Shown piece after piece: positions 1 to 64,000 of a stretch of DNA of 64,000 bases. The position numbers were made by a program, and so were the translations under genes. The notes under the pieces are model-generated. The model was not told the DNA's origin. It saw only the letters and a list, made by a program, of their open reading frames with translations, and made no database searches. The stretch comes from Phocaeicola salanitronis DSM 18170 (GTDB lineage: Bacteria; Bacteroidota; Bacteroidia; Bacteroidales; Bacteroidaceae), in contig NC_015164.1 in the NCBI RefSeq assembly GCF_000190575.1, positions 3,682,001 through 3,746,000 on the forward strand, read 5' to 3'. The first letter of the stretch is position 1, and each line of letters begins with the position of its first letter.

Positions 1-232
1 GGATTACAAAGGTGTTCCTTTTGGGCCGATACCCGGATTGTGCGCCATAGCCGATGAGGTGACGAAGGTGCATGCCATTTGTGTGAAATGCGGCGATCTG
101 GCATACATTTCTCACCGTACGGTAGCGGATGACAAGCGTGTGTTGCTTGGCGAAAAAGAAGAATACGAGCCTTTGTGCCGGAGATGTTACCAGAAAGCGT
201 TACGGGGGGAATCCGGTCGGAAAACGGAGTAA
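1..232 (+). CDS. tdk: Thymidine kinase, C-terminal part (5' end outside window)
   Basis: The reading frame is open from base 2 and encodes about the last 76 residues of a type II thymidine kinase, which phosphorylates thymidine with ATP in the salvage pathway. Visible features are the KCGD and CRRCY cysteine pairs of the structural zinc ribbon and the AYISHR segment near the nucleoside-binding loop. The N-terminal Walker A part lies to the left of the window. It is a chromosomal housekeeping gene and marks the DNA outside the mobile element. The assignment rests on recognising the family from its C-terminus only. Confidence 0.88.
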
Positions 233-287
233 GAATGTCGGAAAAAGACCTGAAAAATGAAATAATCAGAAAAAAATCTTCAAAAGT

Positions 288-318
288 TTTGCAGGTTCAA
301 GAAAAGTTCCTATCTTTG
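288..318 (+). promoter_or_regulatory. Bacteroides-type promoter of tRNA-Lys
   Basis: TTTG at 288-291 and TATCTTTG at 311-318 are separated by 19 bp. This matches the Bacteroides sigma-ABfr pattern (TTTG / TAnnTTTG). Transcription would start near 323-325, just upstream of the tRNA. Confidence 0.75.
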
Positions 319-351
319 CACCCGCAATCAGAAATGATGGCAAACAGGTTT

Positions 352-424
352 GATTCGCTAGCTCAGCAGGTAGAGCACAACACTTTTAATGTTGGGGTCT
401 TGGGTTCGAGCCCCAAGCGGATCA
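352..424 (+). tRNA. tRNA-Lys (anticodon TTT)
   Basis: A full cloverleaf can be drawn. The acceptor stem GATTCGC pairs with GCGGATC with one G-U, and A is the discriminator. The D stem is GCTC/GAGC. The anticodon stem CAACA/TGTTG carries loop CTTTTAA with anticodon TTT at 385-387. The T stem TTGGG/CCCAA has loop TTCGAGC. CCA is not encoded. The integrase gene lies some 240 bp downstream, so the 3' end of this tRNA is the probable attachment site of the ICE. Confidence 0.95.
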
Positions 425-450
425 CTCACGCAAATAGAAAAACAACGAAA

Positions 451-485
451 ACCGCTGATAATCAATCATTATCAGCGGTTTTTCT
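451..485 (+). terminator. Rho-independent terminator after tRNA-Lys
   Basis: A perfect 12-bp stem, ACCGCTGATAAT paired with ATTATCAGCGGT around a CAATC loop, is followed by a T-rich run. It would end the tRNA transcript. Confidence 0.85.
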
Positions 486-530
486 TTTTATCCATACTGC
501 AAATTGAAGCAGAATACCGCATCTTACTGG

Positions 531-595
531 AGGTGAAATAGGTGGACTTAATTTCCACATAAAAACAAGTCCACCTAATTGGATTATATTTCACT
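531..595. repeat. Extended inverted repeat at the left end of the ICE (possible integrase/excisionase site)
   Basis: TAGGTGGACTT (539-549) and AAGTCCACCTA (567-577) form a perfect 11-bp inverted repeat. A second, outer pair, GGTGAAATA (532-540) and TATTTCACT (587-595), continues the dyad. It lies between the tRNA and the integrase gene, where arm-type integrase sites or the integrase control region are expected. Whether it binds Int or represses int is inference. Confidence 0.45.
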
Positions 596-667
596 GATTC
601 TCTGCGTTTTGCATAAAACGAACTCTTTTCAAAACATGTATTTTTACACCATCAAAAAAAGAAGAGT

Positions 668-1888
668 ATGGCAATGCAAAGAAACTATTTTACGGTATTG
701 TTTTTCCTGAAGAAATCAAAGCTGCTTAAAAATGGAGAAGCACCAATCTGTATGCGTATCACAATAAACGGAAAACGTGCAGAGGTACAAATCAAGCGAA
801 GTATAGATGTTACAAAATGGAATACGCAAAAAGAATGCGCAATTGGCAGGGAAAAGAAGTATCAAGAAATAAACCACTATCTTGATACGATAAGAACTAA
901 AATCCTTCAAATTCACCGTGAACTTGAGCAGGACGGTAAACCTATTACAGCAGATATTATAAAAAATATCTATTATGGAGAACGCTCTACTCCCAAAATG
1001 CTGCTTGAAGTATTCCAGGAACACAATTCAGAATATCGGGAATTGATGAACAAGGAATATGCCGAAGGTACTGTACTTCGATACGAACGTACAGCAAGAT
1101 ATTTGAAGGAGTTTATCAGTGAACAGTATAAACTGGCTGATATTCCATTAAAATCAATCAACTATGAATTTATAACCAAATTCGAACATTTCATTAAAAT
1201 ACAGAAAAACTGTGCACAAAATGCGACAGTGAAATATCTGAAGAATTTAAAGAAAATCATCAAAACTGCATTGATAAAGAAGTGGATAACTGATGATCCG
1301 TTTGCAGAAATACACTTCAAACAGACCAAGTGTAACCGTGAATTCTTAAACGAAATGGAACTTCGCAAAATCATCAATAAAGATTTTGATATTCAACGAT
1401 TACAAACCGTAAGGGACATATTCATCTTCTGTTGCTTCACCGGTTTGGCTTTCACAGACGTAAAGAATCTGAAAAAGGAACACCTTGTACAGGCAGATAA
1501 TGGTGAGTGGTGGATAAGAAAAGCAAGGGAAAAGACCGATAATATGTGTGACATTCCATTGTTGGATATACCAAGACTTATTTTAGAGAAATATCAGTCA
1601 AATCCAATCTGCAATGAAAAAGGATTATTACTTCCTGTTCCCAGCAACCAACGAATGAACAGTTATTTGAAAGAAATAGCTGATGTATGTGGCATTCAAA
1701 AGAATCTTTCAACACATATTGCAAGACATACATTTGCATCACTGGCTATTGCAAATAAGGTGTCATTGGAATCCATTGCCAAAATGTTAGGACATACGGA
1801 CATTCGTACAACTCGTATTTATGCCAAAATCATGAATTCTACCATTGCCAATGAAATGAAAGTATTGCAAAACAAGTTTGCGATATAA
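668..1888 (+). CDS. int: Tyrosine recombinase, ICE integrase
   Basis: A 406-residue site-specific recombinase of the Bacteroidetes conjugative-transposon type. It has an N-terminal arm-binding domain (about 10-90), a SAM-like core-binding domain (about 100-205) and a C-terminal catalytic domain. Catalytic features visible are H350-x-x-R353 in HIARHTF, H376 in LGHTD and the nucleophile Y385 in TTRIYAK. Where most tyrosine recombinases have the first catalytic arginine (TGLR), this protein reads TGLAFTD. IntDOT of CTnDOT likewise lacks that arginine. It should integrate and excise the element at tRNA-Lys. No separate excisionase gene was recognised beside it. Confidence 0.93.
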   Translation: MAMQRNYFTVLFFLKKSKLLKNGEAPICMRITINGKRAEVQIKRSIDVTKWNTQKECAIGREKKYQEINHYLDTIRTKILQIHRELEQDGKPITADIIKNIYYGERSTPKMLLEVFQEHNSEYRELMNKEYAEGTVLRYERTARYLKEFISEQYKLADIPLKSINYEFITKFEHFIKIQKNCAQNATVKYLKNLKKIIKTALIKKWITDDPFAEIHFKQTKCNREFLNEMELRKIINKDFDIQRLQTVRDIFIFCCFTGLAFTDVKNLKKEHLVQADNGEWWIRKAREKTDNMCDIPLLDIPRLILEKYQSNPICNEKGLLLPVPSNQRMNSYLKEIADVCGIQKNLSTHIARHTFASLAIANKVSLESIAKMLGHTDIRTTRIYAKIMNSTIANEMKVLQNKFAI

Positions 1889-1927
1889 TTTTCAAACATT
1901 ATTTCATTTCTTACAGCAAATATCGCC

Positions 1928-2041
1928 CTTTGCCACTGACTGTGCAAGGCAGCCCTGTCGGGCTGGTTGGCTGGAAAAAAATCATCCTCGCTTCGCTCCG
2001 GTATTTTTTTCTGCCAAGCCTTGCACCGGTCATTGGCAAAG
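1928..2041. repeat. GC-rich multi-stem structured element, copy 1
   Basis: A nested set of inverted repeats: CTTTGCCA with TGGCAAAG outermost, then TGAC/GTCA, GCAAGGC/GCCTTGC, a GCCC/GGGC hairpin, and GAAAAAAAT/ATTTTTTTC around a GC-rich loop. The core is almost identical to copy 2 at 8822-8940, while the outer stem differs in sequence but still pairs. It lies shortly before the next cargo gene and could be a 5' leader RNA or a folded single-strand DNA site. I do not recognise it as a named RNA family. Confidence 0.6.
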
Positions 2042-2113
2042 AACAGCCGGGCCAGTAAGAAATTGAAATACTGGCTCCACGGAGCCGGTCATGTCTAATT
2101 TAAATAAAAGAAT

Positions 2114-3283
2114 ATGACTGAAGAAGTTGGAAAGAAGGTATGTGAAGGTACAGTAGCAGACCTCATGAAGGACAAGACCGGAAAACAGACGGTTATCACG
2201 TTGACAAGAAAGAATGCTTACCGAGTGAAGAAAATCAGAGAACAAGGGACGGATGACGAAGCCGTCCTTTTTCATTTCCGTAAACGCTGTACGGGAATGG
2301 GGTCCTATGTACACACAATCGAAGCGGCAGACGGGGAAACAGAACTTCATCCGTCTGAATTTGAAAAATGGGAAGCTGTGGAATTCCTGTATCCCGGCTA
2401 TCTGGAAGACCTGCTTGATGCTGCATACAACGCGTATAGATGGAGTTCCTTCGAACCTGAAGCAAGGGCGGAAACAGACATCATGCAATATGAAAAACAA
2501 CTTGTAGAGGATCTGAAACAGATTCCGGAAGAAAAGCAGAACGAGTATGTCAGTGCATACCATAGTAAGTTCTCTGCCTTGCTGGGCAGTCTCTCACGAT
2601 GTGCCAGTCCGATGGTGACAGGGCCTGCCAAATTCAACTGCCAGCGCAACAACAAGGCCTTGGATGCATACCAGAACAGATTTGATGAATTTCATGACTG
2701 GCGTAACCGCTTCAAGGCTGCCATGGAAAGGATGAAAGAGGCTGCCAAACCGGAAGAACAGAAGCAGGAAGAGGCATGGAACCGTCTGAAGCGTGACATT
2801 GCAAGCAGCGCACAGACCATTCATGATATTGATACCGGTAAAGCAAGAGGATACAGCCGTGCCTTGTTTGTCAGCAGTATCCTTAATAAAGTAAGCACCT
2901 ATGCGGGAAAAGGAGAAGTGGAAATCGTACAGAAAGCGGTGGACTTCATTACAGACTTCAATGCACAATGCAAAAAACCGATTATCACTCCACGAAACCG
3001 TTTCTTCCAACTGCCGGAAATGGCACGCCAGGCCAGACTGAAACTTCAGGAAATCAGAGAACGGGAAAACCGTGAACTGAAATTTGAAGGTGGAACGCTG
3101 GTATGGAACTATGAGGCAGACCGCCTGCAAATCCTGTTTGACAGTATTCCGGACGACCAGAAGCGAAAGGAACTGAAATCATACGGTTTCAAATGGTCGC
3201 CAAAATATAAGGCATGGCAACGGCAGCTTACACAGAATGCCGTATATGCAGTCAAAAGAGTGTTGAACCTTCAAAACCTATAA
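2114..3283 (+). CDS. ICE cargo protein of unknown function with C-terminal FKWSP...AWQR motif
   Basis: A 389-residue soluble protein, charged and largely helical in its middle (about 150-320). The C-terminal 40 residues include YGFKWSPKYKAWQRQLT followed by a short helix. This small module recurs at the ends of many phage and plasmid proteins, including polyvalent and antirestriction-type ones, so a role in protecting or processing incoming DNA is possible but not shown. The gene begins a rightward run after structured element copy 1 and is followed 3 bp later by the next gene, suggesting an operon. No enzyme motif was seen. Confidence 0.7.
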   Translation: MTEEVGKKVCEGTVADLMKDKTGKQTVITLTRKNAYRVKKIREQGTDDEAVLFHFRKRCTGMGSYVHTIEAADGETELHPSEFEKWEAVEFLYPGYLEDLLDAAYNAYRWSSFEPEARAETDIMQYEKQLVEDLKQIPEEKQNEYVSAYHSKFSALLGSLSRCASPMVTGPAKFNCQRNNKALDAYQNRFDEFHDWRNRFKAAMERMKEAAKPEEQKQEEAWNRLKRDIASSAQTIHDIDTGKARGYSRALFVSSILNKVSTYAGKGEVEIVQKAVDFITDFNAQCKKPIITPRNRFFQLPEMARQARLKLQEIRERENRELKFEGGTLVWNYEADRLQILFDSIPDDQKRKELKSYGFKWSPKYKAWQRQLTQNAVYAVKRVLNLQNL

Positions 3284-3286
3284 GCC

Positions 3287-4168
3287 ATGAAAGACCGATT
3301 GAGATATGTAATCGATTCACGATACTACAACGGAACATGCCTGACTTGTATGACCGATGGAGTCCGAAGTGACCATGGGGGAGAGACTCTTGAAGAACTG
3401 CGCACACAGGAGAATAACCCGTATCTGACAGTCGTCACTTCCAAAAGGATTGACAAGATGAACCGCCTGTATCTCCAATCATTATGTGCACCGTTCAAAG
3501 AAATTACAGAAGGTGAATATTATGACCTGTTACACGTAGGACGTCCACTCCGTATGAAGCAGGATTCATTCTTTGCCGGAGATTACAATTACAACAGTGT
3601 ATATATTTTCTGTTTCACCAGAGAAAGCCGTTACTTTAAAGGCATGAGACCGGCATACACACCGCAAATTCAACTGGATAACGAAATAGACATGTACATG
3701 ACAATCATCAACCGGAAAGCCGTAATCTCAAAAGAGGAAACAAGCAAAACGGTCACAACCGGAACCAGATTCATTCCCTATTATTTTTCAGTGGACGGGA
3801 AACAGCCTGTATTCATCTGCAACCTTGTCATCCAATCAGATTCCAGACAAGCAAGGACGGACATGGCGAATACCCTGAAAAGTCTTCGCCGGAACCATTA
3901 TCAGTTCTATAAAGGAAAAGGACATTACGCAACTCCGGACGAACTGATAGACCATGTATCAGGAAAGAAGCTCACTCTTGTTTCCGACGGACATTTCTTT
4001 CAATATCCTCCCGGCAGGGAATCCGCAACTTTCATCGGACACATCAAGGAAACATCAGAGGAATTTCTTTTTCGGATCTATGACCGTGAATATTTCCTGT
4101 ATCTCCTAAAAAGATTGAGGACCGTGAAAAAGGAATCGGCACAGGAACAAATAAATATCAAATCATAA
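3287..4168 (+). CDS. Conserved ICE hypothetical protein
   Basis: A 293-residue protein with no family I can name. It has no signal peptide or membrane segment and is rich in aromatic residues (many Y and F), with an alternating beta/helix look. It starts 3 bp after the preceding stop codon, so the two genes are very probably co-transcribed. A hairpin follows the stop codon. Codon use matches the neighbouring ICE genes. Function unknown. Confidence 0.75.
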   Translation: MKDRLRYVIDSRYYNGTCLTCMTDGVRSDHGGETLEELRTQENNPYLTVVTSKRIDKMNRLYLQSLCAPFKEITEGEYYDLLHVGRPLRMKQDSFFAGDYNYNSVYIFCFTRESRYFKGMRPAYTPQIQLDNEIDMYMTIINRKAVISKEETSKTVTTGTRFIPYYFSVDGKQPVFICNLVIQSDSRQARTDMANTLKSLRRNHYQFYKGKGHYATPDELIDHVSGKKLTLVSDGHFFQYPPGRESATFIGHIKETSEEFLFRIYDREYFLYLLKRLRTVKKESAQEQINIKS

Positions 4169-4175
4169 CATTCGG

Positions 4176-4206
4176 GGGAATGCGGTAGAATAACTGCCGT
4201 ATTCCC
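4176..4206 (+). terminator. Hairpin between cargo genes (possible attenuator)
   Basis: GGGAATGCGG pairs with CCGTATTCCC with one G-U around an 11-base loop. It is followed by TCATAAAAAC rather than a T run, so it is a weak terminator, attenuator or mRNA-stabilising hairpin. Confidence 0.35.
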
Positions 4207-4225
4207 TCATAAAAACAATACAAGT

Positions 4226-4843
4226 ATGAACAAATCGAACACTCTATACTGGAAAACAGCCACAGATCCGGCTGAACGCATTGAGGTCAGACTCGTCCTG
4301 AACAGTTATATCGACAATGACAATCTGTATGTAGGACTTGAATCCCGGTCTAAAGAGAATCCGGAATGCTGGGAATCCTACACGGACATCACCGTCAACC
4401 TCAATTCCCTTCCCCCGTTCCATGCCTATGTGGACAACCGGGACTGCAACAGACATGTGCATGATTTCCTGACCATTAACAGAATAGCAGAACCTGCCGG
4501 ATTTGAATATCAGGGATTCAGAATGTTCCGCTTCAATCCTGACAGGTTGAAGGAACTCGCACCCGAACAGTTCAAGACAATCAGCGCCAAACTGCCACCA
4601 CAGGATGACATGATAAAGGACATCATCTATCAGGAAAGACGTTTCCCTTTGAGAACTGTTCAAGACATTCACGGAATATATCTTGTTTCAAGCAAGGAAC
4701 TGGAAGAATCTCTGATCGAAGGAGTACGGAACCTGGATGCTGCGGCAAATGAACTGCTGGATGGCATCTGCCTGTTCTGCTCCACACAGGAACTGCGCTA
4801 TCTTACGGATGCAGAACTGATAGAAACAATCTACACACAATAA
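4226..4843 (+). CDS. DUF4313-like protein
   Basis: A 205-residue soluble protein. The stretch SYTDITVNLNSLPPFHAYVD followed by a helix and a GF-F segment resembles the DUF4313 family found on plasmids and conjugative elements (pattern: aromatic-x-TVNL ... A-x-VD). No catalytic motif is visible and the function of that family is not known to me. It belongs to the same rightward cargo run; the next small gene has an AAGGAGG sequence right after this stop codon. The family call is by eye and moderate. Confidence 0.6.
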   Translation: MNKSNTLYWKTATDPAERIEVRLVLNSYIDNDNLYVGLESRSKENPECWESYTDITVNLNSLPPFHAYVDNRDCNRHVHDFLTINRIAEPAGFEYQGFRMFRFNPDRLKELAPEQFKTISAKLPPQDDMIKDIIYQERRFPLRTVQDIHGIYLVSSKELEESLIEGVRNLDAAANELLDGICLFCSTQELRYLTDAELIETIYTQ

Positions 4844-4858
4844 AAAGGAGGAACAAAT

Positions 4859-5014
4859 ATGAAAACTGGAGACATTGTATTTCTGAAACGTCCCTATAAG
4901 GGATACCGTGCCGTCGAACTGATGGAAAGACTGGAATGCCGCTGGCTGGTCAGGATTGTCGAGAGCGGTCTTGAACTGGAGGTATATGAAGATGAACTTA
5001 TATCAGAATTTTAA
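4859..5014 (+). CDS. Small 51-residue protein
   Basis: A short reading frame, MKTGDIVFLKRPYKG at its N-terminus, ending ELISEF. It is supported by a strong AAGGAGG ribosome-binding site 8 bp upstream, tight spacing to both neighbours and a beta-rich pattern like small SH3-type folds. The frame is too short for usual gene finders. Function unknown. Confidence 0.6.
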   Translation: MKTGDIVFLKRPYKGYRAVELMERLECRWLVRIVESGLELEVYEDELISEF

Positions 5015-5029
5015 TACGGACAAAGTGTT

Positions 5030-5374
5030 ATGGAAAAATATCAGTTTGCATTCCATTCGGAAATAATCGGCTATACCTCTCCTCATATCGGCAAGGTCAG
5101 AAAAGCCATACACAGAAAAGTAGAAAAGGAAAAGTCCGCCGCCATAAAGAATGATATTGAGCTGCACATGTACAAGGTGTATGACGGCATACCGGTTCTC
5201 CTTAACACCTGCTACCTGTATGATGAAAAAGGATGTATGGTACACGGAAGTATCAAGGGAACCAAGGATTATCTGCTTGAGACATGGAGATACCATACAA
5301 ACAGACATTCCAAAGGTTTCAGTTCCACAAGAATCAGGCCCTGCACGACAAGCAGGGCTTTTTCGTTTGTATAA
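5030..5374 (+). CDS. Small ICE hypothetical protein
   Basis: A 114-residue protein, basic in its first half (GKVRKAIHRKVEKEKSAA). It starts 16 bp after the preceding small gene. Its last 15 or so codons run through a terminator hairpin, so either the C-terminal tail is a by-product of that overlap or the stop codon once lay earlier. No family recognised. Confidence 0.6.
   Translation: MEKYQFAFHSEIIGYTSPHIGKVRKAIHRKVEKEKSAAIKNDIELHMYKVYDGIPVLLNTCYLYDEKGCMVHGSIKGTKDYLLETWRYHTNRHSKGFSSTRIRPCTTSRAFSFV
5338..5363 (+). terminator. Rho-independent terminator overlapping a gene end
   Basis: GCCCTGC (5338-5344) pairs with GCAGGGC (5352-5358) and is followed by TTTTTCG. It overlaps the 3' end of the preceding reading frame and closes the first cargo run. 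Confidence 0.7.
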
Positions 5375-5392
5375 CTCTTAAAATCAGGAATC

Positions 5393-6370
5393 ATGAACCA
5401 GACATTACAACTTACAGACTATATTCCACAGTATGTAAGCCTCTACTACGTGGACTACCGGGATGATCTTGATGAGCATGAAGACATCCAGGAGGAATGC
5501 ATCCGTTCCAACAATATGGAAAAACTCTATGAAAAGGCATACGAATGGTATGAAGAACAGGAAAGTTCAAACATGCACGACTATCTGGAGGAGACAAGAA
5601 AGAATATGGAAACGGACAATTTAGCCGGAGAGTTTGAAGATCATGAAGATGAAATCAGGGAACTTATCTACGACCGGAACGATTCCGACCCGGTAAAGGA
5701 TCTGATACGCAACTCGTCCGTCACTAATTTCTTCTATTCGCTCGGAGTGGAAATCAGCGGATATCTGACCGGTTGTTCACTGCGGGGAGAATCAGTCGCC
5801 ATGGCCTGCCATAAGGTACGCCGTGCACTGCATCTGAAAAAGGGGCAGTTTGACGAGAAGATTGAAGAACTGGTAGAGAATGCCACATACGGCGGAGAAC
5901 TACGCATCTACTTCAACGCCATGTTTGACAGGCTCATCAGCAAAGACCCTGAGAACGATTTCAAGAGCATCCGTTTCCACGGGAATGTAGTGGTCGCCAT
6001 TGCCGACAGCCGGAACGGTTCCGGACATCATGTACGCATTCCGTTGGACATCACTTTCCCTTTCCGAAGGGAGAACCTGTTTGTCGATTCACAGGTACAC
6101 TATTCCTATGCCAATGAAGTCTGCGGCATGACCAATGACTGGTGTGATTCCACAAAATGGGAAACGGGCATGATACCTTTTACCGGATCTGTCCGAAAAA
6201 GCCGGATGGCTGAATACAAGAAACAGGAAGCCGCTTATGAGCAGACATTCCGAAGTGGGAAATGCACCTTCGGTGACATGAACTACAAACGCCATCGTGA
6301 CGTGAGATATTCTAATGAATATCCAGCCGGATGCAGATGCCCTCATTGCGGTACTTTCTGGATTGACTGA
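5393..6370 (+). CDS. ICE protein of unknown function with C-terminal zinc-binding CPHC
   Basis: A 325-residue protein. The first 110 residues are strongly acidic (many D and E); the middle is mixed; the last dozen residues read CRCPHCGTFWID, a CxCPxC knuckle likely to bind zinc. No catalytic motif, signal peptide or membrane segment. It stands among cargo genes typical of Bacteroidales ICEs, but I do not recognise the family. Confidence 0.72.
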   Translation: MNQTLQLTDYIPQYVSLYYVDYRDDLDEHEDIQEECIRSNNMEKLYEKAYEWYEEQESSNMHDYLEETRKNMETDNLAGEFEDHEDEIRELIYDRNDSDPVKDLIRNSSVTNFFYSLGVEISGYLTGCSLRGESVAMACHKVRRALHLKKGQFDEKIEELVENATYGGELRIYFNAMFDRLISKDPENDFKSIRFHGNVVVAIADSRNGSGHHVRIPLDITFPFRRENLFVDSQVHYSYANEVCGMTNDWCDSTKWETGMIPFTGSVRKSRMAEYKKQEAAYEQTFRSGKCTFGDMNYKRHRDVRYSNEYPAGCRCPHCGTFWID

Positions 6371-6403
6371 AAAAACATTTACTAACCAATAAATTCAAAC
6401 GAT

Positions 6404-6697
6404 ATGAAAATCTGCTGTTCACAAGAGCATTACGACAAGGTCGTACAGTATGCAAAATCCATCAATGACAAGACACTGGAAAACTGTCTTGAACGTCTCA
6501 AGCAATGGGAAAAGAACGATAACCGTCCATGCGAAATCGAACTTTATTACGACCATGCGCCGTATTCGTTCGGATTCCGCGAACGTTATCCGGACGGGAA
6601 TACAGGCATAGTTGGAGGACTGCTGTATCATGGAAATCCGGACGAATCCTTTGCAGTCACCATGGAACGTTTCCACGGATGGAGCATACATACATAA
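6404..6697 (+). CDS. DUF4120 family protein
   Basis: A 97-residue protein that matches from memory the DUF4120 family of Bacteroidales mobile elements: an N-terminal KICCSQEHYDKVVQYA helix, RLKQWE, IELYYDHAP, RYPDGNTGI, GGLLYHG and the final FHGWSIHT. It is full length for the family. Function unknown. It ends convergently with the umuC operon, with a shared terminator between them. Confidence 0.75.
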   Translation: MKICCSQEHYDKVVQYAKSINDKTLENCLERLKQWEKNDNRPCEIELYYDHAPYSFGFRERYPDGNTGIVGGLLYHGNPDESFAVTMERFHGWSIHT

Positions 6698-6710
6698 TTA
6701 AAAAAGAAAA

Positions 6711-6740
6711 AGGCGGGAATGGATAATCTATTTCCGCCTT
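6711..6740. terminator. Bidirectional terminator between DUF4120 gene and umuC
   Basis: AGGCGGGAAT pairs with ATTTCCGCCT; A-rich DNA on the left and T/A-rich DNA on the right let it serve both convergent transcripts. Confidence 0.65.
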
Positions 6741-8014
6741 CACTTCAACTTAACATCAATAATATCTTTCAAGTTGGTAGTGTATTGTTTGGAAATATGC
6801 TCACATTTCAAATTCCATCCTTTGCCATTTCCAAGAACAGCTATTTTTACCGTATTATGACCATTTTTCCGATTGATTGCTTCAATGGTATCTTCCAGTC
6901 TTTTCAGCCTGTTCCTGTCAATCTTATCAAAAAGATCGGTCTGTATTGCTGAATCTGGACAAATATTCCATAAGATAACACCAGCCTTTTTAAAATGATA
7001 TATTTTATCATTCCTCCACTCATTTCGTAAACCTTTTACTACAGTTCCGATAATCTCCTGAGAACTATTGGAAGGTACAGGCAGATAGAATGTTCTGTTG
7101 ACGGACAAACTTGGTAAGTCCTGACGAAATCTGCTCGTATAAGCAAACAATGTAACTGCCCTACAACAGCTTCCTTGTTCTCTGAGCTTACGTACACAAG
7201 AGGAAGCAAAATTTGCAACAGCCTCTTCAAGTACATCAAGACTGGCTATGCCAGCATCGGCAAAACTACGGCTTGTACAGATACTCTGCTTTTCTGCAAG
7301 GTTCTCAATTTCAATACAATTTTCTCCGCGCAATTCACGCCATGTCCTCACACCGGTTATTGTAAGAATCTGTCTGACCCATCTTTCAGATTTCTGTGTA
7401 AAATCCCATGCTGAACGGATGCCATAATAGTTCAATTTTTTCCTATTCCTGAATCCGATGCCCCAAACATCACCTATATCTGTCTGTCGTAGGGCTTTTT
7501 CTCTCTTCTCTTCAGAATCTATGATACACACGCCTTCATATCCCTTATATTTTTTCCCGAAGCGGCTTGCAACCTTCGCTAAGGTTTTAGTATAGGATAT
7601 ACCCATTGTTACCGGTATTCCGGTTCCTTTGGTAACTGCACGGACTACTTTCTTCCCGTATGCATGAAGGCTATCATCTTTACAAATGCCGTTCAGGTCT
7701 AGAAATGCTTCATCTATGGAATACTGGGTCAATTCAGAAGCATATTCCGACAAAAGCAACATAACCCTGCGACTCATATCACCATAAAGGGAATAATTTG
7801 AACTGAATACAGCCACTCTATTCTTTTCTAACATATCCCGAATCTGAAACAGCGGTGTCCCCATCTGAATGCCCAATGCTTTTGCTTCATTGCTGCGTGC
7901 AACCACACAGCCGTCATTGTTGCTCAGGACAACAACGGGAACAGTCCGCAAATCGGGATTAAAAACCCGTTCACAGGAACAATAGAAATTGTTACAGTCA
8001 ACGAGAGCCACCAT
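6740..8014 (-). CDS. umuC: Y-family DNA polymerase (UmuC, Pol V catalytic subunit)
   Basis: A 424-residue error-prone DNA polymerase. The palm begins [20 protein letters not shown], with metal-binding D6. The second metal site is in [10 protein letters not shown] near residue 100. The little-finger domain and a UmuC-type C-terminal extension follow, so the length fits the family. It copies past DNA lesions together with UmuD'. It is the last gene of a leftward three-gene operon behind HU and umuD (2-bp gap). An ICE-borne copy would let the element survive damage or raise mutation after transfer. Confidence 0.95.
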
Positions 8015-8015
8015 A

Positions 8016-8462
8016 CTATCTGTGTTTTTTGTTTTTCTGGCACTTGATGTTATAAGTCAACACTCCCCATACGATAAAATCATTTTCTTCCGTTACCTTA
8101 ATGGGATGATAGGAGTCATTTTCAGGCATCAGCCACAAACAACTTCCATCAGGTTCCAATCGGACTCTTTTTAAAGTAAACTCTCCATCGATATAGGCTA
8201 CCACAATGTCGCCGTCTCCCGGCTCCAGTCCCTTGTCTATAATTAACAAGTCACCGTCATCAATACCGCACCCGAGCATGGAATCACCTACGGCCCGGGC
8301 GTAAAATGTCGTTGCAGGATGTCTGACAAGTTCCTTGTTCAAATCAATACTTTCTGTCATTGCATCCTGGGCTGGAGAAGGAAAACCTGCACGAATTCCC
8401 TGGTCAGCAAAAGCCAGCTCAAGTTCCGTACTTAAATCTGCTGAATATAAAATAAGTTTCAT
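8016..8462 (-). CDS. umuD: UmuD, self-cleaving S24 peptidase subunit of Pol V
   Basis: A 148-residue LexA/UmuD-type protein. The cleavage site is A25-G26 (RAGF), the catalytic serine is S61 in GDSM and the general base is K98 in FTLKR. Cleavage by activated RecA would give UmuD', which binds UmuC. It overlaps the upstream HU gene by 4 bp and precedes umuC directly, so all three are one transcript. The C-terminus carries a short basic tail (KCQKNKKHR). Confidence 0.94.
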
Positions 8463-8731
8463 TTCAGTCTTTTCAAAAATTCAGTGGATGGCTTGAATGA
8501 TGGTATATCATGTTCCGGTATAACCATTGACGTATTCAATGACAGGTTACGTGCAACCTTTTCCGCACGATGTTTCAAGCAGAAAGTTCCGAAACTGCGA
8601 AGGGTCACCTCATCTCCTCGCTCCAGTGAAGACTTTACTTCTGACATAAAACTTTCTATTACAGACAGAATCGTGACTGAATCTGTACCTGTAGTCTGAG
8701 ATATTTCTTTAACAAGCTCTGCCTTTGTCAT
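8459..8731 (-). CDS. HU/IHF-family DNA-binding protein
   Basis: A 90-residue protein of typical HU length: two N-terminal helices (MTKAELVKEISQTTG), the GDEVTLRSFGTF turn, and an arm region leading to IPSFKPSTEFLKR. It would bend DNA non-specifically or at sites. It is the first gene of the operon with umuD and umuC, an unusual pairing. It may serve as the element's own architectural protein for recombination or as a co-regulator of the SOS genes; this is inference. Confidence 0.9.
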   Translation of the reverse strand: MTKAELVKEISQTTGTDSVTILSVIESFMSEVKSSLERGDEVTLRSFGTFCLKHRAEKVARNLSLNTSMVIPEHDIPSFKPSTEFLKRLK

Positions 8732-8753
8732 ATTACAATAGATATTTCATCTG

Positions 8754-8761
8754 CAAATGTA
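8754..8761 (-). promoter_or_regulatory. -7 promoter element of the HU-umuDC operon
   Basis: On the minus strand this reads TACATTTG, a match to TAnnTTTG, 22 bp upstream of the HU start codon. A clear -33 TTTG is not seen, so activation or a weak promoter is likely. Confidence 0.5.
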
Positions 8762-8821
8762 GTCATTTTCAGTCTATCATAAAAAACAATCACGCATCCT
8801 CATTTCTTGCTGCAAAAATAG

Positions 8822-8940
8822 CTGTTTGCCGCGCAACTCCCGCAAGGCGGCCCTGCCGGGCTGGTTGTCTGGAAAAAAATCATCCTCGCTTCGCTCCGGT
8901 ATTTTTTTCCGCCAAGCCTTGCAGGGATGCGGGCAAACAG
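8822..8940. repeat. GC-rich multi-stem structured element, copy 2
   Basis: Second copy of the element at 1928-2041. CTGTTTGCC pairs with GGGCAAACAG outermost, then a middle stem differing from copy 1 but still paired (GCA.../...TGC), the conserved GCAAGGC/GCCTTGC and GCCC/GGGC stems and the perfect GGAAAAAAAT/ATTTTTTTCC stem. It lies 75 bp before the next rightward gene and between two divergent operons. Confidence 0.6.
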
Positions 8941-9015
8941 ACAACAGGGACAACAAGAAATAAGAATGCCTGTACCTTACAGGCAGACAATGTATAACAA
9001 TAAAAATCAGAAGTC

Positions 9016-9954
9016 ATGATTACAGACCAGAAGACACAGAACAGGCTTCACGCGGATACCGGAACGGAACTGTTCTCCATCAGACAAAGGAAGGAAGCCG
9101 TCACAAGGATGCTGGACATTCTGAAAGAGACTCCGGAATACCTGCAGGTTATGAACCATATACCGGCTTATGCCATGGATGACGATACGTCAGAATGGTG
9201 GAATTCGGAAGAATCGGAAAATTTCATGAACTCACTCCTGGAAGTGATGGAAAGCTATACTCCGGACGGATACAGGTTCGGACCGAAATCCGGCACGACT
9301 GACCTTTACGGCTACTGGGAAAGCAAGACCGGGCGGACAACCCTCTTCCATCTGCTTTTCAGTCTGGAAAGCGGATATGAATGGGGAAAAGGTCTTTCCC
9401 ATGAGAAAACGGACGCATTCTACAAGGAAATAAAAGAGAAATTTCATGGAGAGGGATTCGACACGGACAGAACCGGCTGTACATCACAGGCCATGTATCT
9501 TGTAAAAGGAAAAACACGCCTGTACGTGCATCCGATGGAAATAAGCGGCTACTGTGAAACACTGCATATTCCACAGATTACAGCCATACTGAAAAAAGGA
9601 GGCCGTACATTCCGTCTTGTAAAGGATACGATAGCGGAAGAGGTGTATTCCTTCACCGATGAAGAAGAACTGGAATATTACCGTGCCAGATACGGAACGT
9701 GCATCCACCGGAATATACTGGATGCCTTCAGCAACCGCCACGCAGGGAAAGAGGACATACTTTCCATGATGGCATCACGGATAAATGTGGCTACGACATC
9801 ACATCTTTACGGTATCGGATATGATTCGCCTGCATACAGGTTTGTACATGAGGCATACGACAGACTGGTAAACAACGGAAAGCTGAAGGAGAATGTCCGG
9901 GAAATCGGTTGCTGCAACATCATAATGGCCATTTCAAATACCAACGCAATATGA
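9016..9954 (+). CDS. ICE hypothetical protein, first gene of the second cargo run
   Basis: A 312-residue soluble protein with no motif I can name. N-terminal helices (about 15-75) are followed by mixed segments with many aromatic residues. It follows structured element copy 2, just as the 389-residue gene follows copy 1. Its stop codon overlaps the next start in ATGA, indicating translational coupling. Confidence 0.72.
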   Translation: MITDQKTQNRLHADTGTELFSIRQRKEAVTRMLDILKETPEYLQVMNHIPAYAMDDDTSEWWNSEESENFMNSLLEVMESYTPDGYRFGPKSGTTDLYGYWESKTGRTTLFHLLFSLESGYEWGKGLSHEKTDAFYKEIKEKFHGEGFDTDRTGCTSQAMYLVKGKTRLYVHPMEISGYCETLHIPQITAILKKGGRTFRLVKDTIAEEVYSFTDEEELEYYRARYGTCIHRNILDAFSNRHAGKEDILSMMASRINVATTSHLYGIGYDSPAYRFVHEAYDRLVNNGKLKENVREIGCCNIIMAISNTNAI

Positions 9955-10220
9955 GACTGAATTACAATGACATGCTGCTTCTGGCAATATGGGAATACAA
10001 CAGGAGACAGGACGAGGATCTGACGCTGGAACTGTTTCAGGAAACATTCGGACAGGTTCTCGGCGCACATTTCCATGACAAATGGGTGCATTATTACAAC
10101 AGGAACCTGCTGATGATGGCCGCCTATTTCAGGGGTGAGGAAGAAAACGGCCAGAAATTCTGTGATATGGTCACCCGACAGGTTGAACGCTATACACAAA
10201 ACAGGAGGAGAACAGGATGA
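9951..10220 (+). CDS. Small ICE hypothetical protein (89 residues)
   Basis: The start is taken at MRLNYNDM, whose ATG overlaps the preceding TGA in ATGA; an upstream in-frame ATG exists but lies inside the previous gene. The product is helical, with a WVHYYNRNLLMMAAYF segment. Its own stop overlaps the next start, again in ATGA. The tight overlaps point to three co-translated proteins that may work together. No family recognised. Confidence 0.68.
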   Translation: MRLNYNDMLLLAIWEYNRRQDEDLTLELFQETFGQVLGAHFHDKWVHYYNRNLLMMAAYFRGEEENGQKFCDMVTRQVERYTQNRRRTG

Positions 10221-11029
10221 AAACAAATATACGATATGACCTTGACAGTCTTGAACTGGCAAACGGTGACTTCGGGTATCCCATTACAGAAAAGGAAGTA
10301 CGGAAAGTGAACCGTATGCTGGAACTGATGGAGAATGTCCGAAGCAGACAGATGTGCCCGACAGAAGGAGACTGCGTGGAATTTGTCTCACGTTCTGGTG
10401 ACTATTTCGGAAAAGCTCATATAAAACGGATAACAGGAAAATATGCGGATATATGCCTGATACCGGAAACGGTATTCTGTTTCGATGACATGGGAAAAGC
10501 CGCCTATGATACCATCGGAAGTCCCTGGACGCAGGTCAATATCCGGAACATGAAACCCGCAGGTACAGAAATCCGCATATTCAGGACATGGGGATTCGGG
10601 AAACGCAGCAATACGGGCAGTCTCAGGTTCGATGCTCCGGTCAGGAAATGGGAATACAGAGAACCGAATCCGTTGTATGACGGTTACACCACCCGTAACT
10701 GGTTCCGCTATCATATCATGAAACACCGGGACAGGGAAAGGACAGGCGAATACACCTTCCGCAGCGATTCATTTACGCTATACAGCCGGAGCGAGCTGGA
10801 CGAGCTGGCCGCAATCCTGAAAGGCAGACTCTACAAGGGAATCCTGCCTGACTCTCTTGTACTTTGGGGATACCGCATGGATATTAAGGAAATATCACGT
10901 GAGCAGTGGAACGGTATGGGACAACACGGACAAATCCGCATGAAATTCATGGGATACGGTCCGGTCAGAATCCACACGGACAATGAAAACCATACCGTAA
11001 CAGTATACAGAATCAACGACAGTCTATAA
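10217..11029 (+). CDS. DUF4121-like protein
   Basis: A 270-residue protein whose N-terminal block (NGDFGYPITEKEVRKVNRML) and general layout resemble DUF4121, a family of Bacteroidales conjugative elements with no known function. Mixed alpha/beta composition, no signal peptide and no membrane segments. It is coupled to the upstream gene by a 4-bp overlap and followed 21 bp later by the methylase-like gene. The family call is by eye. Confidence 0.62.
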   Translation: MKTNIRYDLDSLELANGDFGYPITEKEVRKVNRMLELMENVRSRQMCPTEGDCVEFVSRSGDYFGKAHIKRITGKYADICLIPETVFCFDDMGKAAYDTIGSPWTQVNIRNMKPAGTEIRIFRTWGFGKRSNTGSLRFDAPVRKWEYREPNPLYDGYTTRNWFRYHIMKHRDRERTGEYTFRSDSFTLYSRSELDELAAILKGRLYKGILPDSLVLWGYRMDIKEISREQWNGMGQHGQIRMKFMGYGPVRIHTDNENHTVTVYRINDSL

Positions 11030-11050
11030 CCAATTATAAAATAAAGGAAT

Positions 11051-11770
11051 ATGGCACGATATGAAATCTCCAACGAAGTCAGGCCGCTCGACAGGCTCAT
11101 CACAGGCTTTGCCTCCTCATGCGGCTATGAAATACAGACCGTATTCAACGACCTGCTGCGTTTCATCATCCACGGCTTCTCTCCTGGAGCACCGCCAATA
11201 AGCAACTGGAAATACAAGCGTCAGCAAAACGCCTCGTTCATGGAAATGACAGCTGAATGGACACGTATCATGCAGAAACAAATCGGCAGATCGGGATGGT
11301 TCGACGCTTTCGGTGAACTCCACATGGCCTACTGCTCAAAACCGGGACAGCAGGCAAACGGACAGTTCTTCACGCCGTCACATATCTGTGAACTCATGGT
11401 CATGTGCGCGGCAGGTAAAAAAGAGACCGGACAGAGGATGGGAGGCCCTACATGCGGCAGCGGAAGACTTCTGCTGGCATACCATGCGCACAATCCGGGA
11501 AACTATCTGGTCGGAGAAGACATCAGCCGGACCTGTTGCATGATGACCGTATGCAACATGCTCGTCCACGGATGTGTCGGGGAAGTGATCTGTCATGACA
11601 GTCTCCAGCCGAAGGCATTCACCGACGGATGGAAAGTCAACCAGGCTCTGCCCTTGACGGGAATACCTTCTATAAGACGCATGAAGGAAGAGGAATACAG
11701 GAATCCTCTTCCGGAAAATATCGGACGCTTCAAAGAGGCAGTCCGTATCATCAACCTATTGGACAAATAA
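11051..11770 (+). CDS. N-6 DNA methylase-like protein, apparently lacking the NPPY motif
   Basis: A 239-residue protein related to the HsdM/N6_Mtase fold. Visible are the GQFFTPSHICELM motif that precedes the SAM site in type I modification subunits and a motif I-like PTCGSGRLLLAY segment. Downstream, where the catalytic NPPF/Y is expected, it reads VNQALPLTGIP, with no NPP. It is about half the length of HsdM and has no restriction or specificity partner nearby. It may be an inactive or divergent methylase that binds SAM or DNA, for instance in ICE antirestriction. Confidence 0.72.
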   Translation: MARYEISNEVRPLDRLITGFASSCGYEIQTVFNDLLRFIIHGFSPGAPPISNWKYKRQQNASFMEMTAEWTRIMQKQIGRSGWFDAFGELHMAYCSKPGQQANGQFFTPSHICELMVMCAAGKKETGQRMGGPTCGSGRLLLAYHAHNPGNYLVGEDISRTCCMMTVCNMLVHGCVGEVICHDSLQPKAFTDGWKVNQALPLTGIPSIRRMKEEEYRNPLPENIGRFKEAVRIINLLDK

Positions 11771-11795
11771 TTACCAACCATTTAAAAATATAATT

Positions 11796-12686
11796 ATGGA
11801 AGCTTTAGCAACATTGAACAATCAGAGACAGTTTGATTTCCAGAACAACGGAATCGAAGTAATGGACCTTGAAACACTACAGCGTACCTACAAGGAGAAC
11901 GACATCTACGGCAATCCGGTCAGGGGAATCTACCACTACCAGGTCATCCAGCGCATGACGGACATCTGCCGCCGTCACAACCTGAACTACGAGGTGGAGG
12001 AAATCTTCGCCGCCCAGAACAAGAACCGGACACAGCCCGGAGTGGTCATCTTGCCGCAGGTGGAACAGACCTATGGAGAGAAGGCGGTAGAAGCACATGT
12101 ACTGCGCAGAATATTCACCACCATCCGTATTCTGAACGGAGATACCGACGAACTGACAACCACACTCGTGGTAGCCTACCATCAGGACGGTATCCAGGCG
12201 GCAATAGGTCCCTGCGTACGTATCTGCCACAATCAGTGTATCCTTTCACCCGAACGAAGCGTTGCCAACTACGGTAAGGACAAGGTGACTACCGAGGAAC
12301 TGTTCGGGAAGGTAGATGACTGGATGCGTAATTTTGAGCGTGACATGGATGCGGACAGAAGCCGAATCCAAAGGCTCAAGGAAAAGGTGTTGACACCCGG
12401 TGAATTGTACATGATCATCGGTATGCTGACGGCTCTGCGTGTATCCCATGACAGTGCAGACAAAAGACTGGCATCACAGGTGGACACCTATCCGCTTAAC
12501 CAGGGACAGATTTCCGTGTTTACGGAAGAACTGCTCAAACTCTCACTTGAACAGCCACGCATTACAGCGTGGGATGTCTACAATGTAGCGACAGAAATCT
12601 ACAAGCCTGGAAGGACTGATTTTCCTGCCATGATTCCACAAAATGGAGCAATGGCCGATTTCCTGCTTTCATATAACCAGAATTAG
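11796..12686 (+). CDS. DUF3871 family protein
   Basis: A 296-residue protein recognised as the DUF3871 family of Bacteroidales ICEs, distantly like DUF932 phage/plasmid proteins. Features are GNPVRGIYHYQVI, RIFTTIRILNGDTDE, a VAYHQDGIQAAIGPCVRIC block and the C-terminal AWDVYNVATEIYKPG, a motif also seen near the end of DUF932 proteins. Function unknown. It is the last gene before a strong terminator. Confidence 0.75.
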   Translation: MEALATLNNQRQFDFQNNGIEVMDLETLQRTYKENDIYGNPVRGIYHYQVIQRMTDICRRHNLNYEVEEIFAAQNKNRTQPGVVILPQVEQTYGEKAVEAHVLRRIFTTIRILNGDTDELTTTLVVAYHQDGIQAAIGPCVRICHNQCILSPERSVANYGKDKVTTEELFGKVDDWMRNFERDMDADRSRIQRLKEKVLTPGELYMIIGMLTALRVSHDSADKRLASQVDTYPLNQGQISVFTEELLKLSLEQPRITAWDVYNVATEIYKPGRTDFPAMIPQNGAMADFLLSYNQN

Positions 12687-12708
12687 AATCTGAAACCGAA
12701 TACGAAAG

Positions 12709-12741
12709 GCCCGGTTCCGTCACCAGCGGAATCGGGCTTTG
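12709..12741 (+). terminator. Rho-independent terminator after DUF3871 gene
   Basis: GCCCGGTTCCG pairs with CGGAATCGGGC around TCACCAG, followed by TTTGTCG. It closes the second cargo run. Confidence 0.75.
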
Positions 12742-12772
12742 TCGTTTATCAACCGTAATAATAAGATAAGAT

Positions 12773-13039
12773 ATGGCAGCAGGTAACAGAATAAAGGCTG
12801 AAATGTATATCCTTTTCAGCTGCAACGCATGGCACGAATACAGTTCATTCGAGCCAAAGGCGGTCTTCTCTTCCATAGAAAAGGCAGCAGACTTCCTGCA
12901 AAAGAACAGAAGAAAACTGAAACTGGAGGAAGATGACATCGAATGTTTCAGACAGCACAGTCAGACTCAGGGCAGAAATACCAATTACCTGGTACAGTCC
13001 TGTCCCTATAATCCAGTCCGCGCAAGAGACTTGGAATGA
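12773..13039 (+). CDS. Small ICE hypothetical protein
   Basis: An 88-residue protein with a beta-strand start (KAEMYILFSCNAW), a helix (IEKAADFLQKNRRKL) and a polar C-terminus. No family recognised. It stands between the terminator and a further hypothetical gene and shares their base composition. Confidence 0.62.
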   Translation: MAAGNRIKAEMYILFSCNAWHEYSSFEPKAVFSSIEKAADFLQKNRRKLKLEEDDIECFRQHSQTQGRNTNYLVQSCPYNPVRARDLE

Positions 13040-13082
13040 CAAAGAATCCCATTCATAAACAATCATATAAAAATATACGACT

Positions 13083-13673
13083 ATGACAAATGATGAAAAC
13101 ACTTACATCGGAATGTCCCTGCCGGAAGGAATACGGTACGTCACCGTTTTTGAAAAAGGGGATTTTGAAAACTGCGGAAGAATACTCAGGACATTCTACC
13201 GTACGGAAGACAGGGTGAGAAAACTACTCGCTTTGGGAAACCTGCTCCATCTGGGAGGCAGCCTCTCATCAAACGAAAACAAGACAAGCTGCTGGCCTTT
13301 GAATAATGGGAATCCCATTCACGAAGCAGAAATATCAGGCAAGGAAAAGTTCTTCCTGCTCGGTGACTGGACTTACCTGTATGAAAATGGAAGATGGTTT
13401 CTGGGCTATGAAGGAAAAATCTATGAAATCAGCAATCCTGAATTTTCTGTCTTTGTTCCCGACAAGGAGCATACGCCTTCCCCTTTAGACAAAGGACTTT
13501 ACTTTGCCGTAATCGGCGAAACGGGAAAACTGGAATTCACTCCGGAAATTGTCAACGGATGGGATACCTGGAAAAGCCTTCCCAAAAGAGTCAGTGAAAA
13601 AGGGAAAACGGTATATGTATTCCGCAAAACACAACTTATAAAAGTCATCAAACCTAAAAAACTGGAATCATGA
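13083..13673 (+). CDS. ICE hypothetical protein (196 residues)
   Basis: A beta-rich soluble protein with repeated W/Y/F-G segments (GDWTYLYENGRWFLGYEGKIYEI). No signal peptide, no named motif. Its stop codon overlaps the start of the following 644-residue gene, so the two are translationally coupled and may function together. Confidence 0.68.
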   Translation: MTNDENTYIGMSLPEGIRYVTVFEKGDFENCGRILRTFYRTEDRVRKLLALGNLLHLGGSLSSNENKTSCWPLNNGNPIHEAEISGKEKFFLLGDWTYLYENGRWFLGYEGKIYEISNPEFSVFVPDKEHTPSPLDKGLYFAVIGETGKLEFTPEIVNGWDTWKSLPKRVSEKGKTVYVFRKTQLIKVIKPKKLES

Positions 13674-15604
13674 AAGAAATCAATATGACAAAGGCTATAT
13701 CATGTATGCCGGACAAATTCATCACAATGGAAATGGTTGAACTGGCCGCGACCGAACACCGTCCGGAACTGGTCAACTATCTGCCGGAGAAATATATTAC
13801 CTCTGAAATACTTGACAGTATATTCAAAACAGATGATTACGGATGGCGTTCCTGGCAGCTTTCGAAGATACCTGAAGAAAAACGTAACCGCCAGATTTGT
13901 CTAAGGGCAATAAAGGCCGAAAAGAGTAATTTTCCTGACATACCGGAAAAATACAGGAACAGTGACATACTTGAATTGCTGTTCGCACACAGAAATTTCA
14001 TGCACTACCTGTATCTGATACCTTCATCCTCATGGAACAACGGAACAGTCCGTGATGCAATATATTCCCTTTACCGTGACGTACAGCAAAACGGATGTTA
14101 CCGGTACTGCTCAGAGAGGTATGAACAGCAGTTCTTATATGAAACAAGCGTCATGCTTTCTTTCGTTCCGCGACAAGCCAAGGATTTCAGACTTTGGAAA
14201 GAACTGATCCATGACGGACGTATCGCAACCATGACTATCGACAAAATGATGCCTAAATGTTTCAAACAGGCAGCATACTACAAGGAATGGGCCATACGCT
14301 GTATCAAGGAGGTGGATACACGCTGGCTTGACTATGACACCGTATGGAAGGCCATCTGTCACAAGACAGGCAACCTGCATGGCATTTTCGATTCATACGG
14401 ACATTACGAGTGGTTCTCCAAACATGCGGATGATGCCATGGCTGACAAAGCAATGGAGCTGGAACCTAACCTGTTTAACAAACTTCCCGGACGGTTCCGA
14501 ACACCGGAAAGACTTATTCATACACTTGAAGTAAAAAGAGAAATCAACAGTTACAACTTCATTCTTGAACCGAACTTGATGACGAAAGAGGTTTGTATGG
14601 CACTGGCCAGAAGGGATTCGTTCTATCCGGATATTCCATCGGAACTCTGGAACAGGGAACTTGTGGAATATTTCACCGAACACGGCCATAGTCTGTGCTG
14701 GTTTCCTCAACTGCCGAAAAAACTACAGACCAGAAAACTTGCCGAGAAGGTTCTCAAGGAGAAGCAGCAATACTTCCATTATCTGCGGATGGAATTCATC
14801 ACACCTGAAATGTCCAGGCTGTTATGTCAAAAAGACCAGGATAATAACCGTCATTTCAAGGAGCGTGTCATGGAGTTCCAGAAATATACAGGACTTCCAG
14901 CCGAATTCTATGGATGTGAAACGGATTTCGAGCATATCAGAGATCGTAATGACAACCGCCGATACTGCCGTATAGGACTCACTTACATTGCCCTGCAAAA
15001 ATGTAAACGCGGATGGCATGAAAGTGAATATTATCTTATCATGACACGCCATCCCAACCGATATATGCCTGCCAAGACAGTGTTCAGAAAACAGATTACC
15101 ACATTCCACCGGACATGGCTGGAAAAGACAATATGTGACAACGATCCGCAATTCCGGATTCCGAAGATTCAAAAGGATTTGAAAGATGTACAGGCCATGC
15201 GGTATTATGAGGTGGAACATGTCCGTACCATACTGGGTTGCGAAATATTCCGCAACTCTTTCATGGGACAGACAGTGGAATACTGTATCCGCAAGGACGG
15301 ACTGACCTACCATGACAGGAACATGGAAAGGCTCGCCTCCGGCCTACAATACAAGATCCGTCAATTGAAGGAGCAGGCTGTACTCCCCAAAGGAACTGAT
15401 GACTCTATGGAAATCAATGCAGAAACGGTACACCGCAATATGGGGTATTGTCTGACCGGAATAGAAGCCTTTGCGGAAGACTACGGACTGGACGTAACCC
15501 GGACCTATACCCTGAAAGAGTTGAAGGACATTATCCATGAACAGGGATACAAGCCTTCACTGGAGAAATACAAAAAAGAAGTCCAACATCTAAATCTTAT
15601 CTGA
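13670..15604 (+). CDS. Large helical-repeat protein of unknown function
   Basis: A 644-residue protein. The first half (about 1-400) is built of degenerate repeats of about 30-40 residues with the pattern 'xxLPEKYxTxEIxDxxF' or 'xIPEKYRNSDILELLF', similar in style to DUF4116-type helical repeats. The second half (about 400-640) has no recognisable domain. Such repeats usually make a curved scaffold for protein or nucleic-acid binding. It is coupled to the gene upstream and followed 2 bp later by another gene. Confidence 0.7.
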   Translation: MKEINMTKAISCMPDKFITMEMVELAATEHRPELVNYLPEKYITSEILDSIFKTDDYGWRSWQLSKIPEEKRNRQICLRAIKAEKSNFPDIPEKYRNSDILELLFAHRNFMHYLYLIPSSSWNNGTVRDAIYSLYRDVQQNGCYRYCSERYEQQFLYETSVMLSFVPRQAKDFRLWKELIHDGRIATMTIDKMMPKCFKQAAYYKEWAIRCIKEVDTRWLDYDTVWKAICHKTGNLHGIFDSYGHYEWFSKHADDAMADKAMELEPNLFNKLPGRFRTPERLIHTLEVKREINSYNFILEPNLMTKEVCMALARRDSFYPDIPSELWNRELVEYFTEHGHSLCWFPQLPKKLQTRKLAEKVLKEKQQYFHYLRMEFITPEMSRLLCQKDQDNNRHFKERVMEFQKYTGLPAEFYGCETDFEHIRDRNDNRRYCRIGLTYIALQKCKRGWHESEYYLIMTRHPNRYMPAKTVFRKQITTFHRTWLEKTICDNDPQFRIPKIQKDLKDVQAMRYYEVEHVRTILGCEIFRNSFMGQTVEYCIRKDGLTYHDRNMERLASGLQYKIRQLKEQAVLPKGTDDSMEINAETVHRNMGYCLTGIEAFAEDYGLDVTRTYTLKELKDIIHEQGYKPSLEKYKKEVQHLNLI

Positions 15605-15606
15605 AT

Positions 15607-16377
15607 ATGAATATTTTCCCAAAAAGAATTGAAAACCTGTGCGATGAAATCATCGGCAGGATACTTGCACTGATGAAGGTAAACTCGGTTTCCGAAGTAA
15701 TACTGACAGACAATGACAATCCGGTTTACGTAATCTGGTTTGACAAGATGGGTGATCCGTGCGAATGCTCGGTACACAAGGTAACTGCTGTCGGAAAAGG
15801 AATCACACTTGAAGTCCATGATAAGATAACCGGAGAAAATTACAAGGTAACAAGCCGCCATGAGGCGGCTCTGGCCAATCCGGTGTGGCTTAACGAGATA
15901 CTGGAGGCCATAACAAACACCTTTCGGATAAAAAATACAGGACTGGAAGAGAATGTTATATGTTGCAAATGTGGAGGAAATCATGTAATATGCAATGCCT
16001 TCATCAATCCGAATACAAAACAGTTCTATAATTATGATGATGAGTCATTCTTATATGGATGGTGTGAGAAATGTGACAATTATACCATTCTCTGCGACAT
16101 AGAAGCCGTAAAAAATGATATTGAAAACGGTTTCAAGAGATTTGTCGAAACATACGGGAGAAAACCTGAACTTGCAGAGTGCGAGATTATATGGAAAGAC
16201 AGTCTTAATACTGAATACGTAAACATCGCAATTACTGATATACCTGAAGAATATGATAATACGATATTTTTCTACTGTAAAAGTCTCTCTGATTTGAAAT
16301 CACTGGCTGACTACGGAAAAGAGGATTTTATAGTAACGGGGTGCATCAACTTCACAGACCTGGGTAATAAAGCATAA
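15607..16377 (+). CDS. ICE hypothetical protein with zinc-ribbon-like cysteines
   Basis: A 256-residue protein. Two cysteine pairs, CCKCGGNH at about 119-126 and WCEKC at about 155, form a likely zinc ribbon inside an otherwise unrecognised fold. It is the last gene of its run. The IS1595 element sits immediately after its stop codon, and the stop belongs to the original sequence rather than to the insertion. Confidence 0.66.
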   Translation: MNIFPKRIENLCDEIIGRILALMKVNSVSEVILTDNDNPVYVIWFDKMGDPCECSVHKVTAVGKGITLEVHDKITGENYKVTSRHEAALANPVWLNEILEAITNTFRIKNTGLEENVICCKCGGNHVICNAFINPNTKQFYNYDDESFLYGWCEKCDNYTILCDIEAVKNDIENGFKRFVETYGRKPELAECEIIWKDSLNTEYVNIAITDIPEEYDNTIFFYCKSLSDLKSLADYGKEDFIVTGCINFTDLGNKA

Positions 16378-16384
16378 AATCTTT

Positions 16385-17366
16385 TAGGTATAGGCGTTTA
16401 AGCCGCACCAATTGAGATAGAATCGCTACCTTTGTAGCATGGGAACCAGAAATCAATTCAAAGGCGTGAACTCAATTAAATTCTACCAGCGTTTTGTGTC
16501 AGATGACGAATGTTACAAGTATCTGGCGGATATTAAATGGGAGAATGGCTACATTTGTAAAAGATGTGGTCACACCCACTACTGTAAAGGGACAAAACCA
16601 TATTCGAGACGTTGCACCAAGTGCAAGCATGATGAGAGTCCGACAGCAGGCACAATGTTTGACAAATTGAAATTTCCTTTGCTTATCGCGTTCCATATAG
16701 CATTCAAAATCAGCACTAAAAAGAAAGGGATGTCTTCTTTGGAATTGTCGGAAGAGTACGAATTACGGCAGAAGACTTGTTGGGAATTCAAGCGAAAGAT
16801 ACAGTATGCAATGAAAAGCTCATGCAAGTATCCGCTTAATGGTCAAGTCCATGTCGATGAATTCTATATTGGCGGAGAGGAAGAACAGAAACGTGGTCGT
16901 TCCAAAGGGAAAAAGCGCCTAGTTCAAGTCGCACTTGAGATATTGCCCGGCAAGGGCGTCGGCAGAGCGTATGCGCGAGCCATAGAAAATGCCTCGGCAG
17001 AATCCCTGAAACCATTGTTCATCGATCACATATCCAAAGAGGCTGAAATCGTCACTGACGAGTGGAACGGCTATTTGCCAATAAAATCCGACTATCCAAA
17101 GCTAACACAAAGGAAATCCGAAGATGGATCGTCATTTCCCGATATACATATACACATTATGAATATCAAGGGATGGTTGAGGGGAATACATCATCACTGT
17201 TCAAAAGCGCAGCTCCAAGGCTATCTTGACGAGTATCATTTTCGATACAATAGACGCAATAACATGGACACAATATTCGATGTGCTTATCAGACGGATGG
17301 CTAATTCAGAACCTTTTAGACTGCAAACCAATAAATTGCGTAGTGCGACTTAAACGCCTATGCCTA
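16385..17366 (+). mobile_element. IS1595-family insertion sequence (982 bp)
   Basis: Terminal inverted repeats of 24 bp begin TAGGTATAGGCG at the left and, reversed, TAGGCATAGGCG at the right, with two mismatches. Both ends are flanked by the same 8 bp, AAATCTTT (16377-16384 and 17367-17374), the target duplication size expected for IS1595. The perfect duplication indicates a fairly recent, intact insertion. Confidence 0.92.
16439..17353 (+). CDS. IS1595-family transposase (ISXO2-like)
   Basis: A 304-residue transposase. An N-terminal zinc ribbon (CKRCGHTHYC ... CTKCKHDESP, about 40-65) is followed by the ISXO2-like catalytic domain, with HVDEFYIGG, IVTDEWNGY and a C-terminal HHHCSKAQLQGYLDEYHFRYNRR. 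Complete and without frameshift. A TACCTTTG box ends 5 bp before the ATG, so the mRNA is nearly leaderless if that box is used. Confidence 0.95.
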   Translation: MGTRNQFKGVNSIKFYQRFVSDDECYKYLADIKWENGYICKRCGHTHYCKGTKPYSRRCTKCKHDESPTAGTMFDKLKFPLLIAFHIAFKISTKKKGMSSLELSEEYELRQKTCWEFKRKIQYAMKSSCKYPLNGQVHVDEFYIGGEEEQKRGRSKGKKRLVQVALEILPGKGVGRAYARAIENASAESLKPLFIDHISKEAEIVTDEWNGYLPIKSDYPKLTQRKSEDGSSFPDIHIHIMNIKGWLRGIHHHCSKAQLQGYLDEYHFRYNRRNNMDTIFDVLIRRMANSEPFRLQTNKLRSAT

Positions 17367-17411
17367 AAATCTTTTTTATCTTTCAAGGTTGCCTGATATG
17401 TAAACTTTTTA

Positions 17412-17419
17412 TATCTTTG
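17412..17419 (+). promoter_or_regulatory. -7 promoter element of the toxin-antitoxin operon
   Basis: TATCTTTG matches TAnnTTTG, with GTTG about 20 bp upstream as a weak -33. It ends 5 bp before the toxin ATG, implying an almost leaderless transcript. Confidence 0.5.
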
Positions 17420-17423
17420 CTGC

Positions 17424-17759
17424 ATGAAACAGGAACGGACCATATCAGCCTACAAGAATTATTTCACGGACTTCATATCATCCATTAGAAAAGAGGAAGC
17501 CCGCAAGATATACTATATTCTTGATATGCTGAAAGTTCAGGAAAGGGTAAGCAGCAAGTTCGTAAAGTATCTGCGTGAAGAGCTATATGAAATCCGTGCT
17601 GAATATGGAGGCAACGTCTTCCGGGTATTCTTCATATTTGATGACGGGAACATCGTAATCCTGTTCAACGGATTTCAGAAAAAGACACAGAAGACACCGC
17701 CTTCCGAAATAGAAAAGGCATTAAAGATAAAGGAGGAGTATTATGAAAACAAAAAATGA
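17424..17759 (+). CDS. higB: RelE/HigB-type toxin (Gp49-like)
   Basis: A 111-residue protein of the phage Gp49-like/HigB toxin family: helix-rich N-terminus, then YLREELYEIRAEYGGNVFRVFFIFDDGNIVILFNGFQKKTQKTP, the typical core. These toxins cleave mRNA at the ribosome. The toxin gene precedes the antitoxin gene and overlaps it by 17 bp, the HigBA order. It would stabilise the ICE. Confidence 0.85.
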   Translation: MKQERTISAYKNYFTDFISSIRKEEARKIYYILDMLKVQERVSSKFVKYLREELYEIRAEYGGNVFRVFFIFDDGNIVILFNGFQKKTQKTPPSEIEKALKIKEEYYENKK

Positions 17760-18048
17760 AAACCTGACCAGCATCGATGCTATCATGGATGAGGAATTTG
17801 GCAAGCCGGGAACACCTGAACGTGAGGAGTTCCGTAAGGAGGCATACGCCTACTGCATGGGACAGATTATATGTGATGCCAGAAAGAAGGAAAAGATGAC
17901 CCAGTCCGAACTGGCTGAAAAAATCGGGACCAACAAGTCCTATATCTCCAGAATAGAAAAAGGTATTGTAGATCCGGGTATCAGTACGTTCTGCCGTATC
18001 ATTGATGCACTCGGATTGAAGATTGAAATTGTCAAACCGGTATTATAA
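17743..18048 (+). CDS. higA: HigA-type antitoxin, XRE-family regulator
   Basis: A 101-residue protein with a helix-turn-helix in its second half (MTQSELAEKIGTNKSYISRIEKG, about 48-70) and an N-terminal segment likely to bind the toxin. It should neutralise HigB and repress the operon. It overlaps the toxin gene, and its stop codon shares a base with the start of a third gene. Confidence 0.86.
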   Translation: MKTKNENLTSIDAIMDEEFGKPGTPEREEFRKEAYAYCMGQIICDARKKEKMTQSELAEKIGTNKSYISRIEKGIVDPGISTFCRIIDALGLKIEIVKPVL

Positions 18049-18395
18049 TGGAAAATTATCAGGAAAAAGCCAGAGAAAACTTTTACCGCAACCGTCCGTA
18101 CGGCATTCACATTGATTATGCCCGAAAAGGATTTGTACTGTTCAATCACTATACAAATAGTCTCGGCAAACAGGAAACCGGTTCTATTGAAGGCCTTCCC
18201 CTTGAAAAGTTCGAGGATGTGGACGCGATACCATTGAACGGGAAAATTATAAAAAATGGTAACCAGACAACAGACATCTATTTCTATACGGACGATTCAA
18301 ATCCTTACAAAAACATGAAGCTGGATATGGATGCTCTGAAACAGTATAACCGGTTCATTTATCCCCTGTCACTTTTTTTAGACAGGATATTATAA
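18048..18395 (+). CDS. Third gene of the higBA operon, unknown
   Basis: A 115-residue soluble protein with no recognised family. Its ATG overlaps the antitoxin stop (TAATG), so it is translationally coupled to the module. It may be an accessory of the toxin-antitoxin system or simply the neighbouring cargo gene. A strong terminator follows at once. Confidence 0.65.
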   Translation: MENYQEKARENFYRNRPYGIHIDYARKGFVLFNHYTNSLGKQETGSIEGLPLEKFEDVDAIPLNGKIIKNGNQTTDIYFYTDDSNPYKNMKLDMDALKQYNRFIYPLSLFLDRIL

Positions 18396-18435
18396 CAAGA
18401 CAGCCGTGAATCATGATAAATTCACGGCTGTCTTG
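18396..18435. terminator. Bidirectional terminator between higBA operon and tra operon
   Basis: A perfect 16-bp stem, CAAGACAGCCGTGAAT with its complement ATTCACGGCTGTCTTG around CATGATAA. The right arm is followed by TTTC; on the other strand the stem is followed by TTATAA. It separates convergent transcripts. Confidence 0.8.
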
Positions 18436-18438
18436 TTT

Positions 18439-18909
18439 CTATGGCACAAAAAGCAATCTGTATTCTTCTTTTCTTCTCCTTTCTATTGACGAAATTTTCT
18501 TTCCCTTATAGTAACAATATCGTATGAAGTCCGCATAAATATCCCGGTTACCGGCTTCCAGTTTCCTTATCAACGTGCTTTTGAGCATCTTGCCATAGCC
18601 GAGCAACTTATATGGTCCCACCTGGTATGCCAGACATGCAACCAAAAGCGAATCCTTTCCCAGATGTCGGAACAATGCACACATTTCCTTCAGGTCTTTT
18701 CTCAGAATACTGTCTCCCTCACTTTCTGTCAGTCTGGCAGGAAACTTTTCCCCTTTTCTGATACGGTGACCGTATGCAACATACGGATGATGTTCCGGAC
18801 CATGCCATCCTTCGTATTTTTTGATACACCTGACAGCCGTTTCCCAACGTGAGTCTTCCACATTCTCCTGTGCACGCAAAGAAGTTACCGTCATGGCCAG
18901 TACCACCAA
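18439..18909 (-). CDS. Phage-type lysozyme of the tra operon (GH24)
   Basis: A 156-residue periplasmic lysozyme. KKYEGWHG...HPYVAYGHRI holds the catalytic glutamate and the threonine/glycine-rich turn of glycoside hydrolase family 24. It would open peptidoglycan locally for the transfer channel. The start is uncertain: the first usable codon here is TTG, but the frame stays open upstream through ITVRLLRSVLP, which would give the signal peptide its basic N-terminus, and no ATG, GTG or TTG is found there in frame. Translation may start at a rare codon, coupled to the end of traQ. Confidence 0.8.
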   Translation of the reverse strand: MVVLAMTVTSLRAQENVEDSRWETAVRCIKKYEGWHGPEHHPYVAYGHRIRKGEKFPARLTESEGDSILRKDLKEMCALFRHLGKDSLLVACLAYQVGPYKLLGYGKMLKSTLIRKLEAGNRDIYADFIRYCYYKGKKISSIERRRKEEYRLLFVP

Positions 18910-18941
18910 CGGCAGTACTGACCTTAGAAGTCTTACGGTTA

Positions 18942-19445
18942 TTATAAGGCACCTCCTTCCTGAACTGACAATGAATCTTCCACAGTACCTGTTTCTTCAT
19001 CACCTGCATCGTTGAAGTCAAATTCCATTTCTGTCATGTTTCCCCAGTTGTCTTCGACAACGACAATGAAGTTCTGCGCCTCGTCACATAGTGAAGTATA
19101 ATACAGCCTGAACTTCCGGTTCTCCAGCAGATAACGGTCATTCGGCATGAATTCAAGACCGTTGTCCAGTTTCAGGGAACCTTCCCCGTCATACTGGAAA
19201 TAACGGATCGTATAGACCGTACCGTCAAAATCGCCCTCACTTTTGAGTTCACATCGTATTTCCGCCGTCTCATTCCTGTTCAGTTCCTTGGGAACCGGCA
19301 TTGTTTCCACGGTAAACGGATAACTCTGCTGGATTTCCAGCTCGGATTCGCACGAGGTCAGTACAAGACTGACCAGACCTATGCAGAACATGGCAATCTT
19401 ACCTGCCAGCCCAAATCCTTTTCTTATATTCTTTTCTGTCTTCAT
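18942..19445 (-). CDS. traQ: Conjugal transfer lipoprotein TraQ (DUF3872)
   Basis: A 167-residue protein with a lipoprotein signal (LVLTSCESE, lipidated C near residue 32) and a beta-rich body, matching TraQ/DUF3872 of CTnDOT-type elements. It overlaps traP by 4 bp. It belongs to the mating apparatus, exposed to the periplasm; its exact role is unknown. Confidence 0.85.
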   Translation of the reverse strand: MKTEKNIRKGFGLAGKIAMFCIGLVSLVLTSCESELEIQQSYPFTVETMPVPKELNRNETAEIRCELKSEGDFDGTVYTIRYFQYDGEGSLKLDNGLEFMPNDRYLLENRKFRLYYTSLCDEAQNFIVVVEDNWGNMTEMEFDFNDAGDEETGTVEDSLSVQEGGAL

Positions 19446-20302
19446 TTGTTTTCCCTTGTTTTTGTCAGATATTCATTCAAGTCCTTAAATCCATCATACA
19501 GACCGGAACAGTCCGTAACCTTATTCCCGAAATGTATGTTCAAAGTCTCCAGTGCGGTAATCCCGGCCCGGTCACGGTCAAGAAAGCACCGGATTTTGCC
19601 GTAACCCTCCAGAACGGCATACGACCGTTCCAGATTGGATACAGAGTTCAGCACCAGGCAGTCCTCGTCCTTCACAATCCGCAATACCAATGCCGAAAGG
19701 AAATCTATAAACCCTTCAAACACGCAGCACGTATCCTGTTTCTTTCCGGACAGGGACACACAGGAAATGTCCTTGGGAGAGATGCATCCCTTGAACATCG
19801 GGTTACGGAGTTCATAACCGCCGCTCCGGTTCATGAAGCCTATGGCAAAATACCGTTTGCCCCGTATTCCATATGCCACTTCCTTGCAGAATCTCCCGGC
19901 TATGGCCGGATCAATGCCTCTCTCTTTCAGATAAGCTTTCAAAGCCTCATGATTCAGTTCCGTCACTTTCACGTCCTCGAATCCGGAAACGCGGGGTATC
20001 TTCTTACGTTCCTGTAAAGGCCGGAGGGGAAGGATGCCGGATTTCCCTGAAAGGAACTCCAGCTGTTCCATGAAACCGGTGCTTCCGGTCAGTTCTCCGG
20101 CAAGATGGAAGATGTCACCTCCCTTTCCGAGGCCAAAATCAAACCAGACATTCCGCTGCGTATCCACCTTGAAGGATGCGGTTCTCTCATTTCTGAAAGG
20201 GGATCTGAACCAGACATCATTTCCTTTACGGGATACAGGCATATGCCCCAGATCTTCAAGAAAACCGACAAGAGAAATACGTCTAATCTGTTCCAGTTCC
20301 AT
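19442..20302 (-). CDS. traP: TraP, primase-like Toprim protein
   Basis: A 286-residue protein resembling bacterial primases. The N-terminal part (about 10-70) has the fold of the primase zinc-binding domain (SPFRNERTASFKVD ... FGLGKGGDIFHLA) but lacks the zinc cysteines. The Toprim domain has VFEGFIDFLSA and FLDRDRAG. In CTnDOT-type ICEs this gene lies near the 3' end of the tra operon and may prime second-strand synthesis after transfer. Confidence 0.85.
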   Translation of the reverse strand: MELEQIRRISLVGFLEDLGHMPVSRKGNDVWFRSPFRNERTASFKVDTQRNVWFDFGLGKGGDIFHLAGELTGSTGFMEQLEFLSGKSGILPLRPLQERKKIPRVSGFEDVKVTELNHEALKAYLKERGIDPAIAGRFCKEVAYGIRGKRYFAIGFMNRSGGYELRNPMFKGCISPKDISCVSLSGKKQDTCCVFEGFIDFLSALVLRIVKDEDCLVLNSVSNLERSYAVLEGYGKIRCFLDRDRAGITALETLNIHFGNKVTDCSGLYDGFKDLNEYLTKTRENK

Positions 20303-20308
20303 AACCCG

Positions 20309-20866
20309 CTAATTTATCATAAAACGAATGCCGATTCCATATTGGGTATGGCAATGTCCGAGACTTCCGCCCCACAGGAAACGCTCACGCAAGGAAGCCG
20401 TCAATGCCACACGGTCGGCAAGGTACAGTTCCATCTCCAGCGTCAGGGCACAGCCGTACACAAAGGCATCGCCGTTTTTCAGAGTGGCCCCGTCATAGAG
20501 TTTTTTATCGGACCAGTTTACCGTCTCATATCCGGCCAGTGCCGATCCTCCAAGATTGAGGAAGAACACTTTTCCCGCATCGGAAAGGAAATTCAGGTAA
20601 TATCCGCCTTCTGCCGTAAACTGCGCCGAAGGGATGGTCACATGACGGTAACCGTGTTTCATATGCAGGTATTCCGCTCCATATACCCATTTGTTCCCGC
20701 CTTTGGCATAACTTGAAAGTATCATTCCCATATAGTATCCGTTATCGGAAGCCATACCTCCACGCATTTCCACACCCTGCATCCTCGGCAGAATCCGCTG
20801 GGCGTCTGCCTGCCCTACGGAAAGGACAAGCAGCAATGCCAACATATACAATACTTTTGTTTTCAT
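20309..20866 (-). CDS. traO: Conjugal transfer protein TraO
   Basis: A 185-residue secreted protein. The signal peptide MKTKVLYMLALLLVLSVGQADA is followed by an outer-membrane-like beta pattern (GYYMGMILSSY, YGAEYLHM, YGIGIRFMIN at the C-terminus), the TraO family of Bacteroidales ICEs. Probably part of the outer-membrane side of the transfer apparatus. It overlaps traN by 4 bp. Confidence 0.87.
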   Translation of the reverse strand: MKTKVLYMLALLLVLSVGQADAQRILPRMQGVEMRGGMASDNGYYMGMILSSYAKGGNKWVYGAEYLHMKHGYRHVTIPSAQFTAEGGYYLNFLSDAGKVFFLNLGGSALAGYETVNWSDKKLYDGATLKNGDAFVYGCALTLEMELYLADRVALTASLRERFLWGGSLGHCHTQYGIGIRFMIN

Positions 20867-21777
20867 CGTACCTTCAGTTCGTTGATGGTTTCCGCACGCA
20901 CCAGGTCTTCGTTGACCACCTCAAAACTCTGGTGACGGCCGCCCTGTTTCTCATACATCTCCACAACCAGTTTCTTGTCGTCCGGTATCGTAAACTTGGG
21001 AAGGGCAAATACCGTGCATTCCGAATCCCTGCCGTTTACACGTGTCACATAATTATAGGCACGCAGCGGATAAATCACCTGCTCCTGCATGGCCGTACGC
21101 TTCATCACCTTTTTGTCCACCACCTTGAACGTAATGAAATCCACGTCAAAGGGCACATTCGAGGAGTTCTTTACCTGGGTATGGAAATAAAGCAGGTCAT
21201 TATGGGTGTACAGTCCTTTGAGCAGATACTGGATACCGAAACGCTTGCAGCCGATATGACGGATACGGCGCTTGTCATTCTCATACACGGATTTCATGAT
21301 AAGACGTACCAGACGGGGTGACTCGTTATCCAGCTCGGTCAGATAGATTTCCATGGCATTGTTGGGACGGTTCACCGATTCTCCGTCATGAATGAAATCA
21401 CACATCTCCACATTCAGCAGCAGCGGCTCATCGGCATACTTCACGTTGAAGGTATAGAAGTTCCCGTCTTCGGTTATTACAGACATATTGGTCTCCTCCC
21501 TGAAATTGCGTGTCGTGGCCTTTACTCGGATTACATTCTCGGCACCGTCGGCCTTGCCGGCTATCAGGCTTGTAGAACCGAGATCCACATACTTGACCGG
21601 AGCCGGAAAAATGACATGGACGGTCTTGTTATACGTTATTTCCAGTCCGTGCGGCGGAATCATCTGGCTGAAACCGATCTTGCGGGTCAGCCCCTCATAA
21701 TAATCACCGCTACTCTGCTGCGCCCAGGCAGCCGATACGCCCAGTAAAAGGGCAAACATCATCAGAATCTTCTTCAT
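20863..21777 (-). CDS. traN: Conjugal transfer protein TraN (DUF4138)
   Basis: A roughly 304-residue periplasmic protein. The start chosen gives the standard signal peptide MKKILMMFALLLGVSAAWA; an in-frame ATG lies 11 codons further upstream. The body is beta-rich with the TraN signature (HVIFPAPVKYVDLGS near the N-terminus). TraN is thought to be the VirB9-like outer-membrane partner of TraM in the core complex; that role is from family knowledge. Confidence 0.87.
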   Translation of the reverse strand: MKKILMMFALLLGVSAAWAQQSSGDYYEGLTRKIGFSQMIPPHGLEITYNKTVHVIFPAPVKYVDLGSTSLIAGKADGAENVIRVKATTRNFREETNMSVITEDGNFYTFNVKYADEPLLLNVEMCDFIHDGESVNRPNNAMEIYLTELDNESPRLVRLIMKSVYENDKRRIRHIGCKRFGIQYLLKGLYTHNDLLYFHTQVKNSSNVPFDVDFITFKVVDKKVMKRTAMQEQVIYPLRAYNYVTRVNGRDSECTVFALPKFTIPDDKKLVVEMYEKQGGRHQSFEVVNEDLVRAETINELKVR

Positions 21778-21823
21778 GTGCTTTTGTTTAATGGTTGTCT
21801 TTTCTTTCATAGTTTCCTATATT

Positions 21824-23155
21824 TCATTTCTCCGGTGAATGGAGCAGTACCCGGTGTCCGGCCTTCAAAGTAATGTTTACCGTACGCATCCGTTTGGATA
21901 TGTACTGGGAAACGCCCTGTATTACACCTTTTCCCAGATCAGAGGCAATCTGCGCCCCAGCATCGGTGGAAATGTTAATGCTGCTGTTCATCGAGGTTCC
22001 CATATTGGCGGCAATCTCTCTGGCAGCGTCATATTCCAGTGAACCCGGCACCAGGATTCCCTGCTGTCCATCCAGATCATAGACTTCCAGCTCCACCGGC
22101 AGGATAGTTCCCTTGTATTCCACGGCATTGACCATGATTTCCAGCCGTTCACCCTGTATGCGTGTGCCACCTACCAGTACGGTCCCTTTCGGTATGAAAC
22201 GTCCGGCAACAGACATGGGCTCGGTAAGCCGCAGGCGCAAGGCCTGTCCGTCGGATACGGTCTGCGTACCGTGTACACAGGCAGCAATGGTATTGCCTTC
22301 CGTTACTGTCTTCCGGCCGACAGCCGTATTGAAACCGGCATTGCGTTCTCCCGAAAAGGCGGATATGAACTCTTCGTCGCTCATAGGTCTGGAAAGCGAG
22401 GATACCACCTCATTGTGAACCTGTTTCACCGGTATGGCTTTTTTGTCCTCCGCTTTTCTGACGGGAGAAGGAGTCTCCACTGCCTGACGGTTATTGTATT
22501 TGGCGGCCAGTTCGTAGGATTTTTCCATCAGGGCCATCTTTTCCTCCATGCCTGACAGTGGCTCCTGTTTCTGCTGCTGTTGCTGCATACGCTCCAGTTC
22601 CTCAATCCTTTCCAGAAGCCTTTCCTTTTCCGGATCGGTCCGCGGTTCATAGATGCTTCCCAGCGTACGGTTCATCTCACGGTAGGCTCCGGCCGAGGAA
22701 CTGACCGGTCCGGCATTGCCTTTTTCTGTTTCCGTTTCCGTGTTTGTTTGCCTCTCCGGTGGAATGTTATCGGGAAGACGGACACTGTCTTTCCGTTCCT
22801 CTTTGGCAAACATGGACTCCGCAGCTTCAAAGAATGTCTTCCTTTTCCTGCTTTCCTGTTCCATCAGAGCCTTTTCATAGGCATCCTTCTTGTTTCCTTC
22901 CAGGCGGCTGTCCTCGGGAGAAGGGATTTCCGTATTGAATCCCTGGCCTTTATCCTGCCGCTCCCGTTCCTGCCCGGAAGGTGAGAATATCAGATAGAAA
23001 CTTCCCAGACACAGCAGGAACATCAGCGGATACACCACAAATCCGGCGCGTTTGCGTTTCTGTTCCTCACTCAGCGGCTTCCTGTCCTTTGAAGACCGGA
23101 GCCTGAACGGTTTCATCAGCCGTTCCATTACTTTCTTGACTTTTTCTTTCTCCAT
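21824..23155 (-). CDS. traM: Conjugative transposon protein TraM (VirB10-like)
   Basis: A 443-residue inner-membrane protein. A basic cytoplasmic N-terminus is followed by one membrane segment (GFVVYPLMFLLCLGSFYLIF, about 38-57), a long charged and coiled periplasmic region with a glutamine run (about 195-205), and a conserved C-terminal domain (about 285-440) like VirB10. It spans the envelope and links the inner and outer parts of the channel. Its start lies 89 bp inside traL, an unusually long overlap. Confidence 0.88.
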   Translation of the reverse strand: MEKEKVKKVMERLMKPFRLRSSKDRKPLSEEQKRKRAGFVVYPLMFLLCLGSFYLIFSPSGQERERQDKGQGFNTEIPSPEDSRLEGNKKDAYEKALMEQESRKRKTFFEAAESMFAKEERKDSVRLPDNIPPERQTNTETETEKGNAGPVSSSAGAYREMNRTLGSIYEPRTDPEKERLLERIEELERMQQQQQKQEPLSGMEEKMALMEKSYELAAKYNNRQAVETPSPVRKAEDKKAIPVKQVHNEVVSSLSRPMSDEEFISAFSGERNAGFNTAVGRKTVTEGNTIAACVHGTQTVSDGQALRLRLTEPMSVAGRFIPKGTVLVGGTRIQGERLEIMVNAVEYKGTILPVELEVYDLDGQQGILVPGSLEYDAAREIAANMGTSMNSSINISTDAGAQIASDLGKGVIQGVSQYISKRMRTVNITLKAGHRVLLHSPEK

Positions 23156-23384
23156 TTCTTACAATAGATTGAATGAACTCCATACGGAGTGAATCCTTTT
23201 CCATAAATTCCATTCCGGACTCCCGGTTCTTACTGCCTATAAACGGTCTGCATGCCGTATAGACACATGCGGCGGTAAACGGGACAAACAGTATCCAGAG
23301 AACGGCCTTGCGCTGTTTAACGGTAAGTCTGTGGCAGAACCTCCTGAGTTGAAGGTTCGCCTGTCTCGTCAGGTTCCTTTTCAT
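23067..23384 (-). CDS. traL: TraL (DUF3989) small membrane protein
   Basis: A 105-residue protein with one membrane segment (AVLWILFVPFTAACVYTA, about 27-44) after a basic N-terminus, and a polar tail, matching TraL/DUF3989. The 3' part overlaps the start of traM in another frame, and its start overlaps the end of traK by 4 bp. Role in the mating channel unknown. Confidence 0.82.
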   Translation of the reverse strand: MKRNLTRQANLQLRRFCHRLTVKQRKAVLWILFVPFTAACVYTACRPFIGSKNRESGMEFMEKDSLRMEFIQSIVRNGERKSQESNGTADETVQAPVFKGQEAAE

Positions 23385-24004
23385 CGCTCTACGCTCCTTA
23401 TGTCCTTGTTTTCCAGTATGGTCAGATGTTCGATGATAAAGCCGTTGGGGTTGTCATCGGAACGGGACGTATTCTGAAGCTGGCAGTCAGTCACCAGCGA
23501 ACGTTCCGTCACGTTACTCTCACGGATAATCATCTGGCGGGCATACGTCCTGGCCCTGTAGGGGTATCCGGAAAAGTCGCAGACCACGCTGTCCACCCGT
23601 ACCACCTGATTGATATTACCGGAAATGAGACGGTTGTAGTATCCTTTCTCGGCAAAATCCACATAGTAATGATAGGCGCTTTTGTCCGCCAGCTGCAAGG
23701 CACGGTTGATATTGTGCTCAATGGCATCCTTCTGTGGCGACAGCCCGAAAAAGAGCTCATGGAACCTTCTTACATGCTCCCTGGCTTCAGCCGGACGGTT
23801 CTGTGAAAGATCCTGCGAAAGGGCAAGCATCAGTGACTTGCCGCCATCGAGTACATAAATTTTCTCACGCTGTTTCTCCGCAAAGCGGTATGAGTTCCAC
23901 AGGGCAAAGACGGTCACAAGCGTGCAGCATCCGACAAAGACCGCAAGCATCAGGCGTATCCGTCTGAAGCTGCTTTCAATATTGGTCAGTGATTTGAATT
24001 CCAT
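23381..24004 (-). CDS. traK: Conjugative transposon protein TraK (VirB8-like)
   Basis: A 207-residue bitopic protein: short cytoplasmic N-terminus, membrane segment LMLAVFVGCCTLVTVFALW (about 18-36), then a periplasmic domain of VirB8 type with conserved SGNINQVVRVDSV and YARQMIIRESNVTERSLVT. It is a scaffold component of the inner-membrane part of the secretion system. Family length is normal. Confidence 0.88.
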   Translation of the reverse strand: MEFKSLTNIESSFRRIRLMLAVFVGCCTLVTVFALWNSYRFAEKQREKIYVLDGGKSLMLALSQDLSQNRPAEAREHVRRFHELFFGLSPQKDAIEHNINRALQLADKSAYHYYVDFAEKGYYNRLISGNINQVVRVDSVVCDFSGYPYRARTYARQMIIRESNVTERSLVTDCQLQNTSRSDDNPNGFIIEHLTILENKDIRSVER

Positions 24005-24036
24005 CTGTTTTCATGATTTTTATGTTCCTGTTCTGT

Positions 24037-25050
24037 TTATTTTCCACGCAGACGCCCTCCGATATTTCCCAGTCCGGAACCTGCGGCACCGGCTGCAAAT
24101 CCTCCGGCCTTGGTCGCGGTACGGTTGATGTTGCGGTTATAGTTTCCGCCACCGCCTGCCTGTACAATCCATCCGGCCACGGTCGGCACGGTAAAATATC
24201 CGATGATACCTATGAGCATGAAGATCACATATACCGAATTGGAGTTGTCCAGCGAATAGTTCGGATTGTTCTGGAGCTCCAGGATGTCGTTCTGCAGCAT
24301 GAGCACCTGAATCTTAGCCAGCATACAGCTGAAAAGGTCACTCACGGGAAGCCACAGATAGACGGAAATGTAACGTGTGAACCACTGGCTGAGCGTGGAC
24401 TGGAAACCGTCCCACACACTGAAGGCAAAGGCAATGGGACCAAGGATGGACAATACAACCAGAAAAAAGGTCCTTACCGTATCTATAAGCAGGGATGCCG
24501 CGGCAAAAAGCAGTTCCAGCAGACTGCGGAAGGCGTCCCGGATATTCTTTTCCAGATTGTACATGCCCACTTCCATATACATGCCCATACGGGTTGCCAT
24601 GGCATCGGGCGACCATCCGAGCTCGTCCAGCTGACGGTCAAACTCCTCATCGCTGACCAGATAGGCCGTTTCCGGATTACGGAGCATGGCTTCACGTTCC
24701 AGCCTGTCCTTCTGCTCACGGTACTGCTGCATGTCCATCGTCTGCCCCTCAAGCATCTTGTGGGTTCCCTGCACAATCGGACTCAGCACCGTATTCATCG
24801 TTCCGAGTACCAGGGTCGGGAAAAGCATGATGCAGATGCCTATCGCAAACGGGCGCAGAAGCGGATACACGTCAATCGGTTCGGCACGGGCAAGCGACTG
24901 CCAGACACGGACGGCCACATAGAACAGGGCACCGAGTCCGGCAAGTCCCTTGGCCACATCCAGCATATCCCCGCAAAGGGGCATCATTTCATTGTAAAGG
25001 CTCTCCAGAATGGTATGGAGATTCGAGAAATCCACGGATAACAATACCAT
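24037..25050 (-). CDS. traJ: Conjugative transposon protein TraJ (VirB6-like)
   Basis: A 337-residue polytopic membrane protein. Hydrophobic segments occur near residues 35-55, 72-92, 180-215 and 260-285, followed by a glycine-rich basic tail (GGGGNYNRNINR...GNIGGRLRGK). It corresponds to TraJ of CTnDOT-type ICEs and to VirB6, the inner-membrane channel protein. It follows traI by 3 bp. Confidence 0.88.
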   Translation of the reverse strand: MVLLSVDFSNLHTILESLYNEMMPLCGDMLDVAKGLAGLGALFYVAVRVWQSLARAEPIDVYPLLRPFAIGICIMLFPTLVLGTMNTVLSPIVQGTHKMLEGQTMDMQQYREQKDRLEREAMLRNPETAYLVSDEEFDRQLDELGWSPDAMATRMGMYMEVGMYNLEKNIRDAFRSLLELLFAAASLLIDTVRTFFLVVLSILGPIAFAFSVWDGFQSTLSQWFTRYISVYLWLPVSDLFSCMLAKIQVLMLQNDILELQNNPNYSLDNSNSVYVIFMLIGIIGYFTVPTVAGWIVQAGGGGNYNRNINRTATKAGGFAAGAAGSGLGNIGGRLRGK

Positions 25051-25053
25051 AGG

Positions 25054-25683
25054 CTACCAGTATTTGGAGGTGTCATTGCCATAGAGCCTCAGGACACGGT
25101 CAAGGTCATTCTTCTTGCGGGCACGCAGAAAACTCACGGCTATATTCCTGTTCGTATAATAATTCACGAGATTGCGGTAACGGCGCATACTGACATAACA
25201 GTCATCCACCACGTCCATACGGTCCTTGTCGGTCATGGAAAGGGTGCTGACGTTGATTACCTGCTTGAGGTCCTGCAACACCCCGTTGCTCTCTTCCAGA
25301 AGTTTGGTATAACCGAAAGCGATGGCCTCCAGCTCTTCGGGAGAAAAGTTCTCGTCACCCAGCATCTTCTGGAAATTGGTCACGTAGATTTCCGACACGT
25401 CACCGACCATCAGGATGATTTCACTGACCTTACGGGCATCCTTCACCAGATTGTTGACGGACTTCAGGGCATCATAGTATTTCTTGTACTGCTGGTATAT
25501 CTTCACCGTCTCCGCAAAATTCTGGGCGGTACTTGTCGCGGTTGAAGAGGTATGCACGATATTGTCCGACATGTTGATGATACTCTGGGCAAGGTTTCCC
25601 GGATCAGTCACCACCCACTGTGCCCGTATCTGTCCGGCAAGAAAAAAGGTTCCTGCACAAAGCAGCAGCAGTCTTTTTCTCAT
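25054..25683 (-). CDS. traI: Conjugal transfer protein TraI (DUF4141, VirB5-like)
   Basis: A 209-residue exported protein. The signal peptide MRKRLLLLCAGTFFLAGQIRAQ precedes a helical body (TATSTAQNFAETVKIYQQYKKYYDAL), typical of the DUF4141 TraI family, which resembles VirB5-type minor pilus proteins. It overlaps the upstream lipoprotein gene by 4 bp. Confidence 0.86.
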   Translation of the reverse strand: MRKRLLLLCAGTFFLAGQIRAQWVVTDPGNLAQSIINMSDNIVHTSSTATSTAQNFAETVKIYQQYKKYYDALKSVNNLVKDARKVSEIILMVGDVSEIYVTNFQKMLGDENFSPEELEAIAFGYTKLLEESNGVLQDLKQVINVSTLSMTDKDRMDVVDDCYVSMRRYRNLVNYYTNRNIAVSFLRARKKNDLDRVLRLYGNDTSKYW

Positions 25684-26039
25684 GGACGTACCTCCTTCCT
25701 TACATAGTCACCGTTCGGAGAAAAGGTCAATACGTCAGCCGCCTCATTGTAGGCGATGTCTATGCGGTAGCCGGTATTGATGAACAGGTTACCGTTTTCT
25801 TCCACCAGCAGATAGGTTTCCGGTTTCAGCTTCCGTGTCTTTCCGCTGCGGGCGAAGACCGTCACCTTGTAGGCGTCCCCTTCCTTATATATAAGGACAT
25901 CGGGCTTGCCTTCCACACTGCTCCATGAACCGCACAGGCGGTCACAGTCCTTAAACCTGCTCTCACTGCAACTCTGCAGCAGCAGTGATGCCGCCCCGAT
26001 CAGGCAGGCGGCCAGTCTGTACAACTGTCTGTTTTTCAT
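25680..26039 (-). CDS. traH: TraH-type lipoprotein (DUF3876-like)
   Basis: A 119-residue lipoprotein. The signal ends LLLQSCSES, with the lipidated cysteine near residue 24, followed by a small beta domain (CGSWSSVEGKPDVLIYKEGDAYKVTVF...). The position between traG and traI and the family look fit TraH/DUF3876. It is likely an entry-exclusion-like or channel-associated lipoprotein; function not established here. Confidence 0.72.
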   Translation of the reverse strand: MKNRQLYRLAACLIGAASLLLQSCSESRFKDCDRLCGSWSSVEGKPDVLIYKEGDAYKVTVFARSGKTRKLKPETYLLVEENGNLFINTGYRIDIAYNEAADVLTFSPNGDYVRKEVRP

Positions 26040-26083
26040 GTCTTGTCTTTTTTAATGATGTTGTTCTTGTTTTACTGAATCTC

Positions 26084-26707
26084 TCAAAGTCCCATCTTAC
26101 GTCTCTTTGGCTTCGGCCTGACCGGGATGCGGGCTTTTCCGGACAGCCTTTCTTTACAGGCTGGCTGCCGGCATTCCTTGCGGATAGCGTTGTCGTCCTT
26201 TTTGTTTGGGGACTTCAGGCCGACCATGGTTTCAAACCTGGCATAAAGTTCCTTATAGGCCTTTTCTGCCTGTTGCCGTCTGATTTCATCCGGGGAATTC
26301 CGGTCAATGCCGTATTTCATGAGAAAACCGGAATTAATGAAAGGGCTGTCAATATTCTTCGGGTTGGCGATGAAACCTCCCAGCTTTTCCAGTTCCCCGT
26401 ACAGCTTGTCGAGATACTGTACGGGAGGAGGGGAACAAAGCCGCTCGAAGACCTTCTCCACAGCATGTGTCAGTCTTACATCGACCTCCACGGCATCAGG
26501 TATCTCGCCTCTGAGCCTTCTTTCCCTGTAATCTTCCGGTTCCATACTTTCAAGCCGGTGGTACAGTTCATAGTCCTCTGAAAATCCGTAATGTTCACGG
26601 ATATCCTTCGGTATGTCCCATCCGTTCATCAGGGACCAGTAGAGACATTCGATTGTCTCTTTACGCTTTCTTTCATCCGATTCAAAACTGTCATTCATAA
26701 CCGTCAT
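26084..26707 (-). CDS. Hypothetical protein within the tra operon
   Basis: A 207-residue soluble, highly charged protein that starts 4 bp after the traG stop codon. The N-terminal half is acidic and helical; the C-terminus is strongly basic (RIPVRPKPKRRKMGL), as in DNA- or membrane-associated proteins. I do not recognise it among the classical traA-traQ set; it may be an insertion specific to this ICE subgroup. Confidence 0.68.
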   Translation of the reverse strand: MTVMNDSFESDERKRKETIECLYWSLMNGWDIPKDIREHYGFSEDYELYHRLESMEPEDYRERRLRGEIPDAVEVDVRLTHAVEKVFERLCSPPPVQYLDKLYGELEKLGGFIANPKNIDSPFINSGFLMKYGIDRNSPDEIRRQQAEKAYKELYARFETMVGLKSPNKKDDNAIRKECRQPACKERLSGKARIPVRPKPKRRKMGL

Positions 26708-26710
26708 GCT

Positions 26711-29224
26711 TTACCGTTTGACCTTTTTCCTTTCCCTTCTCATTTCCGCAATGCGTTTCACGGCCAGTTCCAGATTTCCGCCCAGTTCCTTGGCCAGCTT
26801 CTGCAATTCCAGCTTTTCCGACTCTTCCGTGGTATATACGGCATATTCCTCATCGCTGACTTCCGTGGCATACACGGCCGAGTGGGTACCGCCAAGACCG
26901 ATCCAGACCTCACGGTAGAAACGTCCGGGATGGTTGGCCTGATTAATGGACAGGATCTGTCCGCGTTCCTTGTCGGTCAGTCCGAGAAGCCGCTGGATAT
27001 GGTCGAACTTGTTCATGTATTTCCGCTGGTCAAGGAGAATCTTGCAGTCACTGTTGTTGATGATAGCTTCCTTCACGACAAGGGAACTGATAATGTCATC
27101 CACTTCCTGGGTGACCACCACGGCCTCACCAAAATATTTTCTGACGGTCTTAAATAAATACTTTATGTACTCACTCATATTGGCGGACATCAGGGCTTTC
27201 CAGCATTCCTCAATGAGTATCATCTTGCGGATGCCTTTCAAGCGGCGCATCTTGGCGATGAAGGTTTCCATGATTATCAGTGTGACCACGGGCAGAAGCA
27301 CCTTGTTTCCGCTGATATTGTCCAGCTCAAATACGATAAAGCGCTTGTTGGTAAGATCCAGTTCCTTGTCCGAATTAAGCAGGAAATCATAATCACCGCC
27401 ACGGTAGAACGGTTCCAGTACGTTCAGGAAACCGTCGATGTCAAAATCCTTCTCACGGACTTTCTTCTCCTCAATCATCCGGCGGTAGTCATCACGCACA
27501 AACTCGTAGAATCCGTTGAAATCGGGTCTGACATCCCTGTTTTCCGTTATCCTGCGAATGTATGCGTTCACCGCTCCCGAAAGGGCCACTTCTTCCGAAC
27601 GCCTTGGAGCTTCATCCTCACGTTTCCAGAGTGTGAGTATCAGTGTCTTGATGCTTTCACGCTTTTCCACGTCAAATTCCCCGGAATCCGTATAGAACGG
27701 ATTGAAGGCGATGGGATTGTCCTCCTCATAGGTGATATAGATACCGTCCTCGCCATGTGTCCGGTCATGAATCAGGCTGCAAAGTCCCTGATAGCTGTTT
27801 CCGGTATCCACCAGCAGGATATGGGTACCCTGTTCATAATACTGGCGGACAAGATGGTTCGTAAAGAAGGATTTACCGCTGCCGGAGGGACCGAGTATGA
27901 ACTTGTTGCGGTTGGTGATGATTCCCTTGCGCATGGGCAGGTCACTGATGTCCAGATGAAGCGGTATGCCGCTCTGCCTGTCCGTCATACGGATTCCGAA
28001 CGGGCTGGGCGAACTGCGGTAATTCGTTTCCGAAGCAAACAGGCAGACAGCCTGTTCCAGAAAGGTATAGAAACTTTCCTCAGCCGGAAAATCGCCCGCA
28101 TTGCCTGGAATACCAGACCAGTACAGCACCGGAGTATCTATCGTGTTGTAATGGGGTACGCATCCCATCAGGGCAAGCTGGCTACCGGTATCGTTCTTGA
28201 TACGTCTTAACTCTTCCTCGTCTTCCGCCCAGGCCAGTACGTTACAGTGGCACCGTACCGGAACAAGCCCTTTCGTATGCGCCTCGTCAAGATACATTTC
28301 TGCCCATTCATAGTTCACGGCATTGCTGCGGCTGTATTTCGATAGGGACAGCATGTTGCGTGAGGTCTTTTCCATGCGTTGCAGGATTTCCTGCGCATCA
28401 TCGATGAACACGTACTGCGAATAGACATGGTTGCATGAAAGCAGGAGTCCTACCGGAGCCGCAAACGAAAGACGGCAGTCGCTACGGTCCGTGGATAAGC
28501 GCTCATAGCGCATGTCCGTGCCCACACTGCCGGGAAGGTCTTCCGTATCGGAAAGCACATGCAGGCAAAGACGTTTGTCACCGATGCGCATACGTTCCGG
28601 ATCAAGGCAGATGTCCTGTAATACGGGGTGCGTGTCCTCCATACCGAGAGTCAGGTATCTTTCAATCAGCCCGGGACATTCTTCCGTTCCGACCACCTCT
28701 TCCGTCCTGAGACGCTTCATCCTGACATGCCCCGAATCGTTCATGATATGCTCGAACTGCTCCACCGCCTCCAGGAATTTCACGACCGAATCCCAGTCCG
28801 TGATTTCCTTGGGAAGGATATAGCCGCGGCACAGGGTACTGAAATCACTGCGGCGACGGGCACGTTCGCGTGTGGTCTTTGTCAGATACAGGAAGCAGCG
28901 GTGTCTGAGATACGGGCGTTCGTTGAAATGACGCTCATAGCTGCGGGACAGGAAACTTTCCGTCCCGTCTCCTTCGCTCCGGTAGTTTTCCTTGACGAAC
29001 CAGTCCTGCTTGTACACGACCGAATAATTTGGAAGCACCTTCATGGCCTTTACCCAGGTACCGTGAATGGCTTCATATTCAGCCGCCGTCACCGTGTACA
29101 GTTCAGGCAGCTCGACCTCGAAGGCTACCGTAATGTCCGCATCCTTGCTTACGATGCAGTTGTTTTCCACGGCCAAAATCGGGAATCTGTCTTCCAGATC
29201 ACAGGCCTTCAATACACTTCTCAT
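26711..29224 (-). CDS. traG: TraG, VirB4-like conjugation ATPase
   Basis: An 837-residue cytoplasmic ATPase that powers the type IV secretion channel. An N-terminal TraG/VirB4 domain is followed by the ATPase core, with Walker A GPSGSGKSFFTNH near residue 446 and Walker B MILIEECWKAL near 668. Full length for the family. It overlaps traF by 4 bp. Among all proteins of the region it is the best marker of a CTnDOT-type transfer system. Confidence 0.95.
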   Translation of the reverse strand: MRSVLKACDLEDRFPILAVENNCIVSKDADITVAFEVELPELYTVTAAEYEAIHGTWVKAMKVLPNYSVVYKQDWFVKENYRSEGDGTESFLSRSYERHFNERPYLRHRCFLYLTKTTRERARRRSDFSTLCRGYILPKEITDWDSVVKFLEAVEQFEHIMNDSGHVRMKRLRTEEVVGTEECPGLIERYLTLGMEDTHPVLQDICLDPERMRIGDKRLCLHVLSDTEDLPGSVGTDMRYERLSTDRSDCRLSFAAPVGLLLSCNHVYSQYVFIDDAQEILQRMEKTSRNMLSLSKYSRSNAVNYEWAEMYLDEAHTKGLVPVRCHCNVLAWAEDEEELRRIKNDTGSQLALMGCVPHYNTIDTPVLYWSGIPGNAGDFPAEESFYTFLEQAVCLFASETNYRSSPSPFGIRMTDRQSGIPLHLDISDLPMRKGIITNRNKFILGPSGSGKSFFTNHLVRQYYEQGTHILLVDTGNSYQGLCSLIHDRTHGEDGIYITYEEDNPIAFNPFYTDSGEFDVEKRESIKTLILTLWKREDEAPRRSEEVALSGAVNAYIRRITENRDVRPDFNGFYEFVRDDYRRMIEEKKVREKDFDIDGFLNVLEPFYRGGDYDFLLNSDKELDLTNKRFIVFELDNISGNKVLLPVVTLIIMETFIAKMRRLKGIRKMILIEECWKALMSANMSEYIKYLFKTVRKYFGEAVVVTQEVDDIISSLVVKEAIINNSDCKILLDQRKYMNKFDHIQRLLGLTDKERGQILSINQANHPGRFYREVWIGLGGTHSAVYATEVSDEEYAVYTTEESEKLELQKLAKELGGNLELAVKRIAEMRRERKKVKR

Positions 29225-29544
29225 TTCTTTCTCTTCTTTTTGGTTAATGCACTGAATATTCTGCGACGGGCTGACAGATAGCGCGGATGGCGTTTCTCGG
29301 CCAGCATCTTCATCAGCCCGTGCTCACCGTAGCGGGCATTCATGCGGAAGGTCAGCCATACGGCCAGGGAACCGGATACTGCTCCGAAAGACAGGCATAC
29401 CAGCTGGCTGACACCGGCCATATACAGGACAACCACCGCAAGAAAGACCGATACAAGGCCTCCGGCAAAAAAGAACAGGTACTGTGATTTCAAGCCCTTG
29501 AACTCAATCGGACGACCTGCTCCTTTGTTGATACGGTAATCCAT
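29221..29544 (-). CDS. traF: TraF (DUF4133, VirB3-like)
   Basis: A 107-residue membrane protein with two adjacent hydrophobic segments (about 27-45 and 50-68) and a basic C-terminus, matching DUF4133 TraF, the VirB3-like partner of TraG. Three bases separate it from traE. Confidence 0.86.
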   Translation of the reverse strand: MDYRINKGAGRPIEFKGLKSQYLFFFAGGLVSVFLAVVVLYMAGVSQLVCLSFGAVSGSLAVWLTFRMNARYGEHGLMKMLAEKRHPRYLSARRRIFSALTKKKRKK

Positions 29545-29547
29545 GGC

Positions 29548-29844
29548 TTACAGGAAGAAGGAACGGAGAATGGTGGCGGCCACAATCAGGAAGATGCAGG
29601 CGAAGAACCAGCTCGCCGCAGTCTTGGACGTATCGGGATCGCCGCTGCTGAACTTGCCATACGTCTTGATACCGCCGACCAGACCGAGTACGGCTCCGAT
29701 GGCATAACACAATTTGGTGGCCGGATCGAAATACGAAGTCATAAGGCTGGTAGCCTCATTGATGCCGGCAAGACCCTGTCCCTGTGCGAAGGCACCTGCC
29801 GCTGCCAGCACACACAATACTGAAAATAGGATTCTTCTCTTCAT
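29548..29844 (-). CDS. traE: TraE (DUF4134, VirB2-like)
   Basis: A 98-residue protein. The start is MKRRILFSVLCVLAAAGAFA, a clear signal peptide; upstream codons in the same frame lie in the promoter region. The mature part has two hydrophobic segments (AIGAVLGLVGGIKTYG and WFFACIFLIVAATILRSFF), as in VirB2-type pilins. It is the first gene of the traE-traQ transcript, with a -7 box 45 bp upstream. Confidence 0.88.
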   Translation of the reverse strand: MKRRILFSVLCVLAAAGAFAQGQGLAGINEATSLMTSYFDPATKLCYAIGAVLGLVGGIKTYGKFSSGDPDTSKTAASWFFACIFLIVAATILRSFFL

Positions 29845-29888
29845 TGTCGAATCATTTTTGGGTTTGACATAAATGTTGAATTCGACTG

Positions 29889-29896
29889 CAAATATA
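29889..29896 (-). promoter_or_regulatory. -7 promoter element of the traE-traQ operon
   Basis: On the minus strand this is TATATTTG (TAnnTTTG), 45 bp upstream of traE. The -33 region is poor (GTTG about 22 bp upstream), which fits a promoter that needs an activator; phased 10-bp repeats lie just upstream. Confidence 0.6.
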
Positions 29897-29924
29897 TAAG
29901 GCTTAAACCGCTGTGATACAACAC

Positions 29925-29964
29925 TGTCATCAGGTGTCACCAGATGTCATCAGATGTCATTCAG
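29925..29964. promoter_or_regulatory. Four phased 10-bp repeats upstream of the traE promoter
   Basis: TGTCATCAGG, TGTCACCAGA, TGTCATCAGA and TGTCATTCAG follow each other without gaps, one per helical turn, about 30-70 bp upstream of the traE -7 box. The same unit recurs before the mob promoter at 32699-32738. They look like binding sites of an activator of transfer genes. Confidence 0.6.
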
Positions 29965-29980
29965 GAAACCTTACAGACAT

Positions 29981-30013
29981 AAAAAAAGCATCCCGAAAAG
30001 ATTTCCGGGATGC
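29981..30013 (-). terminator. Terminator after traD
   Basis: GCATCCCG and CGGGATGC pair, with seven T on the minus strand after the stem. It ends the traABCD transcript, so traE needs its own promoter. Confidence 0.8.
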
Positions 30014-30028
30014 CTGAATATATCGGTG

Positions 30029-30688
30029 TCAGATATATTTCCGCCACTCGTCAGACGGTTCATTCCCATCCTTTACTTTAAGCGGTTTAGGATTGCCGTC
30101 CTCATCAAGATACCTGTCTATCAGTTCCTCTACAATCGCGGAATTCTCCATATTGGAAAGGAACACGTCAATCAGGCTGGTCTGCCTGATGGAGAACAGG
30201 ACACGGGCTGCCTGCATGGCCTTCTCATGGTCGGCTTCATCCTGATGTGTCAGATATTCGCCGAGTACTTCCATGTCCCTGCTGGACAGAACAGGTGATA
30301 CGGATTCCACTTCGGGAGACTCCGCATCAAGGTCTTCCTGGACTTCCTGCAGGAGTTTCATCTTATCCAGCTGAAGGTTGCATTCCACATCTTCCTGCTG
30401 CACATCCTCCTCCTCACCGATAAAATTCCTTTCAAGTGGCTGGCTCATGAAGGGAGCGGCAGTCTTTCCGGCATTCTCGTCCAGATAGACATAACGGGTA
30501 CTTCCCATCACTTCTGTATCTGAAACCGCAGATTCCGTTACGACAGTTTCTTTCTTTTCCTTCTTCACGCAAGGTTTCCCATAAAGCAGGGTACAAACAG
30601 TTTCGATACGCCTTCTCCAGCCATACACGCTGTACAGCAAATAGCCTATACAGACAATCCGTACACAGAAGTATATCAGTTCTTCCAT
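30029..30688 (-). CDS. traD: TraD (DUF4122)
   Basis: A 219-residue protein with one N-terminal membrane segment (LIYFCVRIVCIGYLLYSVYGW), an acidic middle and a helical C-terminal domain (SLIDVFLSNMENSAIVEELIDRYL), consistent with DUF4122/TraD. It overlaps traC by 13 bp and is the last gene before a terminator. Confidence 0.8.
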   Translation of the reverse strand: MEELIYFCVRIVCIGYLLYSVYGWRRRIETVCTLLYGKPCVKKEKKETVVTESAVSDTEVMGSTRYVYLDENAGKTAAPFMSQPLERNFIGEEEDVQQEDVECNLQLDKMKLLQEVQEDLDAESPEVESVSPVLSSRDMEVLGEYLTHQDEADHEKAMQAARVLFSIRQTSLIDVFLSNMENSAIVEELIDRYLDEDGNPKPLKVKDGNEPSDEWRKYI

Positions 30689-31050
30689 AAAGAATCCTTA
30701 TAGAGAAAACATTCAAGTTCATTCTTCAGCAATTCTCCGTGGCGTTTCAAGTGTTCCTCCACGATATTGCTCACATAGACTGAAACACTCATGCCGGGAG
30801 CCATAAACGGAATAAGGCGGCTTGCCTTGTTGTACAAACCGCAACGGATACGAATCTGACGTCCTTTCCCGACTGGAGCATCGTTCAGATACACACGGCT
30901 ATATTCGGGAAAGCAGTTCGCTATTCCTATTTTCTCATTCAACTCTCTGACCTGTCCTTTCAGTGAACAAATCTTATTGGACAGTACATAAACGTAACAT
31001 AACAGCAGGCCGCAAACCAATACGGCAACAGTCAATACAATCCACATCAT
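30676..31050 (-). CDS. traC: TraC (DUF3408-related)
   Basis: A 124-residue protein with an N-terminal membrane anchor (MMWIVLTVAVLVCGLLLCYVYVL). The C-terminal part, LIPFMAPGMSVSVYVSNIVEEHLKRH, resembles the end of DUF3408 proteins, in which a ribbon-helix-helix-like fold is suspected. Located between traB and traD as expected for TraC. Confidence 0.68.
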   Translation of the reverse strand: MMWIVLTVAVLVCGLLLCYVYVLSNKICSLKGQVRELNEKIGIANCFPEYSRVYLNDAPVGKGRQIRIRCGLYNKASRLIPFMAPGMSVSVYVSNIVEEHLKRHGELLKNELECFLYKDSLWKN

Positions 31051-31052
31051 TT

Positions 31053-31490
31053 TCAGAATGTTTTTGGGGTTTTTCGGCGAAACAGCTCGCCAAGCTCTTC
31101 ACTGTAAGTCTCAAGATGGTGTGCCAGCACATTATCCAAAAAAGCGGGCACACTCATGTCATCACTCAGAAGGGGAAGGATACGGGCCAGCCTGCAATAC
31201 ATGTCATAGCTGATATAGGTCTGCTTTCTGTGTACGGACTTCTTTCTGTCCAGAAACAGTTCCTTATACATTTCCACCTTCTCTTCCAGTCCGGGATCGG
31301 CGCGTATCGTTTTCCGGGACTTTTCCTGTCCCTGTGTCTTTACTTCCGGCACATTTTTTTCCTTTTCTGTGACAGGAAGAACATTCTCGCCGACATCTGT
31401 TCCAGATTTACCGCAGGAAATGGATTCACTGGCCATCATGTCCTTCAAGGCATCCTCATCCACCTTGAATATCTCTCTTTTCTTTGCCAT
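31053..31490 (-). CDS. traB: TraB (DUF3408)
   Basis: A 145-residue soluble protein. The polar N-terminal half is followed by the DUF3408 core (QTYISYDMYCRLARILPLLSDDMSVPAFLDNVLAHHLETY). It directly follows the ParA-like gene, and such small partners usually bind DNA next to ParA proteins. Confidence 0.8.
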   Translation of the reverse strand: MAKKREIFKVDEDALKDMMASESISCGKSGTDVGENVLPVTEKEKNVPEVKTQGQEKSRKTIRADPGLEEKVEMYKELFLDRKKSVHRKQTYISYDMYCRLARILPLLSDDMSVPAFLDNVLAHHLETYSEELGELFRRKTPKTF

Positions 31491-31495
31491 AGTTC

Positions 31496-32248
31496 TTATC
31501 CCGGAAATATGATACGTTCCATCTCCTGGGCAAAAGCCTCAAGACGGCTGTCTTTCAGTAGTGATTCGGAAGGAGGAAGAAGGGTGCAGCGAAAATGCTG
31601 TCTGGAAGAAGGTGTCATTTCCTTGTTGAAGCGTTCAAGATCCGGAAGTACGGTTTCAAAGACCTTCAACCCCATACGGAGCACTATTGCATTATACATT
31701 ACATACAGTTCTTTTGAAGTACGGCTGTCCATACGGTTCCAGAATAAACGTATGTCCTTCAGGGGAGCTTCCGGATGCTGTCCAATAAAATCCTGAACGG
31801 TCGATACAAAGGAAAGGCTGCTCTGCATGACCATACGGTCCTTTACAATGGGAGTAAAGATAAAATCCATGTTCATGACGGACTCGAATACACCACGGGA
31901 GTTCACCGTTCCGGGAAGATCGAAGAATATCAGGTCATAGTCGCCATCCAGTTTGCCGGGAATCTCTGCGGCTGCCTCCGGCGTGGAAGTGACGATCGGA
32001 TAGGCCTTACGGGAACCGTCTTCAAACTGACGGCAGAAAAGTCGCTGGTGATACTCACTTTTCTCAAGGTTCTTCAAATCCCTTCCCCTTAGTTTTTCCA
32101 GACTGAACTGGGGATAGTCACAGTCAACGACAGCAACTTTCAGACCTCTTACATAATTAAAATAACTGGCAAGAACCGCTGTTACCGTGGACTTGCCCAC
32201 ACCGCCTTTCTGATTGCTGAAGGCGACAAGAATCGGACGTTTGTTCAT
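31496..32248 (-). CDS. traA: TraA, ParA-family ATPase
   Basis: A 250-residue ParA/MinD-type ATPase with deviant Walker A KGGVGKST (residues 14-21), the DCDYPQ switch and the DLPGTVNSRG loop. It is the first gene of the traABCD transcript and faces a 40-bp tandem repeat that could be its partition or regulatory site. In CTnDOT-type elements TraA is not thought to be part of the channel itself. Confidence 0.88.
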   Translation of the reverse strand: MNKRPILVAFSNQKGGVGKSTVTAVLASYFNYVRGLKVAVVDCDYPQFSLEKLRGRDLKNLEKSEYHQRLFCRQFEDGSRKAYPIVTSTPEAAAEIPGKLDGDYDLIFFDLPGTVNSRGVFESVMNMDFIFTPIVKDRMVMQSSLSFVSTVQDFIGQHPEAPLKDIRLFWNRMDSRTSKELYVMYNAIVLRMGLKVFETVLPDLERFNKEMTPSSRQHFRCTLLPPSESLLKDSRLEAFAQEMERIIFPG

Positions 32249-32294
32249 ACCTTTTGTTTTTGGGGTTAATATTCACTTTTTCTTTCACTAATCT

Positions 32295-32640
32295 TACAAT
32301 GGCATTACGCTATTGTGATACTATATTGCCATGTTATTATGTCCTTATGTTATTACAATATTATGTTGCCGTGTTATTATGTCCTTATGTTATTGCAATA
32401 CTATGTTGCCATGTTATTATGTCCTTATGTTATTGCAATATTATGTTGCCATGTTATTATGTCCTTATGTTATTGCAATATTATGTTGCCATGTTATTAT
32501 GTCCTTATGTTATTGCAATACTATGTTGTTACGTTATTATGTCCTTATGTTATTGCAATGTTATATTGCCATGTTATTATGTCCTTATGTTATTGCAATA
32601 CCATGTTGTTATGTTATTATGTTATTGCAATATTGCACGC
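32295..32640. repeat. 40-bp tandem repeat (about 8 copies) between traA and mob
   Basis: Units of exactly 40 bp beginning GTCCTTATGT start at 32341, 32381, 32421, 32461, 32501, 32541 and 32581, with partial units at both ends. Each holds the palindrome TATTGCAATA. Differences are few and mostly single bases. No unique spacers, so not CRISPR. AT-rich and open in all three frames only because 40 is not a multiple of three. A centromere-like site for TraA, part of oriT or a replication start are possible roles. Confidence 0.85.
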
Positions 32641-32698
32641 TTAAATCGCGTCAAAAATAAGGTCTTTCAAGCATACAGGTAATATGTAGCCTGTACCA

Positions 32699-32738
32699 TG
32701 ACATCAGATGTCATCAGACGTCTTTATATGTCATATAA
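32699..32738. promoter_or_regulatory. Phased 10-bp repeats upstream of the mob promoter
   Basis: TGACATCAGA, TGTCATCAGA, a degenerate CGTCTTTATA and TGTCATATAA, contiguous. The first two form the 15-bp palindrome TGACATCAGATGTCA. Same unit as before traE. Confidence 0.55.
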
Positions 32739-32745
32739 TCCACTA

Positions 32746-32776
32746 TTTCACAACTGTTTACACAGCCATAATTTTG
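32746..32776 (+). promoter_or_regulatory. Candidate promoter of the mob operon
   Basis: TTTC (32746-32749), a 19-bp gap and TAATTTTG (32769-32776) fit the Bacteroides pattern. The transcript would carry the oriT-like hairpins in a leader of about 240 bases before mobA. Confidence 0.5.
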
Positions 32777-32866
32777 CAAAGTCAGAACCGATAGACGGCT
32801 TGGAATATCTTCCGACGGACAGCAGCACGCCGCTCACGTCGCGCAGCAATCCGCCGGAGGTGGATT

Positions 32867-32939
32867 CTCTGTTCAAACGAACAGAGCAAGTTGTGTCTTT
32901 GTCCGACAGAAAGTATTCTGCCCGACAAAGACCAACTTG
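32867..32939. other. Candidate oriT: hairpin cluster upstream of mobA
   Basis: CTCTGTTC/GAACAGAG (32867-32886) is followed by a long nested hairpin: CAAGTTG with CAACTTG, TGTCTTTGTC with GACAAAGAC, and CAGAA/TTCTG at the tip (32887-32939). Just beyond, GATTTTCC and GGAAAATC form another dyad. Placement directly upstream of the relaxosome genes is where oriT lies in Bacteroides elements. The nick site itself is not assigned. Confidence 0.55.
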
Positions 32940-33020
32940 CCCTCCCTCACGGTCGGGGGATTTTCCTCCAAAGTCGGAAAATCTGACGGAGAAAGCAAAA
33001 CAACCCAAAAGCAAAAAAGC

Positions 33021-33443
33021 ATGGAGAAAAAACAGGCTAAAAGGACAGGCAGAAAGCCGAAAACTGATCCGGCGGACTACAAGTTCAGTTTCCGTCTGAA
33101 CGCGCAGGAGAGAGGCAAATTTGAGAAACTGTTTCTGGAATCCGGAGCAAGGGACAGGACAATCTTTATCAAGAAATCAATCTTTTCAGAACAGCTGAAG
33201 GTAATCAAGGTGGATAAGGTTTCCATGGACTATTATATCCGGCTCGGGGAATTTTACAGACAGTTTCAGGCAATAGGCAACAATTACAATCAGGTCGTAA
33301 GGGCCGTGCAGAAAAATTTCGGGGACAAAAGAGCGATGTCCCTGCTTTACAAACTTGAAAAGGCTACTCTGGAACTGATACTGCTCAACAAACGGATTAT
33401 GGCCTTAACCAAAGAATATGAACAGAAATGGTTGCAAAGATAA
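33021..33443 (+). CDS. mobA: MobA, relaxosome accessory protein
   Basis: A 140-residue protein; the start MEKKQAKRTGRKPK is preferred because upstream codons of the same frame fall in the oriT hairpin region. After a basic N-terminus it has FSFRLNAQERGKFEKLFLESGA, a ribbon-helix-helix-like segment, and the NNYNQVVRAVQ motif typical of MobC-type nicking accessories. It overlaps the relaxase gene by 16 bp. It should bind oriT and help the relaxase. Confidence 0.85.
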   Translation: MEKKQAKRTGRKPKTDPADYKFSFRLNAQERGKFEKLFLESGARDRTIFIKKSIFSEQLKVIKVDKVSMDYYIRLGEFYRQFQAIGNNYNQVVRAVQKNFGDKRAMSLLYKLEKATLELILLNKRIMALTKEYEQKWLQR

Positions 33444-34690
33444 GTCACGGGGCAAGCCTTTACGGAGCACTGGCCTATAACCATGAAAAGGTATTTCAGG
33501 GGACAGCGGAAATCCTGTCCGGACACCGGATGATTTCCGACCGCCCGGGATTGCCGAGCGAGGACATGCGTCTGGCTCTCCTTTCATTTGAAAACCATCT
33601 GACGGTAAACAGGAGGACAGACAAGCCGGTCCTGCATATCGCCCTCAGTCCGGCACCGGAAGACAGGCTGGACAATGACAGGCTGGCGGAACTGGCAGAG
33701 AAATACATGCAGAAAATGGGATATGGAGACCAGCCGTTCATCGTGTACAGACATGGCGACACCTGCAACACGCACGTACATATCGTGAGTGTATGCATTG
33801 ACGATGAAGGAAGGAAAATCAATGACTCCTATGAGCACCGCCGTTCCATGACAGCCTGCCGGGAACTGGAACAGGAATTCGGACTGCGCAACAGTGCAGA
33901 TGCGGAAAGACGGAATCCGAAAGCGGAACTGAAAAAGGTGGATGTCTCACAAGGGGATATATGCCATCAGATAGGAAACACGCTGAAGGCCGTACTGGAA
34001 AGTTACCGTTTCCAAACCTTCGGCGAGTATTCAGCTCTACTTTCCACACTGAACATTGAAGCCCGACAAGTGCGGGGCGATTACAAGGGAACACCCTATA
34101 CGGGTATCATCTATTCGGCTACAGACGACAGTGGAAAGGTGATCGGTCCTCCGATAAAAAGTGCAAGGTTCGGCAAGCGTTTCGGAAATACGGGACTGTC
34201 CGAACGTATGTTACGGCATACACAGGATTTCAAGGAAGGCAGATGGTCACCAGGCATATCCGCCAAGGTTATACAGGCCATACGTGGCGCAGAATCTGAA
34301 CAGGAGTTCAGGGAACTGCTGAAACAGGAGCATATTGATGTGGTATTTCGTAGGAACGATACCGGACGTATCTATGGTGTCACATTCATAGACCATGAAC
34401 GGCGCGAGGCATTCAACGGCTCACGTATGGGAAAAGAGTTTTCCGCCAACGTATTCAACGACCTTGTCAACCAGTGGAAAGGAATACCCTGGCAAGACAG
34501 ACAACAGTCCGGTCCGGAGGAACTTTGGAAACGGTACGGCTACCGTATGGAAGAAGGCAGTGCGTTTGAACAGGCGGCAGGTATCTCCTCCTTTGAGGCA
34601 AATCCAGCAGTCGATTACGAGGAAGAAGCGTTCCGTCGCCGCATGAAACGGAAAAAGAAACCGCAGAAGCGCAAATCACGCGGTATCTGA
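33428..34690 (+). CDS. mobB: MobB relaxase
   Basis: A 420-residue relaxase of the MOBP type. The nicking tyrosine is probably Y12 in ISHGASLYGALAYN. The metal-binding motif is H109-G-D111-x4-H116-x-H118 in RHGDTCNTHVHIV. The C-terminal tail is very basic (RRRMKRKKKPQKRKSRG). It nicks oriT, stays bound to the 5' end and is carried into the recipient. Overlaps mobA; mobC follows after about 60 bp. Confidence 0.92.
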   Translation: MVAKISHGASLYGALAYNHEKVFQGTAEILSGHRMISDRPGLPSEDMRLALLSFENHLTVNRRTDKPVLHIALSPAPEDRLDNDRLAELAEKYMQKMGYGDQPFIVYRHGDTCNTHVHIVSVCIDDEGRKINDSYEHRRSMTACRELEQEFGLRNSADAERRNPKAELKKVDVSQGDICHQIGNTLKAVLESYRFQTFGEYSALLSTLNIEARQVRGDYKGTPYTGIIYSATDDSGKVIGPPIKSARFGKRFGNTGLSERMLRHTQDFKEGRWSPGISAKVIQAIRGAESEQEFRELLKQEHIDVVFRRNDTGRIYGVTFIDHERREAFNGSRMGKEFSANVFNDLVNQWKGIPWQDRQQSGPEELWKRYGYRMEEGSAFEQAAGISSFEANPAVDYEEEAFRRRMKRKKKPQKRKSRGI

Positions 34691-34753
34691 TCAATCAAAA
34701 TCAGTTAACAACATGGGGAACAATGGATTCCCCCCACAATCATCTACATCATT

Positions 34754-36808
34754 ATGCAACAGGAAGACGATTTGAGAGCCCTTGCCAAGATTATGGAATT
34801 CGGCAGGGCAGTCAGTATTTTTATTCTGGTAGTCCACGTTTATGTGTACTGCTATCCCAGTATGAGTGCCTGGCATCTGAATCTGGATGTCATAGACCGT
34901 ATACTGATGAACTTTGACAGGACAACCGGTATATTCGGCTGTATCCTTTGGACAAAACTGATGGCAGTTCTTCTGCTAGCCATATCCTGTATGGGTACTA
35001 TCGGAGTCAAGGGTGAAAAGATAACATGGCAGCGTATATGGGCGGTACTCACTGCCGGAGCGGTTCTCTTTTTCATGAACTGGTGGTTGCTTGACCTGCC
35101 TTTTCCGCACGAAGCGATTACTGCCCTATATATGATGACACTCGCAGCCGGTTATTTATGCCTGCTCATGGCGGGACTGTGGATCAGCAGGCTTTACAGA
35201 CATAACCTGATGGAGGATGTGTTCAATATGGAAAACGAATCCTTCATGCAGGAAACAAGGCTGATGGAGAATGAATATTCGGTTAATCTGCCCACCAGAT
35301 TCCAATACGGCGGCAAACTCAATGACGGCTGGATTAACGTGGTCAATCCTTTCCGTGCGACCATCGTATTGGGGACACCGGGCTCCGGTAAATCATACGC
35401 AGTGGTGAACAACTATATCAAACAGATGATTTCCAAAGGTTTCAGTGTCTATATCTATGATTATAAATTCGATGACCTTTCTACCATTGCCTACAATACC
35501 TTGTTGCACAATATGGACAAATACAAGGTAAAGCCACATTTTTACGTCATCAATTTTGATGATCCGCACCGTTCACACCGCTGCAACCCCATCAATCCGG
35601 AGTTCATGACGGACATCTCTGACGCATACGAAGCAAGCTATACCATCATGTTAAATTTGAATAAGACCTGGATCGAAAAACAGGGTGACTTCTTTGTAGA
35701 GTCTCCGATTATCCTGCTGGCAGCTATAATCTGGTATCTGAAAATATACAAAAACGGTATCTATTGCAGTTTTCCTCATGCCGTGGAACTGCTGAACAAA
35801 CCTTACTCTGATTTGTTTACTATCCTGACATCCTATCCTGAGTTGGAGAATTACCTCTCCCCTTTCATGGATGCCTGGAAAGGCGGGGCACAAGATCAGT
35901 TGCAAGGCCAGATAGCTTCTGCAAAAATTCCGCTTACCAGAATGATTTCTCCACAGCTGTACTGGGTCATGACAGGTAATGATTTTTCTTTGGACATCAA
36001 TAATCCGAAGGAGCCTAAAATCCTTTGTGTGGGCAATAATCCGGACCGTCAGAACATCTATTCCGCAGCGCTCGGACTGTATAATTCGAGAATCGTCAAG
36101 CTGATAAACAAGAAAGGACAGCTTAAAAGCACGGTCATTATAGATGAGCTTCCTACCATCTATTTCCGAGGACTGGACAACTTGATTGCAACGGCACGTT
36201 CCAACAAAGTGGCAGTCTGTCTGGGCTTTCAGGATTTCAGCCAGCTTAATCGTGACTACGGTGAAAAGGAAAGCAAGGTAATTCAAAATACAGTCGGCAA
36301 CATATTCAGCGGTCAGGTGGTAGGTGAAACAGCTAAGACACTTTCTGAACGCTTCGGAAAGATTTTACAAAAACGTCAGTCAATATCCATCAACCGTCAG
36401 GATGTCTCCACATCGATCAACACCCAGCTGGATTCCCTGATTCCTGCATCAAAGATTTCCAATCTCTCACAAGGTACGTTTGTCGGTTCCGTATCAGACA
36501 ATTTCGGTGAGAAAATTGACCAGAAGATTTTTCATGCGGAAATTATCGTGGACCATGCCAAAGTAAGTGCGGAAGAGAAGGCTTACAAAAAAATTCCGGT
36601 TATCAATTCTTTTAAGGATAATGACGGAAATGACATCATGCTCCTACAGATACAACGCAACTATGACCAAATAAAAGCGGATGCCCAGGCCATAATCAAC
36701 GAGGAGATTGAACGTATCAAGAACGACCCTGAACTCTGTGAACGGTTGGGAATAGAGAGCGCGGAAGAGGAGAGAAGAAAAGCCAACGGAATACGGAACG
36801 AGAAATAA
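34754..36808 (+). CDS. mobC: MobC, VirD4/TraG-type coupling protein
   Basis: A 684-residue membrane ATPase that brings the relaxase-DNA complex to the channel. N-terminal membrane segments lie at about 17-36, 64-80, 96-115 and 121-143. The ATPase domain has Walker A GTPGSGKSYA near 207 and Walker B TVIIDELPTIYF near 460. The C-terminus is charged and helical. YWP/TraD-TraG family length is normal. Confidence 0.92.
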   Translation: MQQEDDLRALAKIMEFGRAVSIFILVVHVYVYCYPSMSAWHLNLDVIDRILMNFDRTTGIFGCILWTKLMAVLLLAISCMGTIGVKGEKITWQRIWAVLTAGAVLFFMNWWLLDLPFPHEAITALYMMTLAAGYLCLLMAGLWISRLYRHNLMEDVFNMENESFMQETRLMENEYSVNLPTRFQYGGKLNDGWINVVNPFRATIVLGTPGSGKSYAVVNNYIKQMISKGFSVYIYDYKFDDLSTIAYNTLLHNMDKYKVKPHFYVINFDDPHRSHRCNPINPEFMTDISDAYEASYTIMLNLNKTWIEKQGDFFVESPIILLAAIIWYLKIYKNGIYCSFPHAVELLNKPYSDLFTILTSYPELENYLSPFMDAWKGGAQDQLQGQIASAKIPLTRMISPQLYWVMTGNDFSLDINNPKEPKILCVGNNPDRQNIYSAALGLYNSRIVKLINKKGQLKSTVIIDELPTIYFRGLDNLIATARSNKVAVCLGFQDFSQLNRDYGEKESKVIQNTVGNIFSGQVVGETAKTLSERFGKILQKRQSISINRQDVSTSINTQLDSLIPASKISNLSQGTFVGSVSDNFGEKIDQKIFHAEIIVDHAKVSAEEKAYKKIPVINSFKDNDGNDIMLLQIQRNYDQIKADAQAIINEEIERIKNDPELCERLGIESAEEERRKANGIRNEK

Positions 36809-36820
36809 ATCCTGAATTGG

Positions 36821-36851
36821 TTTGATTTACAGAAAACATTCCTTACCTTTG
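36821..36851 (+). promoter_or_regulatory. Consensus Bacteroides promoter upstream of a structured RNA
   Basis: TTTG (36821-36824), 19 bp, TACCTTTG (36844-36851): an exact match to the Bacteroides consensus. No start codon of a convincing gene follows for about 230 bp. Confidence 0.78.
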
Positions 36852-36856
36852 AGGTT

Positions 36857-37070
36857 GAAATAGAACATAACGGTGGATTACGGGAGGTTTTCCGCCGATT
36901 ATATACATAAGTCGCAAGACGTCTCGAACAGGAATCTGACAAATTCAATAACACAGAGGCTATTGCGTGAGGCTTATGCTATACCTTATAGCATGAGCCC
37001 ATGCGAATTTCTGTGTTGGGCTTTGTCAGAGCCTCTGTTCGAAATGAGCATGGGTTTCATGCTTTTTACT
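36857..37070 (+). ncRNA. Candidate structured RNA or attenuating leader
   Basis: Between a consensus promoter and a terminator the sequence folds into one long nested hairpin. TCGAACAG/CTGTTCGA and TCTGACAAA/TTTGTCAGA form the outer stem. AACACAGA/TCTGTGTT forms the middle stem. GCTTATGCTATA/TATAGCATGAGC forms the tip. A separate AGCATG/CATGCT stem with TTTTT (37047-37067) looks like a terminator. It could be a small regulatory RNA (CTnDOT has one, RteR, near its regulatory genes) or a leader for the DHFR-like gene 17 bp further on. No known family recognised. Confidence 0.6.
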
Positions 37071-37086
37071 TTTAACAGATAGAGGT

Positions 37087-37500
37087 ATGGCAAAAATGCA
37101 GGTTATCATGCCCGTCACATTGGACGGATTCCTGCCGGACAAGGACGAGGAACTGATGGAATGGCTCAGAACTGACCGGAACGGCTTCCCTTATTGGGAA
37201 GAACGGGCGATATTCAATATGTACCCGCATTACGGGATGCTTGATTTGATGGATGCCAAAGAAAGGCACAAAAACAATTGCACTTTCTTTATGAAAGTAG
37301 AAGATGGAAAAAGTGCGGAATATGCGGGTGGAATTTTTCTTTACCGGCTCGTGGACGAACTGGTTATTTACTTGCTTCCAATATCATATAAAAGTGGGAA
37401 AAACATTACCGGAAGAATACAATTGGGACAATGGTCGCTGCGGGACGCCAAGACATTCCGCAACGATATATGCAGACTGGTGTACCATTTGAAAATATAA
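37087..37500 (+). CDS. RibD/DHFR-like domain protein, truncated
   Basis: A 137-residue protein. MQVIMPVTLDGFLPDKDEELMEWL resembles the first strand and helix of the RibD C-terminal/dihydrofolate-reductase-like family, and the C-terminal VDELVIYLLPISYKSGKNI matches the conserved last part of that fold. It is shorter than typical members (about 170-180), with a central portion missing, so catalytic function is doubtful. It ends convergently with rteB. Confidence 0.65.
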   Translation: MAKMQVIMPVTLDGFLPDKDEELMEWLRTDRNGFPYWEERAIFNMYPHYGMLDLMDAKERHKNNCTFFMKVEDGKSAEYAGGIFLYRLVDELVIYLLPISYKSGKNITGRIQLGQWSLRDAKTFRNDICRLVYHLKI

Positions 37501-37503
37501 TAA

Positions 37504-38787
37504 CTACTTCAATCCAAGTTTTTTCATCTTCTTATACAGGGCCGTACGGCTGCAACCAAGTTCTATAGCCGTACGGCTGACATTGCCATGATTTTTATCC
37601 AGCAGATTGCATATTCTGTCCTTTTCTTGAATGATACAAATTTCCGGATTATTATGGCAAACAACATTGTCCAGTCCAAGATCAACCGCTCCCAACAAGG
37701 CTTCGTCGGCTATAAGTACCGCACGTTTGATCCTCGCACTCAATTCCCGCACATTACCCGGCCAACCATAATACAGCATACACTCTTTGGCCTCTTCCGC
37801 AAAGCCTTCATTCGTAACATGAAATCTTCCGGAATGTTCCTTTCTGAAGAACTCGGCGAGCGGAAGGATATCTTCCTTGCATTCGGCAAGCGAAGGCTGT
37901 ACGATTTCCAGTTCGGCCAGACGATAATACAGATCCTCACGGAAACGTCCTTCACATACGGCCTTTTTCATATCTTCATTGGTAGCTGAAATAATACGTA
38001 CATCTGTCCGTTTCACGACATCGCTTCCCACAGGGTTGAACTCCTTCTCTTGCAGGACACGCAGGAGAAGAACCTGCATGGAATACGGCATGTTGCCTAC
38101 CTCATCCAGAAACAGGGTTCCCCCATTAGCCGTTTCAAAATGTCCTTTCCTGTTGGTGACAGCTCCTGTAAAAGCACCTTTGACTGCACCAAAAAATTCC
38201 GAAGCCTGCAAGTCATTGGGGATACTTCCGCAGTTGACGGCGACAAAAGGCTTGTTACGTCTGTCACTGTAACGATGGATCATTTGGGCTATCACTTCCT
38301 TACCACTTCCGCTCGGACCGAGTATCATGACCGAAAGATCTGAAGGAGACACACGACGGGCAAGCGAAGCGGTCTTCCGGGCGGCTTCACTTGTACGCTC
38401 TACGAATGAGCGTTCCTTGCGCACAATGACCGGCTGTTTCAGCAGGCTGTGCATCAGTTCAAGCAACTGTTCCTGATAAACAGGTTTGGGCAGATAATCT
38501 TTTGCGCCGAGTTTGACGGCACGGACTGCATCCGGGAAACAGGCATAATCCGTCATGACAATATAAGGAACCTCCATACCGTTTTTCACCATCCATTCCA
38601 GAAGGCTGATTCCATCACCTTCAGGCAGGCGCACATCACCCAATACCAGGCTGATTTCATTCTTTTTCAAAATACTGCGTGCCCCAGGTTCATCTATTGC
38701 TGTCAGCACTTCATAACCGGCTTTTTGCAACCATTTCTCTATCATGCCACAAAGTATTATATTATCTTCAACAATTAATATCTTCAT
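37504..38787 (-). CDS. rteB: RteB-type sigma-54 response regulator
   Basis: A 427-residue NtrC-family regulator. A receiver domain with phosphorylatable D51 (LGDVRLPEG) is followed by an AAA+ domain with Walker A GPSGSGKE near 157, GAFTGA near 202 (the sigma-54 contact) and LFLDEVGNMP. A Fis-type helix-turn-helix lies at the C-terminus (NVSRTAIELGCSRTALYKKM). It overlaps rteA by 20 bp. By analogy with RteB of CTnDOT it should switch on excision/transfer functions; no tetracycline resistance gene accompanies it here. Confidence 0.88.
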   Translation of the reverse strand: MKILIVEDNIILCGMIEKWLQKAGYEVLTAIDEPGARSILKKNEISLVLGDVRLPEGDGISLLEWMVKNGMEVPYIVMTDYACFPDAVRAVKLGAKDYLPKPVYQEQLLELMHSLLKQPVIVRKERSFVERTSEAARKTASLARRVSPSDLSVMILGPSGSGKEVIAQMIHRYSDRRNKPFVAVNCGSIPNDLQASEFFGAVKGAFTGAVTNRKGHFETANGGTLFLDEVGNMPYSMQVLLLRVLQEKEFNPVGSDVVKRTDVRIISATNEDMKKAVCEGRFREDLYYRLAELEIVQPSLAECKEDILPLAEFFRKEHSGRFHVTNEGFAEEAKECMLYYGWPGNVRELSARIKRAVLIADEALLGAVDLGLDNVVCHNNPEICIIQEKDRICNLLDKNHGNVSRTAIELGCSRTALYKKMKKLGLK

Positions 38788-41080
38788 GTTTTTTCAATTC
38801 ATTTCTTGTTTCTTCCATCAAATTTCTGAGCATCTCTGTAATCCGTGTAGCATTTTCATGGATAATTTCATCTTTACTGTCTTTACCATGTAGTATTGTT
38901 TGGAATTTACGCAGTATATAGCCTTTGCCAAGCATTTCCCATACCGGCATCATCCGATGTATGGTTTTCCTCATGTCTTCATGGTCATTTGCCTTGATGG
39001 CTGCCTCCAGTTCTTCCAACTCTTTTTCCGACTCCTTGATGACAAGAGAAAGCATATGTCCGCTGTCATCCGTATTTTCAAGGATATATGAAAAATCAAA
39101 ACACCCGACATTTGTCGTTCTTGTTTGAGATATAACGGATGATAAGAAACTAAGAAGCCCATGAATATTGAATGGCTTATGAAGACATCCGGAAAAACCT
39201 TCCTTTTCATAAATCCCGCTGTTCCCGTCACCACGGGCCGTCATGACAGCGACAGGAACAGTCCTCGAATTGCCAATATTTGAGTTCCGGAGCAACTTTA
39301 ATAAGGCAAACCCGTCATTTTCGGGCATTTGCACATCGGTAAGCACTATATCATAGTCCGATTGCTCGAGAGCGAGTACAACTTCCTTGACATTCATACA
39401 GGTCGTACAGGCAATTCCCTTGCGTCCAAGCATGTCCTCTGCGATTTTTAATTGTATCGGGTCATCGTCCACGACAAGTACTTTTTTCGGCAATACGGTT
39501 ATCGGATTACTATCCGGTTGTTCTTCATCCAATAGTTCATTCGTTTCGGGTAAAGGAAATTCAAGTCTGAACACGCTTCCTTTACCTGGTTTGCTTTCCA
39601 CATTCATTGTTCCATCCAGGACTTTGACCAGTCCCTTGGTTAGAAAGAGTCCCAGACCGAAACCTTCCGAGTTGACATTCTGTGCGGCACGTTCAAAAGG
39701 GGCAAACACTTTTTTCAGTGTTTCCTTGTCCATTCCGATGCCGGTATCCCTGATTTCAATTTGTAATTTTCCACTGAAATATTTTGAATGAAAACTGATG
39801 GAACCGGATGATGTGAATTTAATGGCATTGGTCAGCAGGTTGGCCAATACCTGTTCCAACTTGTCCGCATCTCCCTTTACGGTCAATGCTGTATTTTCAA
39901 GCACCGGATAAAAAATAAGAGCTTTGGTATTTGCCTTTCGGGAAAATTCTTCCGAAATCCTCTGTAGAAAACGCTCAAGATGAAAAGGTGTGTCGTTACG
40001 CAAATCACCGGCCTCATTGAGCCTGTAAGCATCCATCAGGTCATTGGTCAGATGAAGAATATGATGACAGGAATGCCGGATATCTTCCAAATAGGTTTCA
40101 CGTTTCTTCTTGTCCCGTGTATCTGAAGCCAAATCGGCACAATTATGAATATTGCCGAGTGGACCACGGATGTCATGCGAAACGGTCAGGATGATTCTTT
40201 TTCGCATTTCAAGCAGTTCTTCATTTTCACAAATTACCTGCTCCAGTTTCGATTTTATCTTGTCTTCTTTACGTAAATCGGAACGGATGACAAGAAATGA
40301 AATCAGGAGCAAGACAACGGTAGACACTGTAACAACGGAAAACATACGTATGGAAAGGCTCTGCGCTTCTACAATCTTCCGTTCCTTTTCGGCAAATGCA
40401 GCCTGCGACTGAATATCTAGATCGTTTATCAACCGATTGAGCTGTATATTCAATATACGGTTGCGGGTGCTTAGGCTGTCGGCATAGGCATCCATTTCCG
40501 CCGTCTGTTGCTGTTGCAAGGCTATCAGGCTGTCGCTGAACTGGTGCAGTTCTTTGGCGGACGGAAGTATCTGAACAGTCTTCTTGCCTCCGAACACCCC
40601 TGCCAATCCGCTTTTCTTCTGCTTCACCGTACGGATATGTGTGGCCCGCCTTGCCACTTCAGGCAGATGGTTTATCAAGAGGCTATCCGCCGTGCCTTGT
40701 TGCTCCATTGTTTCCATAAGGCGTAGCAGGTGGTTTTCTTTGTCCGCCAGTAGGGAACGAAGAGTGTCTATCTGCATCGGATGTACATACGTCGTACAAT
40801 GGGGCTTCAGAGTTTGCAGTAGGCTGTCGGTATGTAGGCGCTGTTCTTGGTAATGACGGTAATCCGTCACATTCCAACTGATGACACCTTCCCCCAACAG
40901 GGCAAGCTGGGTAATGTGCCGGTGGATGGCACTGATGTTACGGCGCACATGGCGGATGTCCTCTGCCTCGGTTCTTATTTCCATTACCCGTATACGTTCA
41001 TGCACCAAAATAACGACCATACTTGTGATGACCGTCAAAAGAATAATATATCCGAATAGTATCTTACGTTGAATAGTCAT
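38768..41080 (-). CDS. rteA: RteA-type hybrid sensor histidine kinase
   Basis: A 770-residue membrane kinase. One segment at the N-terminus (about 7-27) and one near 240-260 bracket a periplasmic sensor. The HisKA box has the phospho-acceptor in LTVSHDIRGPLGN near residue 301. Then come HATPase motifs (GTGIGMDKETL, GFGLGL), a receiver domain with D near 580 (LTDVQMPENDG) and a C-terminal phosphotransfer-like helix bundle (IHRMMPVWEMLG near 705). It would pass phosphate to RteB. The signal sensed is unknown. Confidence 0.9.
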   Translation of the reverse strand: MTIQRKILFGYIILLTVITSMVVILVHERIRVMEIRTEAEDIRHVRRNISAIHRHITQLALLGEGVISWNVTDYRHYQEQRLHTDSLLQTLKPHCTTYVHPMQIDTLRSLLADKENHLLRLMETMEQQGTADSLLINHLPEVARRATHIRTVKQKKSGLAGVFGGKKTVQILPSAKELHQFSDSLIALQQQQTAEMDAYADSLSTRNRILNIQLNRLINDLDIQSQAAFAEKERKIVEAQSLSIRMFSVVTVSTVVLLLISFLVIRSDLRKEDKIKSKLEQVICENEELLEMRKRIILTVSHDIRGPLGNIHNCADLASDTRDKKKRETYLEDIRHSCHHILHLTNDLMDAYRLNEAGDLRNDTPFHLERFLQRISEEFSRKANTKALIFYPVLENTALTVKGDADKLEQVLANLLTNAIKFTSSGSISFHSKYFSGKLQIEIRDTGIGMDKETLKKVFAPFERAAQNVNSEGFGLGLFLTKGLVKVLDGTMNVESKPGKGSVFRLEFPLPETNELLDEEQPDSNPITVLPKKVLVVDDDPIQLKIAEDMLGRKGIACTTCMNVKEVVLALEQSDYDIVLTDVQMPENDGFALLKLLRNSNIGNSRTVPVAVMTARGDGNSGIYEKEGFSGCLHKPFNIHGLLSFLSSVISQTRTTNVGCFDFSYILENTDDSGHMLSLVIKESEKELEELEAAIKANDHEDMRKTIHRMMPVWEMLGKGYILRKFQTILHGKDSKDEIIHENATRITEMLRNLMEETRNELKKHEDINC

Positions 41081-41140
41081 ATATATTGCAAACAGAATAT
41101 CTCATGCTTTCTTCATTTAGTGTCTTATATTTCACCGCCT

Positions 41141-41182
41141 CAAAGTTACGAAAAGAATCCGAAAAACAAACCAAATGGTTGG
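41141..41182 (-). promoter_or_regulatory. rteAB promoter with dyad overlapping the -33 box
   Basis: On the minus strand: TTTG (41167-41170), 18 bp, TAACTTTG (41141-41148). The -33 box is part of an imperfect dyad CAAACCAAATGGTTGG (41167-41182). The same promoter and dyad drive the array recombinase and three sub-arrays to the right. Confidence 0.6.
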
Positions 41183-41356
41183 TATAAGTGGTAAAAGAAC
41201 TGCCTGGATGAGAAAAAAGACTGTTGCAAGGTATAACTTATCCTGATTGACGGGGATTATGACCTAGCGACAAGTTCAGCAATGTATGCCTGGCATCTGA
41301 ACATGCACCTTAATAATTGCAAGACGTAAGTAATGCAGCCGAATGATAGCTGCCCA

Positions 41357-41542
41357 GTTGGCATCCTGCCACCGGAGCCACCAGCCTTGAAACTGGCGAA
41401 AAAGGAAATGCCGCTTTCTCTTTTTCGCCGGGCACATACTTCGCTGCCGATGGAAACAGGTTTAAGCCAGTTTGGATGTATATACAAAAGGACGGACTAA
41501 ACTTACGGGAGTGGGCAGCAATAATGATGTAATCCGGTGTTC
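41357..41542. repeat. Array repeat module, copy A (promoter part missing)
   Basis: This stretch matches the distal part of modules B-D: a strong hairpin GGCGAAAAAGGAAA with TTTCTCTTTTTCGCC (41395-41429), then GTTTAAGCCAGTTTGG and ACTTACGGGA. The promoter half and 17 bp in the middle are absent. It marks the left edge of the array. Between the rteAB promoter and this module (41183-41356) I see nothing else. Confidence 0.75.
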
Positions 41543-41564
41543 CATATCCAATATATTTTTCAAA

Positions 41565-42023
41565 TTATCTTCGACTCCAATATCCCAAAAGCTTACTGAA
41601 CAGTATCATCGTAACCAGATACAATACTATTATGCCGTTTATCTCAGCAAAAAACACTAAGGCATCTGCCGTAGGAACACTTTCGTATGTATTTTCGGTT
41701 AGATACCTGCCTTCATATCCTGAATAGATGAAATAATACTCGCATGTTTTATATATACCATTGAATAGCAATAGCATAATGGCAGACAATCTGAATTTAT
41801 TATGACGCAGAAACAAGTGGAAGGAAAGGTCAAGGAATACGAACAATACACAGATTACTACAAAACCAATCAATGCCATCAATCCGTCCGCCGCAGCTCC
41901 CGGACCATCATTAACTTCAGTTATGCTCATTAATTGGTTTGGCTCTATCAAGACAATGGCAAACATAAGTAAGTATATTACCCATGCAATCAGTTGTCCA
42001 ACTTTTATTTCAGCTATCTTCAT
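41565..42023 (-). CDS. Array cassette: small membrane protein (predicted immunity)
   Basis: A 152-residue protein with four hydrophobic segments (about 9-26, 48-68, 76-96 and 125-145) and a basic end. It is the last gene at the left edge and has no hairpin repeat after it, only module A. Unknown family. By context it may protect the inner membrane from a pore-forming or membrane-active toxin. Confidence 0.66.
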   Translation of the reverse strand: MKIAEIKVGQLIAWVIYLLMFAIVLIEPNQLMSITEVNDGPGAAADGLMALIGFVVICVLFVFLDLSFHLFLRHNKFRLSAIMLLLFNGIYKTCEYYFIYSGYEGRYLTENTYESVPTADALVFFAEINGIIVLYLVTMILFSKLLGYWSRR

Positions 42024-42046
42024 AATGTTTTATCGTATATACTGAT

Positions 42047-42094
42047 TAATGGCTTGGAAAGGAATATCGTTCAAAGGTTATCTTTCCTTGTTAG
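42047..42094. repeat. attC-like cassette repeat 1
   Basis: TAATGG...TTGTTAG; outer arms GGAAAGG and TCTTTCC, central GTTCA. Follows the two-gene membrane cassette. Confidence 0.85.
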
Positions 42095-42205
42095 TACCTA
42101 AGTTCATAATCTCTTGAATGGTCAGCAAAGGGCGGTATTTTGTTGTTGAATCGCCCTTTAAAAATCTGCATATTGTGTTTTTATACCCTTACATGAACAA
42201 TGGAA

Positions 42206-42589
42206 TTAAAAGAATAATGCAAGTCCTAATAATACAATAAAAGGAGTAAATATGAAAAGATATGCCCATACATTGGAACTGTGTTCATACACCTTTCTTT
42301 CCATAATCTTCTCATTCCTATGTTTATACCGATAATAAAAATAAAGGCTGCTCCATAAGGATAACATAATGGCAAGGACTATCAAAAACACATTAGCTGC
42401 ATTCTTTTGCGGTGAATATTCCATTATGATATAATAGTATATAACTGCGACGTCCACTAAATAGAATAGCAGGATTGTGGACATGATAAATGGCACATGT
42501 GTATTCAGATACATACTGGTATCCATATATCGGGTCAATACTTGAATCTTGTAAAACAAGTATTCTAATATTCTGTGAACTATATTCAT
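42206..42589 (-). CDS. Array cassette: membrane protein, second gene of a two-gene cassette
   Basis: A 127-residue protein with three hydrophobic segments (about 34-55, 67-85 and 108-127). Only 12 bp separate it from the membrane gene upstream and no hairpin repeat lies between them, so the two travel together. Unknown family. Confidence 0.64.
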   Translation of the reverse strand: MNIVHRILEYLFYKIQVLTRYMDTSMYLNTHVPFIMSTILLFYLVDVAVIYYYIIMEYSPQKNAANVFLIVLAIMLSLWSSLYFYYRYKHRNEKIMERKVYEHSSNVWAYLFIFTPFIVLLGLALFF

Positions 42590-42601
42590 ATTATTGTTGT
42601 C

Positions 42602-43081
42602 TTATAAGCTTTTGAGTAATATATAGAACGTTGCAAACTGTATAATTATGGAAATCACATAGATACCATAATATTGCACATATTTTCTCTCTTTGTCGAA
42701 TTGCTTGAAATACTTTCTGTATTTGTCCTTCTTGAACAAGAGATGATTATTGATACGATATACTAATACCCCGAGAACTACCCATAGTAGTAAAAAAAGA
42801 AAATCCGATTCTAATACAGTTATCAATAAAGTTTTTATTCTTGAAAACTGAATGCCGATAATACATATAACGGCAATTATCCAAAGGCTGATACGATATA
42901 CAGAAATAATAGCCAAGACTGAAATCCATGTATTAATACCTTTATCTGCCGCATCAGCCTCTATCTTTTTACTAATTGATATAATACGATTTATATAATT
43001 ATTATTCCATTTCTTTAATCCAAGCCAATAAAAGGGATTAATAAAGTCTGTACAAAAAATAGAATAGTATTTTATATGCAC
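42602..43081 (-). CDS. Array cassette: membrane protein related to the one at 59480
   Basis: A 159-residue protein: an INPFYWLGLKKWNN segment, two or three membrane segments, then FKKDKYRKYFKQFDKERKYVQYYGIYVISIIIQFATFYILL. The 177-residue protein encoded at 59480-60013 has the same plan and near-identical motifs (LNPFYW, NDKYRKYFAKFEKEKKYLLYYGIYVVSLIVQFATFY), so this is a repeated immunity-type family in the array. Function unknown. Confidence 0.68.
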   Translation of the reverse strand: MHIKYYSIFCTDFINPFYWLGLKKWNNNYINRIISISKKIEADAADKGINTWISVLAIISVYRISLWIIAVICIIGIQFSRIKTLLITVLESDFLFLLLWVVLGVLVYRINNHLLFKKDKYRKYFKQFDKERKYVQYYGIYVISIIIQFATFYILLKSL

Positions 43082-43193
43082 AATAATAAATCATATTATA
43101 GTATTTCTCCATCAAATCTTTCATTCCGCTGTTTTTTTGTGTATGTGAGAACAATGTATTTAGTTGCCATCTCGATTTTGTTATAAACTTAAT

Positions 43194-43571
43194 TTATCTA
43201 TGGATATAATAATCTTTAAGCAGAAACGGAAGGATAAACCAGCTTATTGTACCTATTACAGAAATAGCAACAAAAAACCAACTTTTCTTGTTGTTGCTGT
43301 TATTCCTGTAGTGATTGTCCCACCTTCGGTATCTTTTTGTGTCTTCCCAAAATACAATTTCATTTATAAACATAAATAAAAGAGAAACACATATATAAAC
43401 AACGATTTTGTTCTCATTAATAAAATGAAATGGTGCTATCAGCAGCATTATCAATGCGATAAATGGAAAATAGAAAAACAATCCGCCGATGTAATTTCCG
43501 GCTCGCCCATATCCAAGTAATCCCCAGAAAAAATACTTGATTGTAAAATACCAATAGATATACCAGTTCAT
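43194..43571 (-). CDS. Array cassette: membrane protein
   Basis: A 125-residue protein with about four hydrophobic segments (FTIKYFFWGLLG, FFYFPFIALIMLLI, IVVYICVSLLFMFI and FVAISVIGTISWFILPF). No hairpin repeat separates it from the gene at 42602, so it may share that cassette, or a repeat was lost. The 112-bp gap between them holds no feature I can see. Unknown family. Confidence 0.62.
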   Translation of the reverse strand: MNWYIYWYFTIKYFFWGLLGYGRAGNYIGGLFFYFPFIALIMLLIAPFHFINENKIVVYICVSLLFMFINEIVFWEDTKRYRRWDNHYRNNSNNKKSWFFVAISVIGTISWFILPFLLKDYYIHR

Positions 43572-43593
43572 AATGTTAATCTCAAATTGTTTA

Positions 43594-43640
43594 TAATGGG
43601 TTGCAGCTTGCCGCCGTTAGGCGGTACAGGTGCTTGTTAC
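43594..43640. repeat. attC-like cassette repeat 2
   Basis: TAATGGG...CTTGTTAC; arms GCAGCTT/AGGTGC and TGCCGCC-type inner stem around GTTA. Follows the gene at 43648. Confidence 0.85.
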
Positions 43641-43647
43641 CGATTTT

Positions 43648-44199
43648 TTACGAACATTGCCAAAATCCTGCGATTATTTCATTGGTTATATGATGCTTAT
43701 ACAGGTATAATGCTCCATATCCGAAAGGATAACTGCCAATGAGAACATCATCATTATAACCATCCTCGTCTATTGACAAGAAAAAAGAAAAGCCCTGTTG
43801 CTCTAATTCTTTATAATAGAATTCTTCATCTTGAATCAAAGAAGGGGTACCACCTATTTTTACAAGTATATTTTCACTATCCTTATCTTCTGAATATTCA
43901 CTAATAGAACACATTCTTAAATTAGCGTTTCGTCTTTCTACACAATTACCAATTTCAGAAAATTCATGCTCTACTATTTTTACTGCTATTGAAGGATATA
44001 TATTATTGTCTATAAGAGTGTTATAGTCTTGATGAATCAAGATGGAAAGCATAGTATTCTCCTTTTCAGGATGTACTAATGTTGCATAGAATTTATAATC
44101 GCAGGAGATTTGTTCTTCTATACATTTAGGAGGATTACCACCAATCCTGCCTTTTACATTCTTATCGAATGGAATACATTTGGCATATCGTTCGTTCAT
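43648..44199 (-). CDS. Array cassette: predicted immunity protein, DUF1963/YwqG-like pattern
   Basis: A 183-residue cytoplasmic protein. GGNPPKCIEE, then a KIGGTPSLIQDEEFYYKELEQQGFSFFLSIDEDGY block and FGYGALYLYKH: the 'GG-x-P ... Q' spacing recalls DUF1963-type proteins, which occur among predicted immunity proteins. The call is tentative. One repeat lies on each side. Confidence 0.6.
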   Translation of the reverse strand: MNERYAKCIPFDKNVKGRIGGNPPKCIEEQISCDYKFYATLVHPEKENTMLSILIHQDYNTLIDNNIYPSIAVKIVEHEFSEIGNCVERRNANLRMCSISEYSEDKDSENILVKIGGTPSLIQDEEFYYKELEQQGFSFFLSIDEDGYNDDVLIGSYPFGYGALYLYKHHITNEIIAGFWQCS

Positions 44200-44225
44200 A
44201 CTTTCTTTGTTTTTATTATTATCGA

Positions 44226-44271
44226 TAATGGTTTAGCGGGAAACGGCTTGTCCGTTATCCTGCGTTGTTAG
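44226..44271. repeat. attC-like cassette repeat 3
   Basis: TAATGG...CGTTGTTAG; outer arms AGCGGGAAACGG and CCGTTATCCTGC pair with unpaired bases. Follows the gene at 44287. Confidence 0.85.
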
Positions 44272-44286
44272 CATCATATTTAACTA

Positions 44287-44703
44287 TCAGCAGAAAGCGA
44301 CATCTCCCGTTCCAACTTCAACAATATCATATTTGCCATCATTAATCCTTATCTTAATGCCACAACCATGCTCAATATCAAATTCAACTCTAAATTCCAG
44401 TCCAAACAATTCCTCTGCGTTCTGTTCAAACAAGACGAAAATATGTGTCAATTCAATATCCTGCATACATGCTTCAATTTTATAGGTATCTTTAGCCCAT
44501 GCTATAACCGAACTACAAGCCAGACTATACCATTCTGACAGGTTATTGACAAATGAGGCAATCTTTTCTTTATATTCATCTGTCAGTTCTTCTTCTGATG
44601 CAAACAAACTATCTGACAATGTGATATAAACCTCATTACCTAAATCTTTTAATGACACATACATTTCAAGATTTTCGTCAAAAATTATTTCAGTCGCTTT
44701 CAT
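44287..44703 (-). CDS. Array cassette: predicted immunity protein (DUF6985-like end)
   Basis: A 138-residue soluble acidic protein whose C-terminus, FDIEHGCGIKIRINDGKYDI then VGTGDVAF, matches a motif common in predicted bacterial immunity proteins (DUF6985-like). The family name is uncertain. Acidic charge and small size are usual for proteins that block a toxin in the cytoplasm. Confidence 0.6.
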   Translation of the reverse strand: MKATEIIFDENLEMYVSLKDLGNEVYITLSDSLFASEEELTDEYKEKIASFVNNLSEWYSLACSSVIAWAKDTYKIEACMQDIELTHIFVLFEQNAEELFGLEFRVEFDIEHGCGIKIRINDGKYDIVEVGTGDVAFC

Positions 44704-44731
44704 ATTTTATTGTTTTTAGTTATGTTGATGC

Positions 44732-44778
44732 TAATGGCTAAGCGGGGAACGCTGTTAAGCGTTATCACGCTTTGTTAC
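44732..44778. repeat. attC-like cassette repeat 4
   Basis: TAATGG...TTTGTTAC; arms GCGGGGAACGC and GCGTTATCACGC around TGTTAA. Follows the DUF4303 gene. Confidence 0.85.
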
Positions 44779-44786
44779 CAACTTTA

Positions 44787-45323
44787 TTATTCACTTTCAG
44801 CAGCTTCTTGAAGATATTCTTCAATATCTTCAGAGTTGTTTAGCTCCAAAGCTCTCTGCACATTTGAAGCATCAGGCGGCATTAATTCTACATTTATCAA
44901 AATACTCTTGCGTGATTGATTTTGTGCAAAAAGTCCTTCTTTGTCCAAGATTGACATTGCTTTCACCATAGCAGTTAGCCTGACATCAAGCTCCTTTCCC
45001 CAATCTTCATCATTCAAACTATCAATATTCGCCCGATGTTCAAAGAGATGTTTTACATCACTAAAATATTCGTCGTAGCCAAAAGCATAATATGGCGAAT
45101 CTGCATAAGACCATTTTATACTTTGTGCATATGTTTCAGAGTTTGATTGTATTACTCTGCCCAATGCTTCCCACGACCATGCAGAAATGACAGGAGCAAA
45201 ACCTTCACCTGTCGTCAGAAGCGCACAATAATAAAAATGTTCGCCATTGCTAAACAACTTTTGGAAAGCCATTCTTGCGGCTTTTGTTATGGCTGCTATA
45301 AGTATTTCTGTTTCTTTATTCAT
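44787..45323 (-). CDS. Array cassette: DUF4303 immunity protein
   Basis: A 178-residue protein. The start at MNKETEIL is chosen because the longer frame runs back through the promoter module. YYCALLTTGEGFAPVISAWSWEAL is the typical DUF4303 core. DUF4303 occurs in predicted polymorphic-toxin immunity genes. It is the first gene after promoter module B, so it should be the best-expressed of its sub-array. Confidence 0.78.
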   Translation of the reverse strand: MNKETEILIAAITKAARMAFQKLFSNGEHFYYCALLTTGEGFAPVISAWSWEALGRVIQSNSETYAQSIKWSYADSPYYAFGYDEYFSDVKHLFEHRANIDSLNDEDWGKELDVRLTAMVKAMSILDKEGLFAQNQSRKSILINVELMPPDASNVQRALELNNSEDIEEYLQEAAESE

Positions 45324-45353
45324 AAAACAATTGTTGGTAATGTATTGATAACA

Positions 45354-45378
45354 ACACCTGTCAGGAATCGGACATTCC
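45354..45378. other. ACACCTGT site, sub-array B (candidate primary insertion site)
   Basis: ACACCTGTCAGG followed by ATCGGACATTCC. A similar sequence occurs between the recombinase and its first cassette (57488-57512) and in sub-array D (60584-60608), each time between a promoter or recombinase and the first cassette. Confidence 0.5.
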
Positions 45379-45402
45379 ACTAATCCGAGCCATGCGGGAC
45401 AT

Positions 45403-45690
45403 ATATCCTGACCTCCATGCCCCCAAAGGTACGAAAAGAATCGGAGAAACAAACCGAATGGTTTGGAAAAGTCGCAAAAGAGTTGGCGGAAGGGGAAGAA
45501 AGGCTGTAGGCATCCTGCCATTTCCCCCGCCAACCACCGGAGCCACCAGCCTTGAAACTGGCGAAAAAGGAAATGCCGCTTTCTCTTTTTCGCCGGGCAC
45601 ATACTTCGCTGCCGATGGAAACAGGTTTAAGCCAGTTTGGATGTATATACAAAAGGATGGACTAAACTTACGGGAGTGGATAGCAATCGG
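45403..45690 (-). repeat. Array repeat module, copy B, with promoter
   Basis: About 290 bp repeated at 48067 and 60627. It holds, on the minus strand, TTTG - 18 bp - TACCTTTG (box at 45424-45431), the dyad CAAACCGAATGGTTTG over the -33 box (45450-45465), a GGCGGAAGGGG stretch and the GGCGAAAAAG/CTTTTTCGCC hairpin. It should drive the leftward genes from 45323. The frame open across it is not a gene. Confidence 0.75.
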
Positions 45691-45716
45691 GATGCAATCC
45701 GGTGTGCTGGATTTGA

Positions 45717-45762
45717 TAATAATTCAACAGGGAACGCTGTAAGCGTTATCACGCTTTATTAT
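45717..45762. repeat. Decayed attC-like repeat
   Basis: Matches the repeat family (AACAGGGAACGC...GCGTTATCACGCTTTATTA) but has TAATAATTC instead of TAATGGTTC and TTATTA instead of TTGTTA. It lies where module B meets the gene at 45767 and is probably inactive. Confidence 0.65.
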
Positions 45763-45766
45763 AAAC

Positions 45767-46516
45767 TCAATTTATTTTACATGATTGGCTTTTATTTACC
45801 CACCATTCCTGTTCTTCCACTTCACGAGCCTTTTGTATCTCGTCCGTTGTCAGATGCTCATTGTGATAGGCATTATATAGATTTTCCCAACCATTCTTAC
45901 GATATTTCGGTGATACAACCCATTCGCCTGCATCATTAAACAGGCAAAAGTTTGCAGGAGTATCTGGTATAATCTCATCTGCCCAAGAACAGACTTTTGT
46001 CAGTCCCCTTGCGGATTTCCACTTGCCCCGATATTCAGATAAGTTCAATTTCAGTTCTGCTATTTCATTCCGTCCTTTCTCTATTTGTTGTCCGCTCATC
46101 CGATACTCTTGCTTGAATGAACCGGAGAATGTACCGCTATATCGTTTATCTCCGTATTCCGCAAACGAATAATGCCCGTATATGAAACCGTCCACTTCCG
46201 TATATTCACTTTTTATCATTTGAGAACAGGAAGAAATGCTATCTATACAAACCTTTCCTCTAAACGGACAGATTACGGATAGTCGGGTACGACTGACACC
46301 CTTTATCTCATATTCTCTACTATTCATTTTCCGGACTTCGGTAATATGAATGTCAATTCGGCTACAATCTTCTCCTAATATGCCAATCATGTTTGAATTG
46401 TCAAACAAGCTCGAAAGGTCTTGCTGCAAAATATCCACTTTGTGATTTTGGGGATAAGCCGCTCCACAAAACCAAAAGAGTAAAAAGATACTGATATAGT
46501 ATATTTTCTGTTTCAT
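45767..46516 (-). CDS. Array cassette: secreted protein (predicted periplasmic immunity)
   Basis: A 249-residue protein with signal peptide MKQKIYYISIFLLFWFCGAAYPQ, a beta-rich middle (about 30-150) and a helical tail ending NKSQSCKIN. No family recognised. A periplasmic product suits protection against cell-wall-directed toxins. Confidence 0.66.
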   Translation of the reverse strand: MKQKIYYISIFLLFWFCGAAYPQNHKVDILQQDLSSLFDNSNMIGILGEDCSRIDIHITEVRKMNSREYEIKGVSRTRLSVICPFRGKVCIDSISSCSQMIKSEYTEVDGFIYGHYSFAEYGDKRYSGTFSGSFKQEYRMSGQQIEKGRNEIAELKLNLSEYRGKWKSARGLTKVCSWADEIIPDTPANFCLFNDAGEWVVSPKYRKNGWENLYNAYHNEHLTTDEIQKAREVEEQEWWVNKSQSCKIN

Positions 46517-46534
46517 ATTTTACATTACTGTTTA

Positions 46535-46584
46535 TAATGGTCGTTTGACAAGGAACGGCGTAAGACGTTATCTTTTCTCGTTAA
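46535..46584. repeat. attC-like cassette repeat 5
   Basis: TAATGG...CTCGTTAA; arms GACAAGGAACGGC-type and GACGTTATCTTTTC, with mismatches. Follows the gene at 46593. Confidence 0.8.
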
Positions 46585-46592
46585 TAATACAT

Positions 46593-47027
46593 TTATAGCT
46601 CCTTAAAAGTTATATCATCCGACACTCCCAGTTCTTTCCGTTTGACTTCAAAATCCGTTTTACTGAAAGCCCCGAATTTGTTTTCTTGCGCTTCCCATGC
46701 TTCTTGCGTGTTATTTACGGGAATGATGTAATATTCTGTCGTATTCTTGTCATAACGCTGCATGGATATGCCCATGCTGTCCTTCAAAGCACGATATGCC
46801 TTGACCAGAATAAAATCATCGTCATATCCCACTGCGTAAACACTCGCTCCGGTTATTCCCATATAAGGCGCATCATTATCGTTTTGTCGGTGATAACACA
46901 CATCCATATCTTCTTTGGTATCTACCGCTATCAAATAATAGTTCCCTGTAAGATGCCGTTCATATACAAACTCGCAACTTTGCATTAGGGACAACAATAA
47001 AAGGAGTAATGATATAACTGTTTTCAT
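46593..47027 (-). CDS. Array cassette: lipoprotein
   Basis: A 144-residue lipoprotein; the signal MKTVISLLLLLLSLMQSCE puts the lipidated cysteine at residue 18. The small body has GNYYLIAVDTKEDMDVCYH, typical of short Bacteroides lipoproteins found in immunity arrays. Unknown family. Confidence 0.66.
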   Translation of the reverse strand: MKTVISLLLLLLSLMQSCEFVYERHLTGNYYLIAVDTKEDMDVCYHRQNDNDAPYMGITGASVYAVGYDDDFILVKAYRALKDSMGISMQRYDKNTTEYYIIPVNNTQEAWEAQENKFGAFSKTDFEVKRKELGVSDDITFKEL

Positions 47028-47042
47028 GTGCTCAATTATTAT

Positions 47043-47088
47043 TAATGGACAGAAAGGAGCATCGTCAGATGCTATCTTTCGTCGTTAC
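47043..47088. repeat. attC-like cassette repeat 6
   Basis: TAATGG...CGTCGTTAC; arms AGAAAGGAGCATC and GATGCTATCTTTC. The stop codon of the gene at 47072 lies inside it. Confidence 0.88.
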
Positions 47089-47467
47089 CGGTATTTTTTC
47101 TTAATGTCTTACGAATAAAGTTATCTAATTCTTTGGACTTATAGAATTTCCATGATGAATATGCAATCATATTACCTTCTGGATTTTGAGATACACTCCA
47201 GTAATTCATACATTCTTTATCTACATAATTCTTAATTGTAATGATTTCTTCCGGCGATAAGCTGCTTAATTGAACAAAATATTCGCCGGAATAATCTTTG
47301 TTGATAACTGACGTACTATCAACAAACTTGTTCATGTGTGCGATACAAGCATAAAGGGCATATCCTTTTGCTTCTTCAAGCCGTTCTCTATATACAGGCT
47401 TTTGCGTTGTACAACTTGCGGTTACATAAAGTATGCACACCATTGTTATGAATTGTAGACGCTTCAT
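47072..47467 (-). CDS. Array cassette: lipoprotein, family with three copies in the window
   Basis: A 131-residue lipoprotein (signal ending VTASCTTQ). Motifs: YRERLEEAKGYALYACIAHMNKF, DKECMNYWSVSQ and SSWKFYKSKELDNFIRKTLRK. Nearly identical to the gene at 53840 and close to that at 60148. The last residues (NDER and stop TAG) are encoded by the downstream hairpin repeat. Confidence 0.72.
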   Translation of the reverse strand: MKRLQFITMVCILYVTASCTTQKPVYRERLEEAKGYALYACIAHMNKFVDSTSVINKDYSGEYFVQLSSLSPEEIITIKNYVDKECMNYWSVSQNPEGNMIAYSSWKFYKSKELDNFIRKTLRKNTGNDER

Positions 47468-47491
47468 ATCTATAACTTTAGTCGTTATCGG

Positions 47492-47537
47492 TAATGGTTC
47501 AGCAGGGAACGGTTTTCCCGTTATCCTGCGTTGTTAG
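47492..47537. repeat. attC-like cassette repeat 7
   Basis: TAATGG...CGTTGTTAG; arms GCAGGGAACGG and CCGTTATCCTGC around TTTT. Follows the gene at 47573. Confidence 0.85.
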
Positions 47538-47572
47538 CGAAATATTACTTGAATCTTTTTTATCATATATAT

Positions 47573-48034
47573 TTAGTTATAAATCAATTTGCATATACCT
47601 ATTCCTATCAAGAACACCAATAGAGGGGAACAATATATCATCCATGCTGGGATTATCTTGTTCCACATGTTACCTTTGTATTTCAAAAGTATAGCGGCAG
47701 TCCTTTTGCGAGTATATCGCAAAAATAATGCGATAAAGCACAATATACCTACACCCACAAATATACTTTGTATCTGAATGGGAGTGAAGTTCTTTAATGA
47801 AAACCAATCATCTGTCAGTGCTTTGTTAAAGAAGATACTGAAAAAGAAAAATATTATCATAGAAACCATGCCCAATAAGAGGCAAGCACTGAGACGTGCA
47901 GCTTCATTATGTTTTCGATAAACCACATATAACCGATAATACAGGTAATCAAAAAAATAATACCTGTATTTTCTCCCTTCTCGCATCAAATTGTTTCGTG
48001 CGAAATGACTTATTGTCTCTTTTCTGTATCTCAT
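47573..48034 (-). CDS. Array cassette: membrane protein related to the one at 62694
   Basis: A 153-residue protein with three or four hydrophobic segments and a DYLYYRLYVVYRKHNEAARLSA N-terminal block. KYKGNMWNKIIPAWMIYCSP corresponds to KYQGCTRNKLISNWMIFCIP of the 127-residue protein at 62694-63077. First gene after promoter module C. A shorter start at MREGRKYRYY is possible. Confidence 0.68.
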   Translation of the reverse strand: MRYRKETISHFARNNLMREGRKYRYYFFDYLYYRLYVVYRKHNEAARLSACLLLGMVSMIIFFFFSIFFNKALTDDWFSLKNFTPIQIQSIFVGVGILCFIALFLRYTRKRTAAILLKYKGNMWNKIIPAWMIYCSPLLVFLIGIGICKLIYN

Positions 48035-48066
48035 CTTTGCTGAAATTTTCGCTAATATTTATAATA

Positions 48067-48350
48067 CCATACGGGCATATATCCTAACCTCCATGCCCCC
48101 AAAGGTACGAAAAGAATCGGAAAAACAAACCGAACGGTTTGGAAAAGTCGCGAAAGAGTTGGCGGAAGGGGAAGAAAGGCTGTCGGCATCCTGCCATTTC
48201 CTCCGCCAACTACCGGAGCCACCAGCCTTAAAACTGGCGGAAAAGGAAATGCCGCTTTCTCTTTTTCGCCGGGCACATACTTCGCTGCCGATGGAAACAG
48301 GTTTAAGCCAGTTTGGATGTATATACAAAAGGACGGACTAAACTTACGGG
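48067..48350 (-). repeat. Array repeat module, copy C, with promoter
   Basis: As copy B: TACCTTTG (minus strand) at 48100-48107 and the perfect dyad CAAACCGAACGGTTTG at 48126-48141 over the -33 box. It joins directly to the DUF4274 gene on its right, whose 3' end it forms, and drives the gene at 47573. Confidence 0.75.
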
Positions 48351-48361
48351 AATATGTGCTA

Positions 48362-48931
48362 TCAGTTCCCATCCGCGAATAAAGCATCAGGAATCTTCTC
48401 TATATACTCATTAGTTTTGGGTACTTCCGCATCTTCATATTCAGAGGATAGCCCATGCGCAAAGCCTTGTGATAGAGCTTTTCCCTCAATGAATTTCAAT
48501 ACTTTGGAGTTCTTGATATTTATATCAGATTCGGGAACATGCTCAAGGTCTCCATATTGGGCATAATAGTAGTCCGGGCTCATGAGCCAATAAACCATTC
48601 TTGCGGTACGTATATCACAACATGGGTTGCTTAAACATTGCATAACAGTCCAGTTTCCATTATCATAGTTGTAACCATCCAATAGATAATGCAATTCTTC
48701 CGAATGTTGGATTGATGCTATTTGGCTTAATATTTCGTTGGCAAATTCTTCCAATCCTATTTTTCGTTGGCGGGAATATGCTTTGAAAAATTCTTCCTCC
48801 TCACAACCTTCCATATTCTTATCAAATCTGGATTGAGGCATTGAATAGTAATAAGTATCTCCGGCACATTCCGCCCATACTTTCAAAATATTCAACTCCT
48901 GCTTACGCTGCTCGCTTACATTTTCATACAT
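48362..48931 (-). CDS. Array cassette: DUF4274 immunity protein, copy 1
   Basis: A 189-residue acidic protein. ELHYLLDGYNYDNGNWTVMQ then NPCCDIRTARMVYWL is the DUF4274 pattern found in predicted immunity proteins. The copy at 60916-61485 differs by two residues (ILSQ/ISSQ and KALS/KTLS). Its 3' end runs into repeat module C rather than into a hairpin repeat. Confidence 0.78.
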   Translation of the reverse strand: MYENVSEQRKQELNILKVWAECAGDTYYYSMPQSRFDKNMEGCEEEEFFKAYSRQRKIGLEEFANEILSQIASIQHSEELHYLLDGYNYDNGNWTVMQCLSNPCCDIRTARMVYWLMSPDYYYAQYGDLEHVPESDINIKNSKVLKFIEGKALSQGFAHGLSSEYEDAEVPKTNEYIEKIPDALFADGN

Positions 48932-48983
48932 AGCTCTATTATTTTTATTATTGATAATGTTTATTACCTGTAATCCTCCGCCA

Positions 48984-49057
48984 ACTCACTTTTCCGAGTT
49001 GCCCAACTCGTTTCCGTGAGTTGCCCGACTCACCGAGCTGAGTTGCCCGACTCACGG
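48984..49057. repeat. Cluster of GAGTTGCCC hairpins, copy 1
   Basis: Three small hairpins in a row: CGAGTT/AACTCG, GTGAGT/ACTCAC and GAGT/ACTC, each around TGCCC. The duplicate at 61535 has a fourth. It abuts the HU-like remnant and lies upstream of the DUF4274 gene. Confidence 0.7.
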
Positions 49058-49204
49058 AAACGGGTCAGTCGTCCCGTCAGCTATCAGCATAGCCACTTCG
49101 CTCTCGTCCACCATCTTGGTGGTGTACTGAACGGGATACCATTTCTTCGGTTCGTCCGGTTCTAACGGGTTGATGCGTTGTACCGCTTTCAAAAAAATGC
49201 TCAT
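49052..49204 (-). pseudogene. N-terminal remnant of an HU-like DNA-binding protein, copy 1
   Basis: A 50-residue frame, starting MSIFLKAVQRINPLEPDEPK and ending GTTDPFP, matches the N-terminus of the Bacteroidales HU-related family (KKWYPV, VDE-EVA, IADGTT). The rest of the protein is missing and replaced by the hairpin cluster. The frame is intact here but frameshifted in the duplicate at 61628. Confidence 0.65.
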
Positions 49205-49228
49205 TGGCGTTTGTTTTTTAGGGGTTTA

Positions 49229-49276
49229 TAATGGCTTGGCGGGGAACGGCGTTAGTCCGTTATCCCGGCTTGTTAA
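49229..49276. repeat. attC-like cassette repeat 8
   Basis: TAATGG...GCTTGTTAA; arms GGCGGGGAACGG and CCGTTATCCCGGC. Follows the gene at 49284. Confidence 0.86.
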
Positions 49277-49283
49277 TAGTAAA

Positions 49284-49811
49284 TTACTTATAGTAGTCTT
49301 TCAGACCTATGCCGATAGTCCAAAAATGTTTACTTTTCTCCAAATCATCTAAAAGCCATATCTTTTCATCTTCATATGTTCCATTTTCCTTAGCTTCCTT
49401 TATGCTTTGTCGTATCGTTTCTTCTGAAACCTCTCGGAATATGCCAACAGAAATATTTCTGAAAGCATAACATTCGGGAGCTTCTGAATAGTCAATATCA
49501 GAGCCGTTCTTTTGTATCAGCAAATCCACTAATTCATTTGCCAATAACTCAAAAGGATTGACAGCATATAATATTGGCTTAATAGCTTTGGGATATGGAC
49601 CTGATATAATTTCAATAAACTCTAAACATTTTTGAGAATTGAAATCCAAACGAAGTTCTTCAGAATAATAGAATAATTGGAAATCATCTTCTTGTTCTGG
49701 TTGTCCTAAAACCTCTTTTACTTCGTTAGCTGTCATTCCAAATTCTATTGTTCCAACTTCTGCGATATGTATTCCCTTTAAGGGGTTCAATTCTATTTTT
49801 GTCATACTCAT
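49284..49811 (-). CDS. Array cassette: predicted immunity protein (FGMTxxEVKxxLGxP motif)
   Basis: About 175 residues from MSMTKIELN; an upstream extension would run through hairpin repeat 9 and is not preferred. GTIEFGMTANEVKEVLGQPEQ is a small motif common in bacterial proteins that compare folding to SmpA-like domains, here in a cytoplasmic protein. Followed by a beta segment (QLFYYSEELRLDF). Exact family not known. Confidence 0.64.
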   Translation of the reverse strand: MSMTKIELNPLKGIHIAEVGTIEFGMTANEVKEVLGQPEQEDDFQLFYYSEELRLDFNSQKCLEFIEIISGPYPKAIKPILYAVNPFELLANELVDLLIQKNGSDIDYSEAPECYAFRNISVGIFREVSEETIRQSIKEAKENGTYEDEKIWLLDDLEKSKHFWTIGIGLKDYYK

Positions 49812-49819
49812 ATTACTAT

Positions 49820-49866
49820 TAATGGTTTGGCGGGAAACACCGTTAGGTGTTATCACGCTTTGTTAG
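49820..49866. repeat. attC-like cassette repeat 9
   Basis: TAATGG...CTTTGTTAG; arms GCGGGAAACACC and GGTGTTATCACGC around GTTA. It encodes the last codons of the gene at 49853. Confidence 0.88.
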
Positions 49867-50554
49867 CTATCTCTTTTGTATTTTCCAATTCTTCAATAGT
49901 TCTCAAACACATTCCTTTAATACTTTTGTTTGAGGATTTCTGATAGACTAAACGCAAACTGTTTAGAATATCCATTCGTTGATTTTCTGTCATAGTACCA
50001 CCAAAGAAAAGATTGTCACCATTAGCAACTCTGGTGCAATACCTTCTTATCCCCAATGTAATGTGACTTATAGTAAGCCGATCTCTTTTCTTTGACATTA
50101 CATTACAGAATATGTCCCATACATCATTATCCCCCATATATCCCATTATAGAACCTGACATTTGACGGACTATCGCACTTGAATGATGTGCATATTGTTT
50201 TGCAATCTCATAAGCTCGTTGCTTAAATTCAACACAAGAGGATTCTTTTGCAAAATCTTTGTCATAACAGACGTGATCTATATATCTTTCACACACCATA
50301 AGCAATATTAGTAAATACTCCCAAAGTAACTTTTCTTCGGTTTCTTGATGTAAAACCCGAATTAACTTTTCTCGGTTATCCGGAGATAAAAACCACGTTT
50401 GCACACTTAATGTGTCACATGTCTTTCCGAACAACTCGCTACGAGATGCCATAGATATAAATTTTACACATTTCTTTCGTTGCACTACACTTTCAGATTG
50501 TAATTCTTCCAGTGCGACATCCAATGTTTCTTTGGTGTACTTATACTTTCTCAT
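49853..50554 (-). CDS. Array cassette: HEAT-like repeat immunity protein
   Basis: A 233-residue all-helical protein. Repeats such as KLLWEYLLILLMVCERYI and SSAIVRQMSGSIMGYMGDNDVWDIFCNVM look like degenerate HEAT/armadillo units, a fold often used by immunity proteins. The C-terminal ANKA and the TGA stop come from the hairpin repeat. Confidence 0.64.
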   Translation of the reverse strand: MRKYKYTKETLDVALEELQSESVVQRKKCVKFISMASRSELFGKTCDTLSVQTWFLSPDNREKLIRVLHQETEEKLLWEYLLILLMVCERYIDHVCYDKDFAKESSCVEFKQRAYEIAKQYAHHSSAIVRQMSGSIMGYMGDNDVWDIFCNVMSKKRDRLTISHITLGIRRYCTRVANGDNLFFGGTMTENQRMDILNSLRLVYQKSSNKSIKGMCLRTIEELENTKEIANKA

Positions 50555-50578
50555 TTTAATTCAAATTTGCATGGTAGC

Positions 50579-50624
50579 TAATGGTTAGAAAGGAGCATCG
50601 TCAGATGCTATCTTTCGTTGTTAG
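50579..50624. repeat. attC-like cassette repeat 10
   Basis: TAATGG...CGTTGTTAG; arms AGAAAGGAGCATC and GATGCTATCTTTC. Identical stem to repeats 6, 16 and 21. Confidence 0.88.
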
Positions 50625-51072
50625 ATACTAAATTTATGGTTTCAAGGACATTGCCCGATATAATATTTTGAACACCACTGAATATATCACTGCCATAATA
50701 ATAAACAAGATTATCATAATCAGCCCACACTTGTTCTCGTTCATCTAACCATACAGTCAAATAACCGGGATGAATGTCTGCTAAATAGATAACCTTATTG
50801 ACCTTTAACTTCACAGCCACTTTCTGCATAGCTTCCGGGCTGTATTTCTTTATTTTCTTGACATCAAAATAAAGAATATTAGATTGGTTCAGTTCTAATT
50901 TCATGTTATAGAATAGAGCAATCTTGCTTATAATACCGTCATTCAAAGGATAATCAAACTTTGAATAGGATTGTTTCAACTTATCAGCGTAACAATCCGA
51001 CATCATTTGAAAGTTAAATTCATCCCAATGGTTATGAACAAGTATTTCCTTTATTGCAGTAGGTATATTCAT
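50608..51072 (-). CDS. Array cassette: SUKH-like predicted immunity protein
   Basis: A 154-residue protein. The second half (VIYLADIHPGYLTVWLDEREQVWADYDNLVYYYGSD) recalls SUKH-3-type immunity proteins, which end in a similar strand-helix unit. Tentative. The end NNER and TAG are encoded by the repeat. Confidence 0.6.
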   Translation of the reverse strand: MNIPTAIKEILVHNHWDEFNFQMMSDCYADKLKQSYSKFDYPLNDGIISKIALFYNMKLELNQSNILYFDVKKIKKYSPEAMQKVAVKLKVNKVIYLADIHPGYLTVWLDEREQVWADYDNLVYYYGSDIFSGVQNIISGNVLETINLVSNNER

Positions 51073-51085
51073 ATATAATTGTATC

Positions 51086-51130
51086 TAATGGTTCAGCAGG
51101 GAACGGCTTGCCGTTACCCTGCATTGTTAG
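51086..51130. repeat. attC-like cassette repeat 11
   Basis: TAATGG...CATTGTTAG; arms GCAGGGAACGG and CCGTTACCCTGC. Follows the 64-residue gene. Confidence 0.85.
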
Positions 51131-51138
51131 TGATATTT

Positions 51139-51333
51139 TTACCATAATTCTTCTGCGGAGAAATCACCTAAGAAGAAATATAGCAGCATAATGATACTGA
51201 ACAAAATATACATGCCTATCGAAAAGCATACTATCAATATTATTTTCTTTCCGATACTGCACTTTTTTTCCCTAAACAAGAATAACGAGAGTAAAATCGC
51301 TATGAGTATAATAGTTATTGCACATACAATCAT
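51139..51333 (-). CDS. Array cassette: 64-residue membrane protein
   Basis: Two hydrophobic segments (IVCAITIILIAILLSLFLF and IILIVCFSIGMYILFSIIMLLYFFL) joined by a short basic loop (REKKCSIGKK). One gene per cassette, with a repeat on either side, supports it as a real gene despite its size. Likely guards the membrane. Confidence 0.58.
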   Translation of the reverse strand: MIVCAITIILIAILLSLFLFREKKCSIGKKIILIVCFSIGMYILFSIIMLLYFFLGDFSAEELW

Positions 51334-51372
51334 ATACCTATATTTTGAATTTGTAAATTATGCTGTTATCAC

Positions 51373-51419
51373 TAATGGTTTGACAAGGAGTTGCGTTAGC
51401 AGCTAACTTGGCTCGTTAG
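51373..51419. repeat. attC-like cassette repeat 12
   Basis: TAATGG...CTCGTTAG; arms CAAGGAGTTGC and GCAGCTAACTTG around GTTA. Confidence 0.86.
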
Positions 51420-51426
51420 TAATAAT

Positions 51427-51831
51427 TCATTCCTCTTTCTGTTCATCCAAACATTCATTTACCCATTCTCTTAGTCCTTCATCAATATCTTTCTTCAATG
51501 TTTCTTCTAAAATCACTATACCTTCTGATTTTTCGGAAGTGTCAAGAGAGTTTAAGAATCTGTTAAGCATCCATATATTATATTCAGTAGGCACTCTACG
51601 AATAGAAGCATATAACAAAGGAGCATAAGTATTATTATCAAATTTTTCCAAATAATGGATTATACGCCCGGGATTGCCAAAGTTAAAATGTGGATACCTT
51701 TCAAGCAATCTAAATAAAGGCTCAATTAAAGCATCATCCATTTCAGTTAAAACAGATTCTACCTCTTGCAAATCTTCTTCGGATTGAAGATTCATTTTGT
51801 TGATTTTAGAAATAATCTCATTTACATTCAT
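51427..51831 (-). CDS. Array cassette: helical predicted immunity protein
   Basis: A 134-residue all-helical acidic protein. HFNFGNPGRIIHYLEKF, then SIRRVPTEYNIWMLNRFLNSL, resembles a family of small helical-repeat proteins seen beside toxins in many phyla, which I cannot name with certainty. Confidence 0.64.
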   Translation of the reverse strand: MNVNEIISKINKMNLQSEEDLQEVESVLTEMDDALIEPLFRLLERYPHFNFGNPGRIIHYLEKFDNNTYAPLLYASIRRVPTEYNIWMLNRFLNSLDTSEKSEGIVILEETLKKDIDEGLREWVNECLDEQKEE

Positions 51832-51859
51832 ACTTCGTTTATGTTTATCAAGTTATTAC

Positions 51860-51906
51860 TAATGGCTAAGCGGGGAACGCAGTTAGGCGTTATCACGCTT
51901 TGTTAG
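51860..51906. repeat. attC-like cassette repeat 13
   Basis: TAATGG...CTTTGTTAG; arms GCGGGGAACGC and GCGTTATCACGC around AGTTAG. Encodes the end of the gene at 51893. Confidence 0.88.
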
Positions 51907-52273
51907 TCACATTATTATTCTTGCTTATAAATTCATAACAGTCATCCAAAGAATATTGGGCTAAAGCGCTTTCTATCCATTTTTCATAACTATCGGGAAG
52001 TTTTTCACATTCAGGATGTGTAAACCAATACGTTTCACCATATAGAGCAAGCATTGCCCAATGATAAATGTTTTCGTGAGAAAAGAAAACAATATCATCA
52101 GTAGTGTTTATAGGTTGTTGTAAAGGCTGAAAGTCTTTAACCACTTGTTGTGCATTCTCTATGGTAGTATTTCCATATATAGATATGCACTCTTTCAATA
52201 GTTCGCAAAACACTTTGAAATGAAAGATGATTTTAACATCTTCATCCTCTGCTACTATAATGTCTTTGTTCAT
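51893..52273 (-). CDS. Array cassette: unknown predicted immunity protein
   Basis: A 126-residue acidic protein. FSHENIYHWAMLALYGETYWF is a conspicuous helix-strand block. The C-terminus VTNKA with stop TGA is encoded by the hairpin repeat, as in the gene at 49853. No family recognised. Confidence 0.6.
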   Translation of the reverse strand: MNKDIIVAEDEDVKIIFHFKVFCELLKECISIYGNTTIENAQQVVKDFQPLQQPINTTDDIVFFSHENIYHWAMLALYGETYWFTHPECEKLPDSYEKWIESALAQYSLDDCYEFISKNNNVTNKA

Positions 52274-52308
52274 ACTGTTATCATTTATAAGTTATTGCAA
52301 GTTGTGAC

Positions 52309-52357
52309 TAATGGGTTGTGAATAGCAGACCGTTAGGGCAGCTCATTCACTTGTTAC
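52309..52357. repeat. attC-like cassette repeat 14
   Basis: TAATGG...CTTGTTAC; outer arms GTGAAT and ATTCAC pair perfectly, unlike those of any other copy, around GTTA. Good evidence that pairing, not sequence, is conserved. Confidence 0.86.
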
Positions 52358-52364
52358 CAACTTT

Positions 52365-52952
52365 TTATAAACATCCATCATTATAAGATTTCAAGAACTC
52401 ATCAATCAATGATTTCGGATTACTTCTTGTAGTCCACATAATAGGTAAGTCGTAATATTCCAATTCGTGAACAATGACAGGGACTTCTTTACCTAATTGT
52501 TCTTTTATGACACCTCTTTTATGAAGTTCTTGAATAACAGAAATGATAATATCCATAAAGACCAACTGCATTTGGTCGTCTTGTTCATCCAACTTATTTT
52601 CTTCTCCATTTTTTTCGGCTCTCGAATACTCTTGTTGAGTATAGAATAAATTGGCTTCTTTAAAATACAAACGGAGATTCTTATCATTGCCGCCAATAGT
52701 ACCCACTTCGTTTTGTAGCCAAAAAGCATAATTCCATTTGGCTTCCATTAAACTACTGGCATTCCTTTTTGCTACTTCCACTTGAGTTAAAGTGTTATAG
52801 CCTATTGTAATAACAGGACATCGGGGGTCGTCTTCAAGATTATCTTTCCAAAAGGAAATAGCATAGATATCTTTGATGTTTTGTTTCCCCATTTTCTTAA
52901 TCGCTTTTTCTGCTTTTGTATAAAAGCTTTCAAATAATGTTTCTCTATTCAT
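52365..52952 (-). CDS. Array cassette: DUF4303-like immunity protein
   Basis: A 195-residue protein. IYAISFWKDNLEDDPRCPVI, TIGYNTLTQV and EAKWNYAFWLQNE recall the DUF4303 group of predicted immunity proteins. Strongly acidic C-terminal half. Second member of the family in the array after the gene at 44787, but quite different in sequence. Confidence 0.66.
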   Translation of the reverse strand: MNRETLFESFYTKAEKAIKKMGKQNIKDIYAISFWKDNLEDDPRCPVITIGYNTLTQVEVAKRNASSLMEAKWNYAFWLQNEVGTIGGNDKNLRLYFKEANLFYTQQEYSRAEKNGEENKLDEQDDQMQLVFMDIIISVIQELHKRGVIKEQLGKEVPVIVHELEYYDLPIMWTTRSNPKSLIDEFLKSYNDGCL

Positions 52953-52972
52953 GATTTATATATTTTAGTTGG

Positions 52973-53019
52973 TAATGGGATGCAGCTTGCTGCCGTTAGG
53001 CGGCACAGGTGCTTGTTAT
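52973..53019. repeat. attC-like cassette repeat 15
   Basis: TAATGG...GCTTGTTAT; arms GCAGCTTGCTGCC and GGCGGCACAGGTGC around GTTA, with wobble pairs. Close to repeat 2. Confidence 0.85.
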
Positions 53020-53026
53020 CGTCATA

Positions 53027-53791
53027 TTATACAGGTTTCATCATTATTTCAGGAATATTCCACATAGCTTTTGAATTATTCCAATCATGTTTGTATTCAA
53101 TTATTTCGGGATAATTCTTTTGGCAGATTTCTGAAATAAATCGTTTGAGAATATCTTCACTGACAATAGGCTCAAATCGCCAAAACAACATAAAAGCTAT
53201 ACCTTTATCACATAATGGATGCCTTAAAATATGAAAGACTGTATCTATATTTCCAAGAATGGGAAGATTGCAAGCTATACCATATAAATCCATAGTTGAT
53301 GAACAAGAATTTATCTGCTTATTCAGATATTCGCCAAACCAAGACTTCACGTCCTGTTCATCATAAATACTATATGGTTCTTCTCCTTTAACGTCTTTAT
53401 ACATAAAATTGGGAATAACAAAAATATCCTTTTTGTCGTTTGCCGGATTGTAATGTATATCTGTTTTAAGATAAAATCCATTAGTATAGTTGATGATGAT
53501 AATCTTTATAAGGTGGAACACAGTGATGTCCTCTTTTATTTGGGTTTCATTCCACCTATAAACAGTAAAGTCTTGCGGTTGTGCCTGCCAAAAAATCATT
53601 AAAGCAGTGGCTTCGCTACATATAGCTTGCTTCACAATCCATTCTAATATTGGTATGTGAATATCCCAATTCACAACACTTGCGAGGTAGTGTAGTTCGT
53701 CAGGTTGTGTTAATACAGACAACTTGCTTAAGTTAATATTTGGATTTTCAACAATGTTGTTGTCTATATATTGTTGTATTTCATCTTTCAT
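53027..53791 (-). CDS. Array cassette: DUF4274 immunity protein (divergent)
   Basis: A 254-residue protein with two DUF4274-like units: ELHYLASVVNWDIHIPILEWI...ATALMIFW near 30-70 and DLYGIACNLPILGNIDTVFHIL...IAFMLFW near 165-205. It probably arose by internal duplication. Cytoplasmic. Confidence 0.72.
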   Translation of the reverse strand: MKDEIQQYIDNNIVENPNINLSKLSVLTQPDELHYLASVVNWDIHIPILEWIVKQAICSEATALMIFWQAQPQDFTVYRWNETQIKEDITVFHLIKIIIINYTNGFYLKTDIHYNPANDKKDIFVIPNFMYKDVKGEEPYSIYDEQDVKSWFGEYLNKQINSCSSTMDLYGIACNLPILGNIDTVFHILRHPLCDKGIAFMLFWRFEPIVSEDILKRFISEICQKNYPEIIEYKHDWNNSKAMWNIPEIMMKPV

Positions 53792-53810
53792 ATTTTATGC
53801 ATATTGACGA

Positions 53811-53856
53811 TAATGGACAGAAAGGAGCATCGTCAGATGCTATCTTTCGTCGTTAC
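53811..53856. repeat. attC-like cassette repeat 16
   Basis: TAATGG...CGTCGTTAC; same stem as repeat 6. The whole cassette that follows is a near copy of the one at 47043-47467. Confidence 0.88.
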
Positions 53857-54238
53857 CGGTATTTTTTCTTAATGTCTTACGAATAAAGTTATCTAATTCT
53901 TTGGACTTATAGAATTTCCATGATGAATATGCAATCATATTACCTTCTGAATTTTGAGATACACTCCAGTAATTCATACATTCTTTATCTACATAATTCT
54001 TAATTGTAATGATTTCTTCCGGCGATAAGCTGCTTAATTGAACAAAATATTCGCCGGAATAATCTTTGTTGATAACTGATGTACTATCAATAAACTTATT
54101 CATGTATGCAATACAAGCATAAAGGGCATATCCTTTTGCTTCTTCAAACCGTTCTCTATATGTAACCTTGTGCGTTGTACAACTTGCGGTTACATAAAGT
54201 ATGCACACTATTGCTATTATCATTTGCATATGCTTCAT
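53840..54238 (-). CDS. Array cassette: lipoprotein, second copy of the family
   Basis: A 132-residue lipoprotein (signal ending VTASCTTH). Nearly identical to the protein encoded at 47072 over its whole length, including the repeat-encoded end NDER. A recent duplication of the cassette within the array. Confidence 0.72.
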   Translation of the reverse strand: MKHMQMIIAIVCILYVTASCTTHKVTYRERFEEAKGYALYACIAYMNKFIDSTSVINKDYSGEYFVQLSSLSPEEIITIKNYVDKECMNYWSVSQNSEGNMIAYSSWKFYKSKELDNFIRKTLRKNTGNDER

Positions 54239-54262
54239 GTCTATAACTTTATTCGTTGTCGG

Positions 54263-54310
54263 TAATGGCTTGACAAGGAGCTGCGTTCAGCAGCTATCTT
54301 GGCTTGTTAA
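54263..54310. repeat. attC-like cassette repeat 17
   Basis: TAATGG...GCTTGTTAA; arms CAAGGAGCTGC and GCAGCTATCTTG around GTTCA. Confidence 0.87.
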
Positions 54311-54324
54311 TAATAATTACAATG

Positions 54325-55296
54325 TTATTCGTATAAAAGATTCACATTTAGCAGAGGAATACTTTCTTTTAAGCACCCCTCGCTTCTATGAATTAGAAAT
54401 GAAACTAATACTGTTTCAAATTCAGAATCTTCAAGGATATAAGGAGTTAAGTGTGCTATTTTTCCTTTGCCATTCAATGATATTTTAGTCCATTCTTTTT
54501 GTGTAAATTCCGGCCACTTCCTTAATTCGTAGCCCGGAATTAAACTCAACTCTCTTATGTCTTCCTTGATGTAAAAGCGACCCTCTTGCTTATACTCTCG
54601 CCCCAATAAAGGACGGATAGAATCAACATTTTCAGAACTGTAAATCGGATAAGAATAGGGCTGAATACCCCAAGTTATCATGATTATTTCTTGGCTGAAC
54701 AGTTCATCGATTAGCTCTGTATTGGAAAATTCGTCTATTAAGTCCAACTTCCGATTGCCATATTTTCGAGTTATTATTTCTTCCATTTTTGCTAAGTCCA
54801 CAAGAATGAAGCCGAGATAATCATAAGAATCAAAGTATTTGTCAGATATAGAGTAAACCAAATTTTCATTTAGTTTCATTTCTGAAAAATAGAAGTAAAT
54901 AGTGATAATTTCAACAGGTATTGGAAGAACATCAATAGCGGGCAAGGTGTGAACAGGCTTGTCCTTAAAAATCTTAACACCTATATTAAATTCTCCTTGT
55001 AAGCTAAAATCTATTTTATGTTCAGACAAACCACTATTAGGAGAAAGCAATCGTATATCTGACTTGTCATTTATATAGACTTTCCCTAAATAAGTTTGAT
55101 TTATTAGTTCGCCTAAAATGGAATCATTAAAGGTTAATTGGTCTTCAACCTTTTCAAACACACATCTAACATTATATTGACCTGATATACGATTCATGAC
55201 ATCAGGAATCGTATAACTAATCCGGTCAATACATAGCTGTAAATTGGCAATTAAATCGTTGCCACCTCTAAATGCTATTGTTTTTATTCTTTCCAT
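54325..55296 (-). CDS. Array cassette: large unknown protein (323 residues)
   Basis: The longest cassette product. Soluble, mixed alpha/beta, without signal peptide. It has an EIITIYFYFSEMKLNENLVYSI segment and an acidic helical part near 180-205. No family recognised. Framed by one repeat on each side, so a single-gene cassette. Confidence 0.64.
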   Translation of the reverse strand: MERIKTIAFRGGNDLIANLQLCIDRISYTIPDVMNRISGQYNVRCVFEKVEDQLTFNDSILGELINQTYLGKVYINDKSDIRLLSPNSGLSEHKIDFSLQGEFNIGVKIFKDKPVHTLPAIDVLPIPVEIITIYFYFSEMKLNENLVYSISDKYFDSYDYLGFILVDLAKMEEIITRKYGNRKLDLIDEFSNTELIDELFSQEIIMITWGIQPYSYPIYSSENVDSIRPLLGREYKQEGRFYIKEDIRELSLIPGYELRKWPEFTQKEWTKISLNGKGKIAHLTPYILEDSEFETVLVSFLIHRSEGCLKESIPLLNVNLLYE

Positions 55297-55331
55297 TTTA
55301 TGTGAATCTTTTTTACGAACTCATTTATTAT

Positions 55332-55380
55332 TAATGGTTTGGTGAGCAACAGCGTTTAGCTGTTATCTCGACCTTGTTAA
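55332..55380. repeat. attC-like cassette repeat 18
   Basis: TAATGG...CCTTGTTAA; arms GGTGAG...AACAGC and GCTGTTATCTCGACC with one unpaired base. Confidence 0.87.
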
Positions 55381-55385
55381 CGATT

Positions 55386-56081
55386 TTATTTCACAATCAT
55401 AAACTCATTCCCATATGGATAAAAGCCTTTATTTATCCATAGTTTGGAGTAGTCTGATAATTTGTAAATTTCAGGTTTATACAGATTCAACACCTTATCC
55501 AAAACTCTCTCTCGGAATATTATTCCATCTCCATATTCTATGCTATTCAAAACAAAGAAATTCTGTTTGATGGAATTGTCTTTCAGTTTCATATCAGGAT
55601 ATACTGTAAAACTAATTCCTAATTTTTTCTCTACATCATTTTGAAATGTTATGCCTTTTCCTAAATGGAAAGAATCATTGTCAAAATGATTTATACGTAA
55701 AGCATAGTATTTTTTATCCGTTAGAGATTCGTTTTTCTTGTTTACTACCTTGACGGTAGCAATATCATATTTATCAACGAACCCATTTTCTTGAAGTAAA
55801 GACAAAAACTCTTCCGATACGATTTTGAGTTTTATGCTGTATTTATCAAGAAAATCAAATTGCAGAATTCCCGGTTTTTTGTTGCATACGAGGTATAAGA
55901 CAGGAGGTAAATTTTCTCTCCATCCATCCTTGTTTTTCCACATCCATTGCCCGTGGTCTTGGAATTTCTGCCTTTTACCTTCATCGTAAGTATCACAGAC
56001 ATCAGATTTGCCGTACTCCAATAATCCTTTAGGCAGTTTATCTTTCCCATATCGCCAAATATAAAGTTCTTCTATATTCAT
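55386..56081 (-). CDS. Array cassette: Imm43-like immunity protein
   Basis: A 231-residue protein. KIVSEEFLSLLQENGFVDKYDIATV, then KKYYALRINHFD, is the layout of Imm43/Imm11-type immunity proteins. The protein encoded at 61861 has the same plan (CLFEFLKQF, DKYDICEVTPVS, KKYYFIRFKHL), so the two are distant relatives. Cytoplasmic. Confidence 0.68.
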   Translation of the reverse strand: MNIEELYIWRYGKDKLPKGLLEYGKSDVCDTYDEGKRQKFQDHGQWMWKNKDGWRENLPPVLYLVCNKKPGILQFDFLDKYSIKLKIVSEEFLSLLQENGFVDKYDIATVKVVNKKNESLTDKKYYALRINHFDNDSFHLGKGITFQNDVEKKLGISFTVYPDMKLKDNSIKQNFFVLNSIEYGDGIIFRERVLDKVLNLYKPEIYKLSDYSKLWINKGFYPYGNEFMIVK

Positions 56082-56093
56082 AATTATTATCGT

Positions 56094-56142
56094 TAATGGT
56101 TTGGTGAGGAACAGCGTTAAGCTGTTATCTCGACCTTGTTAC
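56094..56142. repeat. attC-like cassette repeat 19
   Basis: TAATGG...CCTTGTTAC; arms GGTGAG...AACAGC and GCTGTTATCTCGACC around GTTA. Confidence 0.87.
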
Positions 56143-56153
56143 AGACTATTTTA

Positions 56154-56699
56154 TTAACTTAATTCCATTTCCAATATCGTATATACCTGACCTTTGGCAT
56201 TGCGAATAAGTATGGAAATGAAATCAAAAGCATTACATTTTAGATACTCTTTGTTTACCCAGTCGCCATTGATTAGTTGCACTTGTTGGGTGGTTGGGTA
56301 TTCATCATCAAAATCGGTATTACTGCATCCAAGAATGATAATTTCAAATTCAGTTTCAGCGTCTTTATCTACAAACTGAATTTCATGAGATAATGGTCGT
56401 TCTCTCTTATCCTCTATTAGTAATGCTTCATATCCATTATACCTTTCATCGAAAAGAGTAATCTTTTCTCCTGAATTTACTGAATACGCATATATTGCCA
56501 AAGGGAAATTTTGCTTGTTTGCCATGTAATTATCAGTTAATTCACCACAAAAATAAAGTCTGAATTTAGTTTCATGTTGTGGTGATATTAACCGACCTTT
56601 CCAATACACAGGATTATTAAACCATGAATCTTCTATCAACTCAGGAAAATAATCTTTGTGTATGATGAATGGTTTTAGATAATCCGGTATATATTCCAT
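56154..56699 (-). CDS. Array cassette: unknown predicted immunity protein
   Basis: A 181-residue acidic soluble protein, beta-rich, with FEIIILGCSNTDFDDEYPTT and a final VYTILEMELS strand. No family recognised. Second cassette downstream of the recombinase, so probably one of the younger insertions if new cassettes enter at the recombinase end. Confidence 0.62.
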   Translation of the reverse strand: MEYIPDYLKPFIIHKDYFPELIEDSWFNNPVYWKGRLISPQHETKFRLYFCGELTDNYMANKQNFPLAIYAYSVNSGEKITLFDERYNGYEALLIEDKRERPLSHEIQFVDKDAETEFEIIILGCSNTDFDDEYPTTQQVQLINGDWVNKEYLKCNAFDFISILIRNAKGQVYTILEMELS

Positions 56700-56722
56700 A
56701 TATTTCTGTATTAAGTTGTCTG

Positions 56723-56770
56723 TAATGGTTTGGAAAGGAACTCCGTTCAGGGGTTATCTTTCCTTGTTAG
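56723..56770. repeat. attC-like cassette repeat 20
   Basis: TAATGG...CCTTGTTAG; arms GGAAAGGAACTCC and GGGGTTATCTTTCC around GTTCA. Confidence 0.87.
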
Positions 56771-56775
56771 TAGCG

Positions 56776-57444
56776 TCATTCCATTTTGTACATTTTTTTC
56801 TCCCAACCTTTTAATTCTTGAAGAACAGGTTTGGGATTTTGCAATATCTGATTAAGAAATTCTACAAAATTAGGTGCTAATACTTCCTTTTCAGGTGTTT
56901 CGTAATCAAAGAGTACAACTTCACCTTCTTTATTCTCATTGTCTGTCAATTTAAGAGCTATCACACCATAATCAGAATATCGACCTATCGCAAAATACCC
57001 TTTATCAAGAATTTCCTCTTGCAGTTCCTTGTTATTTTCAATCAGGATTTTATTCCATGAATGGATAGGCTTTGGATATAGACAAACATCTAAATCCCAA
57101 AATATTTCATAAAAGTGCTTGTATTTCAGATAAGTCTTATATGAAAGCGGAAGAATAATATTCAAAATACTCTCTAATTGAGAAATATCCTCGTCTGAAA
57201 TTTGATTATCTATCGCTTTCCATACATGGTCTTTTTCTGTAATAATGTCCACCATATAATTTGTATGTTCCGGTTGGGTAACATATATCTTGACTGATTT
57301 TCCTTGAAGTATGGCATTATCCAGTGAATCCCGCATTTCAGACTCTATGGGTTCTTCATAAGAAGAAACATACATAAGGTATTCTCTATGCTCTTGCACA
57401 AAGCCCAAACATTCATCTACATATTTCTTTATTATTTCTTCCAT
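56776..57444 (-). CDS. Array cassette: SUKH (SMI1/KNR4) immunity protein
   Basis: A 222-residue acidic protein. From about residue 80 it follows the SUKH pattern: ISDEDISQLESILNIILPLSYKTYLKYKH, later GYFAIGRYSDYGVIALKL and VVLFDYETPE. SUKH proteins are the commonest immunity proteins against polymorphic toxins, especially nucleases. First cassette downstream of the recombinase. Confidence 0.74.
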   Translation of the reverse strand: MEEIIKKYVDECLGFVQEHREYLMYVSSYEEPIESEMRDSLDNAILQGKSVKIYVTQPEHTNYMVDIITEKDHVWKAIDNQISDEDISQLESILNIILPLSYKTYLKYKHFYEIFWDLDVCLYPKPIHSWNKILIENNKELQEEILDKGYFAIGRYSDYGVIALKLTDNENKEGEVVLFDYETPEKEVLAPNFVEFLNQILQNPKPVLQELKGWEKKMYKME

Positions 57445-57487
57445 ATTCTTATTTTGTTTTCAGTTCGCTACTAATTTGTTTATATAT

Positions 57488-57534
57488 ACACCTGTAGGTA
57501 TAGGATATTTCGATAACCGACACCTGGCAGGTGT
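57488..57534. other. Candidate primary insertion site (attI-like) next to the recombinase
   Basis: Between the recombinase stop codon and the first cassette. ACACCTGTAGG...TAGGATATTTCG (57488-57512) resembles sites at 45354 and 60584. Beside it lies the 15-bp palindrome ACACCTGGCAGGTGT (57520-57534), whose half matches the first ACACCTG. Inverted half-sites around a short gap are what a Xer-type enzyme binds. No promoter box was seen here. Confidence 0.5.
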
Positions 57535-57560
57535 GTTTCCTAATCTCTAATAGCCGCACC

Positions 57561-58667
57561 CTACGAATCATCCAGCGAATCAAGCGGATTTGGGATTTTA
57601 GCTTTGTGTGCATTCGATGTATGAAGATATATGGCTGTAGTCTTTATGTCGTTGTGTCCCAACAGTTCCTGTATCGTGTGCAAGTCTGTCCCTTGTTCCA
57701 AAAGGTGGGTGGCAAACGAGTGGCGGAGCATGTGTACATGCACTCGGTGCTTGATGCCCGCACGTTGTGCGGCTTCTTTCAGCACTTTCACCAATGCGCT
57801 TGCTGAGTATGGTTCTCCGGGCGTTTCGCCCTCAAACAGCCATTTCTTCGGTCGGTATTCACGGAAGTACCGCCGCAGCTCTTCCAGCAGCTTGGGCGAA
57901 AGCAGCGAGTAGCGGCATTTCTTGCCCTTGCCCATGATACGCACGGACATCATTTCGCTGTTGATGTCTTTTGGTGTGAGGTTCAGCAATTCACTACGCC
58001 GCAATCCGGCTGAATAAACCAAGGAAATCATGCAGTGATGCTTGATGTTAGACAGTTGGTCGAGGATGCGTTTTATCTCGTTCTTGCTCAATACTTCCGG
58101 GACGGTCTTGTATTCTTTGGCTCGTGTGATGCCGCCGTAATACTGCCGTTTCCCGCCTTTCACCTGCTCGTAGTAGAACTTGATGGCGTTGATGCGCATA
58201 TTCTGCTGTGAAACAGAAATTTTCTTTTCGTTTACAAGATAAAGAATGTACCTGTTGATGTCCGCCACTTTCAGGCGGTCGATGTTGCGCCCTTTGTGGT
58301 ACTCCACGAAGTCGCTGAAATAAGCCCGGTAGGTCTTTATGGTGGATGGGCTGTAGCGTTTCTGTTCCAGCAGTTCCAGATAGCCTTCCGGCAGCGTGTA
58401 TTCCCTCTTGGGTCTGGGATGCCGCACATATACCTGGCTGTAATCAATGTAGGCATGGGGAGAATAGCGGTCGTAGAAATCCGACAGCTTGAAAACTGCA
58501 GCCGCCATGCAAGCGGAATCCTTGCCGGTCATTTCCACGCCTGTATCCTGGGCGAGCAGCAGGGGGATTGCCCCGTTTCCTGCATACTCTATCCGGACAT
58601 AATCCACACCATCCTTTTCTTCCTTGTGAAGAACGATGCTTCCTCTTTGCCTCTGAGCCTTGTCCAT
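57561..58667 (-). CDS. XerC/D-like tyrosine recombinase of the immunity array
   Basis: About 368 residues; the start MDKAQRQRG is chosen because the TACCTTTG promoter box lies 26 bp upstream, inside the longer frame. An extra N-terminal domain (1-100) precedes a SAM-like DNA-binding domain (YSPSTIKTYRAYFSDFVEYH) and the catalytic domain: R in AGLRRSEL, K in MGKGKK, HMLRHSFATH, LLGHNDIKTT and Y in AIYLHTS. All catalytic residues are present. The IntI-specific extra helix of integron integrases is not seen. It reads towards the 13-cassette run and should insert and shuffle cassettes at the hairpin repeats. Confidence 0.92.
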   Translation of the reverse strand: MDKAQRQRGSIVLHKEEKDGVDYVRIEYAGNGAIPLLLAQDTGVEMTGKDSACMAAAVFKLSDFYDRYSPHAYIDYSQVYVRHPRPKREYTLPEGYLELLEQKRYSPSTIKTYRAYFSDFVEYHKGRNIDRLKVADINRYILYLVNEKKISVSQQNMRINAIKFYYEQVKGGKRQYYGGITRAKEYKTVPEVLSKNEIKRILDQLSNIKHHCMISLVYSAGLRRSELLNLTPKDINSEMMSVRIMGKGKKCRYSLLSPKLLEELRRYFREYRPKKWLFEGETPGEPYSASALVKVLKEAAQRAGIKHRVHVHMLRHSFATHLLEQGTDLHTIQELLGHNDIKTTAIYLHTSNAHKAKIPNPLDSLDDS

Positions 58668-58692
58668 GTCATCGAATTTTGCTTCATGCCCC

Positions 58693-58734
58693 CAAAGGTA
58701 CGAAAAGAATCGAAGAAACAAACCAAACGGTTTG
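58693..58734 (-). promoter_or_regulatory. Promoter of the array recombinase with -33 dyad
   Basis: Minus strand: TTTG (58719-58722), 18 bp, TACCTTTG (58693-58700). CAAACCAAACGGTTTG (58719-58734) covers the -33 box, as in the rteAB and sub-array promoters. Homology to the repeat modules ends about 50 bp further right. Confidence 0.7.
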
Positions 58735-58785
58735 GAAAAGTAGCGAAAGAATTTTCGGGAGGGAGGAAAAGGATGCCGGAGGACA

Positions 58786-58813
58786 TAAAAAAAGCCTGAA
58801 CGGGTCAGGCTTT
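58786..58813 (-). terminator. Terminator at the end of the TetR gene
   Basis: Minus strand GCCTGACCCGTTCAGGC followed by TTTTTTT, overlapping the TetR stop codon. It isolates the recombinase promoter from upstream transcription. Confidence 0.8.
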
Positions 58814-59416
58814 AATCAGCGAATAGATGAAACGGAGCTTGCGGGAGAGTTCCCCCGTGTCCAGCCCGGAGAGGAAAGCCTGCTCGAAAGACAAGCCGTA
58901 GAATACCTCGCGGAACATGGCGGCGGTTTCCTCCGTGTCCACCTCCGCGCGGATTTCGCCCGACGACTTCGCCCGCTCGATAATGTCGCGCCACAGCTTC
59001 CGGTCTTTCTCGAACAGGGCGGCGAACTTCGCCCCGGCATCGGGGTAATACTGCCGCACTTGCATCAGCAGGTGGAAGTAGTAGAAGTTGTAGCTGCATC
59101 CCTGCGGGTTGTTCCCGTCGTCGAGCAAGCCCACGATGCGGCGCATGGTCTTTTCCACGCTCTCCACGTGGTGGTCGATGAACTCCAGCAGCGTGCCGCC
59201 CTGAAAATTGAACTTGTTGGCAGGGTCTTGTGTGGCGAAGATGTATTTGTCCACCACCGCCACGAACAGGTCTTGCTTGAAGGAGTAGTAATAAATCAGC
59301 CCCCACTTGGACAGCCCGCAGGCTTTGGCGATAGTCACCAGACTTGCCTTCTCGTAGTTCATCTTGGCGAACACCCGCAAGGCATTCTCCAGCACTTCTT
59401 CCCGGTTTGTTATCAT
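58805..59416 (-). CDS. TetR/AcrR-family regulator, GC-rich
   Basis: A 203-residue repressor: N-terminal helix-turn-helix (VTIAKACGLSKWGLIYYYSFKQDLF, about 27-52) and a helical ligand/dimer domain. Its GC content is clearly higher than that of the surrounding cassettes, with codons ending in C/G, so it came from another source. It has its own terminator and a possible operator over its promoter, and no hairpin repeat, so it is not a normal cassette. Its target may be itself or the recombinase downstream. Confidence 0.88.
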   Translation of the reverse strand: MITNREEVLENALRVFAKMNYEKASLVTIAKACGLSKWGLIYYYSFKQDLFVAVVDKYIFATQDPANKFNFQGGTLLEFIDHHVESVEKTMRRIVGLLDDGNNPQGCSYNFYYFHLLMQVRQYYPDAGAKFAALFEKDRKLWRDIIERAKSSGEIRAEVDTEETAAMFREVFYGLSFEQAFLSGLDTGELSRKLRFIYSLIKA

Positions 59417-59441
59417 AAGCGTAAGGGGTTTATGTTTTTAG

Positions 59442-59455
59442 CCTACGAAGGTAGG
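59442..59455. promoter_or_regulatory. Dyad over the -7 region of the TetR gene
   Basis: CCTAC-GAAG-GTAGG is an inverted repeat that includes TACCTTCG on the minus strand, one base from TAnnTTTG, 29 bp before the TetR start. It is a plausible autoregulatory operator. Confidence 0.45.
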
Positions 59456-59479
59456 GAAATATTGTGTTTATGGCAAGCA

Positions 59480-60013
59480 TTATACCACTATTTCTATAAG
59501 CAACAGATAGAAAGTCGCGAACTGGACTATCAGAGAAACGACATAGATGCCGTAGTAGAGCAGATACTTTTTCTCCTTCTCGAACTTGGCGAAATACTTC
59601 CTGTACTTATCGTTCTTGAATACAAATAATTCATTTATATAGCATAGATAGAAAATCAAGAATATAAGCAATAATAAAAGAATGAACTTGTACTCAAAAA
59701 TGGCAATTGGAACGCCTATGCCTAACATCTTTAAGACCTTACCGCCTACAATCAATACCATACAGAGCAACCAAAAACTGGTGCAACTTATGGCAAATAT
59801 CGCCCTTGAATCAATGAGTATATTTACTCCTCCATGAATTTCACTAACTTCTTGTTTCTCTATTCTTGATACAATACATTTCATGTACTTGTTGTTCCAT
59901 TTTGGGATGCTTATCCAATAGAAAGGATTCAAAAGTCTTTTGAATATAAAGAATAACAAATTATACTCGCAATAGTATAGTATATTGTAATATTTCTCCA
60001 ATAACTTTAGCAT
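59480..60013 (-). CDS. Array cassette: membrane protein related to the one at 42602
   Basis: A 177-residue protein: LNPFYWISIPKWNNKYM, then two hydrophobic segments (about 78-95 and 107-127), then NDKYRKYFAKFEKEKKYLLYYG and a last membrane helix. Same family as the 159-residue protein at 42602. No hairpin repeat lies between it and the TetR gene on its 3' side, so the cassette end was lost when the TetR segment came in or was never there. Confidence 0.68.
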   Translation of the reverse strand: MLKLLEKYYNILYYCEYNLLFFIFKRLLNPFYWISIPKWNNKYMKCIVSRIEKQEVSEIHGGVNILIDSRAIFAISCTSFWLLCMVLIVGGKVLKMLGIGVPIAIFEYKFILLLLLIFLIFYLCYINELFVFKNDKYRKYFAKFEKEKKYLLYYGIYVVSLIVQFATFYLLLIEIVV

Positions 60014-60030
60014 GATTTTGATGGCTTAAC

Positions 60031-60122
60031 TTAATACACTATAATCACAAGGTCTTTTTGCGCTTCGCTGGCTTCATCGAAAATGAAATTCAAGTCGTCC
60101 ATTTCCTGCTCGTAGTCGTAAT
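60031..60122 (-). pseudogene. 3' fragment of the gene at 63166, cut at a hairpin repeat
   Basis: Ninety-two bases match the end of the intact gene at 63166-63687 (coding for YEQEMDDLNFIFDEA... and QKDLVI-VY, stop). The match stops exactly at TAAT, where the intact gene continues TAATCGCC and this fragment continues TAATGGTTAG, the start of hairpin repeat 21. No start codon remains. Confidence 0.8.
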
Positions 60123-60164
60123 GGTTAGAAAGGAGCATCGTCAGATGCTATCTTTCGTTGTTAC
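60119..60164. repeat. attC-like cassette repeat 21
   Basis: TAATGG...CGTTGTTAC; arms AGAAAGGAGCATC and GATGCTATCTTTC. Joined on its left to a truncated gene. Confidence 0.88.
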
Positions 60165-60543
60165 CGATATTTTTCCTTAATGTCTTACGGATAAAGTTAT
60201 CCAAGTCTTTGGAGTTATAGAATTTCCATGATGAATATGCAATCATATTACCTTCCGGATTGTGTGATATGCTCCAATAATTCATACATTCTTTATCCAC
60301 ATATTCCTTAATTCCGATAATTTCTTCCAGCGATAAGCTGCTTAATTGAACAAAATATTCGCCGGAATAATCTTTGTTGATAACTGATGTACTATCAACA
60401 AACTTGTTCATGTGTGCGATGCAAGCATAAAGGGCATATCCTTTTGCTTCTTCAAACCTTTCTCTATATGCAACCTTTTGCGTTGTACAACTTGCCGTTA
60501 AACAAATCACACACATCATTGTTATCATTTGTATATGTTTCAT
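60148..60543 (-). CDS. Array cassette: lipoprotein, third copy of the family
   Basis: A 131-residue lipoprotein; the start MKHIQMITMMCVICLTASCTTQ is used because the longer frame extends through promoter module D. About 90% like those at 47072 and 53840. The end NNER and TAG are encoded by the repeat. First gene behind promoter module D. Confidence 0.72.
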   Translation of the reverse strand: MKHIQMITMMCVICLTASCTTQKVAYRERFEEAKGYALYACIAHMNKFVDSTSVINKDYSGEYFVQLSSLSLEEIIGIKEYVDKECMNYWSISHNPEGNMIAYSSWKFYNSKDLDNFIRKTLRKNIGNNER

Positions 60544-60583
60544 GTCTATAACTTTAATCGTTGTTGATAATGTATTGACAATA

Positions 60584-60608
60584 AAACTTGTCGGGCATCG
60601 GACATTCC
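60584..60608. other. ACACCTGT-like site, sub-array D
   Basis: AAAACTTGTCGGG followed by ATCGGACATTCC, a weaker match to the sites at 45354 and 57488, in the same position between promoter and first cassette. Confidence 0.4.
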
Positions 60609-60626
60609 ACCAACCCGCGCCATGCA

Positions 60627-60905
60627 GAGCGTATATCCTAACCTCCATGCCCCCAAAGGTACGAAAAGAATCGAAGAAACAAACCGAATGGTTTGGAAAA
60701 GTCGCGAAAGAGTTGGCGGAAGGGGAAGAAAGGCTGTAGGCATCCTGCCATTTCCCCTGCCAACCACCGGAGCCATCAGCCTTGAAACTGGCGAAAAAGG
60801 AAATGCCGCTTTCTCTTTTTCGCCGGGCACATACTTTGCTGCCGATGGAAACAGGTTTAAGCCAGTTTGGATGTATATACAAAAGGACGGACTAAACTTA
60901 CGGGA
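60627..60905 (-). repeat. Array repeat module, copy D, with promoter
   Basis: As copies B and C: TACCTTTG (minus strand) at 60654-60661, dyad CAAACCGAATGGTTTG at 60680-60695, and the GGCGAAAAAG/CTTTTTCGCC hairpin. Joined on its right to the second DUF4274 gene exactly as copy C is to the first. Confidence 0.75.
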
Positions 60906-60915
60906 ATATGTGCTA

Positions 60916-61485
60916 TCAGTTCCCATCCGCGAATAAAGCATCAGGAATCTTCTCTATATACTCATTAGTTTTGGGTACTTCCGCATCTTCATATTCAGAG
61001 GATAGCCCATGCGCAAAGCCTTGTGATAGAGTTTTTCCCTCAATGAATTTCAATACTTTGGAGTTCTTGATATTTATATCAGATTCGGGAACATGCTCAA
61101 GGTCTCCATATTGGGCATAATAGTAGTCCGGGCTCATGAGCCAATAAACCATTCTTGCGGTACGTATATCACAACATGGGTTGCTTAAACATTGCATAAC
61201 AGTCCAGTTTCCATTATCATAGTTGTAACCATCCAATAGATAATGCAATTCTTCCGAATGTTGGATTGATGCTATTTGGCTTGATATTTCGTTGGCAAAT
61301 TCTTCCAATCCTATTTTTCGTTGGCGGGAATATGCTTTGAAAAATTCTTCCTCCTCACAACCTTCCATATTCTTATCAAATCTGGATTGAGGCATTGAAT
61401 AGTAATAAGTATCTCCGGCACATTCCGCCCATACTTTCAAAATATTCAACTCCTGCTTACGCTGCTCGCTTACATTTTCATACAT
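60916..61485 (-). CDS. Array cassette: DUF4274 immunity protein, copy 2
   Basis: 189 residues, differing from the copy at 48362 by two residues. The near identity extends on both sides, into module D and into the hairpin cluster, so a segment of about 1.2 kb was duplicated recently. Two copies may raise dosage or serve as a homologous-recombination handle. Confidence 0.78.
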   Translation of the reverse strand: MYENVSEQRKQELNILKVWAECAGDTYYYSMPQSRFDKNMEGCEEEEFFKAYSRQRKIGLEEFANEISSQIASIQHSEELHYLLDGYNYDNGNWTVMQCLSNPCCDIRTARMVYWLMSPDYYYAQYGDLEHVPESDINIKNSKVLKFIEGKTLSQGFAHGLSSEYEDAEVPKTNEYIEKIPDALFADGN

Positions 61486-61534
61486 AGCTCTATTATTTTT
61501 ATTATTGATAATGTTTATTACCTGTAATCCCCCG

Positions 61535-61635
61535 CCAACTCACTTTTCCGAGTTGCCCAACTCGTTTCCGTGAGTTGCCCGACTCACCGAGCTGAGTTGC
61601 CCAACTCACGATTTCAAGTTGCCCGACTCACGGAA
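61535..61635. repeat. Cluster of GAGTTGCCC hairpins, copy 2
   Basis: Same as the cluster at 48984 but with one extra unit (CAACTCACGATTTCAAGTTG), giving four. Shows that the unit number changes between otherwise near-identical duplicates. Confidence 0.7.
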
Positions 61636-61781
61636 ACGGGTCAGTCGTCCCGTCAGCTATCTGCATAGCCACTTCGTTTTCGTCCACCATCTTGGTGGTG
61701 TACTGAACGGGATACCATTTCTTAGGTTCGTCCGGTTCTGACGGGTTGATGCGTTGTACCGCTTTCAAAAAAAATGCTCAT
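61628..61781 (-). pseudogene. N-terminal remnant of an HU-like protein, copy 2 (frameshifted)
   Basis: Same remnant as at 49052-49204, but the A-run has eight instead of seven A (T on the coding strand), which shifts the frame after MSIFF and leads to an early stop. It confirms that the remnant is no longer needed as a protein here. Confidence 0.7.
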
Positions 61782-61805
61782 TGTCGTTTGTTTTTTAGGG
61801 GTTTA

Positions 61806-61852
61806 TAATGGCTGGACAAGGAGCTGCATTTAGCAGCTAACTTGGCTCGTTA
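61806..61852. repeat. attC-like cassette repeat 22
   Basis: TAATGG...CTCGTTAT; arms CAAGGAGCTGC and GCAGCTAACTTG around ATTTA. Confidence 0.86.
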
Positions 61853-61860
61853 TCAATATA

Positions 61861-62580
61861 TTAAAACCACTTCCTATCTCTATCCTTCATTTCCTGCATC
61901 GTAGGATATGGATGTGTATCTCTAAATGTATATTCATCTACAAAATCCTTTAATTCAACCATTCTAAAGCCATTAAAACCGTTTCCATTGATTAGGTCGG
62001 CAACTGAATCTTCTGCGACCAATACATTTTTCATCCAAAAAATATGAGGATATGCCGTTTGTTCTCTAAGTCGGAAATCAAGATACAAATATGAAGTTAT
62101 AACTTTATTCATTCTCTTAATCCTGTTCGAGTTCTCCAAATCGATGAATTGGTTATATGACAAATGCTTAAATCTTATAAAGTAATACTTTTTATCGCTT
62201 ATAGGAGCCAACTTTCTGGAGACTGGCGTTACTTCGCATATATCATATTTATCATAACACTTAAATTGCTTCAGGAACTCGAAAAGACAGGAAGATAATA
62301 TAACCCCTTTGGAATGTGAATAATAATCGGTTTCCAGCCTTTTCACATTCGAGCATATCCAATAAAAGTGGGTAGGCAATTTATAATTGTCCGTTAAGGG
62401 GACAGGCTTTCCGGCTCTCATAGGTGAATAGTTAAACCAATCGTTGCTATAAACAGGATTGTTATAAGGATTTTTAGATTTTATTTCCTCTGTAAAAGTA
62501 GAGTCAATATATGGCGGTGCTATTGGAGTACCATGCCAAGGGGTTAATAGCATTTTGAATTTTACCATATCTTCTGTCAT
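61861..62580 (-). CDS. Array cassette: Imm43-like immunity protein
   Basis: A 239-residue protein. SCLFEFLKQFKCYDKYDICEVTPVS, then DKKYYFIRFKHLSYNQFID, matches the plan of the protein at 55386 and of Imm43-type immunity proteins. Cytoplasmic, with a charged C-terminus (MKDRDRKWF). Confidence 0.68.
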   Translation of the reverse strand: MTEDMVKFKMLLTPWHGTPIAPPYIDSTFTEEIKSKNPYNNPVYSNDWFNYSPMRAGKPVPLTDNYKLPTHFYWICSNVKRLETDYYSHSKGVILSSCLFEFLKQFKCYDKYDICEVTPVSRKLAPISDKKYYFIRFKHLSYNQFIDLENSNRIKRMNKVITSYLYLDFRLREQTAYPHIFWMKNVLVAEDSVADLINGNGFNGFRMVELKDFVDEYTFRDTHPYPTMQEMKDRDRKWF

Positions 62581-62602
62581 TGTATTCTCTTTTAATTATT
62601 GA

Positions 62603-62648
62603 TAATGGTTAGAAAGGAGCATCGTTAGATGCTATCTTTCGTTGTTAC
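62603..62648. repeat. attC-like cassette repeat 23
   Basis: TAATGG...CGTTGTTAC; arms AGAAAGGAGCATC and GATGCTATCTTTC around GTTA. Confidence 0.88.
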
Positions 62649-62693
62649 TAACTTTATTATTTATAAGACTAATCGAATTTTTCTGCCGATTTA

Positions 62694-63077
62694 TCAAGCT
62701 ATAAACAGTTTACGAAAAATTAAAATTCCTATGATTGCGATATAAATCGGAATGCAGAATATCATCCAATTAGAAATTAGCTTGTTTCTTGTGCAACCTT
62801 GATACTTCTTTTTTAATTCCAGAATTTTCTTTTTCCTGTATCGAATACAGCAATATATGATTAACAGGCATAAAGGAACGAGTAAGAAGCATAAGCTATA
62901 AAGTCCCTCTAAGAACCACGCATATTTATGTTGCATGTCATACCATTCCTTAATAGCGAAAAAGGCTATAATGAGTGATATGCCCAAGCTATAACATAAG
63001 TGGATGACAGCACTAAGGTATGGTGGGTCGCCATGCTTTTCATACATTCGATATAGTCTATAAAATATATAATCCAT
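62694..63077 (-). CDS. Array cassette: membrane protein related to the one at 47573
   Basis: A 127-residue protein with three hydrophobic segments (about 24-42, 57-78 and 103-122). DYIFYRLYRMYEKH and NKLISNWMIFCIPIYIAIIGI match the 153-residue protein at 47573. Probably the same immunity family with a different specificity. Confidence 0.66.
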   Translation of the reverse strand: MDYIFYRLYRMYEKHGDPPYLSAVIHLCYSLGISLIIAFFAIKEWYDMQHKYAWFLEGLYSLCFLLVPLCLLIIYCCIRYRKKKILELKKKYQGCTRNKLISNWMIFCIPIYIAIIGILIFRKLFIA

Positions 63078-63086
63078 ATTTGTTAG

Positions 63087-63132
63087 TAATGGTTAAGCAG
63101 GGAACGGCTTGTCCGTTATCCTGCTTCGTTAA
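63087..63132. repeat. attC-like cassette repeat 24
   Basis: TAATGG...CTTCGTTAA; arms GCAGGGAACGG and CCGTTATCCTGC around CTTGT. Confidence 0.85.
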
Positions 63133-63165
63133 CATCATATTTAATTTCCATTCCAGTGTACCATA

Positions 63166-63687
63166 TTAATACACCATAATCACAAGGTCCTTTTGTGCTT
63201 CAACGGCTTCATCGAAAATGAAGTTCAAATCGTCCATTTCCTGCTCATAGTCGTAATCGCCGATACCATTGCCTTCTTCCAGCGAATTGTATTCCATCCT
63301 CTTGCTCTCCAATTCAGAAACAGGTATGCTAATGATATAGGGAAAATCATCACTCAATGGAATAGGGATGAATGTGCTTTGGCTATCCAGTTGCCAAAGG
63401 TTTTCCGCACAATAGATTTGCGTTCCGAAATGATTGCAAATCTTTTCATATACATACCCGTACATGGAAGCGATTTCGGGATAACGGACTTCTCCGTTCA
63501 CAATATCAGCCAATACAGCATAAGCATCCATATCCGTGTTCAGACTATCGCTGAAATAATCGTTCAAACTGTCAAGTCCCGGCTTCAGTGCAGCCTTTAA
63601 TTGGTTAAGCAGCAGATTATCACGAGCTCCATAAACAGACTTTACCTTATCGGCTTCTGTCAAATATGCACAAACAGAGTAACTCAT
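63166..63687 (-). CDS. Array cassette: unknown acidic predicted immunity protein
   Basis: A 173-residue protein starting MSYSVCAYLTEADKVKSVYG, a start shared by a widespread family of small proteins I cannot name with confidence. Acidic C-terminal helix (YEQEMDDLNFIFDEAVEAQ). A 92-base fragment of a second copy survives at 60031. It lies 8 bp from the next gene without a repeat between, so the two form one cassette. Confidence 0.66.
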   Translation of the reverse strand: MSYSVCAYLTEADKVKSVYGARDNLLLNQLKAALKPGLDSLNDYFSDSLNTDMDAYAVLADIVNGEVRYPEIASMYGYVYEKICNHFGTQIYCAENLWQLDSQSTFIPIPLSDDFPYIISIPVSELESKRMEYNSLEEGNGIGDYDYEQEMDDLNFIFDEAVEAQKDLVIMVY

Positions 63688-63695
63688 ACTTATCT

Positions 63696-64000
63696 TTATT
63701 TTATGTTGTCGTTCCAGTGTACCATATCGTATGGATAATATGGCAACCCTTTCAGGCTGCTATCATCCAGCCCCAAAACCTTGACCAATGCACCGCTTTC
63801 AAAACACCAATAACCGTCATGGTTGATACCATATTTATGGTCGTTGTGCCAAGATAAATCAGAATGACCCCGATACCATTCTTTTTTGAGGTATTTTTCC
63901 AATCGTTTTACAGCTTCTGCCTTATCTTGTTCTGCCAACTCTGTAACAGTGATAGCAGCTTGATAGGGTGACGGATATAATACTTTGTTTGTAGTCCTTT
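63696..64000 (-). CDS. DUF1911 (PoNi-type) immunity protein, C-terminal part (5' end outside window)
   Basis: The frame is open to the right edge. The visible part ends RTTNKVLYPSPYQAAITVTE, then helices, then DGYWCFESGALVKVLGLDD and LPYYPYDMVHW, the pattern of the C-terminal DUF1911 domain of PoNi immunity proteins, which neutralise PoNe DNase toxins. The DUF1910 half would lie outside the window. The usual ATG is not in view. Confidence 0.74.
   Translation of the reverse strand, partial: RTTNKVLYPSPYQAAITVTELAEQDKAEAVKRLEKYLKKEWYRGHSDLSWHNDHKYGINHDGYWCFESGALVKVLGLDDSSLKGLPYYPYDMVHWNDNIK

Follow-up and report, generated by a model that had tools for sequence, protein, structure and literature searches.

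Integron-like gene cassettes with putative folded sites beside an I2-less recombinase in a Bacteroidales immunity-gene array

A 64,000-nt stretch of Phocaeicola salanitronis DSM 18170 (NC_015164.1, 3,682,001–3,746,000; hereafter the window) carries an immunity-gene array whose repeats are likely, judging from sequence comparison, to belong to an integron-type platform that recombines folded bottom-strand sites without I2. On this reading the rAID immunity array would consist of mobile gene cassettes that recombine at the repeats, each made up of one immunity-type gene and then one site at its 3′ end. The non-coding (+) strand would fold into a hairpin, and the adjacent IntI-related, I2-less recombinase would cut inside TAAT at the hairpin base, joining cassettes to each other and to an attI-like site beside its own gene.

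A rAID array and its repeats

By layout, GC content, gene types and motifs, the array belongs to the rAID systems, known type VI immunity-gene arrays of Bacteroidales that carry a tyrosine recombinase. The available text of PMC12247911 defines rAID (recombinase-associated acquired interbacterial defence, in Bacteroidales) by an upstream tyrosine recombinase, homology to BF9343_RS08045, at least two co-directional genes below 41% GC, orphan immunity proteins and conserved intergenic motifs, and describes the mechanism of its biogenesis as not yet clear. Here a predicted tyrosine recombinase (57561–58721) lies upstream of co-directional genes, all 24 of those listed having 28.5–39.5% GC; Imm43, SUKH and DUF4274 matches mark three of the eight array genes scanned with Pfam as orphan immunity proteins (the other five gave no Pfam match), and neither NCBIfam nor PADLOC matched any of the ten array genes scanned. 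The tyrosine recombinase, the co-oriented, short, low-GC immunity-type genes and the conserved intergenic motifs, here 24 sites, are thus as in PMC12247911; site structure, crossover point, attI and strand come from the present analysis and are absent from the available text of that paper. A first-pass annotation of the same DNA had counted the 24 repeats correctly but missed the rAID identity of the array.

The pattern TAATGG-N33..39-YGTTA, searched on both strands, has 24 matches in the window, all on the + strand (42047–63131; 44–49 bp), where 100 dinucleotide shuffles give a mean of 0.51 and a maximum of 3. These strict sites are numbered below with the other features; protein assignments are from the Pfam scan.

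42047–57471, − strand, cassette array A (20 strict sites)
59480–64000, − strand, cassette array B, lying upstream of the recombinase and running on past the window (4 strict sites inside it)
42047–42093, + strand, attC-like site 1
43594–43639, + strand, attC-like site 2
44226–44270, + strand, attC-like site 3
44732–44777, + strand, attC-like site 4
45717–45761, + strand, degenerate attC-like site, TAATAA...TTATTA (beyond the 24 strict sites)
46535–46583, + strand, attC-like site 5
47043–47087, + strand, attC-like site 6
47492–47536, + strand, attC-like site 7
49229–49275, + strand, attC-like site 8
49820–49865, + strand, attC-like site 9
50579–50623, + strand, attC-like site 10
51086–51129, + strand, attC-like site 11
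51373–51418, + strand, attC-like site 12
51860–51905, + strand, attC-like site 13
52309–52356, + strand, attC-like site 14
52973–53018, + strand, attC-like site 15
53027–53791, − strand, cassette gene, DUF4274 protein
53811–53855, + strand, attC-like site 16
54263–54309, + strand, attC-like site 17
55332–55379, + strand, attC-like site 18
55386–56081, − strand, cassette gene, Immunity protein 43 (Pfam Imm43)
56094–56141, + strand, attC-like site 19
56723–56769, + strand, attC-like site 20, 3′ end of first cassette
56776–57444, − strand, first cassette gene, SMI1/KNR4 (SUKH) immunity-type protein
57472–57560, − strand, attI-like site, a conserved segment that follows the recombinase stop codon and ends ATT/A at the first-cassette start
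57561–58721, − strand, frame of the array recombinase (386 codons, counted from TTG)
60119–60163, + strand, attC-like site 21
61806–61852, + strand, attC-like site 22
62603–62647, + strand, attC-like site 23
63087–63131, + strand, attC-like site 24

Array A genes are tightly packed in one orientation, and of its 20 sites 17 overlap a stop codon or lie within 17 bases of one; 23 of the 24 listed genes fall inside 42047–57471, the remaining one (41565–42023) lying just left of the first site. Right of the window come 20 further strict sites and then none in the next 20 kb, and a second locus with 22 strict sites exists outside it. The ends had been called fixed at first pass, but their invariance is partly ascertainment because the search pattern anchors them: a profile search finds the strict ends absent in 52 of 252 deduplicated matches, some merely one base off at the profile edge, others true variants (GAATGG, CAATGG, TAATGA, GTTC). 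The GTTA or GTTCA earlier read as the repeat centre is present and is better described as the hairpin loop.

Arm covariation and strand bias

Comparison of the sites bears out the earlier proposal that their arms covary. Across 22 distinct window sites and 11 pairs (the RNAalifold consensus of the same sites plus two extra pairs), standard pairs occupy 88.4% of cells against 64.5% when shuffled, and both sides have changed in 56 cells against 18.1 (neither reached in 500 shuffles). Double-sided change affects 10 of the 11 pairs (7.1 shuffled; 7/500) and the covariation score is 0.632 against 0.220 (0/500), with slid partners at 0.11–0.20; the number of further pair types in these sites (20) is not above shuffles (18.7; 153/500). 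Swapping 3′ arms between window sites lowers Watson–Crick pairs from 10.4 to 6.3 of 12, and none of 20,000 permutations reaches the observed value.

The wider set, drawn from this genome and its relatives, holds 154 distinct sites (of 166, 8 were dropped as resembling no other site and 4 as members of classes 7, 10 and 12). With no structure supplied, its top nine covarying column pairs all fall in two nested helices; four of them score above anything seen in 60 tree-based null sets and the other five lie at E 0.07–2.3. Own arms give 10.2 Watson–Crick pairs of 12 and swapped arms 5.4 (one row per cluster, 12 clusters; 0/20,000 permutations). Clade-2 arrays, whose recombinases are 46–50% identical, have the same layout with other arm sequences. 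Structure is therefore kept while sequence is free, as in integron attC sites.

On the + strand each site reads, from the outside in, as a TAATGG/TYGTTA box with many G.T wobbles, a short spacer, a 6-pair arm of variable sequence, an internal loop, a second such arm, also of 6 pairs, and a loop; the internal loop is mostly G opposite AT, and these unpaired bases are mostly conserved. G.T exceeds A.C on this strand by 64:23 (0.74), against 0.53 with arms swapped and a maximum of 0.56 in 300 shuffles. Counted by context the bias is moderate (46:20, with 55:21 and 41:18 at other cluster cuts). A first wobble count, 43 versus 2, had the fixed outer box mixed in and was set aside as evidence. For clade 2 the raw count is 59:3, and its 22 distinct arm pairs, in a register chosen by pairing, give 19:4, where swapped arms give 21.5:8.5 and 19 of 2000 shuffles reach the observed value; composition thus accounts for part of the bias there. 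The consensus fold scores −9.0 on the + strand and −2.5 on the −. Folding each strand of the 154 sites separately, a check suggested at first pass, favours the + strand in 121 and the − in 25, but the − strand is nearly as good on average (−7.0 versus −8.4 kcal/mol); not one of the 154 minimum-energy folds predicted contains the outer TAAT/GTTA pairing. Wobbles and folds probably lean towards the non-coding (+, bottom) strand, which is what folding of the bottom strand would predict.

Exchange point, attI-like site and recombinase

Cassettes common to several arrays switch neighbours at TAATGG, one end of the hairpin, and both arms therefore travel with the upstream gene. In 150 site pairs with a common gene 3′ end that differ on the other side, the whole repeat is common (measured in 123 equal-length pairs); in 121 pairs the other side is common up to TAATGG, after which arm identity drops, the pairs of both sets not being independent. 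Only three pairs have both sides in common, and in at least 3 of 25 left-sharing examples listed, where both sites belong to one arm class, the break is unplaceable. The unit of exchange is, as in integrons, a gene plus its attC-like site, with crossover at the outer end of that site.

Read in gene sense, the exchange end is ATTA; GTTA is kept at one site end, and a weak TT motif 6–7 bases outside the crossover would allow some contact with duplex DNA. Duplexes are the usual substrate of Xer enzymes, and an I2-less, Xer-like enzyme might here use double-stranded DNA, with half-sites flanking TAAT and the arms serving only as binding sites or forming occasional cruciforms. We regard this as unlikely: a half-site should keep its sequence, yet the arms vary freely with mainly their pairing preserved, information left of the crossover is low except around the TT, and a duplex gives no reason for a one-strand G.T preference. 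Ordinary homologous recombination between repeats, with the recombinase a relic, is less probable still. Two of the 154 sites (L035 and L020, with poorly matched arms at 7 and 8 of 12 pairs) do resemble internal mixtures of two arm classes, but passive shuffling should place breaks anywhere in the repeat instead of at TAATGG with the arms together, many exchanged sites are of different arm classes with little sequence in common, and the recombinase frame is kept in the six copies checked. That the repeats serve as terminators or stability elements of the transcript (coding strand −), their cassette-end position being secondary, would suit the compact gene order and the nearby stop codons but is scarcely credible, given wobbles that favour the wrong strand, a weaker consensus fold on the −, exchange points coinciding with TAATGG and no Rfam family matching the array at gathering score (only a tRNA was found). 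Integron-type recombination of folded bottom-strand sites remains our preferred reading.

The attI-like site is conserved at 29 clade-1 loci up to ATT, beyond which stand 24 different 15-base first-cassette starts, and at nine clade-2 loci it is likewise conserved and then ends abruptly (three of these, L054, L056 and L063, were read by eye, the regular expression having misplaced them). An attI-like site thus stands beside the recombinase gene at these 29 and 9 of 42 stretches; a recognisable one was not found at three clade-1 loci and L033. The exchange at TAATGG, the attI-like site and the wobble bias all go beyond the first-pass annotation. As side observations, cassettes starting with C bear on the crossover base in a supporting way only, resting on an IS91-like element that possibly inserted itself, and a promoter-like motif precedes the recombinase gene.

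The recombinase probably starts at the ATG at 58667 and is then 368 aa long, like most homologues among the matches listed. Stops inside some matches were considered as signs of broken genes and rejected, since in all six copies checked they fall at residue 7–14, before the likely start. The protein has an N-terminal SAM-like domain, a Phage_integrase domain and no I2 insert: the insert is absent in alignment with IntI1 and IntI2, the match to IntI4 is split, and the score against the integron-integrase family TIGR02249 (195.2 bits) lies below the cut-off of 265. The extra IntI helix is accordingly lacking, as first noted. The separate origin proposed with it is not supported as stated, because among solved structures IntI4 is the nearest in both sequence and fold; the tree places the enzyme within a family of I2-less recombinases near IntI, although its root is weak (one Xer sequence stands under two names). 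A root in common with integrons appears at least as likely as a separate origin, and the rAID enzyme may belong to the integron-like tyrosine recombinase subgroup of PMC8138268.

Relation to known systems and meaning

The array resembles class 1 integrons and the Vibrio cholerae superintegron in its adjacent attI-like site, in cassettes that each close with an imperfect palindrome, in exchange at the palindrome end with the site staying with its gene, in probable bottom-strand folding and in a recombinase to which IntI4 is the nearest solved structure. It differs from them in that its recombinase, without I2, falls under the integron-integrase cut-off, recombinase and cassettes are co-oriented, and the sites are only 44–49 bp. 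The integron attC core follows the consensus GTTRRRY / RYYYAAC; the core here is instead ATTA. In CTXphi integration by XerC an I2-less Xer enzyme acts on a folded single strand, as proposed here (available text of PMC7790495), but the CTXphi hairpin mimics a duplex dif site, whereas here arm sequence is free and sites stand in cassette arrays. The accessible part of PMC8138268 terms the insertion essential for integron function and describes no I2-less cassette arrays. The SE elements (SE-6945, SE-6283) are also tyrosine recombinase elements with strand-biased activity but are integrative, circularise a copy of one strand and, as far as the available text of PMC9345347 goes, have no hairpin-site cassette arrays. 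A literature search covering titles and abstract openings, with most subscription journals outside its scope, returned no earlier report of folded or integron-like rAID sites or of I2-less Bacteroidota integrons.

More tentatively, and with slightly less than even confidence, we suggest that folded single-strand cassette recombination does not need I2 and that Bacteroidota hold a broad class of I2-less integron-like platforms, rAID being one branch and others carrying other cargo, with an ancestry maybe tied to single-strand IS91-type elements. Locus L033 carries hydrolase, cyclopropane-synthase-like and desaturase genes, and L033, L178 and L179 have longer palindromes ending in GTTA or GTTGGC. 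Acquisition of I2 is seen, in the available text of PMC7790495, as the step enabling integron integrases to use single-stranded folded sites; an I2-less cassette platform with folded-site signatures would, if true, show that the problem was solved a second time, or earlier. The way in which gut bacteria gather immunity genes against type VI toxins would be touched as well, and both questions become testable now that attI, exchange region and strand for delivery are defined.

Layout and content of the array

The window holds 24 matches to TAATGG-N33..39-YGTTA between 42047 and 63131 (shuffle mean 0.51), exactly the number of fixed-ended repeats reported in the first-pass annotation. All lie on the + strand, opposite to the array genes, which are encoded on −. 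The features are as follows.

42047–57471, − strand, array A
57472–57560, attI-like site
57561–58721, − strand, recombinase gene (likely start ATG at 58667, 368 aa)
59480–64000, − strand, array B, running on past the window edge

The recombinase gene stands within the gene row, with array B before it and array A after it in gene sense. In array A, with some gene bounds set by hand, 17 of 20 sites overlap the stop of the preceding gene or come no more than 17 bases from it (not so at 42047, 47492 and 51086), and the next gene starts 10–36 bases beyond the site in 18 of 20. Array B continues with 20 further strict sites past the window edge, and a second locus in the genome has 22; a search of this genome returned two close recombinase copies, one at each locus (96% identical). 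Of 8 array genes scanned, 3 matched Pfam families (Imm43, SUKH and DUF4274), and GC is 28.5–39.5% in all 24 listed. Gene content, low GC, tyrosine recombinase and intergenic motifs fit recombinase-associated acquired interbacterial defence (rAID), as described in PMC12247911. To the left of the array, genes for a relaxase, a coupling protein and both partners of a two-component system suggest a conjugative element.

One cassette occurs three times in the window (47043, 53811 and 60119) with different neighbours each time; over 300 bases the second and third copies match the first at 98% and 92% identity. Tandem repeats of 22-bp period (GAGTTGCCCAACTC-like, themselves palindromic) lie inside two related cassettes at 48981–49053 and 61535–61629. 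A leader-like element at 58693–58727 recurs at 41141–41175, with related copies at 45399, 48075 and 60629; the copies upstream of the recombinase and at 41141 carry TTTG-N-TAnnTTTG, the Bacteroides promoter consensus, and the three in-array copies do not match this exact pattern.

Arm covariation and the probable folding strand

That pairing is kept while the letters of the arms change, as first claimed, is borne out within the window and beyond it. Across 22 distinct window sites and 11 pairs, 88.4% of cells are paired versus 64.5% after shuffling, both sides have changed in 56 cells versus 18.1, and the covariation score is 0.632 versus 0.220, falling to 0.11–0.20 when the partner is slid by 1–3 columns; one of the five measures, further pair types in the window sites, was not above shuffles (20 versus 18.7; 153 of 500). 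RNAalifold, given no structure, returned the same hairpin, with double changes in 8 of 9 pairs. A covariation test also took in related genomes, with 154 distinct sites after 12 of 166 were set aside; the nine top-scoring column pairs all fall within the two nested helices. Four of them exceed every pair in 60 null sets that a custom script simulated on a tree, and E for the remaining five ranges from 0.07 to 2.3. As a guard against relatedness, we kept one row per cluster (n = 12), where own arms pair at 10.2 of 12 positions and permuted arms at 5.4 (0 of 20,000 permutations). Two other loci (L035 and L020) each have one site whose 5′ and 3′ arms seemingly come from different arm classes.

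A G·T wobble on one strand is an A·C mismatch on the other. On the + strand, the variable arms show G·T over A·C by 64 to 23 (0.74); composition does not account for this, since arms swapped between sites give 0.53 (maximum 0.56 in 300). Counted by context, the ratio is 46 to 20. Position 43 varies between T and C opposite a fixed G, the search pattern permitting only those two bases there. Arrays of clade 2, whose recombinases are 46–50% identical, give a raw 59 to 3, and 19 to 4 over 22 distinct arm pairs, a bias that is partly compositional because swapped arms give 21.5 to 8.5. Folding each strand of the 154 sites separately as DNA, as had been suggested, favoured + in 121 and − in 25 (mean gap 1.3 kcal/mol). 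Summed over 27 loci, 132 sites lie on the strand opposite the recombinase and 3 on the same strand. The signal points to the non-coding strand, which speaks against a role as RNA hairpins, since that would favour the coding one. The non-coding strand is the putative folding strand and is also the one used in integrons (PMC8946536).

The exchange point and attI

Flanks were compared over 246 deduplicated sites, whose pairs are not independent. The right flank (the site-owning gene) is common and the left is not in 150 pairs; in the 123 of equal length, repeat identity is 85–100% at each position and 20–49% left of TAATGG, except for TT at −7/−6 (75–78%). Conversely, 121 pairs share the left flank (84–98%) up to the base preceding TAATGG, beyond which arm identity drops to 28–84%, depending on position. 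Both flanks are common in only 3 pairs. Most of 25 left-sharing examples inspected switch arm class directly after TAATGG, and in at least 3 the break is unplaceable, both sites being of one class (window 51860 with L085; 56094 with L023 and with L025). As flank sharing switches at TAATGG, both arms move with the upstream gene, the geometry of integron attC.

Among 42 distinct stretches 3′ of recombinases, 29 clade-1 loci have a common region ending ATT, followed by 24 different 15-base first-cassette starts, and 9 clade-2 loci have the same arrangement with their own conserved region; it is absent from three clade-1 loci (L024, L032 and L048) and from L033, a Bacteroidetes MAG locus. TAAT (+ strand) is common to attI and attC (TAAC in most clade-2 attI) and bases 5–6 remain with the right-hand side, which places the exchange within these four bases. 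The corresponding integron cut is G^TT of GTTRRRY. At L085:6137 (− strand, 0-based), a cassette junction falls at a fortuitous CAAT within the leader of a neighbour, which agrees with exchange within TAAT and is perhaps use of a secondary site.

At another locus (L009:11250–14374), two tandem copies of an IS91-like transposase (Y2_Tnp, 406 aa) form the first cassettes, and their ends coincide precisely with attI and with an attC-like site that finishes in GTTC. Of 301 genomes, 4 hold five copies between them (E ≤ 1e-60); four copies sit at a rAID attI or immediately behind a copy so placed, and the fifth (genome G202) starts <200 bp from its clade-2 recombinase.

A recombinase without the integron insert

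Among solved structures, the recombinase best matches V. cholerae IntI4 (2a3v, E 1.4e-35), in two segments flanking a missing insert, followed by an archaeal Xer (1.2e-32) and XerD (1.3e-24); a Foldseek search likewise puts 2a3v first, with a query model whose quality is moderate (pLDDT 75.5, pTM 0.51). The integron-integrase family model scores 195.2 bits (cut-off 265) and the highest-scoring model, archaeal XerA, 214.3 (cut-off 220). The earlier reading of an enzyme without the extra IntI helix (I2) holds in the alignment: the insert is present in IntI1 and IntI2 and absent from the rAID enzymes and their relatives in Bacteroidota, as well as from those of Sinorhizobium and Thiothrix, with just 6 extra residues in the Sphingobium row. 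A 26-row tree joins rAID clades 1 and 2 (100), then the Bacteroidota I2-less enzymes (100), then those of Sinorhizobium, Sphingobium and Thiothrix (97). Midpoint rooting places IntI outside these, a weak root because the sole other outgroup is one Xer sequence entered under two names. Two proteobacterial I2-less relatives (L117 and L121) adjoin genes annotated as IS91-family transposases.

Own genome included, recombinase matches occur in 9 of 61 genomes of the genus and 3 of 392 of the order (both E ≤ 1e-130), and in 22 of 399 of the family (E ≤ 1e-80). A Parabacteroides distasonis record (L118, NZ_OY725747.1) labelled plasmid, yet with chromosomal-type genes, carries a rAID recombinase, a TetR gene and immunity genes. 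At L033 (10800–15715), a recombinase 48–49% identical precedes four genes in one orientation (by Pfam, an alpha/beta hydrolase, DUF1214, cyclopropane synthase-like and fatty acid desaturase) alternating with longer palindromes that end GTTGGC or GTTAGC. A palindrome scan of 16 downstream stretches, from 20 loci with L033-type recombinases, found several sites with differing but self-complementary arms and ends CGTTA or CGTTG at L178, L179 and, less clearly, L165. Sense and antisense matches were 4:3, 5:2 and 3:1, respectively, and 4:4 at L173, antisense being a weak control because a palindrome can match both strands; the remaining 12 stretches gave 0 to 3 sense matches. The scan is noisy; integron-like arrays with palindromes unlike those of rAID, beside I2-less Bacteroidota recombinases (L033, L165, L178 and L179), are possible, a lead rather than a finding.

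PMC7790495 credits single-strand use to I2. From sequence patterns, we infer that the rAID array would recombine through folded sites. Already known as a system, rAID proves to combine integron anatomy and folded-site signatures with an integrase without the part held necessary.
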